Positions 1-49,369 of a stretch of 49,369 bases of DNA are shown here, piece after piece. A program made the translations under genes and the position numbers. The notes beneath the pieces are model-generated. The model had not been told where the DNA came from, did no database searches, and saw only the letters and a list, made by a program, of their open reading frames with translations. The DNA comes from an uncultured Lachnospiraceae bacterium (GTDB taxonomy: Bacteria; Bacillota; Clostridia; Lachnospirales; Lachnospiraceae). Every line of letters begins with the position of its first letter. Within the stretch, counting starts at the first letter, position 1. The stretch lies in NCBI GenBank assembly GCA_947625015.1, contig CANQMR010000025.1, positions 1 to 49,369 on the forward strand, written 5' to 3'.

Positions 1-167
1 TTCAGCAGTGTGGATTTACCCGAACCGGAAGGACCGAGAAGCACGCAGAATTCTCCCTTTGCCACAGAGAAGCTGAGTCCCCGAAGCACCTCCTGTTTGG
101 TATCTCCGCTGCCGAAGGATTTTGTGAGGTCAACGATTTCCAAAAAATTTTTCTCTTGCTCCGGCAT
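1..167 (-). CDS. ABC transporter ATP-binding protein (partial, N-terminal 55 residues)
   Basis: The window edge cuts this gene after about 55 codons. The translated start reads MPEQEKNFLEIVDLTKSFGS and reaches a perfect Walker A motif, GPSGSGKST, at about residues 45-53, so it is an ABC ATPase. The short leader before the first beta strand and the LRGLSFSVAKGEF segment resemble the MacB/LolD/FtsE-like class that works with FtsX-type permeases; that subclass is inference. An AGGAG site lies about 11 nt before the ATG. The gene starts 19 nt after the HMA-protein stop, so the two probably share an mRNA. A permease gene would be expected beyond the left edge. Confidence 0.9.
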   Translation of the reverse strand, partial: MPEQEKNFLEIVDLTKSFGSGDTKQEVLRGLSFSVAKGEFCVLLGPSGSGKSTLL

Positions 168-186
168 ATGTAAAACCACTCCTTTC

Positions 187-441
187 TTATCTGTGAAACA
201 GCGAAAAGCCTTTTTTCTCGTAAGGCTCGGTATGTATTCCCGTGACGGTGTATCCGAACTTTTCAATTATTTCTTTCAGCTTTGCATTATTAAGCGGAAT
301 TTCAGCAAGGATTTCCGTTTTGCCTTTGCTATGGGAAGATGTGACTTTCTTGACTTTGAAATTCTGCCGTACTGCATCATTGATATGCGCCTCACACATA
401 CCACACATCATGCCGTCAATTTTGACTGTTATCTTATTCAT
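187..441 (-). CDS. Heavy-metal-associated (HMA) domain protein
   Basis: An 84-residue protein that is essentially one HMA domain. The metal-binding loop is GMMCGMCEAH at about residues 10-19, with the CxxC pair that binds Cu(I), Zn or Cd in CopZ-like chaperones and P-type ATPase N-termini. The usual beta-alpha-beta-beta-alpha-beta pattern can be followed up to the GYTVTGIHTEPY segment. It ends KKGFSLFHR, slightly longer than a typical 70-residue chaperone. It is cotranscribed with an ABC ATPase rather than a copper ATPase, so metal sensing or delivery tied to an ABC exporter is possible; the metal is unknown. The promoter upstream carries a palindromic operator and an intervening terminator. 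Confidence 0.85.
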   Translation of the reverse strand: MNKITVKIDGMMCGMCEAHINDAVRQNFKVKKVTSSHSKGKTEILAEIPLNNAKLKEIIEKFGYTVTGIHTEPYEKKGFSLFHR

Positions 442-524
442 TGCTCATCTGTCCTTTCCTGTTTACAACTCCGGCTGATACGGTGCACTGATGAAACCGT
501 CCTTTTCCAGTGTGAACTCAATGA

Positions 525-540
525 GTTAGTAGCAACTAAC
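525..540 (-). promoter_or_regulatory. Palindromic operator-like site, copy 1
   Basis: GTTAGTAGCAACTAAC has perfect 6-bp arms (GTTAGT/ACTAAC) around 4 bp. The same palindrome with one changed spacer base recurs at 654-669. It lies between the terminator at 551-573 and the HMA gene. The cognate regulator is not in the window; a metal-responsive repressor is a guess from the HMA gene. Confidence 0.55.
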
Positions 541-550
541 CGTCATCTCT

Positions 551-573
551 AAAAAAACCGCTCCGCAGAGCGG
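551..573 (-). terminator. Rho-independent terminator upstream of the HMA gene
   Basis: On the minus strand CCGCTC-TGCG-GAGCGG is followed by seven T. It lies about 95 nt downstream of the predicted start site of the promoter at 674-702 and 110 nt before the HMA gene, so it either ends a short transcript or attenuates the HMA operon. It could also end nrdR mRNA. Confidence 0.75.
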
Positions 574-667
574 CATACCTATCCATATATTTTCAAGCAA
601 TCGAAAGCAATCACCACAAAATGTAAAAATAGGATTTCTATATTCCGCAGAGAGTTAGTAGTAACTA
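551..667 (-). ncRNA. Possible short RNA or attenuated leader
   Basis: A consensus-like promoter (674-702) and a strong terminator (551-573) bracket about 115 nt with no convincing gene. The RNA would begin inside the palindrome at 654-669. The sequence CTCTGCGGA occurs near its 5' end and again in the terminator stem. It may be a small RNA or simply the leader of the HMA operon; no known RNA family was recognised. Confidence 0.3.
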
Positions 668-669
668 AC
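654..669 (-). promoter_or_regulatory. Palindromic operator-like site, copy 2, over the start site
   Basis: GTTAGTAGTAACTAAC, perfect 6-bp arms. It begins 5 bp downstream of the -10 box at 674-679 and so covers the predicted start point, the classical position for a repressor. It is 129 bp from copy 1. Confidence 0.65.
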
Positions 670-673
670 CATT

Positions 674-702
674 ATGATATCACACCTTTTTTACATAGTC
701 AA
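674..702 (-). promoter_or_regulatory. Sigma-A-type promoter for the HMA leader
   Basis: Minus strand: TTGACT (697-702), 17 bp, TATCAT (674-679). It starts only 11 bp after the nrdR stop codon, so the region downstream has its own promoter. Confidence 0.7.
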
Positions 703-713
703 GAAAACAACCA

Positions 714-1163
714 TTAATTTAACAATTTCTTCAGCTCGTCCATAAAAGTATTGACATCCTTGAACTCACGATAAACCGAAGCGAAACGCACATAAGCCAC
801 CTGGTCCATAGCCTTCAATTCATCCATCACCAGCTCGCCGATTACCGTACTTTCCACTTCTTTCTGCTCTAAATTAAATACCTTTGTCTCGATGCGGTCT
901 ATGCATTTTTCAATATCTTCCACAGAAATGGGACGCTTATGACAGGACTTTAGCACGCCGGCCTCAATCTTGGACCTGTCATATGCCTCCCTAATTTTAT
1001 CCTTCTTGATAATAATTAAAGGTATCGTCTCTACTTTTTCATAAGTGGTAAAACGCTTGCCGCAGTCGTCACATTCCCTTCTTCTCCGAATGGAACTGTT
1101 ATCATCTGCCGGTCTTGAATCAATTACTCTCGTGTTATCCTCGCCACAAAATGGACATTTCAT
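714..1163 (-). CDS. nrdR: Transcriptional repressor NrdR
   Basis: At 149 residues it has the normal length of NrdR, the ATP/dATP-sensing repressor of ribonucleotide reductase genes. The N-terminal zinc ribbon is complete: CPFC at residues 3-6 and CDDC at about 31-34, followed by GKRFTTYE. The ATP-cone domain follows from about residue 49 ([19 protein letters not shown]). It lies 61 bp after ylmC on the same strand, the usual clostridial pairing, and probably shares its mRNA. No nrd structural gene is in the window, so its targets are elsewhere. Identification is secure. Confidence 0.97.
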
Positions 1164-1224
1164 ATTGGTATCCTCCTCATCTGTTCCTTTATTGGGTTCT
1201 GCATATTATACAGTCCTTATGTTC

Positions 1225-1482
1225 TCAGTCTTCCTTCATTATGGCATCCTCTAAACAGATATCTACTAAAATGATATCCGGCCCAATCCGCACCACATCA
1301 CAAAACCGGATATAGTAGCGAAGGCATCTGCCAAAGCAAGAAAAAAAGTGTACCGGTGCCGGGACAATCAATGCGCAAATCTGCCCGTTGCAGGGATCAA
1401 ATTCTATGTCTGCCACACAGCCGATTCTCTTGCAGTCCTTACAATTAATTACTTCCTTCTGCTTTAAATCAAAAAAGGTCAT
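1225..1482 (-). CDS. YlmC/YmxH family PRC-barrel sporulation protein
   Basis: An 85-residue PRC-barrel-like protein. The pattern of an initial LKQKEVINxxDxxRIG stretch, a central PxxGQICALIVP strand and a DVVRIGPDIILVD end matches the YlmC/YmxH family, which is widespread in spore formers and often sits next to nrdR in Clostridia. Three cysteines (CKDC and GC, residues 14-22) are not part of the barrel core. The ribosome site is weak (GGCGG four bases before the ATG). The molecular role of the family is not known to me beyond its association with sporulation. Confidence 0.8.
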   Translation of the reverse strand: MTFFDLKQKEVINCKDCKRIGCVADIEFDPCNGQICALIVPAPVHFFSCFGRCLRYYIRFCDVVRIGPDIILVDICLEDAIMKED

Positions 1483-1749
1483 AATTCCGCCAAATTCATG
1501 TTATCATAACAATATATGCTATTCTTTTTACAAATAATACATAAAACTTGTGATTTACATAATATGGACTTTTTAAATTATACATGATTTCCAAAAAAAA
1601 ATCCACTAATTTCTTAAGATTTTGTGAAAAACTTTCCAGCGCAGGATTTTTTGTGTTAGAATAGACTAGACCTTTGCGATATTGTAAAAAGGCTTGCAAA
1701 GGCACACAGCAAATCATTCCCAACGGAATAAAAATATAAGAGGTATCAA

Positions 1750-2622
1750 ATGAAAGAAAAAGATCATAAAAAAGAAACTGCTGCAAAGCAGGAAGACAAC
1801 CGAAAAGAGGAGCTCGACGCGGCACAGAAAAACAGCCGAAAAGAGGAATCCGACGCAGCGCAGAAAGACAACCGGAAAGAGGAATCGTATAAGGAGGACT
1901 CTTTAGCGCTTGTCGGGCTTTCCCCAAAGGAAAAACTGGCCTATTACCGGAAAAATTACCAGCAACGCACAGCCTCCATGGAAAAAAAAGAAAAATTCCT
2001 ATACACCCTGCAATATTATAAGTGGTATTTCTTAGGCGCACTGGCTCTTCTTGTATGCCTTTGCTGGGTGGGGAAAACAGTTTACACAGCCACCCTGCCG
2101 GTAAAACTCCGGGTTGCTATATTAAACGACACAGAGAACACGAAGGCAAAGGATTATATCAGCAAAAGCTTCCGCGAATATTATCATCTCGGAAAAAGAA
2201 ACCGCTTTATAGTATATACCGATTTAGAGGTCTCCCCTGTTGAAAATGTGAACGAGGTGGGCCTGACCATGAACGATTACCAGACCATCGGCTATTACAA
2301 TACCACAAATATGATTGATGTGATTATCGGAAACAGAAATGCCCTGCGGGTATACGCCTCCTCTGACGACACCACAGCCATCGACCTCAGCATGGACGAA
2401 GAACTATATAGCCAGATTGAGGAACATGTTGTTACCATGACGGATTCTAAGAAAGTAAAAAATGAGGGCAAACCCTATGCCGCTGCCATTGATATCAGCG
2501 ATACAGAATTTGCCCGGGGATGTGGTCTGTCTTATGAACAGGTATATCTGATGATTCCCAGCTCCAAATTTCAGGATAATGAGCGAACCCTTAACCTGAT
2601 TAAAATGATTTTTGGTCTGTAG
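1750..2622 (+). CDS. Unrecognised single-pass membrane protein with charged N-terminal repeats
   Basis: A 290-residue protein I do not recognise. The first 50 residues are hydrophilic and hold a 12-residue repeat, roughly DNRKEExDAAQK, in two full units and one partial unit; in DNA these are 36-bp repeats at 1795-1830, 1831-1866 and a partial one to about 1890. One membrane helix follows at about residues 97-117 (WYFLGALALLVCLCWVGKTVY), preceded by KK and YYK, so the long C-terminal part is probably outside. That part (VKLRVAILNDTENTKAK onward) is globular, mixed alpha/beta, and without cysteine pairs. Its stop codon and that of convergent rnfB share a hairpin. The preceding 267 bp (1483-1749) show no further gene. 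Confidence 0.75.
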   Translation: MKEKDHKKETAAKQEDNRKEELDAAQKNSRKEESDAAQKDNRKEESYKEDSLALVGLSPKEKLAYYRKNYQQRTASMEKKEKFLYTLQYYKWYFLGALALLVCLCWVGKTVYTATLPVKLRVAILNDTENTKAKDYISKSFREYYHLGKRNRFIVYTDLEVSPVENVNEVGLTMNDYQTIGYYNTTNMIDVIIGNRNALRVYASSDDTTAIDLSMDEELYSQIEEHVVTMTDSKKVKNEGKPYAAAIDISDTEFARGCGLSYEQVYLMIPSSKFQDNERTLNLIKMIFGL

Positions 2623-2645
2623 CCGGACTACAAATAGTCAGGCTA
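2620..2645. terminator. Hairpin spanning two convergent stop codons
   Basis: TAGCC-G-GACTA, loop CAAA, TAGTC-A-GGCTA: a stem of two 5-bp blocks separated by one mismatch. The outer five bases include the plus-strand TAG (2620-2622) and the minus-strand TAG (2643-2645). Neither side has a T-run, so termination strength is uncertain. Confidence 0.5.
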
Positions 2646-3431
2646 CAATATCACCTTAACCGGACACTTTTCCTTACAGGTGCCGCAGCCGGTACACTTG
2701 GACTGGTCGATATGGGCCAGATTATTCTCCACTGTAATTGCCTCAGCCGGACAGTTCTTAGCGCATAATCCGCAGCCGATACAGCCGGCCTGGCAGACCT
2801 TTTTCACTTCTACTCCCTTGTCCTTTGAACTGCATTTTACATGGCAGACAGAATCCACAGGCACCAATTCAATCAGGTGTCTCGGACACTGGGCCACGCA
2901 TTTGCCGCACGCCTTGCATTTCTCCGGATCAACTACCGCAATCCCGTCCACAATTTCAATTGCGCCAAAGGGACACGCCTTCTTACAGCTTCCAAAGCCC
3001 AGACAGCCATAGGTACACGCCTTGGCTCCCCCGCCGGGATTGTTAAGGGCGACAGAGCAATCCTCCTGCCCTACATACTCATAATTATCTTTTGCTGCCT
3101 CGCAGGTTCCCGCGCATTTCACATATGCCGTAAGCGGAACAGAATCTCCGGCCTCCACGCCCATAATCTTACCAATCGCCTGGGCGCATGGCTCGCCTCC
3201 CACCGGACAGCTATTTACCTTTGCCTCGCCTTTGGCAATAGCGGCCGCCAGACCGTCACAGCCGGGAAATCCACAGCCGCCGCAGTTATTGCCGGGAAGA
3301 CAGCTTCGTACCGCCGCTTCTCTCTCATCTACCTGAACCGCAAATTTTTCTCCGGCAATCCCTAAGAGAATACCGATGATAACGCCGGTTCCTCCCACAA
3401 CTACCATAGCCAGTATAATTGATGCTGCCAT
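2643..3431 (-). CDS. rnfB: Rnf complex subunit B (RnfB)
   Basis: The ferredoxin-like subunit of the Rnf complex, which couples electron flow from reduced ferredoxin to NAD+ with Na+ or H+ export. An N-terminal membrane helix (about residues 3-26) is followed by the Fe-S domain with C-GNNCGGCGFPGCDGLA (about 44-60) and then several 4Fe-4S motifs in the C-terminal half, including CKACGKCVAQCP, CIGCGLCAKNCP and CTGCGTCKEKCP. The ATG at 3431 is preferred over the one at 3437, because AGGAGGG directly abuts the latter and is correctly spaced for the former. It is the last gene of the rnfCDGEAB order, 11 nt after rnfA. Confidence 0.96.
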   Translation of the reverse strand: MAASIILAMVVVGGTGVIIGILLGIAGEKFAVQVDEREAAVRSCLPGNNCGGCGFPGCDGLAAAIAKGEAKVNSCPVGGEPCAQAIGKIMGVEAGDSVPLTAYVKCAGTCEAAKDNYEYVGQEDCSVALNNPGGGAKACTYGCLGFGSCKKACPFGAIEIVDGIAVVDPEKCKACGKCVAQCPRHLIELVPVDSVCHVKCSSKDKGVEVKKVCQAGCIGCGLCAKNCPAEAITVENNLAHIDQSKCTGCGTCKEKCPVKVIL

Positions 3432-3442
3432 ATCCATCCCTC

Positions 3443-4018
3443 CTATTTTATCAGCCCGGAAAATCCGAAAAATGCCATTGCCATCAAACCGGCGGTAATC
3501 AGCACAATCGGGGTTCCCTTAAAGGATTCCGGCACATCATTATATTCTATCTTTTCGCGGATACCCGCCATAATCACAATAGCAACCGTAAACCCTACCG
3601 CAGTACCAAATCCGTTGATGACTGAGGTAATAAAATCATAAGATTTCTGTACATTAATCAAGGCAACGCCAAGCACTGCGCAGTTAGTGGTAATCAGGGG
3701 AAGATACACCCCAAGAGCCGAATACAGCGGCGGCAGAACCTTCTTTAAAAACATCTCCACAAACTGTACCAGCCCCGCGATAACCAGAATAAACACAATC
3801 GTCTGCAAATAGGTAATATTCAATTTCTCCAATATAAATGTGTAAATCAGGCTGGTGACCGCTGAAGCTATCGTGATGACAAAGATTACCGCGCCGCCCA
3901 TTCCGGCTGCCGTATCTACCTTCTTTGACACGCCGATAAAGGGACAAAGTCCCAAAAACTGGCTTAATACCACATTATTCACCAACGCTGCCCCAATCGC
4001 TATTAAAAATAAATTCAT
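3443..4018 (-). CDS. rnfA: Rnf complex subunit A (RnfA)
   Basis: A 191-residue polytopic membrane subunit of the Rnf complex with about six helices. The segment NNVVLSQFLGLCPFIGVSKK (about residues 14-33) carries the conserved Cys of the RnfA/RnfE pair, whose two halves hold an intramembrane iron-sulfur centre according to the family's structural work. It starts 3 nt after the rnfE stop with GGAGGCG as ribosome site, so translation is coupled. RnfA and RnfE are paralogues inserted in opposite orientations; the second conserved Cys motif, TNCAVLG, is at about residues 111-117. Confidence 0.96.
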   Translation of the reverse strand: MNLFLIAIGAALVNNVVLSQFLGLCPFIGVSKKVDTAAGMGGAVIFVITIASAVTSLIYTFILEKLNITYLQTIVFILVIAGLVQFVEMFLKKVLPPLYSALGVYLPLITTNCAVLGVALINVQKSYDFITSVINGFGTAVGFTVAIVIMAGIREKIEYNDVPESFKGTPIVLITAGLMAMAFFGFSGLIK

Positions 4019-4021
4019 CTT

Positions 4022-4750
4022 TTACGCCTCCTTCGCAGCATCCTTTTCCCGCTTTACGCTTTCCTCAGTAAATGCTTTTCCGCCACAAAATGTATTCGGA
4101 CATCCGGCGCAGCCCTCCTCGCGTTCACAAACTGTAACAGAGGCTCCCGCCTTTTTTGCCTTATGAATCCGCACCTTATTCTGTGCGGCAATCAAAAACG
4201 CCAGAACAAAAAATGCCCCCGGAGCTAAGATTAAAATAGTCAACGGCTCATAGCTTTCCGGCATAATCCGGAAATTAAAAATGGTACCGTTGCCAAGCAG
4301 CTCGCGGAAAATACCAATCGAGGTAAGGCCGATGGTAAAGCCAAGCCCCATGCCAATACCGTCAAACATGGAAAGCCATATGGAATTTTTAGAGGCAAAG
4401 CTCTCCGCCCTGCCCAAGATAATACAGTTTACCACAATCAGAGGAATATAGATTCCCAGACTGTCATATAAGGATGGTACAAATCCCTCTAACAAAAACT
4501 GTACAATAGTAACAAAGGAAGCAATTACTACAATATAGGCTGGAATCCGCACTTTATCCGGAATCACCTTCCGAAGCATGGAAATCATCATATTGCTGAG
4601 AACTAAAATCACCGTAGTGGTCAGCCCCATTCCCACGCCGTTAATGGCGGAGGTTGTAACCGCCATAGTCGGACACATGCCTAACATCTGCACAAATGTG
4701 GGATTTTCTGTAATCATACCGCATTTTAAACGTTCAACCGTCTTATTCAT
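4022..4750 (-). CDS. rnfE: Rnf complex subunit E (RnfE) with cysteine-rich tail
   Basis: A 242-residue Rnf membrane subunit, paralogous to RnfA. The motifs ENPTFVQMLGMCPTMAVTT near residue 20 and VVNCIILGRAES near residue 110 supply the conserved cysteines. The hydrophobic core ends at about residue 195, after FFVLAFLIAAQNK. The rest is a hydrophilic tail with the cysteine cluster C-x5-C-x2-C-x4-C (CEREEGCAGCPNTFC), which could bind zinc or an iron-sulfur cluster; I cannot tell from sequence. The E. coli homologue RsxE, as I remember it, lacks such a cluster. It lies between rnfG and rnfA with a strong GGAGGAGG ribosome site. Confidence 0.95.
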   Translation of the reverse strand: MNKTVERLKCGMITENPTFVQMLGMCPTMAVTTSAINGVGMGLTTTVILVLSNMMISMLRKVIPDKVRIPAYIVVIASFVTIVQFLLEGFVPSLYDSLGIYIPLIVVNCIILGRAESFASKNSIWLSMFDGIGMGLGFTIGLTSIGIFRELLGNGTIFNFRIMPESYEPLTILILAPGAFFVLAFLIAAQNKVRIHKAKKAGASVTVCEREEGCAGCPNTFCGGKAFTEESVKREKDAAKEA

Positions 4751-4768
4751 CGTTCCTCCTCCTTCCCA

Positions 4769-5362
4769 CTACTTCATATTCTTCACATAATATAAACCTG
4801 CGTTGACGCCGTTCACCACTGCGTTGGTGGTTATGGTGGCGCCGGACAGAGCATCGATTTCCTCGTCGGATGCGGAACCATTTTTCGTATAACTGAATTT
4901 CTCCACATTCCGGCCCGCAAACTGTTTCTTAAAGGTATCCTCGTTGGCCTTCATGCCAAGTCCCGCAGTCTCGCTTAAGGAAAGGAACGAAATACCGTTC
5001 ACCGTTCCGTCTGTCTTAACTCCCATGGCAAACTGCACATCGCCGCCATAGCCTTCATGGTCCGTCACCGTAAGCACATATCCGGCAGGATTCCCCGACT
5101 TGTCAAGAACTGTCATAATCTCTTCAACGGTTGCATCAAGTCCCTGCTTATCCGTAATGTCTGCAAGCACATTCTCGTCTAATTCCATTTCCTCAAAGGA
5201 ATCCGCCTCGGCAAATACCGCCTTATACGCCTCCTCCTTGGCCTTTTGCTGCTCCTTTGCAATCGGCTCTTTAGTCACCTCATAGACGGTGCCTAACAAA
5301 AGCCCCGCAATCAGCGTAATGACTAAAAGGGAAATGGTGTTGCGAATACTTTCACTACTCAT
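4769..5362 (-). CDS. rnfG: Rnf complex subunit G (RnfG)
   Basis: A 197-residue membrane-anchored flavoprotein subunit of Rnf. One N-terminal helix (TISLLVITLIAGLLLGTVY) is followed by the extracytoplasmic FMN-binding domain. The flavinylation motif is ALSGATITTNAVVNGV near residues 170-185; the Thr after SGAT is the expected FMN attachment site, made by ApbE, encoded at 9230-10303. The ATG at 5362 is chosen because GGAAAGGGGGCGG lies 4-5 nt upstream; it overlaps the end of rnfD by 8 nt. A start at 5383 is possible but has no ribosome site. Confidence 0.95.
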   Translation of the reverse strand: MSSESIRNTISLLVITLIAGLLLGTVYEVTKEPIAKEQQKAKEEAYKAVFAEADSFEEMELDENVLADITDKQGLDATVEEIMTVLDKSGNPAGYVLTVTDHEGYGGDVQFAMGVKTDGTVNGISFLSLSETAGLGMKANEDTFKKQFAGRNVEKFSYTKNGSASDEEIDALSGATITTNAVVNGVNAGLYYVKNMK

Positions 5363-6308
5363 GCTTTTCCGCCCCCTTTCCAAAAGACTTTGGAACAGTC
5401 ACCCGCTCAATCAACGGCACCAAAAGATTGGAAAGGATAATGGCATAGGACACGCCCTCTGCCGAGCCGCCGAAGGTTCGGAACAAAAAGGTCAAAAAGC
5501 CCAACAGAACGCCGAAAATTATCTTTCCCTTCGGCGTAATGGGCGATGTCACATAATCGGTAGCCATAAAAAAGGCGCCTAACATCAACCCGCCGCCAAA
5601 CAAATGGGCTAACAGGAAGGTAAGGTCTAAACTCCTTCCCACCGCAAAGGAATAAATCATCAAAAATACGGAAAAGGAACCCAGATAATATACCGGAATC
5701 CGGTAGTTGATTACCTTGCGCACAATTAAGAAGATACCGCCAATCAGCAGCGCCACCGCGGAGGTCTCGCCAATGGTTCCGGCTGTAGTACCCAAAAACA
5801 TGGAGAGTACATCAGCCCCCTCCCCTGCCTTAAGCTGCGCTAACGGCGTCGCCGTAGTAACCGCATCATAGGTAAAGGTCGTCATTCTTCCGGTAAAGGA
5901 TATGAGCAGAAAACATCTGGCTCCTAGTGCCGGGTTCATAAAATTCTGCCCTAATCCGCCAAAGAGCTGTTTCACAATGATAATGGCAAAAAAGCTGCCA
6001 AGAATCGGAATCCAGAACGGAACATCCGGCGGCAGGTTTAAGGCCAATAACAGTCCGGTAACTACCGCTGACAAATCGCCAACCGTCACCTTTTTATGTA
6101 TCAGTTTTTGAAATCCGGCTTCGAAAATCACACAACTGATTATGGAAATCAGCACAACCACCAATGCCTTTATTCCAAAATTATAAATACCAAAAATGGT
6201 AGCAGGCATTAAGGCTACAATCACCTGCCCCATCAGCTTTGTCGTACTTGCCCAATCCCGTATATGGGGAGAGGATGAAATCTTCATCGTATAGTCCAAA
6301 ATGTCCAC
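5355..6308 (-). CDS. rnfD: Rnf complex subunit D (RnfD)
   Basis: A 317-residue integral membrane subunit of Rnf, NqrB/RnfD family, with about nine or ten predicted helices. The second covalent FMN of the complex is normally held by a Thr in an ST/GATPL-type motif; here it reads AVTTATPLAQLK near residue 160, so the acceptor Thr is present. GGLGQNFMNPALGARCFLLIS just before it is the usual family landmark. It follows rnfC by 3 nt and overlaps rnfG by 8 nt. ApbE encoded about 3 kb away is the likely modifying enzyme. Confidence 0.96.
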   Translation of the reverse strand: MDILDYTMKISSSPHIRDWASTTKLMGQVIVALMPATIFGIYNFGIKALVVVLISIISCVIFEAGFQKLIHKKVTVGDLSAVVTGLLLALNLPPDVPFWIPILGSFFAIIIVKQLFGGLGQNFMNPALGARCFLLISFTGRMTTFTYDAVTTATPLAQLKAGEGADVLSMFLGTTAGTIGETSAVALLIGGIFLIVRKVINYRIPVYYLGSFSVFLMIYSFAVGRSLDLTFLLAHLFGGGLMLGAFFMATDYVTSPITPKGKIIFGVLLGFLTFLFRTFGGSAEGVSYAIILSNLLVPLIERVTVPKSFGKGAEKHE

Positions 6309-6311
6309 CTC

Positions 6312-7634
6312 CTATCTCTTTCTGTTTGCCAGGACCTGCTTTCGGGTTCCTGCTATAATCTGAGTCAGATGACGCTTGGCCGGACAGACATAAGAACAGC
6401 AGCCGCACTCGCAGCATTCCATACCGTCACATTTTACAAATTCCTCCAAATCGCCATGGGAAGCAATATCCGCTAACTTATTCGGCATAACTCTTCCCGG
6501 ACAAACCTCGACACATCTGCCGCACCGGATACAGTTAGAGGGCTCCACTTCTGATACCTCGTCTTCCCTGAAGCAAAGCAGCGCCGAAGAACCCTTTACA
6601 ATCGGAACATCTAAGGAAAACATTGCTTTTCCCATCATAGGCCCGCCGGAAATGATTTTTCCCGGATCTTCAATGTTAAAGCCTCCCATTGCATCGATCA
6701 GCTCCCGTGCGTTGGTCCCTAACCGCACCCGGAAATTAGCCGTATCATTAACCGCATCGCCGGTAACGGTGACGATTCTCTCATAAAGGGGCCTTCCCTC
6801 AATCAGCGCATTATAAATAGCCACAATGGTGTCAATATTGTGGACAATGCACCCTACATCCGCCGGCAGCATGGAAGAATTAATCTGCCTGCCGGTATTG
6901 GCATAGATTAACTGCCGCTCCGCGCCCTGCGGATATTTGGTCTTAACCGGACGAACCGTAATATTGTCAATATCCTTAGTAAGCTCTGTAAGCTTTGCTA
7001 TTGCCTCCGGCTTGTTATCCTCTATGGCGATAATTCCCTTTGCCTTATCAAACAGATTGATGACAATCTGAAGGCCGGTTACAATCTTATTGGGAACCTC
7101 TATCATTCTCCGGTAATCCGACGTCAAATAAGGTTCACATTCTGCGCCGTTGACAATAATCGTATCAATATCATCCTCATTCTTTGGCGACAGCTTCACA
7201 TGGGTAGGAAATCCTGCTCCGCCCATACCCACGATTCCGGCCTCCTTAATCGCATCCTTAACATCTTCTCTGTACAATTGGTCAAGAGGCTTAATATTCT
7301 CGCTAAAATCCACCTCTTCAAACAAACCGTCATTGTCAATCACAATGGAATTGACCTTCGTCCCCGCCGCTGTCATTCTGGGTTCAATCGTCTTAACCGT
7401 ACCGGACACACCGGAATGAATATTGGCGGATACAAATCCCTCTGCCTCTGCAATCTTCTGCCCCACCAATACCCTGTCGCCTTTTTTCACCAATGGCGCC
7501 GCCGGCGCCCCAATATGCTGTGATAAAGGATATACGGCATCCCCTTTGGGCAGATAATCGCGGATCTCCTTATCCTTGGACAAATCCTTCCCGTCATAGG
7601 GATGGATTCCTCCGGAAAATGTTAATAAACCCAT
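6312..7634 (-). CDS. rnfC: Rnf complex subunit C (RnfC)
   Basis: The 440-residue cytoplasmic NADH- and FMN-binding subunit of Rnf and first gene of the operon. It starts with the family motif GLLTFSGGIHPYDGK. The Rossmann/NADH region has GIVGMGGAGFPTHVKLSP and NGAECEPYLTSDYR. Two 4Fe-4S motifs close the protein: CIRCGRCVEVCPGR and CDGMECCECGCCSYVCPAKR. The ATG at 7634 is preferred over 7655 because GAGGTAAGG sits 3-4 nt before it and the family sequence starts there. Clostridial RnfC lacks the long alanine-rich tail of the gammaproteobacterial protein, as here. Confidence 0.96.
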   Translation of the reverse strand: MGLLTFSGGIHPYDGKDLSKDKEIRDYLPKGDAVYPLSQHIGAPAAPLVKKGDRVLVGQKIAEAEGFVSANIHSGVSGTVKTIEPRMTAAGTKVNSIVIDNDGLFEEVDFSENIKPLDQLYREDVKDAIKEAGIVGMGGAGFPTHVKLSPKNEDDIDTIIVNGAECEPYLTSDYRRMIEVPNKIVTGLQIVINLFDKAKGIIAIEDNKPEAIAKLTELTKDIDNITVRPVKTKYPQGAERQLIYANTGRQINSSMLPADVGCIVHNIDTIVAIYNALIEGRPLYERIVTVTGDAVNDTANFRVRLGTNARELIDAMGGFNIEDPGKIISGGPMMGKAMFSLDVPIVKGSSALLCFREDEVSEVEPSNCIRCGRCVEVCPGRVMPNKLADIASHGDLEEFVKCDGMECCECGCCSYVCPAKRHLTQIIAGTRKQVLANRKR

Positions 7635-7660
7635 TTGCCTTACCTCACTCTGCATAAAAT

Positions 7661-7674
7661 CACTACTTGTAGTG
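7661..7674 (-). promoter_or_regulatory. Short palindrome in the rnf leader
   Basis: CACTAC-TT-GTAGTG is a perfect inverted repeat with 2-bp centre, starting 14 bp downstream of the -10 box. It may be an operator or a small leader hairpin. It does not resemble a Rex site. Confidence 0.35.
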
Positions 7675-7687
7675 TCTCACTATCCCC

Positions 7688-7716
7688 ATTATACAACGAT
7701 CAACCCATTTTTACTA
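7688..7716 (-). promoter_or_regulatory. Probable rnf operon promoter
   Basis: A perfect -10 box, TATAAT (minus strand, 7688-7693), lies about 55 bp before the rnfC start. The -35 at the right spacing is poor (TAGTAA-like), which may mean that an activator is needed. It lies between the foldback repeat and rnfC. Confidence 0.5.
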
Positions 7717-7747
7717 GATTCTTTTCCCAAAAAAATTAAGAATAAAA

Positions 7748-8295
7748 CAACCCCTTCTCCCCTTTCTATATACCATGGCCCCCGGCGGATATCTTTCTGT
7801 TATCTTTAAGTTTTTATTTGTGAAACCGCCGCCGGATAATCCTTTCCCATTTTCCCGCACTGCCATCGGTTTTAAGAAATCCTGCTGCCGGGCCCTCCTG
7901 CATATTAGATTGCACGTGCTTACGAAGAACTCGCACCGGGAAGGGGTGGCTGGGAAACATTTGCAGCCCCTTTGAAAACGCCGGTACTTGCGAAGGCCCT
8001 TTGACATATTTGCCATTAAGTATATGATGAACAGGGCCTTCGCTTATGTACCGCTGCGTTTTCGACAGAGCGCAAGCGTGGCTGCATAATGTTTGCCCAG
8101 CACCCCAAACCCGGCGCTCAGACACTTCTTCGCACGTGCAATATGCAGGAGGGCCCGGCAGCGGATTTCTAAAAAACCGCGTGTCGGGAAAATCGGGATA
8201 AGGATTACCTTGCGGCGGTAATCCACGAATATTCCGAAAGATAACAGAAAGATATCCGCCGGGGCCGGAAGGGTTTATGAAAAGGGGAGAAAGAG
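7748..8295. repeat. Giant foldback (inverted-repeat) element, copy 1
   Basis: This approximately 0.55 kb gap between the Gx transporter gene and the rnf promoter is one long imperfect palindrome. Outer arms: a 28-bp perfect inverted repeat at 7780-7807 and 8237-8264, with weaker similarity out to about 7751 and 8292. Inner stem: 11 bp perfect, GCGAAGGCCCT (7990-8000) with AGGGCCTTCGC (8033-8043), loop 32 nt. Between them the two arms (about 7835-8000 and 8033-8214) match with small insertions and mismatches. Copy 2 is at 32655-33130. Open frames of about 100 codons cross it, but I do not regard them as genes. No target-site duplication or transposase was seen. Confidence 0.9.
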
Positions 8296-8303
8296 TTATA
8301 GGA

Positions 8304-8804
8304 TTAGTTTTGAGGGAAATTTTTGAAGTGCCATTTGATTAGGAGGTGGCTTAAGTAGCCGACAAGCAGACCGGAAAGGATGCCGGAAATGCAGAGGACT
8401 GGGAGGTAATAGAAGATGGCTGCATTTTCCATGACAAATACTGCGGCTATGATTTGGCCTGCATTGTGGGATACTGCTCCTGCCATGCTGACGCCCAATA
8501 TGGAAAAAAGGGGGTATCGTTTTAAGATGGCCATGACAAGCAGACAGCAGACGCCTCCCATAAGGCCGTAAAGAATACCTGTAACTCCGGAATATAAAAA
8601 GCCTGCCATTGTTACCCGCAACAGCATAATAAAAAATGCCTGTTTCCCGCCATAGCGGTACAAAACAAGCATAGTTACAATATTCGCAAGCCCGATCTTC
8701 ACTCCCGGCACAGCCGCCATCACCGGCAGCAGACTCTCTAAATAGCCGAGAACCAGGGAAATGGAAAGCAGCATACCTAATTGTGTAATCTGTTTCGTCT
8801 TCAT
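8304..8804 (-). CDS. Gx transporter family membrane protein
   Basis: A 166-residue protein with five or six membrane helices and many glycines (GVKIGLANIVTMLVLYRYG near residues 34-52; GILYGLMGGVCCLL near 76-89). It matches the family called Gx transporter or heptaprenyl diphosphate synthase component I, which resembles the substrate-binding S component of ECF transporters. The substrate is not established. It is the last gene of the run fabH-to-Gx, 21 nt after the NusG domain II gene, a pairing often found beside Rnf or flavin-based electron-transfer genes. Its stop lies just beside the foldback element, which would form its 3' untranslated end. Confidence 0.85.
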   Translation of the reverse strand: MKTKQITQLGMLLSISLVLGYLESLLPVMAAVPGVKIGLANIVTMLVLYRYGGKQAFFIMLLRVTMAGFLYSGVTGILYGLMGGVCCLLVMAILKRYPLFSILGVSMAGAVSHNAGQIIAAVFVMENAAIFYYLPVLCISGILSGLLVGYLSHLLIKWHFKNFPQN

Positions 8805-8825
8805 AAGTTGTACCTTCCATGCATC

Positions 8826-9206
8826 TTAATTGTCTATATCCTTCTCTTTGCCGGACGCAACCTCAATAAACACCTGATTGGGCAGGCATATGATGGTTTC
8901 TCCGTCTTTTGAAGCCGGTTTGTGGCGGACGCAGATCTGATCCGGACAGCTGGCGCTTTCCATATATACGGCATGATCCTTAATGACAATCCTGTTATAT
9001 GCATCTGTTCCATTATCGGCGCCAATGGAAATTTCCCTGTCGTCTTTCAAAGAATATACCGTCTCATTTCCATTAACTGTAACATATACCCAATCCCCCT
9101 GTTTTTTCCAGCCCGCCGACACACACAAAAATGCCGCCGCTGCCAGAATAAGCAACAGGATTCCTACATCCCCTTTTTTTATGAGAGAGTTCCGCATTAT
9201 ATCCAT
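8826..9206 (-). CDS. NusG domain II-containing membrane-anchored protein
   Basis: A 126-residue protein with one N-terminal membrane helix (VGILLLILAAAAFLCVSAGW, about residues 14-33) and an extracytoplasmic NusG domain II fold. The typical pieces are the VTVNGNETVYSL strand and the SASCPDQICVRH segment followed by IICLPNQVFIEV; the paired cysteines in SCPDQIC are characteristic. It is not a transcription factor despite the family name. Such proteins occur next to Gx transporters and ApbE in redox loci. Start 9206 has AAGGG seven nt upstream. Function unknown. Confidence 0.85.
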   Translation of the reverse strand: MDIMRNSLIKKGDVGILLLILAAAAFLCVSAGWKKQGDWVYVTVNGNETVYSLKDDREISIGADNGTDAYNRIVIKDHAVYMESASCPDQICVRHKPASKDGETIICLPNQVFIEVASGKEKDIDN

Positions 9207-9229
9207 GCATTTTCCCTTACAACATCATC

Positions 9230-10303
9230 TTACTTAACCAGTTCATATCCATCTGCCTTAAGCCGGAATTTTTTCCGCAGACCATCTGTGACATATATTT
9301 TTTTCTGAGCAGTGATAAATATTGCCTCTGCACCCTTTTCCTGCACATATTTCAATCCATTTTCCAACCCCATGACAAAACATGCTGTTGACAAAATGTC
9401 CGAATCAATCCCACTGCTGCTGACAACCGTTACTGATATCAGTCCATTGTCGGCAGGATAACCTGTAGCAGGATCTAAAATATGATGATACCGCTTTCCA
9501 TCCTGTTCAAAATATTTTTCATAATCTCCGGAGGTGGATATAATTTTATTACCTTCAGTATCAATTATTCCAACCACTTCTCCGTCCTTGTCTCTGGGAT
9601 CCTGAATCCCTATATGCCAATCTTTGTTATCGCCTTTATTTCCATAAGCCAAAATACTGCCGCCGATTGAGATAACCGCTCCCTGGACCTGTGTATTTTT
9701 TAACAGTTCGGCCACTTCATCACAGGCAATTCCCTTACCTGATGCGCCAAAATCCAATGCCATATTTTCTCCATGCAAAATGACGCCGGTGTCCACTACT
9801 TCTACATCATCCGTATTCACAGCCTTTAATGCATCCTCTATGGCATTTGGTTCCGGAACGACATTGCCATGCTCCTCGATTTTCCATACATCAACCAGCG
9901 GACGAATACAGGGAGAATACGCGCCGTCCGTCTCTTCCGATATCTGAATTTCCCTTTTTAAATATTTCAAAACATTAGGCGATAACGGATATATTCCGTC
10001 TACTGCATAATTGGCATTGCATTTTGATATTTCCGAATCTGCTATCCGGATAGAAATCTGCTTTTCCAAACTTCCAATACAATCATCAATTTGTTTATTT
10101 ACCTGGTCGCTTTGATTAATATCTTCAGCATAAATTGTTTTCTTAAGCGCGGTTCCCATCGCCGTTCCGGCATAGGTCTCAGACTGTACGTCCATGTCCC
10201 GCAGCCGGTTCATCCTGACGCCAAAATATACCATGGCGCCGATAAACACAAAAGCAACCACCGCTGTAATTAAATGCCTGTACTTTGCAAAAAATCTTAT
10301 CAT
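9230..10303 (-). CDS. apbE: FAD:protein FMN transferase (ApbE family)
   Basis: A 357-residue enzyme that transfers FMN from FAD to a Thr in target proteins outside the membrane. An N-terminal anchor (ITAVVAFVFIGAMVYFGV, about residues 12-29) is followed by the ApbE domain: ALDFGASGKGIACDEVAELL, then ISIGGSILAYG, and the STSGDYEKYF...HHILDPATGYPADNG region that binds FAD and Mg2+. Its start is 5 nt after the fabZ stop, so it is translated from the fatty-acid operon. Likely clients in the window are RnfG (SGAT motif) and RnfD (TTATPL motif). Identification is secure; client assignment is inference. Confidence 0.95.
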   Translation of the reverse strand: MIRFFAKYRHLITAVVAFVFIGAMVYFGVRMNRLRDMDVQSETYAGTAMGTALKKTIYAEDINQSDQVNKQIDDCIGSLEKQISIRIADSEISKCNANYAVDGIYPLSPNVLKYLKREIQISEETDGAYSPCIRPLVDVWKIEEHGNVVPEPNAIEDALKAVNTDDVEVVDTGVILHGENMALDFGASGKGIACDEVAELLKNTQVQGAVISIGGSILAYGNKGDNKDWHIGIQDPRDKDGEVVGIIDTEGNKIISTSGDYEKYFEQDGKRYHHILDPATGYPADNGLISVTVVSSSGIDSDILSTACFVMGLENGLKYVQEKGAEAIFITAQKKIYVTDGLRKKFRLKADGYELVK

Positions 10304-10308
10304 ATTTC

Positions 10309-10734
10309 CTACCCAATCATAAATGTGATTTCCGCCTTACAGGCAACCTTGCCGTTCACCGTAGCCGTAACTGCGCCAACACCCAAAGGCCCCTTCATCT
10401 TAATAATCTCACACTCCAGATCTAAACGGTCTCCGGGAACCACCTTCTGTTTGAACTTAGCGCTGCTTACTCCGGCAAAATAAGCGGTCTTTCCCTTATT
10501 CTCCTCCTGGGAAAGAACTGCCACAGCGCCCAACTGGGCCAAAGCCTCTAACTGCAACACGCCCGGCATAACCGGTTCTTCAGGAAAATGCCCTGCAAAA
10601 TAGGGCTCGTTATACGAAATATTCTTATATCCTTTTATGGATTTTCCCGGCACCATCTCCGTCACATGGTCAATCAGCAAAAAAGGCTGCCTGTGAGGAA
10701 TAATTTCCATAATCTGTTTGATATCCAACTCCAT
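10309..10734 (-). CDS. fabZ: 3-hydroxyacyl-[acyl-carrier-protein] dehydratase FabZ
   Basis: A 141-residue hot-dog-fold dehydratase of type II fatty-acid synthesis, removing water from (3R)-hydroxyacyl-ACP. The active-site stretch GHFPEEPVMPGVLQLEALAQ (about residues 48-67) contains the catalytic His and the Glu on the following helix. PHRQPFLLIDHV near the start is also diagnostic. It is 22 nt behind fabF and 5 nt before apbE in one run. Length is normal. Confidence 0.97.
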   Translation of the reverse strand: MELDIKQIMEIIPHRQPFLLIDHVTEMVPGKSIKGYKNISYNEPYFAGHFPEEPVMPGVLQLEALAQLGAVAVLSQEENKGKTAYFAGVSSAKFKQKVVPGDRLDLECEIIKMKGPLGVGAVTATVNGKVACKAEITFMIG

Positions 10735-10756
10735 ATTTTTATCCTCTCTAAATCAA

Positions 10757-11998
10757 TCAGTCTTTATACTTTCTGACAGCTAAGGTTGCATTGTGTCCGC
10801 CAAAACCTAAAGAATTGGAAAGGCAGACATCCACATCCGTATTGACGCCCTTGTCCTTGACATAGTTCAATGAAAATTCCTCCGGGTCCTCTACCTCGCG
10901 AAGTCCCACATTTTCATGGACATAGCCTGTCTCAATGGATTTTACACAGGTGATAAACTCAACGCCGCCGGCAGCGCCCAACAGATGGCCTACCATGGAT
11001 TTGGTGGAACTGATAAGCGGCTTATTCTGGGCGTCGCCCATAGCTATCTTAATGGCTCTTGTCTCAAATAAATCATTGTGGTGGGTGGAAGTTCCATGCG
11101 CGTTTATGTAATCGACCTCCGAAGGCTTTACTCCTGCATCCTGCATGGCAAAAATCATGGCGTTGGCCGCTCCCATGCCGTCCTCTGCCGGAGAGGTAAT
11201 ATGGTAAGCGTCTGAGGTTGCCCCATAGCCGACCACCTCTGCAAGAATCTTGGCCCCTCTCGCCTTTGCATGCTCTAACTCCTCTAAGATTACCACACCG
11301 GCTCCCTCTCCTAACACAAAACCTGCCCGGTCCTTGTCAAACGGAATGGATGCCCGGCTAATATCCTCCGTTGTGTTTAACGCCGTCAGCGCTGAAAATC
11401 CGCCTACGCCAATGGGCGCTACGCAGGCTTCCGTACCGCCTGCCACCATAACGTCTGCATCCCCATACTGAATGGTTCTGAATGCTTCGCCGATATTATG
11501 GGTACCTGTTGCGCATGCCGTTACCACATTGATGGATTTTCCCTTCAGTCCAAAATAAATGGAAACATTGCCGCACGCCATATTCGAAATCATCATCGGA
11601 ATTGCCAGAGGCTCAATACGGTTCGGTCCCTTATCAACCAAACGACGATCATTGCGGACAATAGCCTGAAGACTTCCTGTGCCGGAACCGACAGCCGTAC
11701 CTACCCGGTAAGGATCTTCCTGTTCCATATCAAGACCTGCCTGTTCTATGGCTTCCTTAGCAGCAGCCACCGCATACTGTGAGAATACCTCCATACGCTT
11801 TGCTGCTTTTGCGTCCATATAATCCTTTGCCACAAATCCCTGAACCTCCGCTGCTAACTTCGCTTTAAAATCTGTGGCGTCAAACTTGGTAATCGGCGCA
11901 ATGCCTACCTTGCTGGCCTTTATTCCCTCCCAAAATTCATCTACACTTAAACCAATCGGGGTAATGGCCCCCATACCTGTCACTACAACTCGTCTCAT
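10757..11998 (-). CDS. fabF: 3-oxoacyl-ACP synthase II (FabF)
   Basis: A 413-residue beta-ketoacyl-ACP synthase II that elongates acyl-ACP with malonyl-ACP. It begins RRVVVTGMGAITPIGLS, as the family does. The nucleophilic Cys is in VTACATGTHNIGEAFR near residue 163; the two catalytic His are in NAHGTSTHHND near residue 304 and KSMVGHLLGAAGG near residue 340. It ends GFGGHNATLAVRKY. The start has AAGGAGA seven nt upstream. It follows fabG by 35 nt. Confidence 0.97.
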   Translation of the reverse strand: MRRVVVTGMGAITPIGLSVDEFWEGIKASKVGIAPITKFDATDFKAKLAAEVQGFVAKDYMDAKAAKRMEVFSQYAVAAAKEAIEQAGLDMEQEDPYRVGTAVGSGTGSLQAIVRNDRRLVDKGPNRIEPLAIPMMISNMACGNVSIYFGLKGKSINVVTACATGTHNIGEAFRTIQYGDADVMVAGGTEACVAPIGVGGFSALTALNTTEDISRASIPFDKDRAGFVLGEGAGVVILEELEHAKARGAKILAEVVGYGATSDAYHITSPAEDGMGAANAMIFAMQDAGVKPSEVDYINAHGTSTHHNDLFETRAIKIAMGDAQNKPLISSTKSMVGHLLGAAGGVEFITCVKSIETGYVHENVGLREVEDPEEFSLNYVKDKGVNTDVDVCLSNSLGFGGHNATLAVRKYKD

Positions 11999-12033
11999 GT
12001 CAATCTCCTTTTTGTATATATTATATATATCGT

Positions 12034-12774
12034 TTACATGCTCATTCCGCCGTCAACGCAGATTACCTGTCCGGTTATGTAAGCTGCCCTGTCGGACGCT
12101 AAAAAAGCAACGGTCTCCGCCACATCTTTTACATCCCCTAAGCGTTTCATTGCGATATGATCCGCCACCTGTTTCTTTGCCTCCTCCGGCATGGCGTCTG
12201 TCATCTCCGTCACAATGAAACCGGGAGCAACTGCATTGACAGTGATGCCTCTTGAACCTAACTCCTTGGCTACGGATTTGGTGATACCAATCACCCCGGC
12301 CTTAGAGGCAGAATAATTCACCTGACCGCCGTTGCCGTAGATTCCTACCACACTGGAAAGATTGATAATATGCCCGCCCTTTTGCTTTAACATCTGGCGG
12401 GATATATGTTTGATGCAGTTAAAGGTTCCCTTCAGGTTGGTATCCAATACTGCGTCGTAGTCCGCCTCGGACATCTTCATCAAAAGACCGTCTCTGGTAA
12501 TACCGGCGTTGTTGACTAAAATGTCAATTCTGCCGTACTGGGCAACCAATTCCTTCATCATGGTTTCCACAGCCCCGTAATCGGAAATGTTACAGCCGTA
12601 CACAGAGGCTTCTCCGCCCTGTTCTTTAATCATTGCTGCAACTTCCTCTGCTTTTTCCTTGCTGCCATTATAATTGACGATAACCGATGCGCCATACTGT
12701 GCCAAAGTCAGGGCAATCTGCCTTCCAATGCCCCTGCCTGCGCCGGTTACCAATGCCACCTTACCTGTTAACAT
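12034..12774 (-). CDS. fabG: 3-oxoacyl-[acyl-carrier-protein] reductase FabG
   Basis: A 246-residue short-chain dehydrogenase that reduces 3-oxoacyl-ACP with NADPH. The nucleotide-binding motif [12 protein letters not shown] is at residues 10-21, NNAGITRD near 88-95, and the catalytic Ser-Tyr-Lys set is in the [20 protein letters not shown] stretch (about 137-156). GAVETMM to [10 protein letters not shown] and the end [12 protein letters not shown] are typical. It lies 9 nt after fabD within the fab operon, which supports FabG over other members of the large family. Confidence 0.96.
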
Positions 12775-12783
12775 AGCGCCTCC

Positions 12784-13710
12784 TTACAAGCCTAATGCTT
12801 CCTTTACTTTATCCAAATCCTCATACTTATCTACATTGACAATCGTTACTTCTCTGTTAATCTTCTTGACGAAGGAAGACAATGTCTTTCCCGGTCCAAT
12901 CTCCACAAAGGTGTCCACGCCGTCCGCTAACATTGTCTCCACGCATTGAATCCATTTTACGGAGTTAGAGACCTGCGTTGCGAGCAGATTTTTCACCTCG
13001 CCCTTGTCCGTCACCATTCCTCCGGTGACATTGGTGACATAGGGAATGGCGATATCATGAATCTCCACATGTTCAAGCTCCTTCGCCAGCTTTTCACCGG
13101 CGCCCTTTAACATGGGGGAATGGAACGGGCCGCTGACATTTAACGGGATGCATCGCTTAGCCCCTGCTTCCTTTAGCAGCTCACAGGCCTTATCCACTGC
13201 CGCCTTCTCGCCGGAAATGGCAATCTGCCCCGGACAGTTGTAGTTGGCAATGCCTACTATGCCGTCTACCTTTTTCAGGACCTCTAAAATCTTATCGGCG
13301 TCCATGGCAATAACCGCCGCCATGCCACCCTGTCCTGCCGGGACCTCATCCTGCATATAAATCCCGCGCTTTCTGACAACCTTTGCGCAATCTTCAAAAT
13401 CCATAACCCCGGAAGCCACCAGGGCAGAATACTCTCCGAGGGACAATCCTCCGGTCACATCCGGCTTCACGCCTAAATCCAACACCGCCTGCAACATGGC
13501 TACCTCTGCTGTCAGCATCGCAATCTGCGTATATTCCGTAATGTTGATATTCTCATTCTCCTCAAAGCAGAGCGCCTCGATGTCTAATCCGCAAGCCTTA
13601 GAAGCCGCCTCAAATATGGCTTTGCTCTTTTCATTCCGGTCATAGAATTCCTTTCCCATTCCCACATACTGCGCCCCCTGTCCGGGGAACATAAATGCAA
13701 TCTTACCCAT
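12784..13710 (-). CDS. fabD: Malonyl CoA-acyl carrier protein transacylase FabD
   Basis: A 308-residue enzyme that loads malonyl from CoA onto ACP. The start FMFPGQGAQYVGMG and the nucleophile elbow GLSLGEYSALVASG (catalytic Ser near residue 88) are diagnostic; the partner His is in VSGPFHSPML near residue 197. It lies between fabH and fabG. The gene for its partner ACP is not in this cluster. Confidence 0.97.
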   Translation of the reverse strand: MGKIAFMFPGQGAQYVGMGKEFYDRNEKSKAIFEAASKACGLDIEALCFEENENINITEYTQIAMLTAEVAMLQAVLDLGVKPDVTGGLSLGEYSALVASGVMDFEDCAKVVRKRGIYMQDEVPAGQGGMAAVIAMDADKILEVLKKVDGIVGIANYNCPGQIAISGEKAAVDKACELLKEAGAKRCIPLNVSGPFHSPMLKGAGEKLAKELEHVEIHDIAIPYVTNVTGGMVTDKGEVKNLLATQVSNSVKWIQCVETMLADGVDTFVEIGPGKTLSSFVKKINREVTIVNVDKYEDLDKVKEALGL

Positions 13711-13730
13711 CCTTTCTTATCCTCCCAATT

Positions 13731-14777
13731 CTATTCTTCTGTATCCTGCATTTCATTTTCCGCCCCATCTGCATCCTCTGATTCCTCGTCGTCGGTAATC
13801 TCCGGCGTCGGCATGCTCCACTCTAAAAGCTGGGCTCCCCAGGTAAGACCGCCGCCAAAGCCGCACAGAACCAGCTTATCCCCCGGTTTTAACATGGCGC
13901 TCCGGTTCATCTCATCTAAGAGAATCGGAATGGATGCGCTGGAGGTATTGCCGCAATGCTCAATATTCATCGGGAATTTCTCAATGGGAATCTCCATCTT
14001 ATTGGAGACAGAGGCAACAATTCTGGCGTTTGCCTGATGCAGCACAAAATAAGTAACATCCTCTTTGCTCATATTGGCCCGCTGCAAAAGCACATCAATG
14101 CAGGCCGGAACCTTACGGACGGCAAACTTAAAAATGTCCGGTCCAATCATCTGGATATAATGCTTATCCTCTGTCTTCTTATTGAGGAAATTCCTGGTTG
14201 AGCGCTCCTTGCATTTTAGAGACATTCCCTTTGAGCCGTCGCTCCTTGTCACACTGCTCAATATTCCCTGTTCCCGCTCCGTAACAATGGCCGCACCGGC
14301 GCCGTCGGCAAATAAAATGCAGGTTGAACGGTCCTTCCAGTCCACCATCTTAGACAGGGTTTCGGAACCGATAATGAGCGCCGTCTTTGCCAGACCGGCA
14401 GTAATATAGGCGTCAGCCGTCTGTAAGGCATAGACAAAACCGGAGCAGGCGGCATTTAAGTCAAAACAGGTGGCGTTCACCGCGCCAATCTTATCCTGAA
14501 CGATACAGGACATACTCGGCGTTGCCCGTTCCGGTGAAAGGGTTGCCAGTATAATCAAATCAATCTCCTTGGGATCGATTCCCGCATTTTCAATGGCTGC
14601 CAAAGCCGCTTCCGTCGCCATATAGGAAGTAGTCTCGTCCGTTGCGATATGACGCTCCACAATTCCTGTGTGCTCCCTGATCCATTCATCATCTGTCTTT
14701 ACCATCTTTGCCAGCTCATTGTTATCAATGATTGTCGGCGGTAAAAAACTCCCCGTACCAATAATTCCTGTAGCCAT
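13731..14777 (-). CDS. fabH: 3-oxoacyl-ACP synthase III (FabH) with acidic tail
   Basis: The initiating condensing enzyme of fatty-acid synthesis, joining acyl-CoA and malonyl-ACP. Catalytic Cys in DLNAACSGFVYAL (near residue 113), His in FVLHQANARIV (near 250) and Asn in EHCGNTSSASIP (near 280) are all present. The last 25 or so residues (EITDDEESEDADGAENEMQD) form an acidic tail beyond the usual end at GGGLTWGAQLLEW. The ATG at 14777 is used because AGAGG lies six nt upstream; that ribosome site would be inside the gene if 14798 were the start. First gene of the fab operon, behind a consensus promoter. Confidence 0.96.
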   Translation of the reverse strand: MATGIIGTGSFLPPTIIDNNELAKMVKTDDEWIREHTGIVERHIATDETTSYMATEAALAAIENAGIDPKEIDLIILATLSPERATPSMSCIVQDKIGAVNATCFDLNAACSGFVYALQTADAYITAGLAKTALIIGSETLSKMVDWKDRSTCILFADGAGAAIVTEREQGILSSVTRSDGSKGMSLKCKERSTRNFLNKKTEDKHYIQMIGPDIFKFAVRKVPACIDVLLQRANMSKEDVTYFVLHQANARIVASVSNKMEIPIEKFPMNIEHCGNTSSASIPILLDEMNRSAMLKPGDKLVLCGFGGGLTWGAQLLEWSMPTPEITDDEESEDADGAENEMQDTEE

Positions 14778-14815
14778 AGTAACCTCTTTTCTTCTCATAT
14801 TAAAATAACGACAAA

Positions 14816-14849
14816 ATAATAGACTTATGACCTGTTATGTGTCTATTAT
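14816..14849 (-). promoter_or_regulatory. Inverted repeat in the fabH leader (operator candidate)
   Basis: ATAATAGAC (14816-14824) and GTCTATTAT (14841-14849) form 9-bp perfect arms around 16 nt, which reads TTATGACCTGTTATGT on the plus strand. The central ACCTG with flanking TTAT/TTAT loosely recalls a FapR-type lipid operator, but the match is partial. It lies 12 to 45 bp downstream of the -10 box. Confidence 0.4.
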
Positions 14850-14860
14850 CATCTGATAGA

Positions 14861-14889
14861 ATTATATTGAAAAACTTATCCTTTGTCAA
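14861..14889 (-). promoter_or_regulatory. fabH operon promoter
   Basis: Perfect consensus on the minus strand: TTGACA (14884-14889), 17 bp, TATAAT (14861-14866). It lies directly after the stop codon of the 101-residue gene and drives fabH and probably everything through the Gx transporter. Confidence 0.85.
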
Positions 14890-14898
14890 CAATAAATA

Positions 14899-15204
14899 CT
14901 ACTCCTTCAGTTCCTCCGTTTCCACCAAAGCCAGCTTCTCCTGTAGGTTTTTGATGCGCACATTGATGGTGTCAATCTGGGACACAAACTGGTCTAATGC
15001 CTCGTCGATATTATCTCCCTGCTTTCTGGCAATATAGACGTCCATTCCCATCTGGGTAAAGAGCTTATTCTTGTCATTGTTGTAGCCCCTGATTTTGCTC
15101 TTTAAGTCGTTGACCGTCGCTAACCTCTTAGTCGTGTCCTTCGCCTTATCCATCGCATTACTTGAGGTTTCCTTAACCTTATCCAGAAAATCATTAAATC
15201 CCAT
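14899..15204 (-). CDS. Small coiled-coil protein of unknown function
   Basis: A 101-residue hydrophilic, mostly helical protein starting MGFNDFLDKVKETSSNAMDK. Two regions look coiled-coil: about residues 4-45 and 65-97 (DALDQFVSQIDTINVRIKNL). No cysteine, signal or membrane segment. The ATG at 15204 follows CAGGAGGAAGCG directly. It lies 38 nt after the GTPase fusion gene and 10 bp before the fabH -35 box. Similar small proteins followed by zinc ribbons exist in Firmicutes, but this one has no zinc ribbon; function not recognised. Confidence 0.75.
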   Translation of the reverse strand: MGFNDFLDKVKETSSNAMDKAKDTTKRLATVNDLKSKIRGYNNDKNKLFTQMGMDVYIARKQGDNIDEALDQFVSQIDTINVRIKNLQEKLALVETEELKE

Positions 15205-15242
15205 ACGCTTCCTCCTGTTCCGCAAAGTCCTAAACTCTGCTT

Positions 15243-16196
15243 TTAAAAATATACGACCTCTTCCCTCGCCTTTTCTGCCTTTTCAATCTTTTGCGCATAA
15301 AGGACCGGTCCTTCTCCCCCAAACTCCTCATAATATTCACATTTAATCTTCGCCGTCACCGTAACCCATTCCCGGTCTTTTAGATTCGGCGTCTCTAAAG
15401 ATATGCATTTAAATCCTAAGAAAGTAATGTCTTCGGCGCAGCAGGTCATCGCAAACCGGCCCGGCACAAAGGCTTTCCCTTTATACTGGGGCGGGCAGTA
15501 TACCTGTCCCTTCAGCTTAACCACTTTACCCACATATTTTTCCGGGTGATCAGATGCGTCAATGTAGAAAATGCCGAAATCCTCATCTTCTATCTCCACG
15601 ACATCCGCCTCTAAATCATAGGGAATCTCAATCTCCCCATTGTCCACCTGGGCCTGCCCGTCCACATTCTCATAGACAATCTGGGCCCGCCGGTTAATGG
15701 TCTTTACCGCCATCCGCAGGGTGTTGATATCCGTATCTTCAGTACAGCGGTTAAACACGACCATATCCCCGCTCTGGATATGCTCTGCCATCAGGGATTT
15801 CATGTTATTGTTATAAAGCGTAAATGTGGTGGCGTCAATCAGGGTGATGACCTGAACAATGGTCCACCCCTTTGGCACCCTTATGCCGAACAGTTTTTCT
15901 AACTGCCACATGCCGTTATACTCAATCATAACCTGCTCCGGCTCATATTCATCCTGAAGGTCTAAGAGACGCTCCGTATTTATCTCTTCCTCCTCTAAAT
16001 AGACCAGAGAGATATTCCTTTTGGCAAGTTCTTTTTCATCGTATTCCTCAATTCCTTCCTCTGTCACAAGCAGCAGAGTCGGCGTCCCTTCCGTAAAATC
16101 CCGGTCAATTAAGGTCTCGCTGCAAAACTTTGTCTTGCCGCTTTCCAAAAAACCCATAAAGATAAATACCGGAATCTCCTTCTGTTCCTTTCTCAT
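15243..16196 (-). CDS. COG0523-like GTPase fused to a YcgQ-type (DUF1980) C-terminal domain
   Basis: A 317-residue two-domain protein. The N-terminal half (to about residue 180) is a CobW/COG0523-like P-loop domain: Walker A MGFLESGKTKF near residue 15, and a hydrophobic strand VVFNRCTED at the guanine-binding NKxD position, which is degenerate. The CxCC metal motif of true COG0523 proteins is missing. The C-terminal part (about 205-317), with YVGKVVKLKGQVYCPP, FVPGRFAMTCCAED and WVTVTAKIKCEYYEEFGGEG, resembles the soluble domain of YcgQ/TIGR03943 proteins, which accompany zinc-linked permeases. Start 16196 has AAAGGA nine nt upstream. The gene follows the metal GTPase gene at 16252 on the same strand. 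Confidence 0.8.
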   Translation of the reverse strand: MRKEQKEIPVFIFMGFLESGKTKFCSETLIDRDFTEGTPTLLLVTEEGIEEYDEKELAKRNISLVYLEEEEINTERLLDLQDEYEPEQVMIEYNGMWQLEKLFGIRVPKGWTIVQVITLIDATTFTLYNNNMKSLMAEHIQSGDMVVFNRCTEDTDINTLRMAVKTINRRAQIVYENVDGQAQVDNGEIEIPYDLEADVVEIEDEDFGIFYIDASDHPEKYVGKVVKLKGQVYCPPQYKGKAFVPGRFAMTCCAEDITFLGFKCISLETPNLKDREWVTVTAKIKCEYYEEFGGEGPVLYAQKIEKAEKAREEVVYF

Positions 16197-16224
16197 ATCT
16201 GACATTCCTTTCCGCCATAGTTTA

Positions 16225-16245
16225 ACGCCTGACGCTAACAGGCGT
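16225..16245. other. Intergenic hairpin between the two GTPase genes
   Basis: ACGCCTG-ACGCTAA-CAGGCGT: a 7-bp perfect stem with a 7-nt loop, in the 55-nt gap between the two GTPase genes. No T-run follows, so an mRNA processing or stability element is more likely than a terminator. Confidence 0.4.
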
Positions 16246-16251
16246 CACTGG

Positions 16252-17385
16252 TTATTTTACATGAAACAGCTCCGCAATCTTTTCTTCATTTAACTCACTG
16301 CCAATCACACAGAGCTTACCGGTTACATCCGGCTGTCCTTCCCGGATTTCATACTCCTCCGGCGTCAGGTCAAAATAAATCCAGCCCCCGTCGGTATCCG
16401 GGACCATGCCCTTTGCCCGCAAAATGATACCAAAATCGGAATGTTCCTCTGCTGCAAGAACTTTAAGGATAGATTCCATCTCATCTTTGGTATAGCTTCT
16501 CGGCGTCTCCACGCCCCAGCTGGTAAACACATCATCTGCATGGTGGTGATGATGGTCATGTCCATCATGGTCATGATGATGCTCGTGCTCATGATGGTGT
16601 TCATGCTCTTCGTGGTCGTGATGGTGTTCGTGATCATGATGGTGTTCATGCTCCTCGTGGTCGTGATGGTGTTCGTGATCATGATGGTGTTCATGCTCTT
16701 CATGGTCATGATGATGCTCGTGGTCATGGTCATGATGATGCCCGCATACCGGACATACCCTGGCTTCCTCCATCAGCTCCTCCACAAGAGATTTTTCCTT
16801 TTCCATGGCAGACACAATCTGTTTTCCGTCAATATCCTCCCAGGGGGTAGTAATAATCGTCGCTTTAGCATTGTGCTCTCTAAGCATGGCCGTCACAGCC
16901 TCTAACTTATCCTCCGACAGCTTCTGGCTCCGGCTTAATATGATTGTCCCCGCATTTTCAATCTGGTTGTTGAAAAATTCGCCGAAATTCTTCATATACA
17001 TCTTGCATTTCTGGGCGTCTACCACAGCAGAGGCAGAATTAATCACAATCTTGTCATCCTGTAAATCCGCCACAGCCTTCATCACGTCTGAAAGTTTGCC
17101 TACGCCGGAAGGCTCAATAATAATGCGGTCCGGTGTGTATTCGGTAAGCACCTGCTCTAACGCCTTGCCAAAATCCCCTACTAGGGAACAGCAGATACAG
17201 CCCGAATTCATCTCGTTAATCTGTACGCCTGCATCCTTTAAAAAGCCGCCGTCAATGCCAATCTCGCCAAATTCATTCTCAATCAGCACCAGCTTTTCGC
17301 CCTGAAAGCCCTCGGCAATCAGCTTTTTAATTAAAGTCGTCTTTCCGGCGCCTAAGAAACCGGAAATAATGTCAATCTTCGTCAT
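16252..17385 (-). CDS. COG0523 (CobW/ZNG1-like) GTPase with a long histidine-rich segment
   Basis: A 377-residue metallochaperone-type GTPase. Walker A is GFLGAGKTTL at residues 9-18. The family metal motif is complete: NSGCICCSL near residues 60-68. Walker B-like IIIEPSGVGKLSD follows near 91. After a CPVCGHHHDH stretch comes a roughly 65-residue His/Asp/Glu-rich segment (about 217-283) made of 15-residue repeats; then the C-terminal CobW domain (FGIILRAKGMVPDTDGGWIYFDL) follows. Such segments store or buffer Zn2+ or Ni2+. It is first in a three-gene run behind its own promoter. The metal is most likely zinc, by family analogy. No Zur-type operator was found. Confidence 0.93.
   Translation of the reverse strand: MTKIDIISGFLGAGKTTLIKKLIAEGFQGEKLVLIENEFGEIGIDGGFLKDAGVQINEMNSGCICCSLVGDFGKALEQVLTEYTPDRIIIEPSGVGKLSDVMKAVADLQDDKIVINSASAVVDAQKCKMYMKNFGEFFNNQIENAGTIILSRSQKLSEDKLEAVTAMLREHNAKATIITTPWEDIDGKQIVSAMEKEKSLVEELMEEARVCPVCGHHHDHDHEHHHDHEEHEHHHDHEHHHDHEEHEHHHDHEHHHDHEEHEHHHEHEHHHDHDGHDHHHHHADDVFTSWGVETPRSYTKDEMESILKVLAAEEHSDFGIILRAKGMVPDTDGGWIYFDLTPEEYEIREGQPDVTGKLCVIGSELNEEKIAELFHVK
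16591..16725 (-). repeat. 45-bp tandem repeats coding for the His-rich segment
   Basis: Three adjacent 45-bp units (16591-16635, 16636-16680, 16681-16725). The first two differ by one base; the third is more diverged. Each encodes 15 residues rich in His with Asp and Glu. The copy number is likely to vary between strains by slippage. Confidence 0.9.
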
Positions 17386-17420
17386 TTTGTATCGCCTCCA
17401 TATAATTCCACTAAAATATT

Positions 17421-17448
17421 ATTATACAATATCTGCCAGAAAATTCAA
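17421..17448 (-). promoter_or_regulatory. Promoter of the metal GTPase operon
   Basis: Minus strand: TTGAAT (17443-17448), 16 bp, TATAAT (17421-17426), about 36 bp before the start codon at 17385. Confidence 0.65.
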
Positions 17449-17493
17449 ACTATTTTATTTATCCAAGTCTTTATTATCGTTAAACACTGTCAC

Positions 17494-17522
17494 TTGAAAA
17501 AATCATTTTCCTATGCTATGAT
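17494..17522 (+). promoter_or_regulatory. aroC promoter
   Basis: TTGAAA (17494-17499), 17 bp, TATGAT (17517-17522), 35 bp before the aroC start, which has TAAGGAGG as ribosome site. Confidence 0.7.
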
Positions 17523-17557
17523 AATCCTACTTTTTACAGGAATATAAGGAGGCAGAC

Positions 17558-18664
17558 ATGGCAGGATCAACACTTGGAACCATATTCAGAATTACAACCT
17601 GGGGAGAATCCCATGGAAAAGCTGTCGGCGTAGTAATTGACGGATGTCCGGCAGGACTTTCTTTATCTGAGGAAGACATTCAGCCTTTTCTGAATCGAAG
17701 GAAACCCGGGCAATCCATCTATTCCACTCCCCGGAGTGAAGAAGACGCAGTGGAACTGCTGTCCGGTACCTTTGAGGGAAAAACTACCGGAACTCCCATT
17801 TCCATGATTGTGTATAATAAGAGCCAGCAGTCCAGAGATTACAGCCAAATTGCCTCCTGTTACCGTCCGGGCCATGCGGATTATACCTTTGACGCCAAAT
17901 ACGGTTTTCGGGATTACCGGGGCGGAGGACGTTCTTCAGGCAGGGAAACTACCGCCCGGGTTGCCGCCGGTGCTGTAGCAGTAAAAATATTGCAGCAGTT
18001 GGGCATTACGTTTACCACCTTTACCCGTTCCATAGGGGACATTGAAATTGACGATACCCGGTTTGACAAAGAAGAAATCTTTCGCAATAAACTCTATATG
18101 CCTGACGCAGAAGCCGCAGCCAGGGCCGGGGATTATATTCTTGAAATGACCAAAGCCCACGATTCTGTAGGTGGCTGCGTAGAGGCGAGAATAACCGGTG
18201 TTCCCGCCGGACTCGGCGACACCGTCTTTGAGAAATTAGACGCCAATCTGGCCAAAGCAATCATGTCTATCGGTGCGGTGAAATGCGTGGAAATAGGCGA
18301 CGGCGCCAACGTATCCCGCATGACCGGCTCCGAGGATAATGATGCGTTTTTCTTCGATGAACAGGGAAATCTCACCAAGGCCTCCAACCATGCCGGCGGC
18401 ATCTTAGGCGGAATGAGCGACGGTTCCGAAATCCGCCTGCGGGCCGCCTTTAAAGCAACCCCTTCCATATTGAAGATGCAGCACACAGTGAATAAAGACA
18501 ATGAGAACATCGAAATCTCAATCAAGGGACGCCACGACCCGGTTATTGTCCCCCGGGCTGTAGTCGTTGTAGAAGCCATGGCAGCCATTACACTATTAGA
18601 TTCCCTTCTTCTGAATATGTCGGCTACCATGGACGGAATCCATAAATTCTACGCAAAAGATTAA
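17558..18664 (+). CDS. aroC: Chorismate synthase
   Basis: A 368-residue enzyme that converts 5-enolpyruvylshikimate-3-phosphate to chorismate using reduced FMN. Landmarks in order: GTIFRITTWGESHGKAVGVVIDG (starting near residue 7), NRRKPGQS, RPGHADYTFDAKYGFRDYRGGGRSSGRET (starting near 104), and GGMSDGSEIRLRAAFKATPS near 288. Length is normal. It stands alone on the plus strand and converges on the ABC permease-fusion gene; their stop codons overlap in the four bases TTAA at 18661-18664, with no terminator between them. Confidence 0.97.
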   Translation: MAGSTLGTIFRITTWGESHGKAVGVVIDGCPAGLSLSEEDIQPFLNRRKPGQSIYSTPRSEEDAVELLSGTFEGKTTGTPISMIVYNKSQQSRDYSQIASCYRPGHADYTFDAKYGFRDYRGGGRSSGRETTARVAAGAVAVKILQQLGITFTTFTRSIGDIEIDDTRFDKEEIFRNKLYMPDAEAAARAGDYILEMTKAHDSVGGCVEARITGVPAGLGDTVFEKLDANLAKAIMSIGAVKCVEIGDGANVSRMTGSEDNDAFFFDEQGNLTKASNHAGGILGGMSDGSEIRLRAAFKATPSILKMQHTVNKDNENIEISIKGRHDPVIVPRAVVVVEAMAAITLLDSLLLNMSATMDGIHKFYAKD

Positions 18665-21600
18665 TGATTATCTGTACAAATCAGGACAAAATCATAATAA
18701 GAAATTCCATTCTGTTCATAGATGCCAAGACCAAGCTGGGATACATTTCCCTGTAGCACCTGATGCAAATTGGCATCTTTTTTCATGTCCTCTATCAGAC
18801 GCTGTATGCTGTAATCAGGCACTCCGCCATAAGATAACTCATAACCGCTCGTACATTTAACCCCTCTGGTAGACAGAAGGCTTTCCATCGTTTGCGAACT
18901 GACGCCGTAACCCTGGGGCAAATCAGCAGCGCGGAGCATCGCGCATGCCTGGAGCCGGGTATTTAATTCAACGGGGGATTTTCCGCTGGCAGCCCGCACA
19001 TTATTGATATATTCCAAAACCGGGTACATCAGCGTGGAATTTTCATCTACGCTTCCATCTTCGTTGAATACATAAGTAATTCCATCAATAAGCATTACCG
19101 TATTGCTGACTTTACTTCCATCAGGATTCATATAATACCGGTACCCGTTCAGTTCCAGAAAGCCAGTTGCCAGCCTTCCCTTATCTTCTCCGTAATACCA
19201 GTTTCCCTCCCATTGAAACCAGCCGGTAACCGGCTCCGCATTCTCGTTAAAATAATATCTCTGTCCGGCTATATCCACAAATCCGGTAAGGATTTTTCCT
19301 GTCTCATCTGTCTGGTAAATATATTTTTTTGTCTCAATCAGCCCCGTCTGGATAACCCCCTGTTTATCAGCATAATAATATGCCGTATTTCCATCTTCCT
19401 TAACTTTGAATTTTCCCTTTTTCAGATAACCGTCCGCATTAAAATAATATCTTTTCCCCTGTATCTGGGTAAAACCAACGGCATACTGTCCTTCCGTCTG
19501 CTCATACTGCGTCCCTTCCGGTGTTTCTATCCAATCGGCCTTCACCGCCTGATGACAGCTAAACACGCCTGCGCATACCAAAAGGCCAAACATAAGTATC
19601 CCCTTTTTCCGCAAGAACAATATTACAATCCCGAAAAGGAGAATAATTAGCGGCAGAACAATGATGGTCATGATTTTTAAAACACCCAGGCTGTTATTGG
19701 GATATAAGGCGATCTGGCTTCCCACATTTTTCCCCTCAATCCATATTCCCGGTGTGGTTCCCGTAAGCTGGCTTAGCATTTCAATAAAAAATCTTCTATT
19801 CGCCCCGTTGGATTCCCTGTCTGCATCCTCGTTAAAAAAGATATTAGAGGCTAACAAAAACAATGTGCCTTTATCCGGCGATATAGCGCAGGACGCCACA
19901 CTAAAAGGTCCTGCAATATCCTCTTCAGATTTTACGGTAAGCTGATCATCCTCAAAGTTACTAACCTTGGAAAAAGCTGTGCCGCTAGTGGTCAAAATGT
20001 CTGTACTGACATAACCGCCCGCCTGTCCGTTTTTCCGGATTCCTTTACTGGTCATGGTCAAAACGTGCAGATTGTCTTTGAGAAATTCCTGGGTATACTG
20101 ATTTTCCTCAATCTCAGGCATCAGATAAAAGGGTGTGTTATCCACATAAAAGCCCTCTTCCCGCTCAACGACAACGCCAGACACAACCTCCAGTCCATAT
20201 TCTTTCAAAAAAGCATATAAATTCTCTAACTGTTCATTTAATGGGTCCAAGGTGACAAAAAGTTTTCCTCCATCTTGCAGATATTGTTCTAACACCTCTA
20301 TCTCATCTTTTGAGAAATCCGACTGCGGAGCGTTGAGCAATACCGCTTTACAGGACGCCGGAATTGCATCCTGCATGGACGTGATCGCAGAAGGCAGATT
20401 TACTTCTTCAAGTTCATAATTATTGAGCAGCAAAAGATTCTCAAAACCACTATTTAATCCTTCCTCTCCATGTCCTGAAAGAACACACAATTTGTCTGCC
20501 GTCTCCGTATTGGTATATACAATGGCTCTGGTCAGCTGCTCCTCAATTTCAAGGCTTCTCTCCTCAGAATAAGCCGAAGTTTGCGTTAATGTAATGTAGT
20601 CGTCCGCATTTAAATAAATTGTTTTATCTCCACAGGCCACCAGAATACTCGATTCAGATATTGCGCTTGCATCCGGTAGATATTGCTGCCTGAACCCACT
20701 GTTATTCTGTACATCAATATATTCCACCGTAATATTTTCGTTCAAATCCGCATAGGCCGCCAACAGTTCGTGATACGTGGCGTTGGCCCGGCTTTTCAAA
20801 CCCATATAGTAAATCTGCGTAGGCTTCTGAATAGAGGATACCTCCTGTCTGGTCTCCTCGGAAAGGGTCAGCAGCTTTTCCGCAGTAAAATCAAACACTC
20901 TGGTATTTAATAAAAATACCGCCCCAAGAACCGTTCCCGCAAGGACTGTGGCCGCCATATAAGCCGCAATCCGTTTCCCGCTCTGTCTGCGGCTCTCTAA
21001 AACCAGTAAAGCCAACACAAAAAAACAAATTGTAAGCAGCAATAAAAACAAAATATCCCCGCTTCTGACAATTCCGGAAAACATATCGTTAAATTTATTA
21101 TATATGGAAATCTCATGTAAGAAATTATAAAGTGCATCATGATTGCCGGCTAAACTTTCCACAAAACGCGCAAGCAATATAAGCACATAGACTGCATAAC
21201 TTATGACAGCAGCCAGCGTCGCATTGGTGGTCAGGGATGATATAAACATGCCCATTGACAACAGCACGAGCGTTACCAGAACTACGCCCAGATAGCTTGC
21301 AAAGACGAACGGCACGCTCATCTTTCCATGCATGGAAATGAACACAGGATATAATACGCTGATTACCACTGGCAATAATACATAAGTCAGCGTAGCCAGA
21401 TATTTTCCAAGCAATATGGAAAAGGCAGATACCGGCGCAGTAAACAAAAGCTGGTCTGTTTTATTTCTCCTCTCCTGAGATAACAGCCGCATGGTACAAA
21501 GAGGAATCACCGCCACAATAACATAATAACTTCTGCTTAAAACATAATAGCCAAACTGCGTACTGTAAGAAGTCAGACAATATGTGGCGAAAAAAATTCC

Positions 21601-21687
21601 GGTAATCAAAAAAAACATTCCATAATATACATAAGTAAATAATGAGGTGAAATAAGTTTTTAATTCTCTTTTATATATTGCCAGCAT
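18661..21687 (-). CDS. GldF-GldG ABC permease fused to cell-wall-binding repeats and a CAP-like domain
   Basis: A 1008-residue fusion with four parts. (1) Residues 1-255: ABC-2 permease of GldF type with six helices (LAIYKRELKTYFTSLFTYVY, then LSQERRNKTDQLLFTAPVS). (2) About 260-690: GldG-like extracytoplasmic domain bounded by helices, ending IIVLPLIILLFGIVILFLRKK. (3) From Met699: a signal-peptide-like stretch (MFGLLVCAGVFSCHQAVKA), then about six glucan/choline-binding-type repeats (GKRYYFNADGYLKKGKF, GQRYYFNENAEPVTGW, GYRYYMNPDGSK). (4) About 875-1008: a CAP/SCP-like domain (YINNVRAASGKSPVELNTRL to YDFVLICTDN). The start overlaps the ATPase stop (TAATG). An AAAGGGG site six nt before Met699 could give a separate 310-residue secreted protein. 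Domain assignments 1-3 are clear; CAP is likely. Confidence 0.88.
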   Translation of the reverse strand: MLAIYKRELKTYFTSLFTYVYYGMFFLITGIFFATYCLTSYSTQFGYYVLSRSYYVIVAVIPLCTMRLLSQERRNKTDQLLFTAPVSAFSILLGKYLATLTYVLLPVVISVLYPVFISMHGKMSVPFVFASYLGVVLVTLVLLSMGMFISSLTTNATLAAVISYAVYVLILLARFVESLAGNHDALYNFLHEISIYNKFNDMFSGIVRSGDILFLLLLTICFFVLALLVLESRRQSGKRIAAYMAATVLAGTVLGAVFLLNTRVFDFTAEKLLTLSEETRQEVSSIQKPTQIYYMGLKSRANATYHELLAAYADLNENITVEYIDVQNNSGFRQQYLPDASAISESSILVACGDKTIYLNADDYITLTQTSAYSEERSLEIEEQLTRAIVYTNTETADKLCVLSGHGEEGLNSGFENLLLLNNYELEEVNLPSAITSMQDAIPASCKAVLLNAPQSDFSKDEIEVLEQYLQDGGKLFVTLDPLNEQLENLYAFLKEYGLEVVSGVVVEREEGFYVDNTPFYLMPEIEENQYTQEFLKDNLHVLTMTSKGIRKNGQAGGYVSTDILTTSGTAFSKVSNFEDDQLTVKSEEDIAGPFSVASCAISPDKGTLFLLASNIFFNEDADRESNGANRRFFIEMLSQLTGTTPGIWIEGKNVGSQIALYPNNSLGVLKIMTIIVLPLIILLFGIVILFLRKKGILMFGLLVCAGVFSCHQAVKADWIETPEGTQYEQTEGQYAVGFTQIQGKRYYFNADGYLKKGKFKVKEDGNTAYYYADKQGVIQTGLIETKKYIYQTDETGKILTGFVDIAGQRYYFNENAEPVTGWFQWEGNWYYGEDKGRLATGFLELNGYRYYMNPDGSKVSNTVMLIDGITYVFNEDGSVDENSTLMYPVLEYINNVRAASGKSPVELNTRLQACAMLRAADLPQGYGVSSQTMESLLSTRGVKCTSGYELSYGGVPDYSIQRLIEDMKKDANLHQVLQGNVSQLGLGIYEQNGISYYDFVLICTDNH

Positions 21688-22619
21688 TATTTATCCTCCT
21701 CGCTGTTTATCTCAATAAATACATCTTCTAAAGACGTCTCTAACCGTTCAATCCCATAGACGCTAAACTTTTTACTTACGAGATATCCAAATAAGCTGTC
21801 GCGAATATCCCGGTTATTTCTGCTGTTGCCGATAAATTCATAAACGCCGGATTCTTTCTCCCTCACAAAGCGGACATTTTTTAACCCCTCATATTTTTCC
21901 AGAGACTGGACAATCTTGTCCCGGTTTCCCTTTACAGTCAGGCGATATACATTACGGCTTCCCCTGGTCTTTGCCGCAGCCGTAGTATCCTCTAAGACAA
22001 GTTCGCCATCCTTCAGCATCAGAATCTCACTGCACAACTCCTCAATCTCTTTCAAAATATGGGAACTGATGATTATACAATGATCTTTCTGCATGTCCGA
22101 CAACAGCTCTCTCATTCTCTTTGCCTCCTGGGGATCCAGTCCAGTCAGCGGCTCATCTAAAATAATTACTTTGGGATCTCCAAGCAATGCCTGGGCAAAT
22201 CCAACTCTTTGCTGCATTCCCTTGGACAAATTTTTAATATAATCTTTTTCCCGGTCTGTAAGATTTACCAGAGACAAAACCCGCCGGACCTCCTCCTGTT
22301 CATTTCTAATCCCCTTTAATTTCGCAACAAACCTTAGATATTCATTCACCCGCATATCCCGATAAAGAGGGGGAATCTCCGGCAAATAGCCAATATACTT
22401 TTTTGCCTGTTTGGGATTTTTTCTCATATCCGATTCACAAATCAGCACTTCGCCCTCAACCGGCTTTAAGTATCCGGTTAATATATTCATCATTGTAGTC
22501 TTGCCTGCCCCGTTAGCCCCAAGCAATCCCACGATTTTTCCTCCAGCCAATTTGAAAGAAATATCCTTTAAAATCTCCTTTTTTCCATATGCCATTTTCA
22601 GATTTTTTACTTCAACCAT
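21687..22619 (-). CDS. ABC transporter ATP-binding protein (GldA-like)
   Basis: A 310-residue ATPase partner of the fused permease downstream. Walker A GANGAGKTT (near residue 39), signature LSKGMQQRVGFA (near 134) and Walker B VIILDEPLTGLDP (near 154) are intact, followed by the switch His in SSHILKEIEELC. The C-terminal extension past residue 215, including YGIERLETSLEDVFIEI, is typical of ABC-2 exporters. The ATG at 22619 is chosen for the GGAGG five to six nt upstream. Its stop overlaps the permease start by one base. Confidence 0.93.
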   Translation of the reverse strand: MVEVKNLKMAYGKKEILKDISFKLAGGKIVGLLGANGAGKTTMMNILTGYLKPVEGEVLICESDMRKNPKQAKKYIGYLPEIPPLYRDMRVNEYLRFVAKLKGIRNEQEEVRRVLSLVNLTDREKDYIKNLSKGMQQRVGFAQALLGDPKVIILDEPLTGLDPQEAKRMRELLSDMQKDHCIIISSHILKEIEELCSEILMLKDGELVLEDTTAAAKTRGSRNVYRLTVKGNRDKIVQSLEKYEGLKNVRFVREKESGVYEFIGNSRNNRDIRDSLFGYLVSKKFSVYGIERLETSLEDVFIEINSEEDK

Positions 22620-22651
22620 AATATCCTCCATCATACTATGTTTTTCCAAAA

Positions 22652-22680
22652 GAAAAAGAACTATGTACGCAACACAGTCC
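22652..22680 (-). terminator. Terminator downstream of xerD
   Basis: On the minus strand an 8-bp stem (GGACTGTG with CATAGTTC, two G-T pairs) and a 7-nt loop are followed by TTTTTCTTTT. It lies 6 bp after the xerD stop and separates it from the ABC operon. Confidence 0.6.
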
Positions 22681-22685
22681 TTAAT

Positions 22686-23579
22686 CTATAAAATATTTGC
22701 CCTTGGATGCGCCTTTTCATAAACCTCTTTCAGCTTTGTATTGGCATTTGCCTTCACATAAATCTGTGTAGTTGAAATATCCGAATGCCCCAGCATCTCC
22801 TGCACTGATTTCAAATCTGCGCCATTATTCACCAAATGCATGGCAAAAGAATGACGAATGGTATGTGGCGTAATATCTTTATTAATTCCCGCTTTTGAAG
22901 AATAATATTTAATAATTTTCCAAAAACCCTGGCGGGTCATCGGCTCACCCTGACAATTTGTAAACAGATATTCCTGATCCGCCGAGCATAATGCATCTCT
23001 GGCATCATGGAAATAAATCTCCAATGCCTCTTTTGTCTCATTGGTAAACGGGATTACCCTTTCTCTATTGCCGTCATGGCACTGCAAAAAATTCATGGAC
23101 ATATTTACATCTTTAACTTTTAAGCCGATCAACTCAGACACTCTCATTCCTGTGGCATATAAAAGTTCCAGCATCGCCTTATCCCGTATATCTTTCGGTG
23201 CAGTTCCGCTGGGCTGTTCTAATAAGAGATTAATCTCCTCCACAGTCAAGATTACAGGCGGCTTTTTCTCAATCTTAGGCGGCTTTAATACATCACTAGG
23301 GTCCTCGGTTATTATTCCCTGCTTTATTAAATACAAAAAAAATGCCTTCGTAGATGCAATATTTCTCGACACTGTCGCAGTGGACATCCCTTGTTTTTCA
23401 ATGGATAATATATATGAATTTAAGGCCGTACCCGTAACATCTCCCCACGCCTCGCATCCATTATTTGTTAAATAATTGTTAAGTTTTACCAAATCTCTCC
23501 GGTAAGACGCTATTGTATTCTTACTGGCACGTTTTACATTTGTCAAATATTCAACAAATTCATTAATCCTTTGTAACAT
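22686..23579 (-). CDS. xerD: Site-specific tyrosine recombinase XerD
   Basis: A 297-residue tyrosine recombinase of the XerC/XerD type that resolves chromosome dimers at dif. The N-terminal SAM-like domain (residues 1-85) and the catalytic domain are complete. Catalytic residues: Arg146 (TGMRVSEL), His239 and Arg242 (PHTIRHSF), His265 (LGHSDIS) and Tyr274 (TQIYVKA). Its placement between spoIIM and other housekeeping genes, as in other Firmicutes, favours XerD over a phage integrase. AAGGGG lies nine nt before the ATG. A dif site was not found. Confidence 0.93.
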   Translation of the reverse strand: MLQRINEFVEYLTNVKRASKNTIASYRRDLVKLNNYLTNNGCEAWGDVTGTALNSYILSIEKQGMSTATVSRNIASTKAFFLYLIKQGIITEDPSDVLKPPKIEKKPPVILTVEEINLLLEQPSGTAPKDIRDKAMLELLYATGMRVSELIGLKVKDVNMSMNFLQCHDGNRERVIPFTNETKEALEIYFHDARDALCSADQEYLFTNCQGEPMTRQGFWKIIKYYSSKAGINKDITPHTIRHSFAMHLVNNGADLKSVQEMLGHSDISTTQIYVKANANTKLKEVYEKAHPRANIL

Positions 23580-23614
23580 TCTCGAACCCCTTAATTATTG
23601 TAATCAGTATCTCT

Positions 23615-23643
23615 ATTATAATGTTTAATTTACATAAAATCAA
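23615..23643 (-). promoter_or_regulatory. xerD promoter
   Basis: Minus strand: TTGATT (23638-23643), 17 bp, TATAAT (23615-23620), 36 bp before the xerD start. Confidence 0.7.
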
Positions 23644-23655
23644 ACATTATTTTTC

Positions 23656-23677
23656 ATAAAAAACCTGATAAATCAAG
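23656..23677 (-). terminator. Possible terminator after spoIIM
   Basis: On the minus strand CTTGAT-TT-ATCAGG is followed by six T. The stem is short and the loop tight, so confidence is limited. It lies between the spoIIM stop and the xerD promoter. Confidence 0.4.
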
Positions 23678-23718
23678 CATTTTCACACTTTTCTACCAAA
23701 TCGAGTATTTACATAATA

Positions 23719-24306
23719 TTATGATACTAGATATTGATAGAAAAAAATTAAAATATTTTTTTGAAATTTTATTTCCCAGACAAGAGAGAAGAAAATCAAT
23801 AAAAATATGACAATAAATTTAACAAAACTTTGAAAAAAATTAATATTGGGATAGTATTTATATTTTCCCTCCTGTTTTTCACCATACCATTTTCCGAAAA
23901 AATACATTGCCAGAAGATAAAAAAGATAATGTGGGAAAAAACAGGCCAGACAATAACCCATTCCCTTTATGCCATACTGAACTAACAGGCTACAGGCAGT
24001 AACACCATAATATACGCCAAAAATCATGCAGTATATGCCTGTGACAATTCCACAGGAAGCAAACATCGCTCCCAAAACAAAAAGGAACAACTGCTGACTG
24101 CGCCTTTTTAAAATGCAGACGGCAATCTGATTGACAGAAAGGTTCTTAACCACATCTGTTGAATATATATCCAGGCTATGCCGAAAATAACCCGCATGAT
24201 AAAACAACACGTCTCCCAGATAAACCAGGCAGCCAATAATCATACCGGCAACCGCAAATCCACAAGTCAGATAATACATTTTTTCACCATGTCGTTCTTC
24301 TTTCAT
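23719..24306 (-). CDS. spoIIM: Stage II sporulation protein M-like membrane protein
   Basis: A 195-residue protein with five or six membrane helices. The arrangement, with a central GIVTGIYCMIFGVYYGVTACSL region and FFPHYLFYLLAMYFFGKWYG (PH followed by an aromatic helix), fits SpoIIM, a member of the DMP engulfment complex in the forespore-mother cell septum. The xerD neighbourhood is also where SpoIIM lies in many Firmicutes. The ATG at 24306 is chosen because GGGAGGG lies four nt upstream. The C-terminus is AT-rich and carries Lys/Phe-rich residues. Family assignment is from pattern and context, not a search. Confidence 0.75.
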   Translation of the reverse strand: MKEERHGEKMYYLTCGFAVAGMIIGCLVYLGDVLFYHAGYFRHSLDIYSTDVVKNLSVNQIAVCILKRRSQQLFLFVLGAMFASCGIVTGIYCMIFGVYYGVTACSLLVQYGIKGMGYCLACFFPHYLFYLLAMYFFGKWYGEKQEGKYKYYPNINFFQSFVKFIVIFLLIFFSLVWEIKFQKNILIFFYQYLVS

Positions 24307-24381
24307 GTCGCCCTCCCGCCTAACCATACGGTACTACCTAATATATGTATGAAGCAATCGGAAAACTATGACAAGAAAAGC

Positions 24382-24413
24382 AAAAAAATCCGGAACCACA
24401 AAGGGTTCCGGAT
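24382..24413 (-). terminator. Rho-independent terminator of rny
   Basis: Minus strand: 10-bp perfect stem ATCCGGAACC/GGTTCCGGAT with a 6-nt loop and a T-run. It lies 29 bp after the rny stop. Confidence 0.85.
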
Positions 24414-24441
24414 TGTATTCGTATCAACACAGGTATAATGC

Positions 24442-25992
24442 TTACTTTGCATAGTCTATCACGCGGGACTCGCGGATCAGATTAACCTTAATCTGTCCCG
24501 GATATTCCAGCTCGCTTTCAATCTGCTGGGAAATATCCCTTGCAAGAAGCACCATATCAGAATCACTAATCTGCTCAGGAACTACCATAATACGAATCTC
24601 TCTACCTGCCTGAATAGCAAAAGTTTTATCAACACCTTTGAAACTGTTGGCGATATCTTCTAACTGTTTCAATCTGGTGGTATATGTCTCCAATGTTTCT
24701 CGCCTTGCACCTGGACGGGCGGCAGATATTGCATCTGCTGCCTGTACAATACAGGCGATCAAAGATTCCGGTTCTACATCTCCATGATGCGCTTCCACTG
24801 CGTTAATCACCAGCGGGGACTCTTTGTACTTTCTACACAAGTCCACACCAATCTGAATATGAGAACCTTCCATCTCATGATCCACAGACTTACCAATATC
24901 ATGTAAAAGACCGGCTCGCTTAGCCATGCGAACATCCACACCAATCTCAGCCGCCAATAAACCACTTAACTGGGCAACTTCCATTGAGTGTTTCAATGCG
25001 TTCTGTCCGTAGCTTGTCCTGAATTTCATCTTACCAAGCAGACGAACCAATTCGGGATGGATTCCCTGCACACCGACTTCAAGGGTGGCATTTTCTCCTT
25101 CCTCACGCATAGTCTGTTCCACTTCTTTCTGGGCTTTCTCTACCATCTCTTCAATTCTTGCAGGATGGATTCTTCCATCTACAATTAATTTCTCAAGGGC
25201 AATTCTTGCCACTTCTCTTCTTACCGGATCAAAGCTGGAAAGAATAACTGCTTCCGGTGTATCGTCAATAATCAATTCCACACCGGTCATGGTCTCTAAG
25301 GTCCGGATATTCCTTCCCTCACGTCCAATGATTCTTCCCTTCATCTCATCATTCGGTAATTGTACCAAAGAAATCGTAGTCTCGGCAACATGGTCAACGG
25401 CGCACTTTTGAATCGCTGTCACCACATATTCCTTTGCCTTCTTACCTGCCTCTTCTTTTGCTCTGGTCTCTAATTCCTTAACCAGAACTGCGGTTTCATG
25501 CTTTACTTCATCTTCAACAGTCTTTAACAAATAATCTTTTGCTTGTTCAGAGGTTAATCCAGAGATTCTCTCCAGTTCCTGTAGTCTCTTTGCTTCCAGC
25601 GTCTCTACATTTGCTTTCTGCTTCTCTAAGGCCTGTTCTCTGGATGCAAGGTTTGCTTCCTTTTTCTCGATCGTTTCCGTCTTACGGTCCAAATTCTCTT
25701 CACGAGAAAGAATACGCTTTTCCATTCTCTGAACCTCATTACGACGATCCCTAATCTCTTTATCAAGATCATTCTTCGTCTTAATGGATTCTTCCTTTGC
25801 TTCCAGGAGAATTTCCTTCTTCTTGGCCTCAGCACTCTTTACGGCTTCATCTATAATCTCTCTCGCTCTGTCCTCTGCATCTGCATTCCTTTTCTCCACT
25901 ACATTCTTACGATATGTAATGGTCAGGAAACAAGTCAGAATCACAGCTACGATTAAAATAATAGCAAAAACAATAAGATTGCCTATTTCCAC
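24442..25992 (-). CDS. rny: Ribonuclease Y
   Basis: A 516-residue membrane-anchored endoribonuclease that starts mRNA decay. In order: N-terminal helix ([19 protein letters not shown]), long coiled coil (about residues 30-190), KH domain with [15 protein letters not shown] (near 222), and HD domain with the metal-binding pair in [12 protein letters not shown] (near 364). It ends [15 protein letters not shown], as the family does. The start codon is GTG at 25992, with AAGGAGG nine nt upstream. It has its own promoter and terminator, so it is probably a single-gene transcript between recX and spoIIM. Confidence 0.97.
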
Positions 25993-26014
25993 AGGAGCAC
26001 CTCCTTATTCAGTT

Positions 26015-26069
26015 ATAATGCACTTAACATAAATGCAACAGTTAGATTGTATCTTTTTTTGTGCATTAT
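26015..26069 (-). promoter_or_regulatory. 9-bp inverted repeat around the rny start region
   Basis: ATAATGCAC (26015-26023) and GTGCATTAT (26061-26069) are perfect inverted copies separated by 37 bp. One arm touches the -35 box; the other is in the leader. This could be a paired operator. Confidence 0.35.
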
Positions 26070-26074
26070 GTCAA
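26046..26074 (-). promoter_or_regulatory. rny promoter
   Basis: Minus strand: TTGACA (26069-26074), 17 bp, TACAAT (26046-26051), about 54 bp before the GTG start. Confidence 0.75.
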
Positions 26075-26092
26075 GTAAATCTGTGGAAATTA

Positions 26093-26704
26093 TTAAACCT
26101 GTATATTTTGCTCCCCGTTAAAAACCGCTTCTACTGCCGCGTAATCAAAACCTTTGCTATAAAAATACCGGTATACCTTCTGTCTTATTACAGGATTTTG
26201 TAAATCTTTACCCCGGGTATATTTTCTAAACTGTCGGAGCAGGCTTGCCTGCTCCGAAAACTCATGTTTTTCAAAAAAATCACGAACCATTTCCCTGTCA
26301 GCGCCTTTGCGCATTAACTCATATTCTATCTGCCTTCTGCTCTTCTTATCTTTATAGGATTCGACGTACATACGGATGTATTCCCCGTCATCTAAATAAT
26401 GATAATCTTCCAAAAATTGTATGGTTGCCAGAATAACCTCATCCGTATAGTCACTGTTTCTGAGCCGGTCACGCATCATCGCCACTGTCATAGGTCTTCG
26501 TTCCAACATATACAGCGCTCTTTCCCTTGCCCTTTTCATCAGGACTTCTTTCTGAATTATCGATATGTGTTCATCCGATAACTCCCTGCCGGCCTCAATC
26601 CCGTATTTCTTCAGTTCTTTTCCATAAAGTGCAAAGAGAAAGGTATGCTCGCCATATACCCGGTATTTGTCGCCTCTGCCCTTTTCCAGGTTTGTGATTA
26701 ACAT
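26093..26704 (-). CDS. recX: Regulatory protein RecX
   Basis: A 203-residue RecX-family protein that binds RecA filaments and limits their activity. The repeats of three-helix modules are visible: ARERALYMLERRPMTVAMMR, then FLEDYHYLDDGEYIRMYV, then YELMRKGADREMVRDFFEK. It starts 2 nt after the recA stop, with a ribosome site inside the end of recA, so it is co-translated with recA. Length is within the family range. Confidence 0.93.
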   Translation of the reverse strand: MLITNLEKGRGDKYRVYGEHTFLFALYGKELKKYGIEAGRELSDEHISIIQKEVLMKRARERALYMLERRPMTVAMMRDRLRNSDYTDEVILATIQFLEDYHYLDDGEYIRMYVESYKDKKSRRQIEYELMRKGADREMVRDFFEKHEFSEQASLLRQFRKYTRGKDLQNPVIRQKVYRYFYSKGFDYAAVEAVFNGEQNIQV

Positions 26705-26706
26705 GA

Positions 26707-27756
26707 TTACTCTTCCTCATTATGCGCAACAGCCGATAAGGAGGAAACTTCGTCTTCTTCCTTAACTAATCCGGCATGGATTCTTACTTTCTGCTCCACT
26801 TCACCGGCAATGTCCGGATGTTCTTCTAAGAATATCTTGGCATTCTCCCTGCCCTGTCCAATCTTCTCCCCCTGATAAGAAAACCAGGCACCGGATTTAA
26901 CCACAATATTATCCTTTACCGCCAGATCCAGAATGTCTCCCATTTTGGAAATCCCTTTACCAAACATAATATCAAATTCTGCTTCTTTAAAAGGAGGCGC
27001 CACTTTATTCTTAACTACCTTTACCCTGGTGCGGTTGCCAATTACTTCTCCGTTCTGTTTGAGCGTCTCGATTCGCCGTACATCCAAACGGACAGAGGAA
27101 TAAAATTTAAGCGCGCGTCCGCCGGTAGTCGTTTCCGGGTTGCCGAACATCACACCCACCTTTTCACGAAGCTGATTAATAAAAATAACTACGCAATTTG
27201 ACTTGCTAATCACTGCGGTCAGCTTCCTTAACGCCTGAGACATTAATCTTGCCTGTAGTCCTACATGCGCATCTCCCATCTCGCCGTCAATCTCGGCCTT
27301 AGGCACTAAAGCGGCTACGGAATCCACAATAATTACATCTACTGCGCCTGACCGGACCATGGTCTCGGTAATCTCTAATGCCTGTTCTCCATTATCCGGC
27401 TGGGATATGTACAAGTTGTTAATATCTACACCAATATTGCCGGCATACACCGGATCTAAAGCATGTTCTGCGTCAATAAATCCTGCTATTCCGCCATTCT
27501 TCTGTACTTCCGCCACCACATGTAATGCTACCGTAGTCTTACCGCTGGATTCCGGTCCGTATATCTCAATGATTCTTCCTTTGGGTACGCCGCCTATTCC
27601 CAGTGCCAGATCAAGACTCAAAGAACCGGTCGGGATTGCCTCTACGTTCATATTGGCTGCACTGTCCCCAAGTTTCATCACTGTTCCTTTGCCAAACTGC
27701 TTCTCAATATTTGCAAGCGCTGCATCTAATGCTTTTAATTTCTCTTCATTTGCCAT
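26707..27756 (-). CDS. recA: Recombinase RecA
   Basis: A 349-residue RecA, the strand-exchange protein and coactivator of LexA cleavage. Walker [10 protein letters not shown] near residue 66, Walker B region [16 protein letters not shown], loop segment [17 protein letters not shown] and [22 protein letters not shown] are all intact. The ATG at 27756 is preferred over 27777, because GGAGG lies nine nt upstream and family members start [14 protein letters not shown]-like. A LexA-type site sits in the promoter region. The tail is acidic (EEDEVSSL, ending HNEEE), as usual. Confidence 0.98.
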
Positions 27757-27771
27757 TATCATAACCTCCAT

Positions 27772-27784
27772 GAACATTTGTTCG
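27772..27784 (-). promoter_or_regulatory. LexA (SOS) box of recA
   Basis: CGAACAAATGTTC on the minus strand fits the Gram-positive LexA consensus CGAAC-N4-GTTCG except for its last base. It lies just downstream of the -10 box. Confidence 0.85.
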
Positions 27785-27792
27785 TTTTTCTA

Positions 27793-27821
27793 ATAATAAT
27801 ATATTTCCTGTTACTTGTCAA
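27793..27821 (-). promoter_or_regulatory. recA promoter
   Basis: Minus strand: TTGACA (27816-27821), 17 bp, TATTAT (27793-27798), with the LexA box covering the early transcribed region. Confidence 0.75.
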
Positions 27822-27827
27822 TAATAA

Positions 27828-27845
27828 ATCGAATGTATTTTCGAT
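27828..27845 (-). promoter_or_regulatory. Second, degenerate LexA-like palindrome
   Basis: ATCGAAAATACATTCGAT on the minus strand: 6-bp perfect arms. It keeps the CGAA-N6-TTCG frame of a LexA box but lacks the inner C and G. It lies just upstream of the recA -35 box. The rest of the 306-bp gap to tmcAL (to 28063) is AT-rich and shows no gene. Confidence 0.4.
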
Positions 27846-28063
27846 TGCGGGACCTCCTTGCCTGTATTATACAACCCGTCCCGGACAAACCATTGCATAT
27901 TTATAAAATTATGGAAAAAAAGAGACAACTAAGATAAAATGATATAATAAATGTATCATGTTCTTTACGAATTGTAAACAATATTATAAAATTATTGTAA
28001 TTATTATTAATTGAGCTACTCATCAACTGCTGAAATACATAACAGGCAATCAGGAGAAAGACA

Positions 28064-29278
28064 ATGAAACAAATCGGCGTAATTGCAGAATATAATCCAT
28101 TTCACAATGGCCACCAATATCAGATTAACAGCATAAAAGCACAATTTCCGGACCGGAAAATTATTGTTGTGATGAGCGGGGATTATGTCCAGCGGGGGGA
28201 ACCGGCAATTTTTCACAAATATTTACGGGCAAAATGCGCTTTAACGTGTGGAGCGGACATTATCTTTGAACTCCCCGCCCCTTTTGCCTATGCCAGCGCA
28301 GAATACTTTGCTACCGCTGCCCTTTCCGCCCTTTATGAAACCGGTCAGGTCGATACCTTATGCTGTGGAGCAGAGGATAACGAACCTGCCGTTTTTTCGG
28401 AAATAGCAGATCTTCTGCTTGACGAACCTGAATCTTACCGCATTGTCCTGAAAAAACAACTTAAAGACGGCCTTTCTTATCCCAAAGCCAGAAGCAAGGC
28501 ACTTGCCGCCTGTCTTTGCGACAACCAAATAATAGAATTATTAAATCATCCCAACAATATTCTGGCCATAGAATATATTAAGGCAGTAAAGAAATACAAA
28601 TTTCCCATTGACATCTGTATCATCAAACGCCAGGGCGCCGGGTATTATGATGGGAACCCAGACAAACCGATGTGTTCTGCATTTGCCATAAGAAAAATGC
28701 TGGCGAAAGGAAATACGGATCTTCATTCAGTCATTCCGGAAAAGGCAGTCAGGCAATTAGAAAATTCCCCTCATGCAAAACCATTATTCTGGGAGGATTT
28801 TTATCCTTTTTTACAATATGCCATCTGGGACAATTCATCTTATGCGCATTATTTTGAGATGTCAGCGTCTCTTTCCAACCGGCTAAAACATTTTGATTTA
28901 CTTCCAGCAGACCTGGCACAACTGAACACAGCGCTTTCCGGCAGACATATTACCAACACCCGCTTAAACCGGACTTTACTCAATCTGCTTCTAAAGGAAC
29001 CGTCAATATCCGATTCCGGCCAAGCCCGCTTTATTCCCTATCTGCGGCTTTTAGGGTTTAAGGAATCTGCCGGTTTCCTGCTTAAGGAAATGAAAAATAC
29101 CTGTCGGCTTCCTATAATCAATAAAGTTGCAGACGCAGAATATCTTTTGTCTGAAGCGGGCAGGGAAAGATTTCAAAAAGACATTCAAAATAACCGCCTT
29201 TACCGGCAGGTTTTTTACAACAAATACGGTATCCCGCTTCCCACCGAATATGAGCAGACTGTCATAATTGAAAAATAA
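28064..29278 (+). CDS. tmcAL: tRNA(Met) cytidine acetate ligase TmcAL
   Basis: A 404-residue nucleotidyltransferase-fold enzyme (YlbM type) that uses acetate and ATP to form N4-acetylcytidine at the wobble base of elongator tRNA-Met. The HIGH-like motif is in IAEYNPFHNGHQYQI near residues 7-21; VVMSGDYVQRGEPAIF near 35 and the RGAGYYDG-like QGAGYYDGNP segment near 188 are also typical. AGGAGAAAG precedes the ATG. It precedes ylbJ by 39 nt; in Bacillus the same two genes lie close together, which supports both calls. Confidence 0.95.
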   Translation: MKQIGVIAEYNPFHNGHQYQINSIKAQFPDRKIIVVMSGDYVQRGEPAIFHKYLRAKCALTCGADIIFELPAPFAYASAEYFATAALSALYETGQVDTLCCGAEDNEPAVFSEIADLLLDEPESYRIVLKKQLKDGLSYPKARSKALAACLCDNQIIELLNHPNNILAIEYIKAVKKYKFPIDICIIKRQGAGYYDGNPDKPMCSAFAIRKMLAKGNTDLHSVIPEKAVRQLENSPHAKPLFWEDFYPFLQYAIWDNSSYAHYFEMSASLSNRLKHFDLLPADLAQLNTALSGRHITNTRLNRTLLNLLLKEPSISDSGQARFIPYLRLLGFKESAGFLLKEMKNTCRLPIINKVADAEYLLSEAGRERFQKDIQNNRLYRQVFYNKYGIPLPTEYEQTVIIEK

Positions 29279-29317
29279 TTCCATAAAATACAATAAAGTC
29301 GTTTCCGGTGAAAATGC

Positions 29318-30196
29318 ATGAAACAGTTTGTCCTCATCATCAGCCTTTTATTTACGCTTCTCATTTTTCATAATGAAACGGTTACCGGTACGCAAAGCGG
29401 CCTTCTTCTCTGGTATCAGGTTTTAATTCCCTCGCTGCTGCCCTTTATCTTAGTTACCAATGCCTTGTCGGAAACTAACGCCTATCAGGCTGCCGCCGCC
29501 CGCTTTCAAAAATTATGCCCCGGCCGCATTTATGAAATCATGGCCATTTTTTTAGGAAATTTATGCGGTTATCCCATTGGCGGAAAAATAATAAACGATT
29601 TTGTCAACAACCGGTATATCACTGTAGACACAGCTAATCGGATTCTGTCTCTTTCCAGTCAGGCCAGCCCTATGTTTTTAATTGGATATGTCCATATGCA
29701 TATAATCAAAAGACAGCTTCCGCTGCCAATATTTCTTATCAGTATATATCTGCCTACATTTATCTTATCTCTTATTCAAAAGAAATCCAAACAGGAGATC
29801 AATATAAAAAACAATTCTTCTCCCCATTCTCTGTGCATTACCGACACCTTTTTACACGCAGTACAGACCATGGTTATGATTGGCATGTATGTCATTATTT
29901 TTTCCATTCTTCTGTCTATCCTGCTCCCGGTATGCAAAAATACCCTGTCCAGCTTTATTTTATCCTTTCTGGAAATAACGACAGGGTTAAAACTTATGTG
30001 CGCTCTTCCACTGCCTTCCGATTTAAAACTTTCCTGCCTCTGCGCGCTCTCCGCTTTCGGAGGCTTATGCAGTATGTTTCAAATCCGGGGAGTCCTCACC
30101 TTTCCAGGAGCCGGCATAAAAAAATACCTGCTGGATAAACTTTTGCTTTCCGCAGGCACTTTTTTTATTATATGGTTATATTGCCGTCTTTGTTAG
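29318..30196 (+). CDS. ylbJ: YlbJ family sporulation membrane protein
   Basis: A 292-residue integral membrane protein with about eight helices, of the nucleoside-recognition/YlbJ family needed for spore cortex formation in Bacillus. Conserved parts are LLLWYQVLIPSLLPFILVTN near residue 28, FLGNLCGYPIGGKIINDF near 79 and ILSLSSQASPMFLIGYV near 105. Length is shorter than B. subtilis YlbJ (about 400 residues, from memory), so a terminal region may be missing. The ribosome site is weak. Its stop codon abuts the stop of the convergent coiled-coil gene with no base between them. Confidence 0.8.
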   Translation: MKQFVLIISLLFTLLIFHNETVTGTQSGLLLWYQVLIPSLLPFILVTNALSETNAYQAAAARFQKLCPGRIYEIMAIFLGNLCGYPIGGKIINDFVNNRYITVDTANRILSLSSQASPMFLIGYVHMHIIKRQLPLPIFLISIYLPTFILSLIQKKSKQEINIKNNSSPHSLCITDTFLHAVQTMVMIGMYVIIFSILLSILLPVCKNTLSSFILSFLEITTGLKLMCALPLPSDLKLSCLCALSAFGGLCSMFQIRGVLTFPGAGIKKYLLDKLLLSAGTFFIIWLYCRLC

Positions 30197-31534
30197 TCAG
30201 ACTTTATCTTCCATGGAAAAATCGTCAATAACGCCTAACGATTTGGCAGGGGCGCTTATAACAGATTCTTTTCCCTCTCCGGCCGCCTTTGTATCCTCGA
30301 GCGCTTCTGCGGTTTCTTCAACCATACTTCTTCCTACTCTCGGTCCCCGCTTTATCCTGCCCTCTTGTGGCGGCACCTCTCTTGCCTGTTCTCCGTTGGC
30401 TTTATATACCGTCTTATCTACTTTAACAGCAGCAGCGGCCTCTAAAGTCTTCGCCACCGTCTCCTGGGCGGTCTGTGGCGTGTGTAATACCGGATTTCTC
30501 TTTCTTACCACCTTTTTCATTACCTTTCTTGGCTCCTGGGTACTTCCTGTGGCCGCATTGTGCGGTTCCTTACCCTTCAACTCCTCTTCCGTCGCTGTCA
30601 TTTCCTTTTCAACGCGCTTAGCGTCTACTGATTGAAGGGGTGCCTTCTGTGCGGACTGCACTGACTTTTGAGCAGATGTCTGCTTAGCCACGTCCTTCTT
30701 CGTCACAGCTTTTGCATCCGTTCCGCTGGTATCAGCGGAATCTGTATTCGTAATGAAATCAGGAATATTCACCTGCGGCGCAGCATTTTCCTTCTTTACC
30801 GCCTTTTCTTTTTCCTCTTTCTCCTTTATGGCAACTGCCTGTTTTACCCGCTGGGCCACCGTAGAGCGGACCTTAGGCTGTTCCGCCTTTACTTCCGTCC
30901 GGGCTTCCGCCTTTTTCGCTGCGGTACGCATCTGTGGCGCTTTCGTCACGCTGTTCGGATTGCCGGTAAAATCGACAATCTGGTTCTGTATCTCATTCAG
31001 GTTTGCATCTGCAATCATAAAATCATTATTCAAGGCCGTAATCAGATTTTCATAATTGGCCTGCTCCGCCTCTAAAGTCGCCTGCACATAGCTGCGGATT
31101 CCCATCATCATGTCGTTTGTGTACTGCATGGAACCTAACCGCAGTTCATTCGCCTCCGCAGACGCCTGTGCTAATATATCGTTGGCCTGCACTCTTGCCA
31201 TCTCCACCGTCTCATAGGCTTTCTGGTTTGCAAGGGCCATAACCTCCGTCTCTGAAACCATCTGCTCGGCCTTGGCGGTAGCCTCCGCAAGAATACCGTC
31301 GGCCGCCTTTCTGGCATCCATTAAAATGGCATCCTTATTCCGCATAATCTTCTTGCAGCGGTCAATCTCTGCCGGAATCTTTACCTTCAGGTCTCCAAAA
31401 AGCTCATCAAATTCATCTCTTGGAACAACCACTTTGTTTGAGGACAGTGCCGTCGTCTTGCAGCTATTTAAAAAATCCTCAATCTCATTCATCACATCTT
31501 CAATACTTCTCCTTGCCACGTTCATTTCCTCCAT
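30197..31534 (-). CDS. Coiled-coil protein (DivIVA/ATPase-E-like), downstream of coaD
   Basis: A 445-residue cytoplasmic protein, almost all helical. An N-terminal region (1-60) is followed by a long coiled coil (about 60-190: ILAEATAKAEQMVSETEVMA, AYETVEMARVQANDILAQAS). Then comes a low-complexity Lys/Ala/Glu/Thr-rich half with no clear fold. Such genes directly after coaD are common in Lachnospiraceae and are often labelled ATPase or V-type ATPase subunit E-like, but no nucleotide-binding motif is visible. A DivIVA-like scaffold role is a guess. The gene is 21 nt behind coaD. Confidence 0.75.
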   Translation of the reverse strand: MEEMNVARRSIEDVMNEIEDFLNSCKTTALSSNKVVVPRDEFDELFGDLKVKIPAEIDRCKKIMRNKDAILMDARKAADGILAEATAKAEQMVSETEVMALANQKAYETVEMARVQANDILAQASAEANELRLGSMQYTNDMMMGIRSYVQATLEAEQANYENLITALNNDFMIADANLNEIQNQIVDFTGNPNSVTKAPQMRTAAKKAEARTEVKAEQPKVRSTVAQRVKQAVAIKEKEEKEKAVKKENAAPQVNIPDFITNTDSADTSGTDAKAVTKKDVAKQTSAQKSVQSAQKAPLQSVDAKRVEKEMTATEEELKGKEPHNAATGSTQEPRKVMKKVVRKRNPVLHTPQTAQETVAKTLEAAAAVKVDKTVYKANGEQAREVPPQEGRIKRGPRVGRSMVEETAEALEDTKAAGEGKESVISAPAKSLGVIDDFSMEDKV

Positions 31535-31555
31535 TTCTTAATCCTTTGATTCGCT

Positions 31556-32035
31556 TTATGAAAAATGTTTTCTGAGTTTCTCCTCTACAAATCCGGGTAC
31601 AAAATCCGTAACATCTGTACCATACCGGGCATACTCCTTAACAATGCTGGAGCTTAGATAGGCATACTCGATACTGGTGGTCAAAAACACCGTATCAATA
31701 CTGTCCCCGCTTACCTTCCGGTTGCTCTGGGCAATCTGTAACTCATAGTCAAAATCCGTTATCGCCCGAAGCCCTCTTATAATGACGGAAATATCATTCT
31801 TCGCCATATAGTCCACCAGCAGGCCCTCAAAACTGATTACCTTCACATTATCAAATTCCCCGACTGCCTCTCTCAACATTTCCTGCCGTTCCTGCGCAGA
31901 AAATAATGGATTCTTCGCGCTGTTATTCAGCACGCCCACAATCACCTCATCAAACATCTCGGCGGAACGCTTGATGATATCTAAATGTCCATATGTAACC
32001 GGGTCAAAGCTTCCCGGATAGATTGCTCTGCTCAC
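31556..32035 (-). CDS. coaD: Phosphopantetheine adenylyltransferase
   Basis: A 159-residue enzyme for the penultimate step of coenzyme A synthesis. The nucleotidyltransferase motif TYGHLDII (family T/HxGH) is at residues 14-21, after [19 protein letters not shown] and [18 protein letters not shown] are further landmarks. The start codon is GTG at 32035, overlapping the rsmD stop in GTGA, so the two are coupled. Length is normal. Confidence 0.97.
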
Positions 32036-32604
32036 TGTCTACTCCCCGTCTGTTCCTCTTTCTCTAAAAAAATGTGTTTGTTGGTCTTGTAAATCTTCTC
32101 CTTCAGTATACGAAACCCGCTCGTCTCCTCCGGAGACAAAATGGTCTCTAAATCGGCCTCGATAATCACTAACGCCTTGTCCGATAACACCCGGTAAAAG
32201 CTTTCACTCCTAAGCACGTCCTTTTCAAGTCCTTTTCCATAGGGCGGATCCATAAACGCCACCTGAAAGGGTTCTCCACCCTGCATACGTGACAACGCTG
32301 TCAATGCAGTACAGTTGAATACCTCTGCCCGGTCCGCAAGACGGGTAAAATCCAGATTCTCCCGGATAATCTCCGCCGCCTGCCGGTTACTGTCCACAAA
32401 ACAGGCCCTCTTTGCGCCCCGGCTTAACGCTTCAATCCCGATACCGCCGCTGCCGCTGAACAGATCCAAAAAGGAAACTCCATACACTTCATCCTGTATC
32501 ATATTAAACAACGTCTCCTTAATACGGTCTGTAGTAGGCCGGGTTTCCATGCCCTTCGGCGTCTTAAGCTGTAATCGTCTCGCCGTTCCTGCAATGACTC
32601 TCAT
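32032..32604 (-). CDS. rsmD: 16S rRNA (guanine(966)-N(2))-methyltransferase RsmD
   Basis: A 190-residue methyltransferase of 16S rRNA G966. It starts [20 protein letters not shown]; the SAM site [19 protein letters not shown] is near residue 45 and the catalytic motif MDPPYGKGL near 118. The ATG at 32604 is used, because AGGGG lies six nt upstream and the family begins there; an upstream start would add 19 unrelated residues. It precedes coaD, the standard arrangement. Confidence 0.96.
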
Positions 32605-32620
32605 ACAATACCCCTTCTCT

Positions 32621-32648
32621 ATTTTATTAAAATCCCCCGATTTGTCAA
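32621..32648 (-). promoter_or_regulatory. rsmD promoter
   Basis: Minus strand: TTGACA (32643-32648), 16 bp, TAAAAT (32621-32626). Its -35 box is only 6 bp from the edge of the foldback repeat. Confidence 0.7.
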
Positions 32649-32654
32649 TAGGTA

Positions 32655-33130
32655 GCTGCATTTCTTTCTATTATCCGTAAATTTTATATTTTTGAAACCG
32701 CCCCGGGATAATCCTTTCCCATTTTCCCGCACTGCCATCGGTTTTAAGAAATCCTGCTGCCGAGCCCTCCTGCATATTAGATTGCACGCGCTTACGAAGA
32801 ACTCGCGCCGGGAAGGGGTGGCTGGGAAACATTTGCAGCCCCTTTGAAAACGCCGGTACTTGCGAAGGCCCCATTATAAATCTGTTATTCGGTATACAAT
32901 TAACAGGGCCTTCGCTTATGTACCGCTGCGTTTTCAACAGAGCGCAAGCGTGGCTGCAAAATGTTTGCCCAGCACCCCAAACCCGGCGCTCAGACACTTC
33001 TTCGCGCGTGCAATATGCAGGAGAACCCGGCAGCGGATTTCTAAAAAACCGCGTGTCGGGAAAATCGGGAAAAGGATTACCCGGGGCGGTAATTCACTCA
33101 TATTCCTGCGGATAATAGAAAGAAAGCAGC
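32655..33130. repeat. Giant foldback (inverted-repeat) element, copy 2
   Basis: A 476-bp long imperfect palindrome between the cellulase stop and the rsmD promoter. The ends pair: 32655-32677 with 33109-33130, perfect except one extra base, including 17 bp at 32661-32677/33109-33125. Inner stem: GCGAAGGCCC (32862-32871) with GGGCCTTCGC (32906-32915), loop 34 nt. The arms are nearly the same as copy 1 (I count about nine substitutions over roughly 345 nt), but the loop and the outer ends differ. It is in the same orientation as copy 1 relative to its neighbours. It occupies almost the whole gap between the two genes, and no separate gene is seen there. Confidence 0.9.
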
Positions 33131-33137
33131 CCTCGTT

Positions 33138-34655
33138 TTATTTGGAGAATTGGGTAAGGAACCAGGTTCCGGTTTCGGAGAAGTCCTCTTTGGAAAAGCC
33201 GCCGGTTTTGGTGACGGAGGGCTTTAGGAGGGAAGACTGCTCGTCTTTGTTGCTTAGGTTCCATGCAAAATAGCTTAAATGATATTCGTTGATTAAGTCC
33301 ATCCATTTATCGGCTTCGTCATAGTTGATGGAACCGTTTCCGGAAGCCTCGCAGATGCTGCACTCGCTGATGATCACAGGAAGGCCCTTATCCCTTGCCG
33401 TCTTTACCTTGTTGCGGATATCGTCCTTGTGGGTAGAGGCGTAAAAGTGGGCGGCGTACACAATGTTGCTCTGTCCTGTAATCTGGTTGTCTGCGGCAAT
33501 ATCCACATCCTGGGACCAGTTAGGCGTTCCCACAATGATTAAAGCGTCCTTGTCGTTCTTGCGGATTATGGGAATGATTTTCTCCGCATAGGCTTTAACC
33601 GTCTCCCAGGTTGTGCCGCCGTTCGGCTCGTTGCAGATTTCATAGATTACATTGTCGTTGCCCGCATATTTTTTGGAAACCTTTTCAAAAAAGGTCTTTG
33701 CCTGATCCTGATACTGGGTAGGATCATTGTCGCTTAAGATGTGCCAGTCCACAATGGCGTAAAGGCCAAGGTTGGTACAGGCGTTGACTCCGGTGTCCAG
33801 CAATGCTTCTAACTGCTCCGGATTACCGCCGCTGCAATATCCGCTGTTATCCGCCGTATACATGGCAAGCCGGATGGCGTTGACGCCGAACCCTGCCAGA
33901 GAAGAAAACGCCTCCTCATTGACATAATCGGGAAACCAGTTAATGCCATGGGTAGAAACGCCTTTTAACTGGAACACCTTGCCGTCCTTATCCACAATAT
34001 CCGTTCCCTTTACCGAAAGCGCGCCATGGTTGGCTACCGGCGTGCCGGAGGTATCCTTTGTTGCCACTTCCTTTGGTTCGGTGTCGGGATTTGTCTCCTC
34101 TTTCGCTTCCGCCTGTTTTTCCTCCGTACCGCTTCCCGCTCCGCCGCCTAACGCATAATCTTTTCCGCCAATGGTCAGGGTTCCGGATTCCGGAGTAAAG
34201 GCTTCACTCGTATCCATAATAAAGCCAAGGGTAATCTCGCCTCCGGCGGGGATTTCTTTATTGTAATCCACCGGCGTAATGGTAAGCGTCGTTCCCTCAA
34301 TGGCATATGTACCGTTCCAGCTGCTTTCCAGCTTCGCCCCTTCCGGCACAGGCAGGGTGATTTTCCAGTCGCTTCCTGCGCTTTCTGTCTGGTTCCTAAT
34401 GGTTCCGTCAAACTGGGCGCACTGCATCCCATTGTTTTCCCAGCTGTTATTGCTGGCAAGCGTAAAGACAAACTCATCCAAAGACGCCTGCTCCTGCGTT
34501 TCCTCACCTGCCGGCTCTACGGCAGTCGTCTCCGTCTGGGTGCCGGCGGCAGTCTGCTTCGCCTGCTGTTCCTCCTGCTTTCCGCAGCCGGTCAGTAAAC
34601 CGATTAAGCACAATAATAAAATCGTATTTTTTATGGAAAATTTATGCATTTTCAT
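33138..34655 (-). CDS. GH5 cellulase, lipoprotein with CBM2-like domain
   Basis: A 505-residue secreted endoglucanase. Lipoprotein signal with lipobox LLTGC (Cys24); a Thr/Glu-rich linker; a CBM2-like domain at about 58-165 (NNSWENNGMQCAQFDGTIRN, then ITPVDYNKEIPAGGEITLGF); a second Glu/Lys linker; GH5 catalytic domain from about 211 (LSVKGTDIVDKDGKVFQLKG). The acid/base is Glu343 in ICNEPNGG and the nucleophile Glu431 in VIISECSICEASG; the pattern suggests subfamily GH5_2. AAGGAGG precedes the ATG. It interrupts the usual recG-rsmD neighbourhood and sits next to a foldback element, so it may be a later insertion. Confidence 0.93.
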   Translation of the reverse strand: MKMHKFSIKNTILLLCLIGLLTGCGKQEEQQAKQTAAGTQTETTAVEPAGEETQEQASLDEFVFTLASNNSWENNGMQCAQFDGTIRNQTESAGSDWKITLPVPEGAKLESSWNGTYAIEGTTLTITPVDYNKEIPAGGEITLGFIMDTSEAFTPESGTLTIGGKDYALGGGAGSGTEEKQAEAKEETNPDTEPKEVATKDTSGTPVANHGALSVKGTDIVDKDGKVFQLKGVSTHGINWFPDYVNEEAFSSLAGFGVNAIRLAMYTADNSGYCSGGNPEQLEALLDTGVNACTNLGLYAIVDWHILSDNDPTQYQDQAKTFFEKVSKKYAGNDNVIYEICNEPNGGTTWETVKAYAEKIIPIIRKNDKDALIIVGTPNWSQDVDIAADNQITGQSNIVYAAHFYASTHKDDIRNKVKTARDKGLPVIISECSICEASGNGSINYDEADKWMDLINEYHLSYFAWNLSNKDEQSSLLKPSVTKTGGFSKEDFSETGTWFLTQFSK

Positions 34656-34686
34656 CTTGTACCTCCTTCACAACGCTTTTGCTGAA

Positions 34687-34715
34687 ATTATACTGAATTT
34701 TTCTATATTTTTCAA
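34687..34715 (-). promoter_or_regulatory. Cellulase promoter
   Basis: Minus strand: TTGAAA (34710-34715), 17 bp, TATAAT (34687-34692), 31 bp before the start codon. Confidence 0.7.
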
Positions 34716-34822
34716 TTCCTGATAAGACTTTCTAGTTTATTTTTTTTCCTGCTTCAAATAATATTCTTACAACATGAAAATGTTGTTTCATATAGACACT
34801 ATGGAAAAAGGAGGCGAATATC

Positions 34823-35014
34823 ATGAGTAGTAAGACAAAGAAGGAAGCGCAGGGCGCTTTGGACAAGTTCAAGTATGAGGTTGCCAGCGAGATTGGCGTA
34901 CCTTTAAAAAATGGTTACAACGGTGACCTGACCTCTTATCAGAACGGTTCTGTCGGCGGCTACATGGTAAAGAAAATGATTGAGGCCCAGGAACGCGAAA
35001 TGAGCGGAAAGTAA
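34823..35014 (+). CDS. Small acid-soluble spore protein, alpha/beta type
   Basis: A 63-residue SASP that coats and protects spore DNA. The germination-protease recognition segment KYEVASEIGV is at about residues 18-27, and GYNGDLTSYQNGSVGGYMVKKMIE follows, as in the family. AAAGGAGGCG precedes the ATG. A sigma-G promoter is expected; CATATAG at 34789-34795 is a weak -10 candidate. An inverted repeat (CAACAT-GAAA-ATGTTG) lies about 15 bp before it. The gene is a single plus-strand unit between the cellulase and recG. Confidence 0.95.
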   Translation: MSSKTKKEAQGALDKFKYEVASEIGVPLKNGYNGDLTSYQNGSVGGYMVKKMIEAQEREMSGK

Positions 35015-35048
35015 TTTTCACCGCTTTTTAAATCACAGAGGAAATGAG

Positions 35049-35094
35049 AATATTCCCAAAGGAGCTGCAAGGCCTCCCTTGGGAATATTTTTCA
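35049..35094 (+). terminator. SASP gene terminator
   Basis: A 16-bp stem with one mismatch (35049-35064 with 35074-35089), about 9-nt loop, then TTTTTC when the T-run is read with the stem end. It lies 34 bp after the SASP stop. Confidence 0.75.
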
Positions 35095-35110
35095 TGTGCT
35101 ATGCCGCTTA

Positions 35111-37129
35111 TCACAATTGGATATTATAAATTTCCGTACCGGATACCAGCGTATCGAGAGGAAAACCGGATTTTTCCAGTTTGTCCACCGCATCATGGGC
35201 AGTCTTTAACATATCCGCATTGCAATAAATGTCGCCCAGTTGAAAATACATATCCCCGCTCTGCCTTACGCCGAAGAAATCGCCCGGCCCCCGGAGTTTT
35301 AAATCCTCCCCGGCAATGTAAAAGCCGTCGTTGGATTTATTGAGTACTTCCAGACGGTCCAAAGCCTCCTTCCGGTCCGTTCCGCACAGCATAATACAAT
35401 AAGACTGGGCGTCTCCCCGGCCTACCCTGCCCCTTAACTGGTGAAGCTGGGCCAAGCCGAACTTTTCCGCATTTTCAATCATCATGACAGTGGCGTTGGG
35501 GTTATTGATTCCCACCTCGACAACCGTTGTGGACACCAGAATATGGATGCGCCCATTGGCAAACTCCTGCATAATACGGTTCTTCTCCTCCGCCGCCATT
35601 TTGCCATGAAGACAGGCAATATTTACCTTGCTGGGAAAAATATCCACAAGGCTTTCCCGGTATTCCACCACATTTTCCGCCTCCACATTATCGCTGGCCT
35701 CCACCATGGGACAGATCACATATACCTGATGGCCCTGTTCTATCTGCTCTAACATAAATTTGTAGGCGGTTGGCCTGTATTTCGGCCCCACCACGCAATT
35801 CTTAATGGGCTTGCGGGATGCCGGCATATCCTTGATGACCGAAATATCCAAATCCCCGTACAAAATGATTGCCAGGGTTCTTGGAATCGGGGTTGCGCTC
35901 ATTACCAGCACATGGGGTTCTTCCCCTTTCCCCGAAAGCCGTTCCCGCTGTCGCACGCCGAACCGGTGCTGCTCGTCCGTAATGACCAACGCGAGGTTTT
36001 TATAGCTTACCTTATCCTGAATCAGCGCATGGGTGCCGATTATCATATCAATGTCTCCGGCAGCCAAGGCGTTATATATCCGCCGTTTTTCTGCCGCCTT
36101 TGTGGAGCCTGTCAGCACTTCCACCCGGACGCCGAAAGGCGCCATATCCTTTGCAATTCCCTCATAGTGCTGCATGGCAAGCACTTCGGTGGGCGCCATC
36201 AGCGCCGCCTGATAACCGTTTGCCACCGCCGCCAACATGGCCATCTCCGCCACCACCGTCTTACCGGAGCCCACATCTCCCTGTATAAGCCGGTTCATTA
36301 CCGTATCGCCGGACAAATCTGCCCGAATCTCCCGAAAAGCGTCCTCCTGCCCTTTTGTCAACGAAAAAGGCAGATTGCGGACAAACTTCTCCACCGCCCC
36401 GAAATCCTGAAGCACAAAATGATTTTCCGCCCGGACGGTCTGCTCCCTGATTAGCCGCATATGTACCAGAAACCAGAAAAACTCATCAAAGACCAGACGG
36501 TTACGGCAATCAATCAGCCTGTCAAAGCCCTCCGGAAAATGGGTTCCCTTAACAGCCTGCGCTAACGGCATAAGCCCGTAGTCCTCCCTTACCTGCTCCG
36601 GCACTTTATCCTCTAATTCCGGCAGCAGGGATAGAGCTGCCCGGACCGTTTTTGACACTACCTTATTGCTCAGTCCCTCTGTCAGCGGATACACCGGCTG
36701 TAAGGAGGAAAGCAGTCTTTGATACTGCTCCTTCGTATAGTATTCCGGATGCTCCATAACAAGCTGGCGGTTTCTTACCGATAACACGCCCACAAAAACA
36801 AAGGTCTGTCCGACATGAAAAACCTTTTTTAAAAAGGGGGAATTAAACCAGGTAAGTTTAACCGTTCCGGTTCCGTCCTTTACCTGACAGGTTACAAGCG
36901 TCATGCTCCTTACCTTACGGACGTCCACATAGGACTGAACAGACGCCTCGATCGCCACCCTGCTTCCTGTCTCCGCCTCCCGGATGTCCACCGGTTCCGC
37001 ATAGCTTAGGTAATTCCTCGGATAAAACTTCAGCAAATCTTCAATGGTATATACATTTTTCTTTGCAAAGAGGGCGGCCGTTTTCTGGCCCACCCCCTTA
37101 AGCGACATAATAGAATCTGTAACCTTCAT
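35111..37129 (-). CDS. recG: ATP-dependent DNA helicase RecG
   Basis: A 672-residue SF2 helicase that remodels stalled forks and Holliday junctions. The N-terminal wedge/OB domain begins GVGQKTAALFAKKNVYTIED. Helicase motifs: I GDVGSGKTVVAEMA, II ITDEQHRFGVRQRERL (DEQH box), III MSATPIPRTLAI, and VI HQLRGRVGRGDAQSYC. The C-terminal segment DLKLRGPGDFFGVRQSG is family-specific. It starts 8 nt after the FakA-like gene. Length is normal. Confidence 0.97.
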   Translation of the reverse strand: MKVTDSIMSLKGVGQKTAALFAKKNVYTIEDLLKFYPRNYLSYAEPVDIREAETGSRVAIEASVQSYVDVRKVRSMTLVTCQVKDGTGTVKLTWFNSPFLKKVFHVGQTFVFVGVLSVRNRQLVMEHPEYYTKEQYQRLLSSLQPVYPLTEGLSNKVVSKTVRAALSLLPELEDKVPEQVREDYGLMPLAQAVKGTHFPEGFDRLIDCRNRLVFDEFFWFLVHMRLIREQTVRAENHFVLQDFGAVEKFVRNLPFSLTKGQEDAFREIRADLSGDTVMNRLIQGDVGSGKTVVAEMAMLAAVANGYQAALMAPTEVLAMQHYEGIAKDMAPFGVRVEVLTGSTKAAEKRRIYNALAAGDIDMIIGTHALIQDKVSYKNLALVITDEQHRFGVRQRERLSGKGEEPHVLVMSATPIPRTLAIILYGDLDISVIKDMPASRKPIKNCVVGPKYRPTAYKFMLEQIEQGHQVYVICPMVEASDNVEAENVVEYRESLVDIFPSKVNIACLHGKMAAEEKNRIMQEFANGRIHILVSTTVVEVGINNPNATVMMIENAEKFGLAQLHQLRGRVGRGDAQSYCIMLCGTDRKEALDRLEVLNKSNDGFYIAGEDLKLRGPGDFFGVRQSGDMYFQLGDIYCNADMLKTAHDAVDKLEKSGFPLDTLVSGTEIYNIQL

Positions 37130-37137
37130 CCTTATTC

Positions 37138-38880
37138 CTATTCCACAGACAAGATATAATAGTAGATTGGCTGGCCGCCATAATTTAACTCCACATCGCA
37201 GTCCTCATAGACGCTTTCCACATAATCCGCCAATTCTTTTGCATCCTCTTCCTTTACGTCCGCTCCGTAATATATGCTGATTAATTCACTGTCTTCATCT
37301 ACCATTTCCTTTAGCAGTTCCTTCGTTGTCTCAGCTAAATCCGCAGATACCGCTTTTATGCCCTCGTCGTCGATACCCATAATATCTCCGGCGTTAATAC
37401 TTTTGCCGTCAATACTGGTATCCCGTACCGCGTAGGTCACCTGGCCGGTCTTCACCCTGCCCATATCTTCCTTCATGGCTGCCAGATTTTCTTCCCCGTT
37501 CTTAGAGGCGTCAAAACTGATTAACGCCGCTACGCCCTGCGGCGCAGTTGTAGAGGGAACCACAACAATCTCTTTATCCTCCGTCATGGACTGGGCCTGA
37601 TTTGCCGCCAAAATGATATTCTTATTATTAGGAAGGATATAAATGGTATTAGCGTCCACCCTGTCAATGGCGTTTAACATATCCTCCGTACTGGGATTCA
37701 TAGTCTGTCCGCCTTCAATCAGGTAATCCACGCCTAAGTCCTTAAAGATGTCGTTCATGCCCTCCCCGACAGAAACGGAAATAAATCCGTATTCCCGACG
37801 GGCAGCCGGTTCCTTCACCTTGGGCTGCTTTTCTTTCTCCCGCTCTTTCGCCTGGATCTCCGCCATTTTCTCGGCTTCCATAATGACCTTCTCCCTGTGT
37901 TCCTCCCGCATATTGTCAACTTTCATGCTGGTCAGGGAACCATAGGACAGGCCCCGCTCAAAAGCCAGTCCCGGATGATTGGTGTGGACATGCACCTTGA
38001 CAATCTGGTCGTCAGAAACCACAACTAAGGAATCCCCTATTGATTCCAGATAGGATTTAAACTCCTTTTCGATCTGGTGGTTATATTCCTTCTCAATCAT
38101 AATGATAAATTCCGTACAATAACCGTACTTAATATGGGAAGTGTCAATCTCCTTCCGGTCTATGCCGGCAGAATTGGTAAGCTTTAATCCGGAAGCGTCG
38201 GGCGCCGGCGCCCCATTGGACTCCCCTGGCACAAACCCGGCTGAAAAATCATAAGCCACCTTACCGGTTAAAGCGTCATAGGCGCCCTCTAATATGGTCA
38301 TCAGGCCCTCTCCGCCGGAATCCACCACCCCGGCTTCCTTTAATACCGGAAGCATCTCCGGCGTCTGGTTCAATACTTTTCTTCCATATGCCAACACCTC
38401 TGTGGCAAAATCCACTAAACTCTTATCTGAGGTGCCAAGTTCCACAGCTTTATCCGCCATGCCCTTCGCCACTGTCAGAATAGTGCCCTCCTTCGGTTTC
38501 ATTACCGCTTTATAGGCCGTTGCCACCGCCCGGTTAAAGGCATTGGCAATATCTTTGGTGTTCACTTCCTTCTTTCCCTCTAACTCCTTACAAAAGCCCC
38601 GGATTAACTGGGATAAGATGACGCCGGAATTTCCCCTTGCCCCCCGCAGGGAGCCGGTGGACATGGCTTTTGTCACATTCTCAAAATCCGGATTCTTAAT
38701 CGCCGCCACTTCCTTAGCTGCCGCTGTAATCGTAAGCGTCATATTGGTTCCCGTATCGCCGTCGGGTACCGGAAACACATTCAGCTCGTTAATATAATCC
38801 TTTTTCTCCTCTATTCTCTTTGCCCCTGCCAAAAAGGCGTATTGCAGACTTTCTGCCTTTACACTGATTACCTGATCCAT
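37138..38880 (-). CDS. DAK2 domain fatty acid kinase-like protein (FakA/YloV)
   Basis: A 580-residue protein with an N-terminal DhaL/DAK2 ATP-binding domain (INELNVFPVPDGDTGTNMTL near residue 29; RGARGNSGVILSQLIRGF near 75) and a C-terminal EDD-like/FakA domain with repeats of ISVSVGEGMNDIFKDLG and IYILPNNKNIILAANQAQ. In staphylococci FakA with a FakB lipid-binding protein phosphorylates exogenous fatty acids; no fakB is in this window. It lies 8 nt behind the Asp23 gene and before recG, the standard Firmicutes order yloU-yloV-recG. Confidence 0.92.
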   Translation of the reverse strand: MDQVISVKAESLQYAFLAGAKRIEEKKDYINELNVFPVPDGDTGTNMTLTITAAAKEVAAIKNPDFENVTKAMSTGSLRGARGNSGVILSQLIRGFCKELEGKKEVNTKDIANAFNRAVATAYKAVMKPKEGTILTVAKGMADKAVELGTSDKSLVDFATEVLAYGRKVLNQTPEMLPVLKEAGVVDSGGEGLMTILEGAYDALTGKVAYDFSAGFVPGESNGAPAPDASGLKLTNSAGIDRKEIDTSHIKYGYCTEFIIMIEKEYNHQIEKEFKSYLESIGDSLVVVSDDQIVKVHVHTNHPGLAFERGLSYGSLTSMKVDNMREEHREKVIMEAEKMAEIQAKEREKEKQPKVKEPAARREYGFISVSVGEGMNDIFKDLGVDYLIEGGQTMNPSTEDMLNAIDRVDANTIYILPNNKNIILAANQAQSMTEDKEIVVVPSTTAPQGVAALISFDASKNGEENLAAMKEDMGRVKTGQVTYAVRDTSIDGKSINAGDIMGIDDEGIKAVSADLAETTKELLKEMVDEDSELISIYYGADVKEEDAKELADYVESVYEDCDVELNYGGQPIYYYILSVE

Positions 38881-38888
38881 AACTCCTC

Positions 38889-39248
38889 CTAATCGATGAC
38901 GCGTACGCCTTCCACAAATACATTAATATTAGCAACCTGCATTCCGGTAAATTCCTCTACCTTATAGCGCACCGTCGACATCAGATTCTCTGCCACAGTG
39001 GAAATGCTGACGCCATAAGACACAATAATATGGAAATCAATGGATATTTCATTATCCTCGGACACGACTACATTAACGCCCTTTGATACGCTGTCACCCC
39101 GAAGCAGTTTCACCAGTCCGTCCTTCATGCTGACGGTCGCCATTCCCACAATGCCAAAGCACTCAATGGCAGCTAAGCCCGCATACTGGGCAATTACTTC
39201 ACTTTCAATAATGACATCACCGTTGCCGGTGGATACCTCTATCTTCAT
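38889..39248 (-). CDS. Asp23/Gls24 family protein (YloU-like)
   Basis: A 119-residue member of the Asp23/Gls24 family: VIIESEVIAQYAGLAAIECFGIVGMATV, then KGVNVVVSEDNEISIDFHIIVSYGVSI, then FTGMQVANINVFVEGVRVID. Members act in envelope stress or as partners of fatty-acid kinase-type proteins; here the FakA-like gene follows by 8 nt. The ATG has GGAGGGATCGG upstream. A TATAAT box lies at 39280-39285 on the minus strand, with a poor -35. Confidence 0.92.
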   Translation of the reverse strand: MKIEVSTGNGDVIIESEVIAQYAGLAAIECFGIVGMATVSMKDGLVKLLRGDSVSKGVNVVVSEDNEISIDFHIIVSYGVSISTVAENLMSTVRYKVEEFTGMQVANINVFVEGVRVID

Positions 39249-39345
39249 ACCGATCCCTCCATCTCATTTTTTAATACAGATTATACAATGAAAAGTAAAA
39301 AAAAGGAATAACTTTTTAAAATTAATGCTTGCATTCTACTATCAC

Positions 39346-39388
39346 TTCTGTTAAAATTGACGTGTTGCAAACCGACAGGTTAATATAT
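39346..39388 (+). promoter_or_regulatory. rpmB promoter region
   Basis: Two overlapping candidates are seen: TTGCAT-N16-TTAAAA just upstream, and TTGACG-N17-TTAATA ending about 20 bp before the GTG start. The second has better spacing. Confidence 0.5.
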
Positions 39389-39405
39389 TCAAGGAGGTGC
39401 AGGTC

Positions 39406-39591
39406 GTGGCAAGATGCGCAGTATGTGATAAAGGCGCTCATTTTGGAATCAAGGTGAGCCATTCTCATAGAAGATCCAACAAGATGTGGAAGTCAAACAT
39501 TAAGAAGGTCAAAGCCAATGTCAACGGTACGCCTAAGAGAATTTATGTGTGTACTTCTTGTTTGAGATCCGGTAAGATTGAGAGAGCCTAG
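39406..39591 (+). CDS. rpmB: 50S ribosomal protein L28
   Basis: A 61-residue ribosomal protein, MARCAVCDKGAHFG to RSGKIERA. It has the zinc-ribbon form of L28: CAVC at residues 4-7 and CTSC at about 51-54. The start codon is GTG at 39406 with AAGGAGG eight nt upstream; the in-frame GTG at 39397 overlaps the ribosome site and is rejected. It is a single-gene unit with its own terminator. Confidence 0.97.
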   Translation: MARCAVCDKGAHFGIKVSHSHRRSNKMWKSNIKKVKANVNGTPKRIYVCTSCLRSGKIERA

Positions 39592-39600
39592 ATAATGAGA

Positions 39601-39628
39601 AAGGGAACCGTAAGGGTTCTCTTTTTTT
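39601..39628 (+). terminator. rpmB terminator
   Basis: AAGGGAACC, loop, GGTTCTCTT (one G-T pair), then a T-run, beginning 10 nt after the rpmB stop. Confidence 0.8.
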
Positions 39629-39639
39629 ATCCTGTTTTG

Positions 39640-39780
39640 TCAACAGCGGCAAAACAACAGATAGGCAATCCCCAAAGACACAACCAATACCAGAAAATTC
39701 AAAAAACCTTCCAGAAGATAATCTACAATCATCCCCACGCCAAACCAAAAGAAAGCAAAACCCCATACCCGTTTCATAGC
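39640..39780 (-). CDS. Small membrane protein, 46 residues
   Basis: A short frame reading MKRVWGFAFFWFGVGMIVDY and ending in CRC. It is one or two hydrophobic helices: about residues 5-20 and 24-42. Strongly hydrophobic, with a positive N-terminus, it looks like a genuine small membrane protein. I recall similar short proteins in other Lachnospiraceae but cannot check. The ribosome site is weak (GGGAAAAG). The stop is 11 bp from the T-run of the rpmB terminator, with which it converges. Confidence 0.5.
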   Translation of the reverse strand, partial: AMKRVWGFAFFWFGVGMIVDYLLEGFLNFLVLVVSLGIAYLLFCRC

Positions 39781-39889
39781 TTTTCCCACGCTCTCATATC
39801 CTGCTATAAAACAGTATATTCAGTTCTGCTTCCTTTTGTGCTTATTTTCTTTTATATATTTTCCTTCGGATTTTATTGAGCCCGTTTCT

Positions 39890-40282
39890 TTATTCGGCAG
39901 TCAGGATATCCGACACTGCAGCGTCCACCTCCGGAGAGGACTCCTCCTGCGGCTCCTTTTTCTGGAACCGGTCGATTAAATCCGGAACCATATCTAACAC
40001 CTTCGTTACCGTATCCTGATTCTTCACATTCACCAGACGAATCTGATCATTCTTAATGACCAGTACTGCGCTGGCCGTCATCTTGCCGCCCAGGCCGCCT
40101 GCCCCGTTATTCTTATTCTCATTGGAAAATGCTCCGGCTGCCACGCCAAAACTTACATCCACCAAAGGCAGGATAATGGTATCCCCGATAGTGGTGGGCT
40201 CTCCAACCACCGTTTTGGTCGTGAGGAACTTGTCCATTCCCTGAAATAAAGAACTTACTGTTGTCGTAAAATCATTTGCCAT
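39890..40282 (-). CDS. ytfJ: GerW/YtfJ family sporulation protein
   Basis: A 130-residue protein of the GerW family, linked to spore germination in Bacillus. Family signature: TVVGEPTTIGDTIILPLVDV near residue 23, GVAAGAF, then a Gly-rich GGLGGKMTASAVLVIKND region. The C-terminus has an acidic tail (EPQEESSPEVDAAVSD). It follows the DUF2953 gene by 13 nt, the same pairing as ytfI-ytfJ in Bacillus. Confidence 0.93.
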   Translation of the reverse strand: MANDFTTTVSSLFQGMDKFLTTKTVVGEPTTIGDTIILPLVDVSFGVAAGAFSNENKNNGAGGLGGKMTASAVLVIKNDQIRLVNVKNQDTVTKVLDMVPDLIDRFQKKEPQEESSPEVDAAVSDILTAE

Positions 40283-40295
40283 GTTTCTTTCCCTC

Positions 40296-41261
40296 CTATG
40301 CTTCTATAATAGTTTGCACTTTCTTTGTTACTTTTATAAGATTTTTATTCAATATCACCTTTAATGCCAGCTTTACCACAGGAAACAGCCGAATTTTCCC
40401 GTCTCCTGACAGATTGCCCCGAAGACATGCCTGTTCAAAATCCGGGGAGATGACCAGATAATCGTCATAAAGCGGCAGTGCCAAGGATAAGAGACCCAAA
40501 GCCTGCCCCGTTGCCGCCGGGTCCGACAGCCCGAACTGCACATTCCCCTGTAAATGTCTGGGCTTAAGAATACCAAGCAGCACCCGGATATAGCTTATCG
40601 CATCCTTTTTGGCCACCGTAAACCGCGGGGAATGATAGACCTTTATAAGAGCGTCCTTTTTCCTGCCAATATCCCTTAACTTTTCCAGAAAATGATTCCA
40701 TTTCTCCGAAAACGCCTTCCGCTTTTTGCCAATTCTTGAAAACAGCGGTTCTTTCTCTTCCTCTGTCCCTTCGGACGAATCAGTGCGTCTTTTCTTTTTC
40801 TCTGTCTTTCCGGAAGAATCAGCGCGTTTCTCCGCCCTGCCTCCGGTCTCTCCGTCTTCCCTGTATTTCGGTTCCTCTAAGCCCTCGATTGTATCGTCAA
40901 TCACCACGCCGGTAACCTTCTGCTTTTCCTTTTTATCCGGCGGTTTCTTTTTCTCCTGCGCTCCGCCATCAAAGGAGAAAAAACGCCGCCCAATCCAGGA
41001 TACCTTCTTTCCTGTATTCGTCAGAACCACCCCGCCAAACAGCTTTATCAAATATTCCGGTTTCTTGTCCCGGAAGCGGACTGTGGCTTTTAACAGCAAT
41101 GGATTCCAGTTCACCACCGCCTCCCCATAAAGCTCCTCCCCGCAGCTGCCGTCAAACCGGTAGTGAATGGGTACTGTCAGCAAAACAGCTGCCAGTAAAA
41201 GCAGAAGGCCCAAAACCGCCAGAATTACAATTCCAATTATCTTTAATACCGTTAGTATCAT
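40296..41261 (-). CDS. DUF2953 domain protein (YtfI-like)
   Basis: A 321-residue membrane-anchored protein: N-terminal helix (IIGIVILAVLGLLLLLAAVLL), then a domain with ATVRFRDKKPEYLIKLFGG typical of DUF2953, a Lys/Glu/Ser-rich insert (about 108-180, with two KTEKKKRRTDSS-like stretches), and a second conserved region around VLLGILKPRHLQGNVQFGLSDPA ending ALKVILNKNLIK. It precedes ytfJ, as in Bacillus. It overlaps the preceding 108-residue gene by 4 nt (ATGA). Exact function unknown. Confidence 0.88.
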   Translation of the reverse strand: MILTVLKIIGIVILAVLGLLLLLAAVLLTVPIHYRFDGSCGEELYGEAVVNWNPLLLKATVRFRDKKPEYLIKLFGGVVLTNTGKKVSWIGRRFFSFDGGAQEKKKPPDKKEKQKVTGVVIDDTIEGLEEPKYREDGETGGRAEKRADSSGKTEKKKRRTDSSEGTEEEKEPLFSRIGKKRKAFSEKWNHFLEKLRDIGRKKDALIKVYHSPRFTVAKKDAISYIRVLLGILKPRHLQGNVQFGLSDPAATGQALGLLSLALPLYDDYLVISPDFEQACLRGNLSGDGKIRLFPVVKLALKVILNKNLIKVTKKVQTIIEA

Positions 41262-41584
41262 GTATTCTCCTTAAAAAATTCATTGATGGGAATGTTGCCG
41301 CCTGTAAAGCCTGCATCCTCCACAATCTTACTGACCAGCTCAAAAGCCGCCTCCCTGCTCTTGGCAATTCCCACCACAGTCAGCACGCAGTCCAAGTTCC
41401 GGTAATAAGCCTGCAAAAGCTCCGGATACCAGTACACTTCCAAAAGTCCCTGACGGCCTAACGGCAGAGTGACAAGAAACAGGTTAATCTTCGGCGTTTT
41501 CTTTTGTATCTTTTTTTTAAGAACCGAAAGCCGATGTGCAGATATCTTATCACTATATAATTTTTTATGAAACCGGATATCCAT
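41258..41584 (-). CDS. Hypothetical protein upstream of the DUF2953 gene
   Basis: A 108-residue protein I do not recognise. A basic N-terminus (HRLSVLKKKIQKKTPK) is followed by a mixed alpha/beta region: INLFLVTLPLGRQGLLEVYW, then LDCVLTVVGIAKSREAAFEL, then a C-terminal helix. No membrane segment or cysteine pair. It is coupled to the DUF2953 gene by a 4-nt overlap and lies 21 nt after the 468-residue gene, so all are likely in one sporulation-related operon. Confidence 0.7.
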   Translation of the reverse strand: MDIRFHKKLYSDKISAHRLSVLKKKIQKKTPKINLFLVTLPLGRQGLLEVYWYPELLQAYYRNLDCVLTVVGIAKSREAAFELVSKIVEDAGFTGGNIPINEFFKENT

Positions 41585-41605
41585 ATTCCCACCTGCGCCT
41601 TCGCC

Positions 41606-43012
41606 TTACTCTTCCTCCATCATTTCCTCTAAAATCCTGGCACATGCCATCAGTTCGCTGGCATTGCCGCAGTGATTAATGCTGTACTCAATATAATCCT
41701 TAATCTCCTGCTGGGAGTTAAATAACACAGGCATATTGGAAAACAACGCCGCCATAACCGCCCGGTTCATTTCTTTTTTATGGTTTGTGAAAAATTCCGT
41801 CAGCTCCCCGACCAGTTCGTCGCGTTTTCCCGCCACATAGTCTGCATCTGCCGGCCCTTCCGCCTGTTCAGCTTCCTCTAATTCCATAAAGAGGCTGTTT
41901 GACTGCAATTTGGAAATCTTCAAAAGACTGTCAAAAATCCGGTCCGACATCACCCAGGAAATCGTATCTTCATGCTCGGACAGCACATCCGGCAGAATAC
42001 TTTCAAAGCGCATAATATCCTCTCCCAAAGTTTCCTGAATCCCCTCGATTTCCATTAACCCCTCATCAACAAATTCCGGTATGTCGCCGCCTGACACAAA
42101 AGCGTCATGGATTCCGCCAAGCATTTCCATACAGGTCTTTACAGCCGGTTCCTCATTTTTCTGGAACGGAAACGCCAGCATAACCACATAGAGGGCGTTT
42201 ATCAGTTCCGCCCCTAAGAGATAGATACCGGTAAGCTCCGTCAAATACTCAACGGTAAAAGAAAACTGCTCCATGACGGCCTGATAAGCGGAAAGCTCTA
42301 ACCCTTTGAAATCCGTATTTTCCAGAATCTTTATCGTATTTGCAATCTCTGCATATTCCTTCCCATACCCTTCCGGCAGCTCCAACAGAGCCGTAGTCTT
42401 TAACATACTGACAAAATCGTCCACAGAGGACTTGTCCGAGCCGATATAGATATTCAGCGTATCCGTAAGATAGTCAAAAAACCGGTTTTTGGTCATCCGG
42501 ATTGGAAGCTGCCCGGTCACCATCTGAATCCGGCTGTTGACCACCATTTTATCCTGATCCTGAAACAGGTATTGAAATACCTTTGCGGCCAAAGTACTCT
42601 CCTCCACAGCAATCTGTTCCCCGGTAATGCCGTATTCCACCCGGTTCAATATATATTCATAATGCTGAAGGGCGTCTGTATAGGCAGTCAGTATGGTCAT
42701 TTTTTCCTTAAGGGCGTCCCGCAGGCTGCCGGTCTCATCACAGCGCGCAGCATAATCTTCCTCCTGTCCGGACAAAATGGTCCCAAACAACAGGGTATGT
42801 ACCTTGTCCATAAATTCCGCAAGAAAATCATCACCGGATATCTGCCCGGCATCCGCCTCTATTTCTTTTAACGTATAGTAGTTTAACACCAGATGAATCA
42901 GGCTGTACTCGAACGCGCTGTCCATATAAGCGCCGGCATAGGCGGGAAGATTCCGCTCTAATTCCGTATGCTGTGTGATTTCCCTGATTATCCTTCTATC
43001 TTCTTTCTTCAT
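41606..43012 (-). CDS. Hypothetical helical protein, 468 residues
   Basis: An acidic, soluble, almost wholly helical protein I do not recognise. There is no signal, membrane anchor, nucleotide-binding or metal motif. Weakly repeated hydrophobic helices are visible (AFEYSLIHLVLNYYTL near residue 33, LLGAELINALYVVMLAFPFQ near 270). The end, ELMACARILEEMMEEE, is acidic. It precedes the 108-residue gene by 21 nt on the same strand and follows the rhomboid-like gene by 44 nt. Position suggests an operon extending to ytfJ; function open. Confidence 0.75.
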   Translation of the reverse strand: MKKEDRRIIREITQHTELERNLPAYAGAYMDSAFEYSLIHLVLNYYTLKEIEADAGQISGDDFLAEFMDKVHTLLFGTILSGQEEDYAARCDETGSLRDALKEKMTILTAYTDALQHYEYILNRVEYGITGEQIAVEESTLAAKVFQYLFQDQDKMVVNSRIQMVTGQLPIRMTKNRFFDYLTDTLNIYIGSDKSSVDDFVSMLKTTALLELPEGYGKEYAEIANTIKILENTDFKGLELSAYQAVMEQFSFTVEYLTELTGIYLLGAELINALYVVMLAFPFQKNEEPAVKTCMEMLGGIHDAFVSGGDIPEFVDEGLMEIEGIQETLGEDIMRFESILPDVLSEHEDTISWVMSDRIFDSLLKISKLQSNSLFMELEEAEQAEGPADADYVAGKRDELVGELTEFFTNHKKEMNRAVMAALFSNMPVLFNSQQEIKDYIEYSINHCGNASELMACARILEEMMEEE

Positions 43013-43056
43013 TGCGTTCCCTTTCCTGTCTCCCTTACAAAGCCGTTCTTTCCGGC

Positions 43057-43914
43057 TTAGGATTTCTTATGTTCATGGGTAAATAAATGCTTATTGCAAT
43101 ATTCGTAATTCCCTTTACAGCGGGAACAGTAACGAAATTCCAACGTCGGATCATCCTCCTCGGTCTGACCGCAGATGGCGCATTTATGTCTGGTAAGCAC
43201 CTGCGTCTGCCTTACCTCCCGCTTGTAAGCCCGCTTCCTTTTCCGATGCGCCGGAGACATGGCCGTTCGTTTCCTTGTCAGATAATAGAACAAAATAAAG
43301 TTAAGCACAGACATGATGACCGTTACCATCCCTGCATAATATCCCATGGTGCCGTAGGATAAAATGGAAAAGATCAGATATGCAATATCCACATAACCTA
43401 ACCATTTTACCTTAATCGGGATAATCAGGAAAAACAACACCTGCATATCCGGGAACAAAAAGGCAAAGGCCAAAAACAGGCTCATGCACAAATAGTACGT
43501 AGAGGTATTAGAATACAGGGCAAAAAACTGGGCCATTTGCTTCTGCCCGGTTGCCAAAAGCGCCAGATAGCTTCCCACAATTCCGATATCCGTAAACAGG
43601 ATTCCCGATATTACATAAAGAGTATACAGAAAATCCCCCCATGTATTTTCCAGGCTGCGGCCCACAAAATAATAAAACATCAGCGTAAAAATCAGGAAAA
43701 TGCTCAGTCCGTCCGGCGGCATGACAACCCAGGTAATCAGACGCCAGATCTGTCCATGCATGATTTTTTCCGGGTTTAAATTAATGGCATATATGGCGTC
43801 CGGCTGTACAATCTCAATCAAATATCCGAGAATAAATCCGCACACCAGTATGACCGTCAAATTCGGAATCGCATATTTTCCGTATTTTCTTTCCAGCTTT
43901 GTCAAAAAGTTCAT
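43057..43914 (-). CDS. Rhomboid-like membrane protein with C-terminal zinc ribbon
   Basis: A 285-residue protein with about six helices in rhomboid-like order (NLTVILVCGFILGYLIEI first; HGQIWRLITWVVMPPD-like WR motif next; then FYYFVGRSLENTWGDFLY). The WR and the EN-TWG segments are typical of rhomboid relatives. The catalytic GxSG Ser and His are absent, so it is probably not a protease. A basic linker (KRKRAYKREVRQ) leads to a C-terminal zinc-ribbon-like end with CAIC near 247-250, CSRC near 268-271 and a following C-H-H cluster. Role unknown; a scaffold or quality-control membrane protein is possible. Confidence 0.75.
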   Translation of the reverse strand: MNFLTKLERKYGKYAIPNLTVILVCGFILGYLIEIVQPDAIYAINLNPEKIMHGQIWRLITWVVMPPDGLSIFLIFTLMFYYFVGRSLENTWGDFLYTLYVISGILFTDIGIVGSYLALLATGQKQMAQFFALYSNTSTYYLCMSLFLAFAFLFPDMQVLFFLIIPIKVKWLGYVDIAYLIFSILSYGTMGYYAGMVTVIMSVLNFILFYYLTRKRTAMSPAHRKRKRAYKREVRQTQVLTRHKCAICGQTEEDDPTLEFRYCSRCKGNYEYCNKHLFTHEHKKS

Positions 43915-43947
43915 TTCTCATCATCCTTACTTTGTCATCTATTTTCT

Positions 43948-43978
43948 ACTTTACCAGAGGAAAATCCTCTGGTAAAGT
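43948..43978. other. Strong hairpin between the LysM and rhomboid-like genes
   Basis: ACTTTACCAGAGGA (43948-43961) and TCCTCTGGTAAAGT (43965-43978): 14-bp perfect arms, 3-nt loop. No T-run on the minus strand side, so it may protect or separate mRNA ends rather than terminate fully. It starts 9 nt after the LysM stop. Confidence 0.6.
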
Positions 43979-43987
43979 CGCATCCTG

Positions 43988-44401
43988 TCAATCCTCTTCG
44001 TCATCTTCAAAATCCGGCATTTCTCCCCTTGGCTGTATCAGCGGCACTTTGAGGATTAATCCTTCCGGAAGTTCCACCTCTAACAGCATTGGATTATATT
44101 TCGCCAGCGTGTTAAAATCTAACTGAAAGGCGTCTAACACCTTCCCAATGGTGTCTCCCTCGTTGACCACATATGTCTTTTCCGGCCTTGCCGGCATAGT
44201 GGGAATACAGATTTCATCCCCTATTTGCAGATTATATACATTTACATAAGGGTTTAAACGCATAATGTCAAATAATTTCACATCATACTTCTTTGCCAGT
44301 TTATATAGCGTATCCCCTTCCTCGATTACATGTACATACCCTCTGCACCCGGTCGGCCGTCTTCTCATATCGTCATTTTGCGGTGATTGCTGCATATCCA
44401 T
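43988..44401 (-). CDS. LysM domain protein
   Basis: A 137-residue protein with two LysM modules: about residues 23-69 (HVIEEGDTLYKLAKKYDVKL to IQIGDEICIP-like NLQIGDEICIP) and 75-121 (TYVVNEGDTIGKVLDAFQLD). LysM binds peptidoglycan or chitin-type glycans. There is no signal peptide, so it may be a spore-coat or mother-cell protein like the LysM proteins of spores; that is inference. The end is acidic (MPDFEDDEED). GGAG lies eight nt before the ATG. Confidence 0.88.
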   Translation of the reverse strand: MDMQQSPQNDDMRRRPTGCRGYVHVIEEGDTLYKLAKKYDVKLFDIMRLNPYVNVYNLQIGDEICIPTMPARPEKTYVVNEGDTIGKVLDAFQLDFNTLAKYNPMLLEVELPEGLILKVPLIQPRGEMPDFEDDEED

Positions 44402-44480
44402 AAAAATACTCCAGCACGCTTTTTTACTATTCTATTCTTTCAAATATGAAAAGTTGCCACCTTACAGGGCAAACTGTGAT

Positions 44481-45182
44481 TTATTGTGCAGCCGGAGCCT
44501 CCGTTGGCGTTGCTTCCGGGACCGGCGCCTCTGTCGGCGTTGCTTCCGGGACCGGCGCTTCTGTCGGCGTTGCTTCCGGGGCCGGCGCCTCTGTTGCGGT
44601 CTGCTCGCTTATCTTAGGCTTCAACTTAATCTGAAATGTATTTCCCTCAAAATCATCTGCGTAATATTCTACATATTTCAGCAGATATTCTTCCTTGTCC
44701 GCCACTGTAAATAAAATTGTCTTTGTCATGCTTTCCCCTTTTTTCAGGGTATAAAGATTATCCATAAACTCGTCGTTGTGCACTTCGGATTTTCCATAAC
44801 CGGTAATCATCTCCTTAGACGGCTTACCTTCATAGTCCAAAACAAAATCTGTAATGCTCATCGATATATTCTCTTCATAAGTATTCTTAACCGTTACCTT
44901 TACCAGCAGATAGGTGTTTCCCTGTTCAGCCTGATAAAGGCCGTCGTCAAACTGATAGGTATCACTTTTAACGGCATCCTCGACTGTCAGATCAAAGAAA
45001 GCAGTGTGTACCGTTTTTCCCATGTTTTCTTCAATCAGCCCGCCGTAACTTCTTCCGTCGTCAGAGATCATCGAACCGTTTTTATTTTTGCTGTTTCCGC
45101 ACCCAGCCAGCATCACAGCAGACAAAAGAAAAACCATAAATAACATATATTTTTTATCGTAACGTATTTTATTGAAATGCAT
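44481..45182 (-). CDS. DUF4352-type lipoprotein with Pro/Ala/Thr tail repeats
   Basis: A 233-residue lipoprotein: signal MLFMVFLLSAVMLAGCG with lipobox LAGC, then a DUF4352/telomere-length-like immunoglobulin-type domain (TAFFDLTVEDAVKSDTYQFD, then TYLLVKVTVKNTYEENISMS, then KKGESMTKTILFTVADK). The tail is about four copies of a 10-residue TEAP-PEATP unit. The ATG at 45182 is chosen because GGAGAGAG lies four nt upstream; the start at 45203 would put seven extra residues before the signal. It lies 22 nt after the GNAT gene. Confidence 0.85.
   Translation of the reverse strand: MHFNKIRYDKKYMLFMVFLLSAVMLAGCGNSKNKNGSMISDDGRSYGGLIEENMGKTVHTAFFDLTVEDAVKSDTYQFDDGLYQAEQGNTYLLVKVTVKNTYEENISMSITDFVLDYEGKPSKEMITGYGKSEVHNDEFMDNLYTLKKGESMTKTILFTVADKEEYLLKYVEYYADDFEGNTFQIKLKPKISEQTATEAPAPEATPTEAPVPEATPTEAPVPEATPTEAPAAQ
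44491..44610 (-). repeat. 30-bp tandem repeats in the lipoprotein tail
   Basis: Units at 44491-44520, 44521-44550, 44551-44580 and a diverged 44581-44610. The second and third differ at one base besides the start of the unit. Each encodes ten residues rich in Pro, Ala, Thr and Glu. Confidence 0.85.
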
Positions 45183-45204
45183 ATTCTCTCTCCATATCTT
45201 CACT

Positions 45205-45627
45205 TTATCTGTCTCGCAGGTATTGAATCATTCCTGGCCCTAATTCCTCAGTCGGCCTTGCCAGAAAGCCATGTTCCCGATAAAATGATTCCCTGCCTTT
45301 TGCACACATCAGGCAAAGCATCATCTGCGTTCCGTCCCTTCGCAGAGATTCCACATATTCAACTAAAGTATCCAATATCTTAGATCCAACGCCCATATGC
45401 TGATATTCAGGAGACACGATTAAATCCTGTACATAACAGATAACCGCTCCGTCACCTACCAGTCTGCCCATACCCGCCAGCCGTTCTTCATCATATGCGC
45501 CTACGGTAAACAGACTGTTTTCCAGCGCTTTTTTGGCCTGACTCGTTTCCAGTTTCAGCCATCCCACATGCGCGCGGATTTGCAGATAATCTTCTATGGT
45601 TATTATATTTTTTTTAATTGTTATCAT
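45205..45627 (-). CDS. GNAT family N-acetyltransferase
   Basis: A 140-residue acetyltransferase. The acetyl-CoA-binding motif A is VICYVQDLIVSPEYQHMGVGSKIL near residues 63-86, with the Q-x-x-G-x-G/A phosphate loop QHMGVGSK. The N-terminus has DYLQIRAHVGWLK and the C-terminus YREHGFLARPTEELGPGM, typical of GCN5-like enzymes. Substrate unknown. It lies 34 nt after hisF. Confidence 0.9.
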   Translation of the reverse strand: MITIKKNIITIEDYLQIRAHVGWLKLETSQAKKALENSLFTVGAYDEERLAGMGRLVGDGAVICYVQDLIVSPEYQHMGVGSKILDTLVEYVESLRRDGTQMMLCLMCAKGRESFYREHGFLARPTEELGPGMIQYLRDR

Positions 45628-45661
45628 TTTATCTCACCAAATCTGTTTCTCTATGCGCCGC

Positions 45662-46423
45662 CTACAATCGCACCGGCACTTCCTTACTCTGTAAATATTC
45701 TTTTAAATCCTGAATTTCCAGTTCTTTATAATGAAACAGAGAAGCGGCTAAAGCCGCATCAGCTTTTCCCTCGGTCAGCGCTTCATAAAAGTGCGCTTTG
45801 GTTCCCGCTCCTCCCGAAGCGATAACCGGAATAGATACATTCTCACTGATTTTTCTGGTAAGTTCTATGTCATATCCCGCCTTTGTTCCGTCACAGTCCA
45901 TGCTGGTGAGCAAAATTTCACCTGCGCCAAGCCGTTCAGCCTTCATGGCCCATTCCACCGCATCGAGACCGACGTCGATTCGTCCTCCGTTCTTGTATAC
46001 ATTCCAGCCATGGCCGTCCCCGCGCCGTCTGGCATCAATAGCCACCACCACGCACTGGCTTCCAAACTTATCCGCTGCATTGCTGATTAGTTCCGGTGTA
46101 TTAATCGCCGAAGAATTAATCGATATCTTATCCGCTCCCTCTCTCAATATAGCCCGAAAATCCTCTACGGTACGAATTCCTCCCCCTACGGTAAAGGGGA
46201 TAAATACCGTCTCGGCCACGCGCCTTACCATATCAATGACAATGTTTCTCGCATCGGAGGATGCTGTAATATCCAAAAATACCAATTCATCTGCTCCGGC
46301 TTTATCATATGCTTTTGCCACTTCCACCGGGTCCCCGGCGTCCCGTAAGTTCACAAAATTAATTCCTTTTACTACCCGTCCACCGGTTACATCCAGACAG
46401 GGAATAATCCTTTTCGTATGCAT
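45662..46423 (-). CDS. hisF: Imidazole glycerol phosphate synthase subunit HisF
   Basis: A 253-residue (beta-alpha)8 cyclase subunit that makes imidazole-glycerol phosphate and AICAR in histidine synthesis. Catalytic Asp pair: first in [14 protein letters not shown] near residue 8, second in [15 protein letters not shown] near residue 128. The ATG at 46423 is chosen: the ribosome site GGAGG would be too close to the one at 46432. It follows hisH with the stop-start overlap region. Confidence 0.97.
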
Positions 46424-46428
46424 ATCCG

Positions 46429-47055
46429 TCATTCCTCCTTTGCCGTTGAATCCAGAGAAAGAAAATTTTCAAGTATTTTCAATCCGACAGATCCGCTTTT
46501 TTCAGGATGAAACTGACAGGCAAAAATATTATCCCGCTCCACGCTGGCATGAATCAATGTAGAATAATATGTCGTAGCGGCTATCTCCTCTTCACGCTCT
46601 GCCTGTAGATAATAAGAATGGACAAAATATACATACGGATTGGCAGGCAGGCCTTTAAAAAGCGTTGCCTTCCCCTTAATCTCCAGAGAATTCCAGCCCA
46701 TATGCGGAATCTTCAATCCCCCGCCACCAGGGATTCGGTTAATGGTTCCCTTCAACAATCCCAGTCCACACTCTCCCGGTGATTCATCACTGCTTTCATA
46801 TAACAACTGCAATCCCAGACAAATACCAAGAAAGGGAATTTTCTTATCAATTACATCATAAATGACCTGATCAAGTCTATAACTTTTAAGCCGTTTCATT
46901 GCATCGCCAAAGTTGCCTACCCCCGGCAGAATGACCTTTTCGCTGCGCATTATCTCATCACGATCTTTTGTCATCTTTGCCTCTTTGCCAAGATATGTTA
47001 TGGCTTTCTCCACGCTTTTAATATTGCCGGCATCATAATCCAGTATTGCTATCAT
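46429..47055 (-). CDS. hisH: Imidazole glycerol phosphate synthase subunit HisH
   Basis: A 208-residue glutamine amidotransferase subunit that supplies ammonia to HisF. Catalytic Cys in [13 protein letters not shown] near residue 80, His and Glu in [14 protein letters not shown] near residue 183; [15 protein letters not shown] is the oxyanion region. Its start overlaps the stop of the long acidic gene in ATGA. Only hisH and hisF of the pathway are in this window. Confidence 0.97.
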
Positions 47056-48959
47056 TCATCCACTTCCTCTTCCTCTTCCTGCTGCGCTGTCTCTTCCTGT
47101 ACAGCCGACTCCCTGGACGTCTCCGCTGTTGTTCCTGCCTCTTCATCAGTTGTGCCTGTATTTACGACGGGGTTCATCTGTACATAATTTTGTATGGTCT
47201 GAACATAGTCATAATCCTCCAGATCATTAATCATCATTGCCTGTTCCACCGTAATTCCATACTGTGTCTCCAATATGTTGCGGATCTGGCTGAAGGAGAA
47301 GTCCAAATCACTGGTTATGCCCAGCTCTTCCGCTTCCTCATAATGCTCATAGTATTTATCCACACCACGAAGCAGCGCATCCAATGCTTTCTCCTGTCTT
47401 CCCAGATCAATATTATTCAGATAAGATTCATAAAGCCGTTCCACATACATTACTGTGTATATACGATCCTTTAATTCCTGATCCTTTTCCCTTACGTCAA
47501 CGCCTTTAATCTCATCATAGGCGCTATGATATTTTTGTTTGGAAAAATATTTGGTTGCATTTTCAATAGCCAATACATAATCAAAATTATTACTTGCAAG
47601 ATAAAACAGCGCGGTTCCGCCTAAAAATGCAGAAAAAATGAATATAACCATCGGCCGGTTCAACGGCTTTTCCGGCTCGGCGTTAGCCTTTTCCTCCGCT
47701 TTGCGCCTTGCCTTTTTTTCTGCTTTAATCCGCTTCTTTTCTTCGTTATTTTTCTTCTTCTGTCCGTTTTTTAGTTCTTTCTCTGCTTTCGCCGCTTCAG
47801 CCTTTTCTGCTTTTGCTTCCTTTGCCGCCTGCTTTTTAGCCTTCTTTTCTGCTTTCTTTGCTTCAATGGCCTGCCGTTCTTCTTCCGTTAATTCATCATC
47901 CTCGTCCGGCTCTCCAAAAAGAATCTGCATCAACCCTTTTTTCTTACTCTTTTCCGGTTCATCTTCTTCCTCTAAATTGTCCAAATCATCTAAAATAGCG
48001 CCAACAGATTCTTCCTGCGTACCGCTCTCGTCCGGCTCCTCCCTGCTTTCATCACCAGATGACTCTTCCGAATCATCTAAATCCAACATGGAAAACAAAT
48101 CGTCTAACGATTCCATTTCCGGAAACGCATCCTCGTTTTCATTGTCAGCAATCTCCTGATTTGGCTCTGTTTCTTGTTTTTCTTCTTTTTCCTCTTCCTC
48201 CCCGAGCGTATTGTGAACCTCTTCTTCAAACTGTATACTTTCAGCCAGCAAATCCTCTAAAGAAATATCTTCTTCAGGCTTGTCCTCTTCCGGTGCTGCT
48301 TCTTTGGCCGCATCATCCTTCTGTTCTGCCGCCGGTTCCTCATCTGCACTTTCAGCGTTCTCCTCCGGTTCAGATAAATCCGGAATGGATTCCGCTTCCG
48401 TCTGCTCTCCGTCGCTATCCAGCAGACTATTCAAAAAGGCATCTGTATCAAAAGCATCTTCGTTTAAATTCTCCTGTAAAGAAGGTTCCTCCTGCTGTTG
48501 TGAAATACTCTCCTCCGCAGGCGGCACATCTTCCTGTTTCGTATCAGCCACTTCCGGCTTTTCTTCAAATGAATCCGGAACCTGTAAATCACTGTCAAAA
48601 TCCTTCAGCAAATTATCAATATTTCCATCTTCAACATCACCAAGACTGGTCATATCCAAATCATTGAAATCAATATCGTCAAAATCCAGACCATCCATAT
48701 CCAAATCAGCCAGGTTATCAAGTTCATCCAGCTCATCAATCTGGTCTTCAGAGAAATTCAGGTCATTGTCCAACAGTGATGCATCTGCATCCTGCTCTAA
48801 ATCCATATTGAAAATGTCATCCATTGTTACGGCATTATTTCCCCTGTGCCTTCTCTTTTCATCCGCCATCTCATTATCCAGTTCTTCTTCAATATGATCA
48901 TCCATTTCCCTGTCTAAGGAAAATTCATCTAAAAGACTGTCAAGATAATTTTCATCCAT
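47052..48959 (-). CDS. Long acidic protein with one membrane helix
   Basis: A 635-residue protein I do not recognise. The first roughly 330 residues are strongly acidic and low complexity (Asp/Glu/Leu/Ser with repeats such as LDNLADLDMDGLDFDDIDFN), then comes a Lys/Ala/Glu-rich basic stretch (about 355-430), one membrane helix (VIFIFSAFLGGTALFYLA, near 437-455) and an extracytoplasmic helical domain (about 460-600) with KYHSAYDEIKGVDVREKDQE, ending in a Thr/Glu-rich tail. The ATG at 48959 has AGAGGTG six to seven nt upstream. It overlaps hisH by 4 nt, an odd partner. Similar acidic-TM proteins exist in Lachnospiraceae, function unknown. Confidence 0.75.
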   Translation of the reverse strand: MDENYLDSLLDEFSLDREMDDHIEEELDNEMADEKRRHRGNNAVTMDDIFNMDLEQDADASLLDNDLNFSEDQIDELDELDNLADLDMDGLDFDDIDFNDLDMTSLGDVEDGNIDNLLKDFDSDLQVPDSFEEKPEVADTKQEDVPPAEESISQQQEEPSLQENLNEDAFDTDAFLNSLLDSDGEQTEAESIPDLSEPEENAESADEEPAAEQKDDAAKEAAPEEDKPEEDISLEDLLAESIQFEEEVHNTLGEEEEKEEKQETEPNQEIADNENEDAFPEMESLDDLFSMLDLDDSEESSGDESREEPDESGTQEESVGAILDDLDNLEEEDEPEKSKKKGLMQILFGEPDEDDELTEEERQAIEAKKAEKKAKKQAAKEAKAEKAEAAKAEKELKNGQKKKNNEEKKRIKAEKKARRKAEEKANAEPEKPLNRPMVIFIFSAFLGGTALFYLASNNFDYVLAIENATKYFSKQKYHSAYDEIKGVDVREKDQELKDRIYTVMYVERLYESYLNNIDLGRQEKALDALLRGVDKYYEHYEEAEELGITSDLDFSFSQIRNILETQYGITVEQAMMINDLEDYDYVQTIQNYVQMNPVVNTGTTDEEAGTTAETSRESAVQEETAQQEEEEEVDE

Positions 48960-49022
48960 AAAAGCACCTCTTTTTTTATAGTTCACACTGATAAATCAAA
49001 TCTAATCAAAACAAACAAAAAT

Positions 49023-49051
49023 ATTTTACCATATCTTTTGTATTTTAACAA
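49023..49051 (-). promoter_or_regulatory. Promoter for the acidic protein-hisHF operon
   Basis: Minus strand: TTGTTA (49046-49051), 17 bp, TAAAAT (49023-49028), about 64 bp before the start codon. Confidence 0.55.
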
Positions 49052-49126
49052 GGAACATCTTACATCTATTCTTTATATCCGGTTAAAAATTTTTGCCAAA
49101 ACTTAACAACTCTTTTTTGGAAACTC

Positions 49127-49155
49127 TTGCTTTTTAAAGATATTTATTATATTAT
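49127..49155 (+). promoter_or_regulatory. Promoter of the right-edge gene
   Basis: TTGCTT (49127-49132), 17 bp, TATTAT (49150-49155), followed by AAGGAGGG and an ATG at 49182. Confidence 0.5.
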
Positions 49156-49181
49156 AAATATGATGATAAGGAGGGATGTAT

Positions 49182-49369
49182 ATGAAGTCTACATTATACG
49201 TTGAATATCAGGAAAAGCAATTAGAAGAAAAAGAGCTGATTGCAAAGGCCAAAAAGATCTGGACGGGCAGCGGCAAAAAGGTATCTGAACTTACCGGGAG
49301 TTTGACACTTTCTTTTAAACATCATATCATAAAAATCCTTTATCTAAGCCGTTTATGGCTTATTTTTTT
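49182..49369 (+). CDS. Small DUF6465-like protein, reading frame open at the window edge
   Basis: A frame of at least 62 codons with an AAGGAGGG site before the ATG. The first 40 residues (MKSTLYVEYQEKQLEEKELI then KAKKIWTGSGKKVSELTG) resemble small DUF6465-type proteins of Lachnospiraceae, from memory. After that (LTLSFKHHIIKILYL onward) the resemblance stops. The frame has no stop before a terminator-like hairpin at 49345-49369. Either a frameshift removed the normal end or the gene continues beyond the window; the last 20 codons are doubtful. Confidence 0.45.
   Translation, partial: MKSTLYVEYQEKQLEEKELIAKAKKIWTGSGKKVSELTGSLTLSFKHHIIKILYLSRLWLIF
49345..49369 (+). terminator. Terminator-like hairpin at the right edge
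   Basis: TAAGCC-GTTTAT-GGCTTA followed by at least seven T up to the window end. It would normally lie after a stop codon, yet the frame from 49182 runs into it. Confidence 0.6.

Follow-up and report, generated by a model that had tools for sequence, protein, structure and literature searches.

What are the two long palindromes that interrupt the gene order in the window, by which we mean the whole 49,369-nt stretch of Lachnospiraceae DNA analyzed here? A sequence-only reading had described near-complete palindromes at 7748–8295 and 32655–33130 and offered a mobile foldback element, a large structured RNA or a barrier between transcription units as explanations. Using inverted repeats, folds and the BLAST family, we mapped copy 1 to 7748..8295 and copy 2 to 32655..33131, both belonging to a giant class of foldback elements and both given on the + strand, which is the strand carrying a GNRA loop. 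Folded alone, copy 1 reached −327.5 and −342.8 kcal/mol on the + and − strand (z −22.4 and −25.9) and copy 2 reached −273.8 and −287.5 kcal/mol (z −20.9 and −19.9). None of 100 dinucleotide shuffles per strand folded as well as either copy, and the palindromes are thus borne out on both strands, with z about −20 to −26. An inverted-repeat search defined a 28-nt left outer arm in copy 1 (7780..7807, +) that is the perfect complement of the right outer arm (8237..8264, +). The conserved core, which is the apical ~120 nt, was located by its match to model R1 at 7963..8085 (+) in copy 1 and at 32835..32957 (+) in copy 2. Within it, sequence and loop conservation define a 2-bp mini-stem with the GNRA tetraloop GCAA in copy 1 (8070..8077, +; loop 8072–8075), and the sequence of copy 2 shows the mini-stem with the same loop at 32942..32949 (+; loop 32944–32947). 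The copies differ by 22 substitutions over 375 gap-free positions (copy-1 span 7835–8209), and by 9 over 341 positions without the apical loop, which fits the earlier count of about nine over a core of roughly 345 nt.

Both copies lie between minus-strand genes, after the end of one and before the next, as first described. Copy 1 is found directly past the stop of a heptaprenyl diphosphate synthase component I gene (8304..8804, −; Pfam Hpre_diP_synt_I) and ahead of an rnfC-type gene (6312..7655, −; Pfam RnfC_N, Complex1_51K); a U-rich tract and then the rnfC promoter come after it. Copy 2 is found directly past a GH5 cellulase gene (33138..34655, −; Pfam Cellulase, CBM_2) and ahead of an RsmD-type methyltransferase ORF (32032..32661, −; Pfam Cons_hypoth95), whose true start is probably nearer 32604 than the ORF start.

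The notion of a two-copy family holds inside the window only. A BLAST family search of the window's genome (G000) yielded 30 loci along with 4 additional partial places, and several of these lie at or close to contig ends. The genome also has at least 8 shorter relatives of ~210 nt each. Model R1 gave 75 raw matches in this genome, but a palindrome is matched on both strands, so this figure was not taken as copy number. Elements are about as numerous in the sister genome G023, and at 26 of the 30 loci one flank or both adjoin a G023 element. Across 60 genomes, beside or including its own, the BLAST-level search reached, besides the window's genome, only G023 and a single 41-nt match in G014, and a covariance model was therefore needed. 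The orthologous copy-1 spacer was element-free in 10 relatives, in spacers too diverged for exact insertion points. Further copies and, for copy 1, empty sites, which had been proposed as a check on the family, were thus both found.

The core, ~90–120 nt long, was detected in all 26 genomes of the genus and in 120 of the 299 sampled genomes of the family, whereas the phylum-wide sample gave 5 of 398. Its conservation spans 119 sampled genera, and named strains with the core include Butyribacter intestini TF01-11 and Oribacterium sinus DSM 17245. The layout spans ~90 nt and comprises a CU bulge, a UUA/UUAA internal loop, a GNRA mini-hairpin and a variable apical stem. With the rows fitted to the model, covariation was seen at 26 of 31 pairs in one analysis and at 28 of 30 in another, and no score among 500 shuffles was as high; the covariance modelling suggested at the outset gave a strong signal at the core base pairs. 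The tetraloop obeys the GNRA rule in 35/36 sequences of one alignment (A3) and in 110/113 distinct core sequences of another (A4), and its variants are GAAA, GAGA, GCGA, GCAA, GGAA and GGGA. An Rfam search of the window and 20 other loci gave no match to the core above chance, returning weak, non-significant names only, and no title listed in the literature searches appeared to describe the element.

Evidence for mobility comes from the relatives. There the core lies within MITE-type elements of ~210 nt (~520 nt in one species), which are bounded by the ends TAGGYRNTTGCRAAA and by target duplications, mostly 9–13 nt long. These ends were found far above a reversed control in many genomes of the genus, and perfect flanking repeats of 9–13 nt were seen at 14 of 23 distinct elements versus 6 of 702 mixed flanks. 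A further set of core-bearing elements gave 7 of 9 versus 4 of 72 in the control, both values being raised by a left flank common to L194 and L212. In the genome G016 a giant class of 516–524 nt has ends TAGGYRNTTGCRAAA, with perfect duplications in two of four cases. It shares stem motifs with the window copies when aligned with them, and the window copies thus have homologs in which ends and duplications are preserved. A second class with ends unrelated to TAGGYRNTTGCRAAA bears the same core. The ends TAGGYRNTTGCRAAA also bound a 1.75-kb insertion sequence (L139 and L140, 1753 and 1770 bp) encoding a 491-aa DUF772/DDE transposase that is IS1182-like, scoring 77.5 bits with the NCBIfam IS1182 model, below its cut-off of 270. 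Two of the 26 genus genomes have this insertion sequence; the window's genome does not, and the core is missing from the insertion sequence. Both window copies lack TAGG-type ends, of which the whole genome holds 1+1, and no target duplication was found at them; the longest flanking repeats, 6 and 7 nt, are at the level of random windows. The proposal of a mobile foldback element holds for the family, with its terminal repeats, target duplications and matching insertion sequence, but finds no such support at the window copies themselves, whose class is mostly found at sites common with G023.

Comparison with G023 points to a different kind of movement. In 16 cases both flanks of a site adjoin a single G023 element; 6 of these sites, namely L010, L012, L013, L014, L019 and L027, have an interior that is inverted in situ, as judged from two draft assemblies (G023 has ~100 contigs and is 85% complete). 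Two of the six flipped sites were aligned base by base; the outer arms and flanks stay put, and both sides agree. Several copies join different flanks in the two genomes, and the pair L042 and L046 represents the reciprocal products of an exchange between L005 and L006. L018/L051 was left out of the 16-site count and of the arm counts, as only its left flank is in normal order; L051 has, at a contig end, a short right flank that matches the L018 left flank in reverse and is possibly a fold-back misassembly. Ten same-orientation site pairs with both flanks provided 644 outer-arm pairs, of which 607 were unchanged and 26 changed on one side; 11 had changed on both sides with pairing kept and none with pairing lost. 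In the compensated pairs it looks as if one arm had been copied from the other. In the window's genome, a draft assembly like its sister, the palindromes seem to invert and to rearrange the order of genes, not to jump.

Misjoins at near-identical palindromes in short-read drafts could mimic flips and exchanged flanks with no recombination at all. Many copies do stop at contig ends, G023 is a fragmented draft, and L051 looks folded back. The agreement of both sides at the two aligned sites, with arms and flanks in place, and the reciprocal pair L042/L046 argue against such an artefact, which we consider unlikely; the core itself, as distinct from the flips, is also present in genomes of one or two contigs (G227, G239, G280 and G330). 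The arms could instead stay complementary because compensating mutations are selected one at a time to maintain a long hairpin of RNA or DNA, and conserved asymmetric loops in the inner stem do show selection on part of the structure. Yet 11 of the 37 changed outer-arm pairs (~30%) are already compensated, against an expectation of about one double change at ~4% divergence per side, and the long arms of 48 copies show no strand bias (54 G-T versus 65 A-C mismatches). Arm-to-arm copying thus remains our preferred account, and compensating mutation seems distinctly improbable. The same symmetry of the arms is a point for a reading in which the core acts as DNA only: a protein of the host or of transposition would bind it as a hairpin or cruciform and contact the loop and bulges. 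G-U pairs are indeed few in the core (26 of 942 standard pairs in A3, 148 of 2992 in A4), tandem contexts show no orientation bias to genes (28 sense versus 25 antisense), and GAAA-type loops are stable in DNA as well. Against this, loop variation follows the GNRA rule, and on the GNRA strand G-U exceeds A-C by 26:8 (A3) and 148:57 (A4) in rows aligned by an RNA model. We regard a purely DNA-level role as doubtful, though a serious contender. These strand-specific signs point to RNA-type constraint on the core and are absent from the arms, and we favor the core as a candidate RNA domain carried as cargo. The suggestion of a large structured RNA is thus half supported: it suits the core but not the long arms, which lack strand bias and enclose an interior that flips between genomes.

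Two readings in terms of better-known intergenic hairpins were rejected. Bidirectional terminators or barriers kept for the host would suit hairpins that begin directly past stop codons, one of them followed by a U-rich tract and a promoter. However, the 26 scored loci comprise 20 co-directional, 5 divergent and 1 convergent contexts, and the 81 contexts in other genera include 8 divergent and 20 convergent ones, a pattern equally compatible with plain tolerance of insertion. This gene context gives the barrier role proposed earlier no support, and we hold it to be very improbable. REP/BIME repeats spread by a RAYT (Y1) transposase are likewise palindromic, intergenic and multicopy, but the window's genome and G023 have no Y1_Tnp match (13 of the 26 genus genomes have one), and the elements are much longer than REPs and have target duplications in the relatives; this origin is hardly credible.

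Taken together, the window palindromes probably belong, with considerable room for doubt, to a Lachnospiraceae superfamily of non-autonomous foldback (MITE-type) elements that are decayed and recombining and have an RNA-selected core. The best reading of the window copies is that they are old, immobile members with the core under RNA-type constraint, and their tie to the mobile forms rests on the common core and stem motifs. Their ancestors may have been moved by an IS1182-like transposase of the TAGGYRNTTGCRAAA-ended type, after which the ends would have decayed and the copies persisted as recombining repeats. Arm-to-arm copying would keep each hairpin complementary, crossing over between arms would flip the interior, and exchange between copies would homogenize the cores and invert chromosome segments. 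Selection would act on the core as an RNA folded from the element's own + strand, and more than one MITE class would have this core as cargo. Weighing against this explanation are window copies with neither TAGG ends nor target duplication and a partner insertion sequence that is rare, absent from the window's genome, under the IS1182 cut-off and coreless; the few G-U pairs and the missing orientation bias speak against an RNA role. A wider proposal is more tentative, and we rate it somewhat below an even chance: a structured, hitherto undescribed RNA domain of ~90 nt would be cargo of unrelated MITE classes family-wide, selected for an RNA function that helps element or host, with long foldback carriers in some lineages that can invert in place and rearrange the chromosome.

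Bacterial MITEs, such as Correia/NEMIS, RUP and BOX, resemble the relatives in being small and non-coding, with inverted ends, target duplications and ends common with an insertion sequence. They differ in that here a conserved, covarying core is common to two classes with unrelated ends, and in the giant foldback form whose window copies have no ends or duplication. MITEs are not generally known to carry conserved cargo, and it is therefore unexpected that small mobile elements whose ends differ should have kept a folded core. The partner element resembles the IS1182 family in its DUF772/DDE transposase, but its score makes it related at best. The core is like the structured RNAs of Rfam in its covariation, its GNRA loop and the conservation of its bulge and internal loop, with no fixed gene partner seen, and unlike them in matching no Rfam model and in its dispersal by mobile elements. 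Invertons are invertible DNA with a site-specific recombinase; they share in-place inversion between inverted repeats, whereas the arms of the foldback elements differ from site to site.

A core carried in MITEs makes it testable whether non-coding mobile DNA can spread RNA function, and the giant copies offer a natural gauge of the flipping and co-evolution of long inverted repeats in gut bacteria and of the chromosome inversions they cause. They also warn that compensatory change can arise by arm-to-arm copying and not by RNA selection alone. Copy 1 had no match in phage and plasmid records; in IMG/VR the exact core pattern was seen in three stretches.

Both palindromes lie where the sequence-only reading placed them (copy 1, 7748..8295; copy 2, 32655..33131) and fold far beyond chance. 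The core identity it had noted between them also holds, with 9 substitutions in 341 positions when the apical loop is excluded and 22 in 375 when it is included. The genes flanking the two copies are ordinary. The window makes up a single contig of the draft genome G000 (2.82 Mb), in which BLAST placed this giant class of foldback element at 30 loci and four further partial places. Two more places turned out to be shorter relatives, and most of the other rows are repeat matches to these palindromes in the reverse direction. Among 60 genomes, BLAST-level matches were seen in G000 itself, in its sister genome G023, where the copy number is similar, and in G014 (41 nt). Gene context was scored for 26 of the 30 loci, four being dropped: 20 are co-directional, 5 divergent and 1 convergent. 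The copy-1 site was compared in 10 other genomes of the genus with both neighbours recognised; nine have spacers of 40 to 248 nt and lack the element, and in G003 match positions leave ∼200 nt between the neighbours.

For 26 of the 30 G000 loci, at least one flank matches DNA beside a G023 element (L026 and L029 at 72–81% identity over most of the flank); for L016, L023, L025 and L030 neither flank matches DNA adjoining a G023 element. Both flanks lead to a single G023 element at 16 sites, 10 in the same orientation and 6 in the opposite one. In the aligned pairs L010/L037 and L012/L040 the interior is reversed, with outer arms and flanks unmoved. The left and right flanks of L001, L003, L005, L006 and L007 lead to different G023 elements, and L042 and L046 are the reciprocal product pair expected of crossing over between L005 and L006. 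An identical apical loop occurs in the interiors of L036, L040 and L048, at different G023 sites, which is the outcome expected from exchange between copies. All these flips and flank exchanges are read from draft assemblies, and the G023 element L051 may be a fold-back misassembly; provided the assemblies are correct, persistence by recombination has good support. Orthologous short elements had the same orientation in all six pairs compared, which suggests, on small numbers, that flipping may be specific to the giant class.

The sequence of the outer arms varies from site to site while complementarity is retained. The 10 same-orientation pairs in which both flanks match contain 644 outer-arm base pairs: 607 are unchanged, 26 have changed on one side, and 11 have changed on both while still pairing; none has lost pairing through a two-sided change. 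By our own arithmetic about one double change would be expected, at ∼4% change per side. Including L018/L051, the respective counts are 667, 33, 12 and 1. Over all 17 pairs they are 979, 102, 29 (plus 2 to G-U) and 20, although flipped copies cannot be aligned reliably. In 48 copies the one-by-one mismatches comprise 54 G-T and 65 A-C, and thus reveal no RNA-strand bias in the arms. We infer that arm sequence is copied between the arms by the process that also inverts the interior; other copies may contribute further through exchange.

Only the apical part of the giant class recurs elsewhere, as in the weak G014 match and two short G000 matches. This core of ∼120 nt was found in 26 of 26 genomes of the genus using covariance model R1, built from 15 sequences. 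R2, a second model, recognised the core in 120 of 299 genomes of the family, or 119 of 298 genera when counted by genus. Across the phylum it did so in 5 of 398, a low rate that serves as a control. A pattern scan of named genomes gave at least 117 stretches; among the 80 listed, titles are mainly Lachnospiraceae, including Blautia, Mediterraneibacter, Butyrivibrio, Oribacterium, Butyribacter and Acetatifactor. One listed title is Selenomonadaceae, a metagenome record with two matches (L240), reflecting either misbinning or transfer. One of the five genomes with the core in the phylum-wide search, G703, belongs to another family and has at least nine matches (L297–L302), possibly acquired by horizontal transfer. 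The exact pattern also occurs in three IMG/VR contigs classed as viral (L333, L334, L335), possibly as host DNA at provirus edges.

Two alignments of the core, A3 (36 rows, 35 distinct) and A4 (116 rows, 113 distinct), bear on whether the constraint is of RNA or DNA type. A4 was drawn from 98 sources, comprising 19 of 20 R2-found family loci, 77 of the 80 listed scan matches, from which three near-copies of G023 were left out, and two G703 sequences. Pairs varying on both sides number 26 of 31 in A3 and 28 of 30 in A4, in rows whose fitting to the RNA model biases them toward it. The covariation score was reached by none of 500 shuffles and abolished when the partner was slid. A GNRA loop is present in 35 of 36 rows of A3 and 110 of 113 of A4, and on the GNRA strand G-U exceeds A-C by 26:8 and 148:57, respectively. 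Against an RNA stand the small number of G-U pairs, the flipping of the giant class and the absence of an orientation bias relative to genes among the 81 of 116 cores scored (28 sense tandem, 25 antisense tandem, 20 convergent, 8 divergent). Our reading is that RNA-type constraint acts on the core and not on the long arms.

Mobile-type relatives carry the same core. In G013 it lies inside an element of ∼211 nt with TAGG-type ends, TAGGYRNTTGCRAAA. These ends are abundant in many genomes of the genus (G020, 61+47; G016, 50+45; G013, 39+26) and number 1+1 in G000; the reversed control gave 0–2 per strand in each of 26 genomes. Both ends were present in 27 rows (23 distinct elements), 18 of them (14 distinct) with perfect flanking repeats of 9–13 nt, against 6 of 702 for mixed flanks. 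The core is present in 19 of the 23. The same ends bound two insertion sequences (L139, 1753 bp; L140, 1770 bp) encoding a 491-aa DUF772 transposase, IS1182-like and below the IS1182 cut-off; such an insertion sequence was found only in their two genomes out of 26 in the genus. Nine elements with other ends, CAATGTCATTWAGTTAAG, also hold the core, which is therefore not bound to one end type. Seven of these have perfect flanking repeats of 9–10 nt (mixed flanks, 4 of 72); L194 and L212, which have a common left flank, are only partly independent.

Window copies 1 and 2 have neither TAGG-type ends nor a target duplication. Giant-class elements of G016 (516–524 nt) have TAGGYRNTTGCRAAA ends, intact or slightly altered, with flanking repeats that are perfect at L323 (15 nt) and L325 (11 nt), 9/10 at L324 and absent at L326. 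Their alignment with the window copies spans the core and two more stem motifs: AACTC / TCA(G/A)ACA, also present in G025 and G010, and TAAGAAAT / ATTTCTAAAA, which among the four aligned species the window copies share with G016 alone. Ends, repeats and alignment together indicate that elsewhere the class of the window copies is of the mobile type. The best reading is that the window elements are old members of a MITE superfamily that now recombine instead of transposing, with a common core under RNA-type constraint.

Some further arrangements were observed. L142 (G024) and L141 (G008) have the same TAGG ends around a different interior hairpin, without the core. A tandem of three core copies with a step of 187 nt lies at G159:C21:12437-12899. 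About 230 nt from a core copy, L145:1128-1270 gives a sub-threshold match to the Rfam Clostridiales-1 RNA (40.9 bits, cut-off 48; E 1.4e-5). In six G013 elements (L079, L101, L103, L105, L107, L110) a segment of ∼20 nt to the left of the core, lying between the left end and the stem, varies among copies; a few variants recur, and the right side is almost constant.
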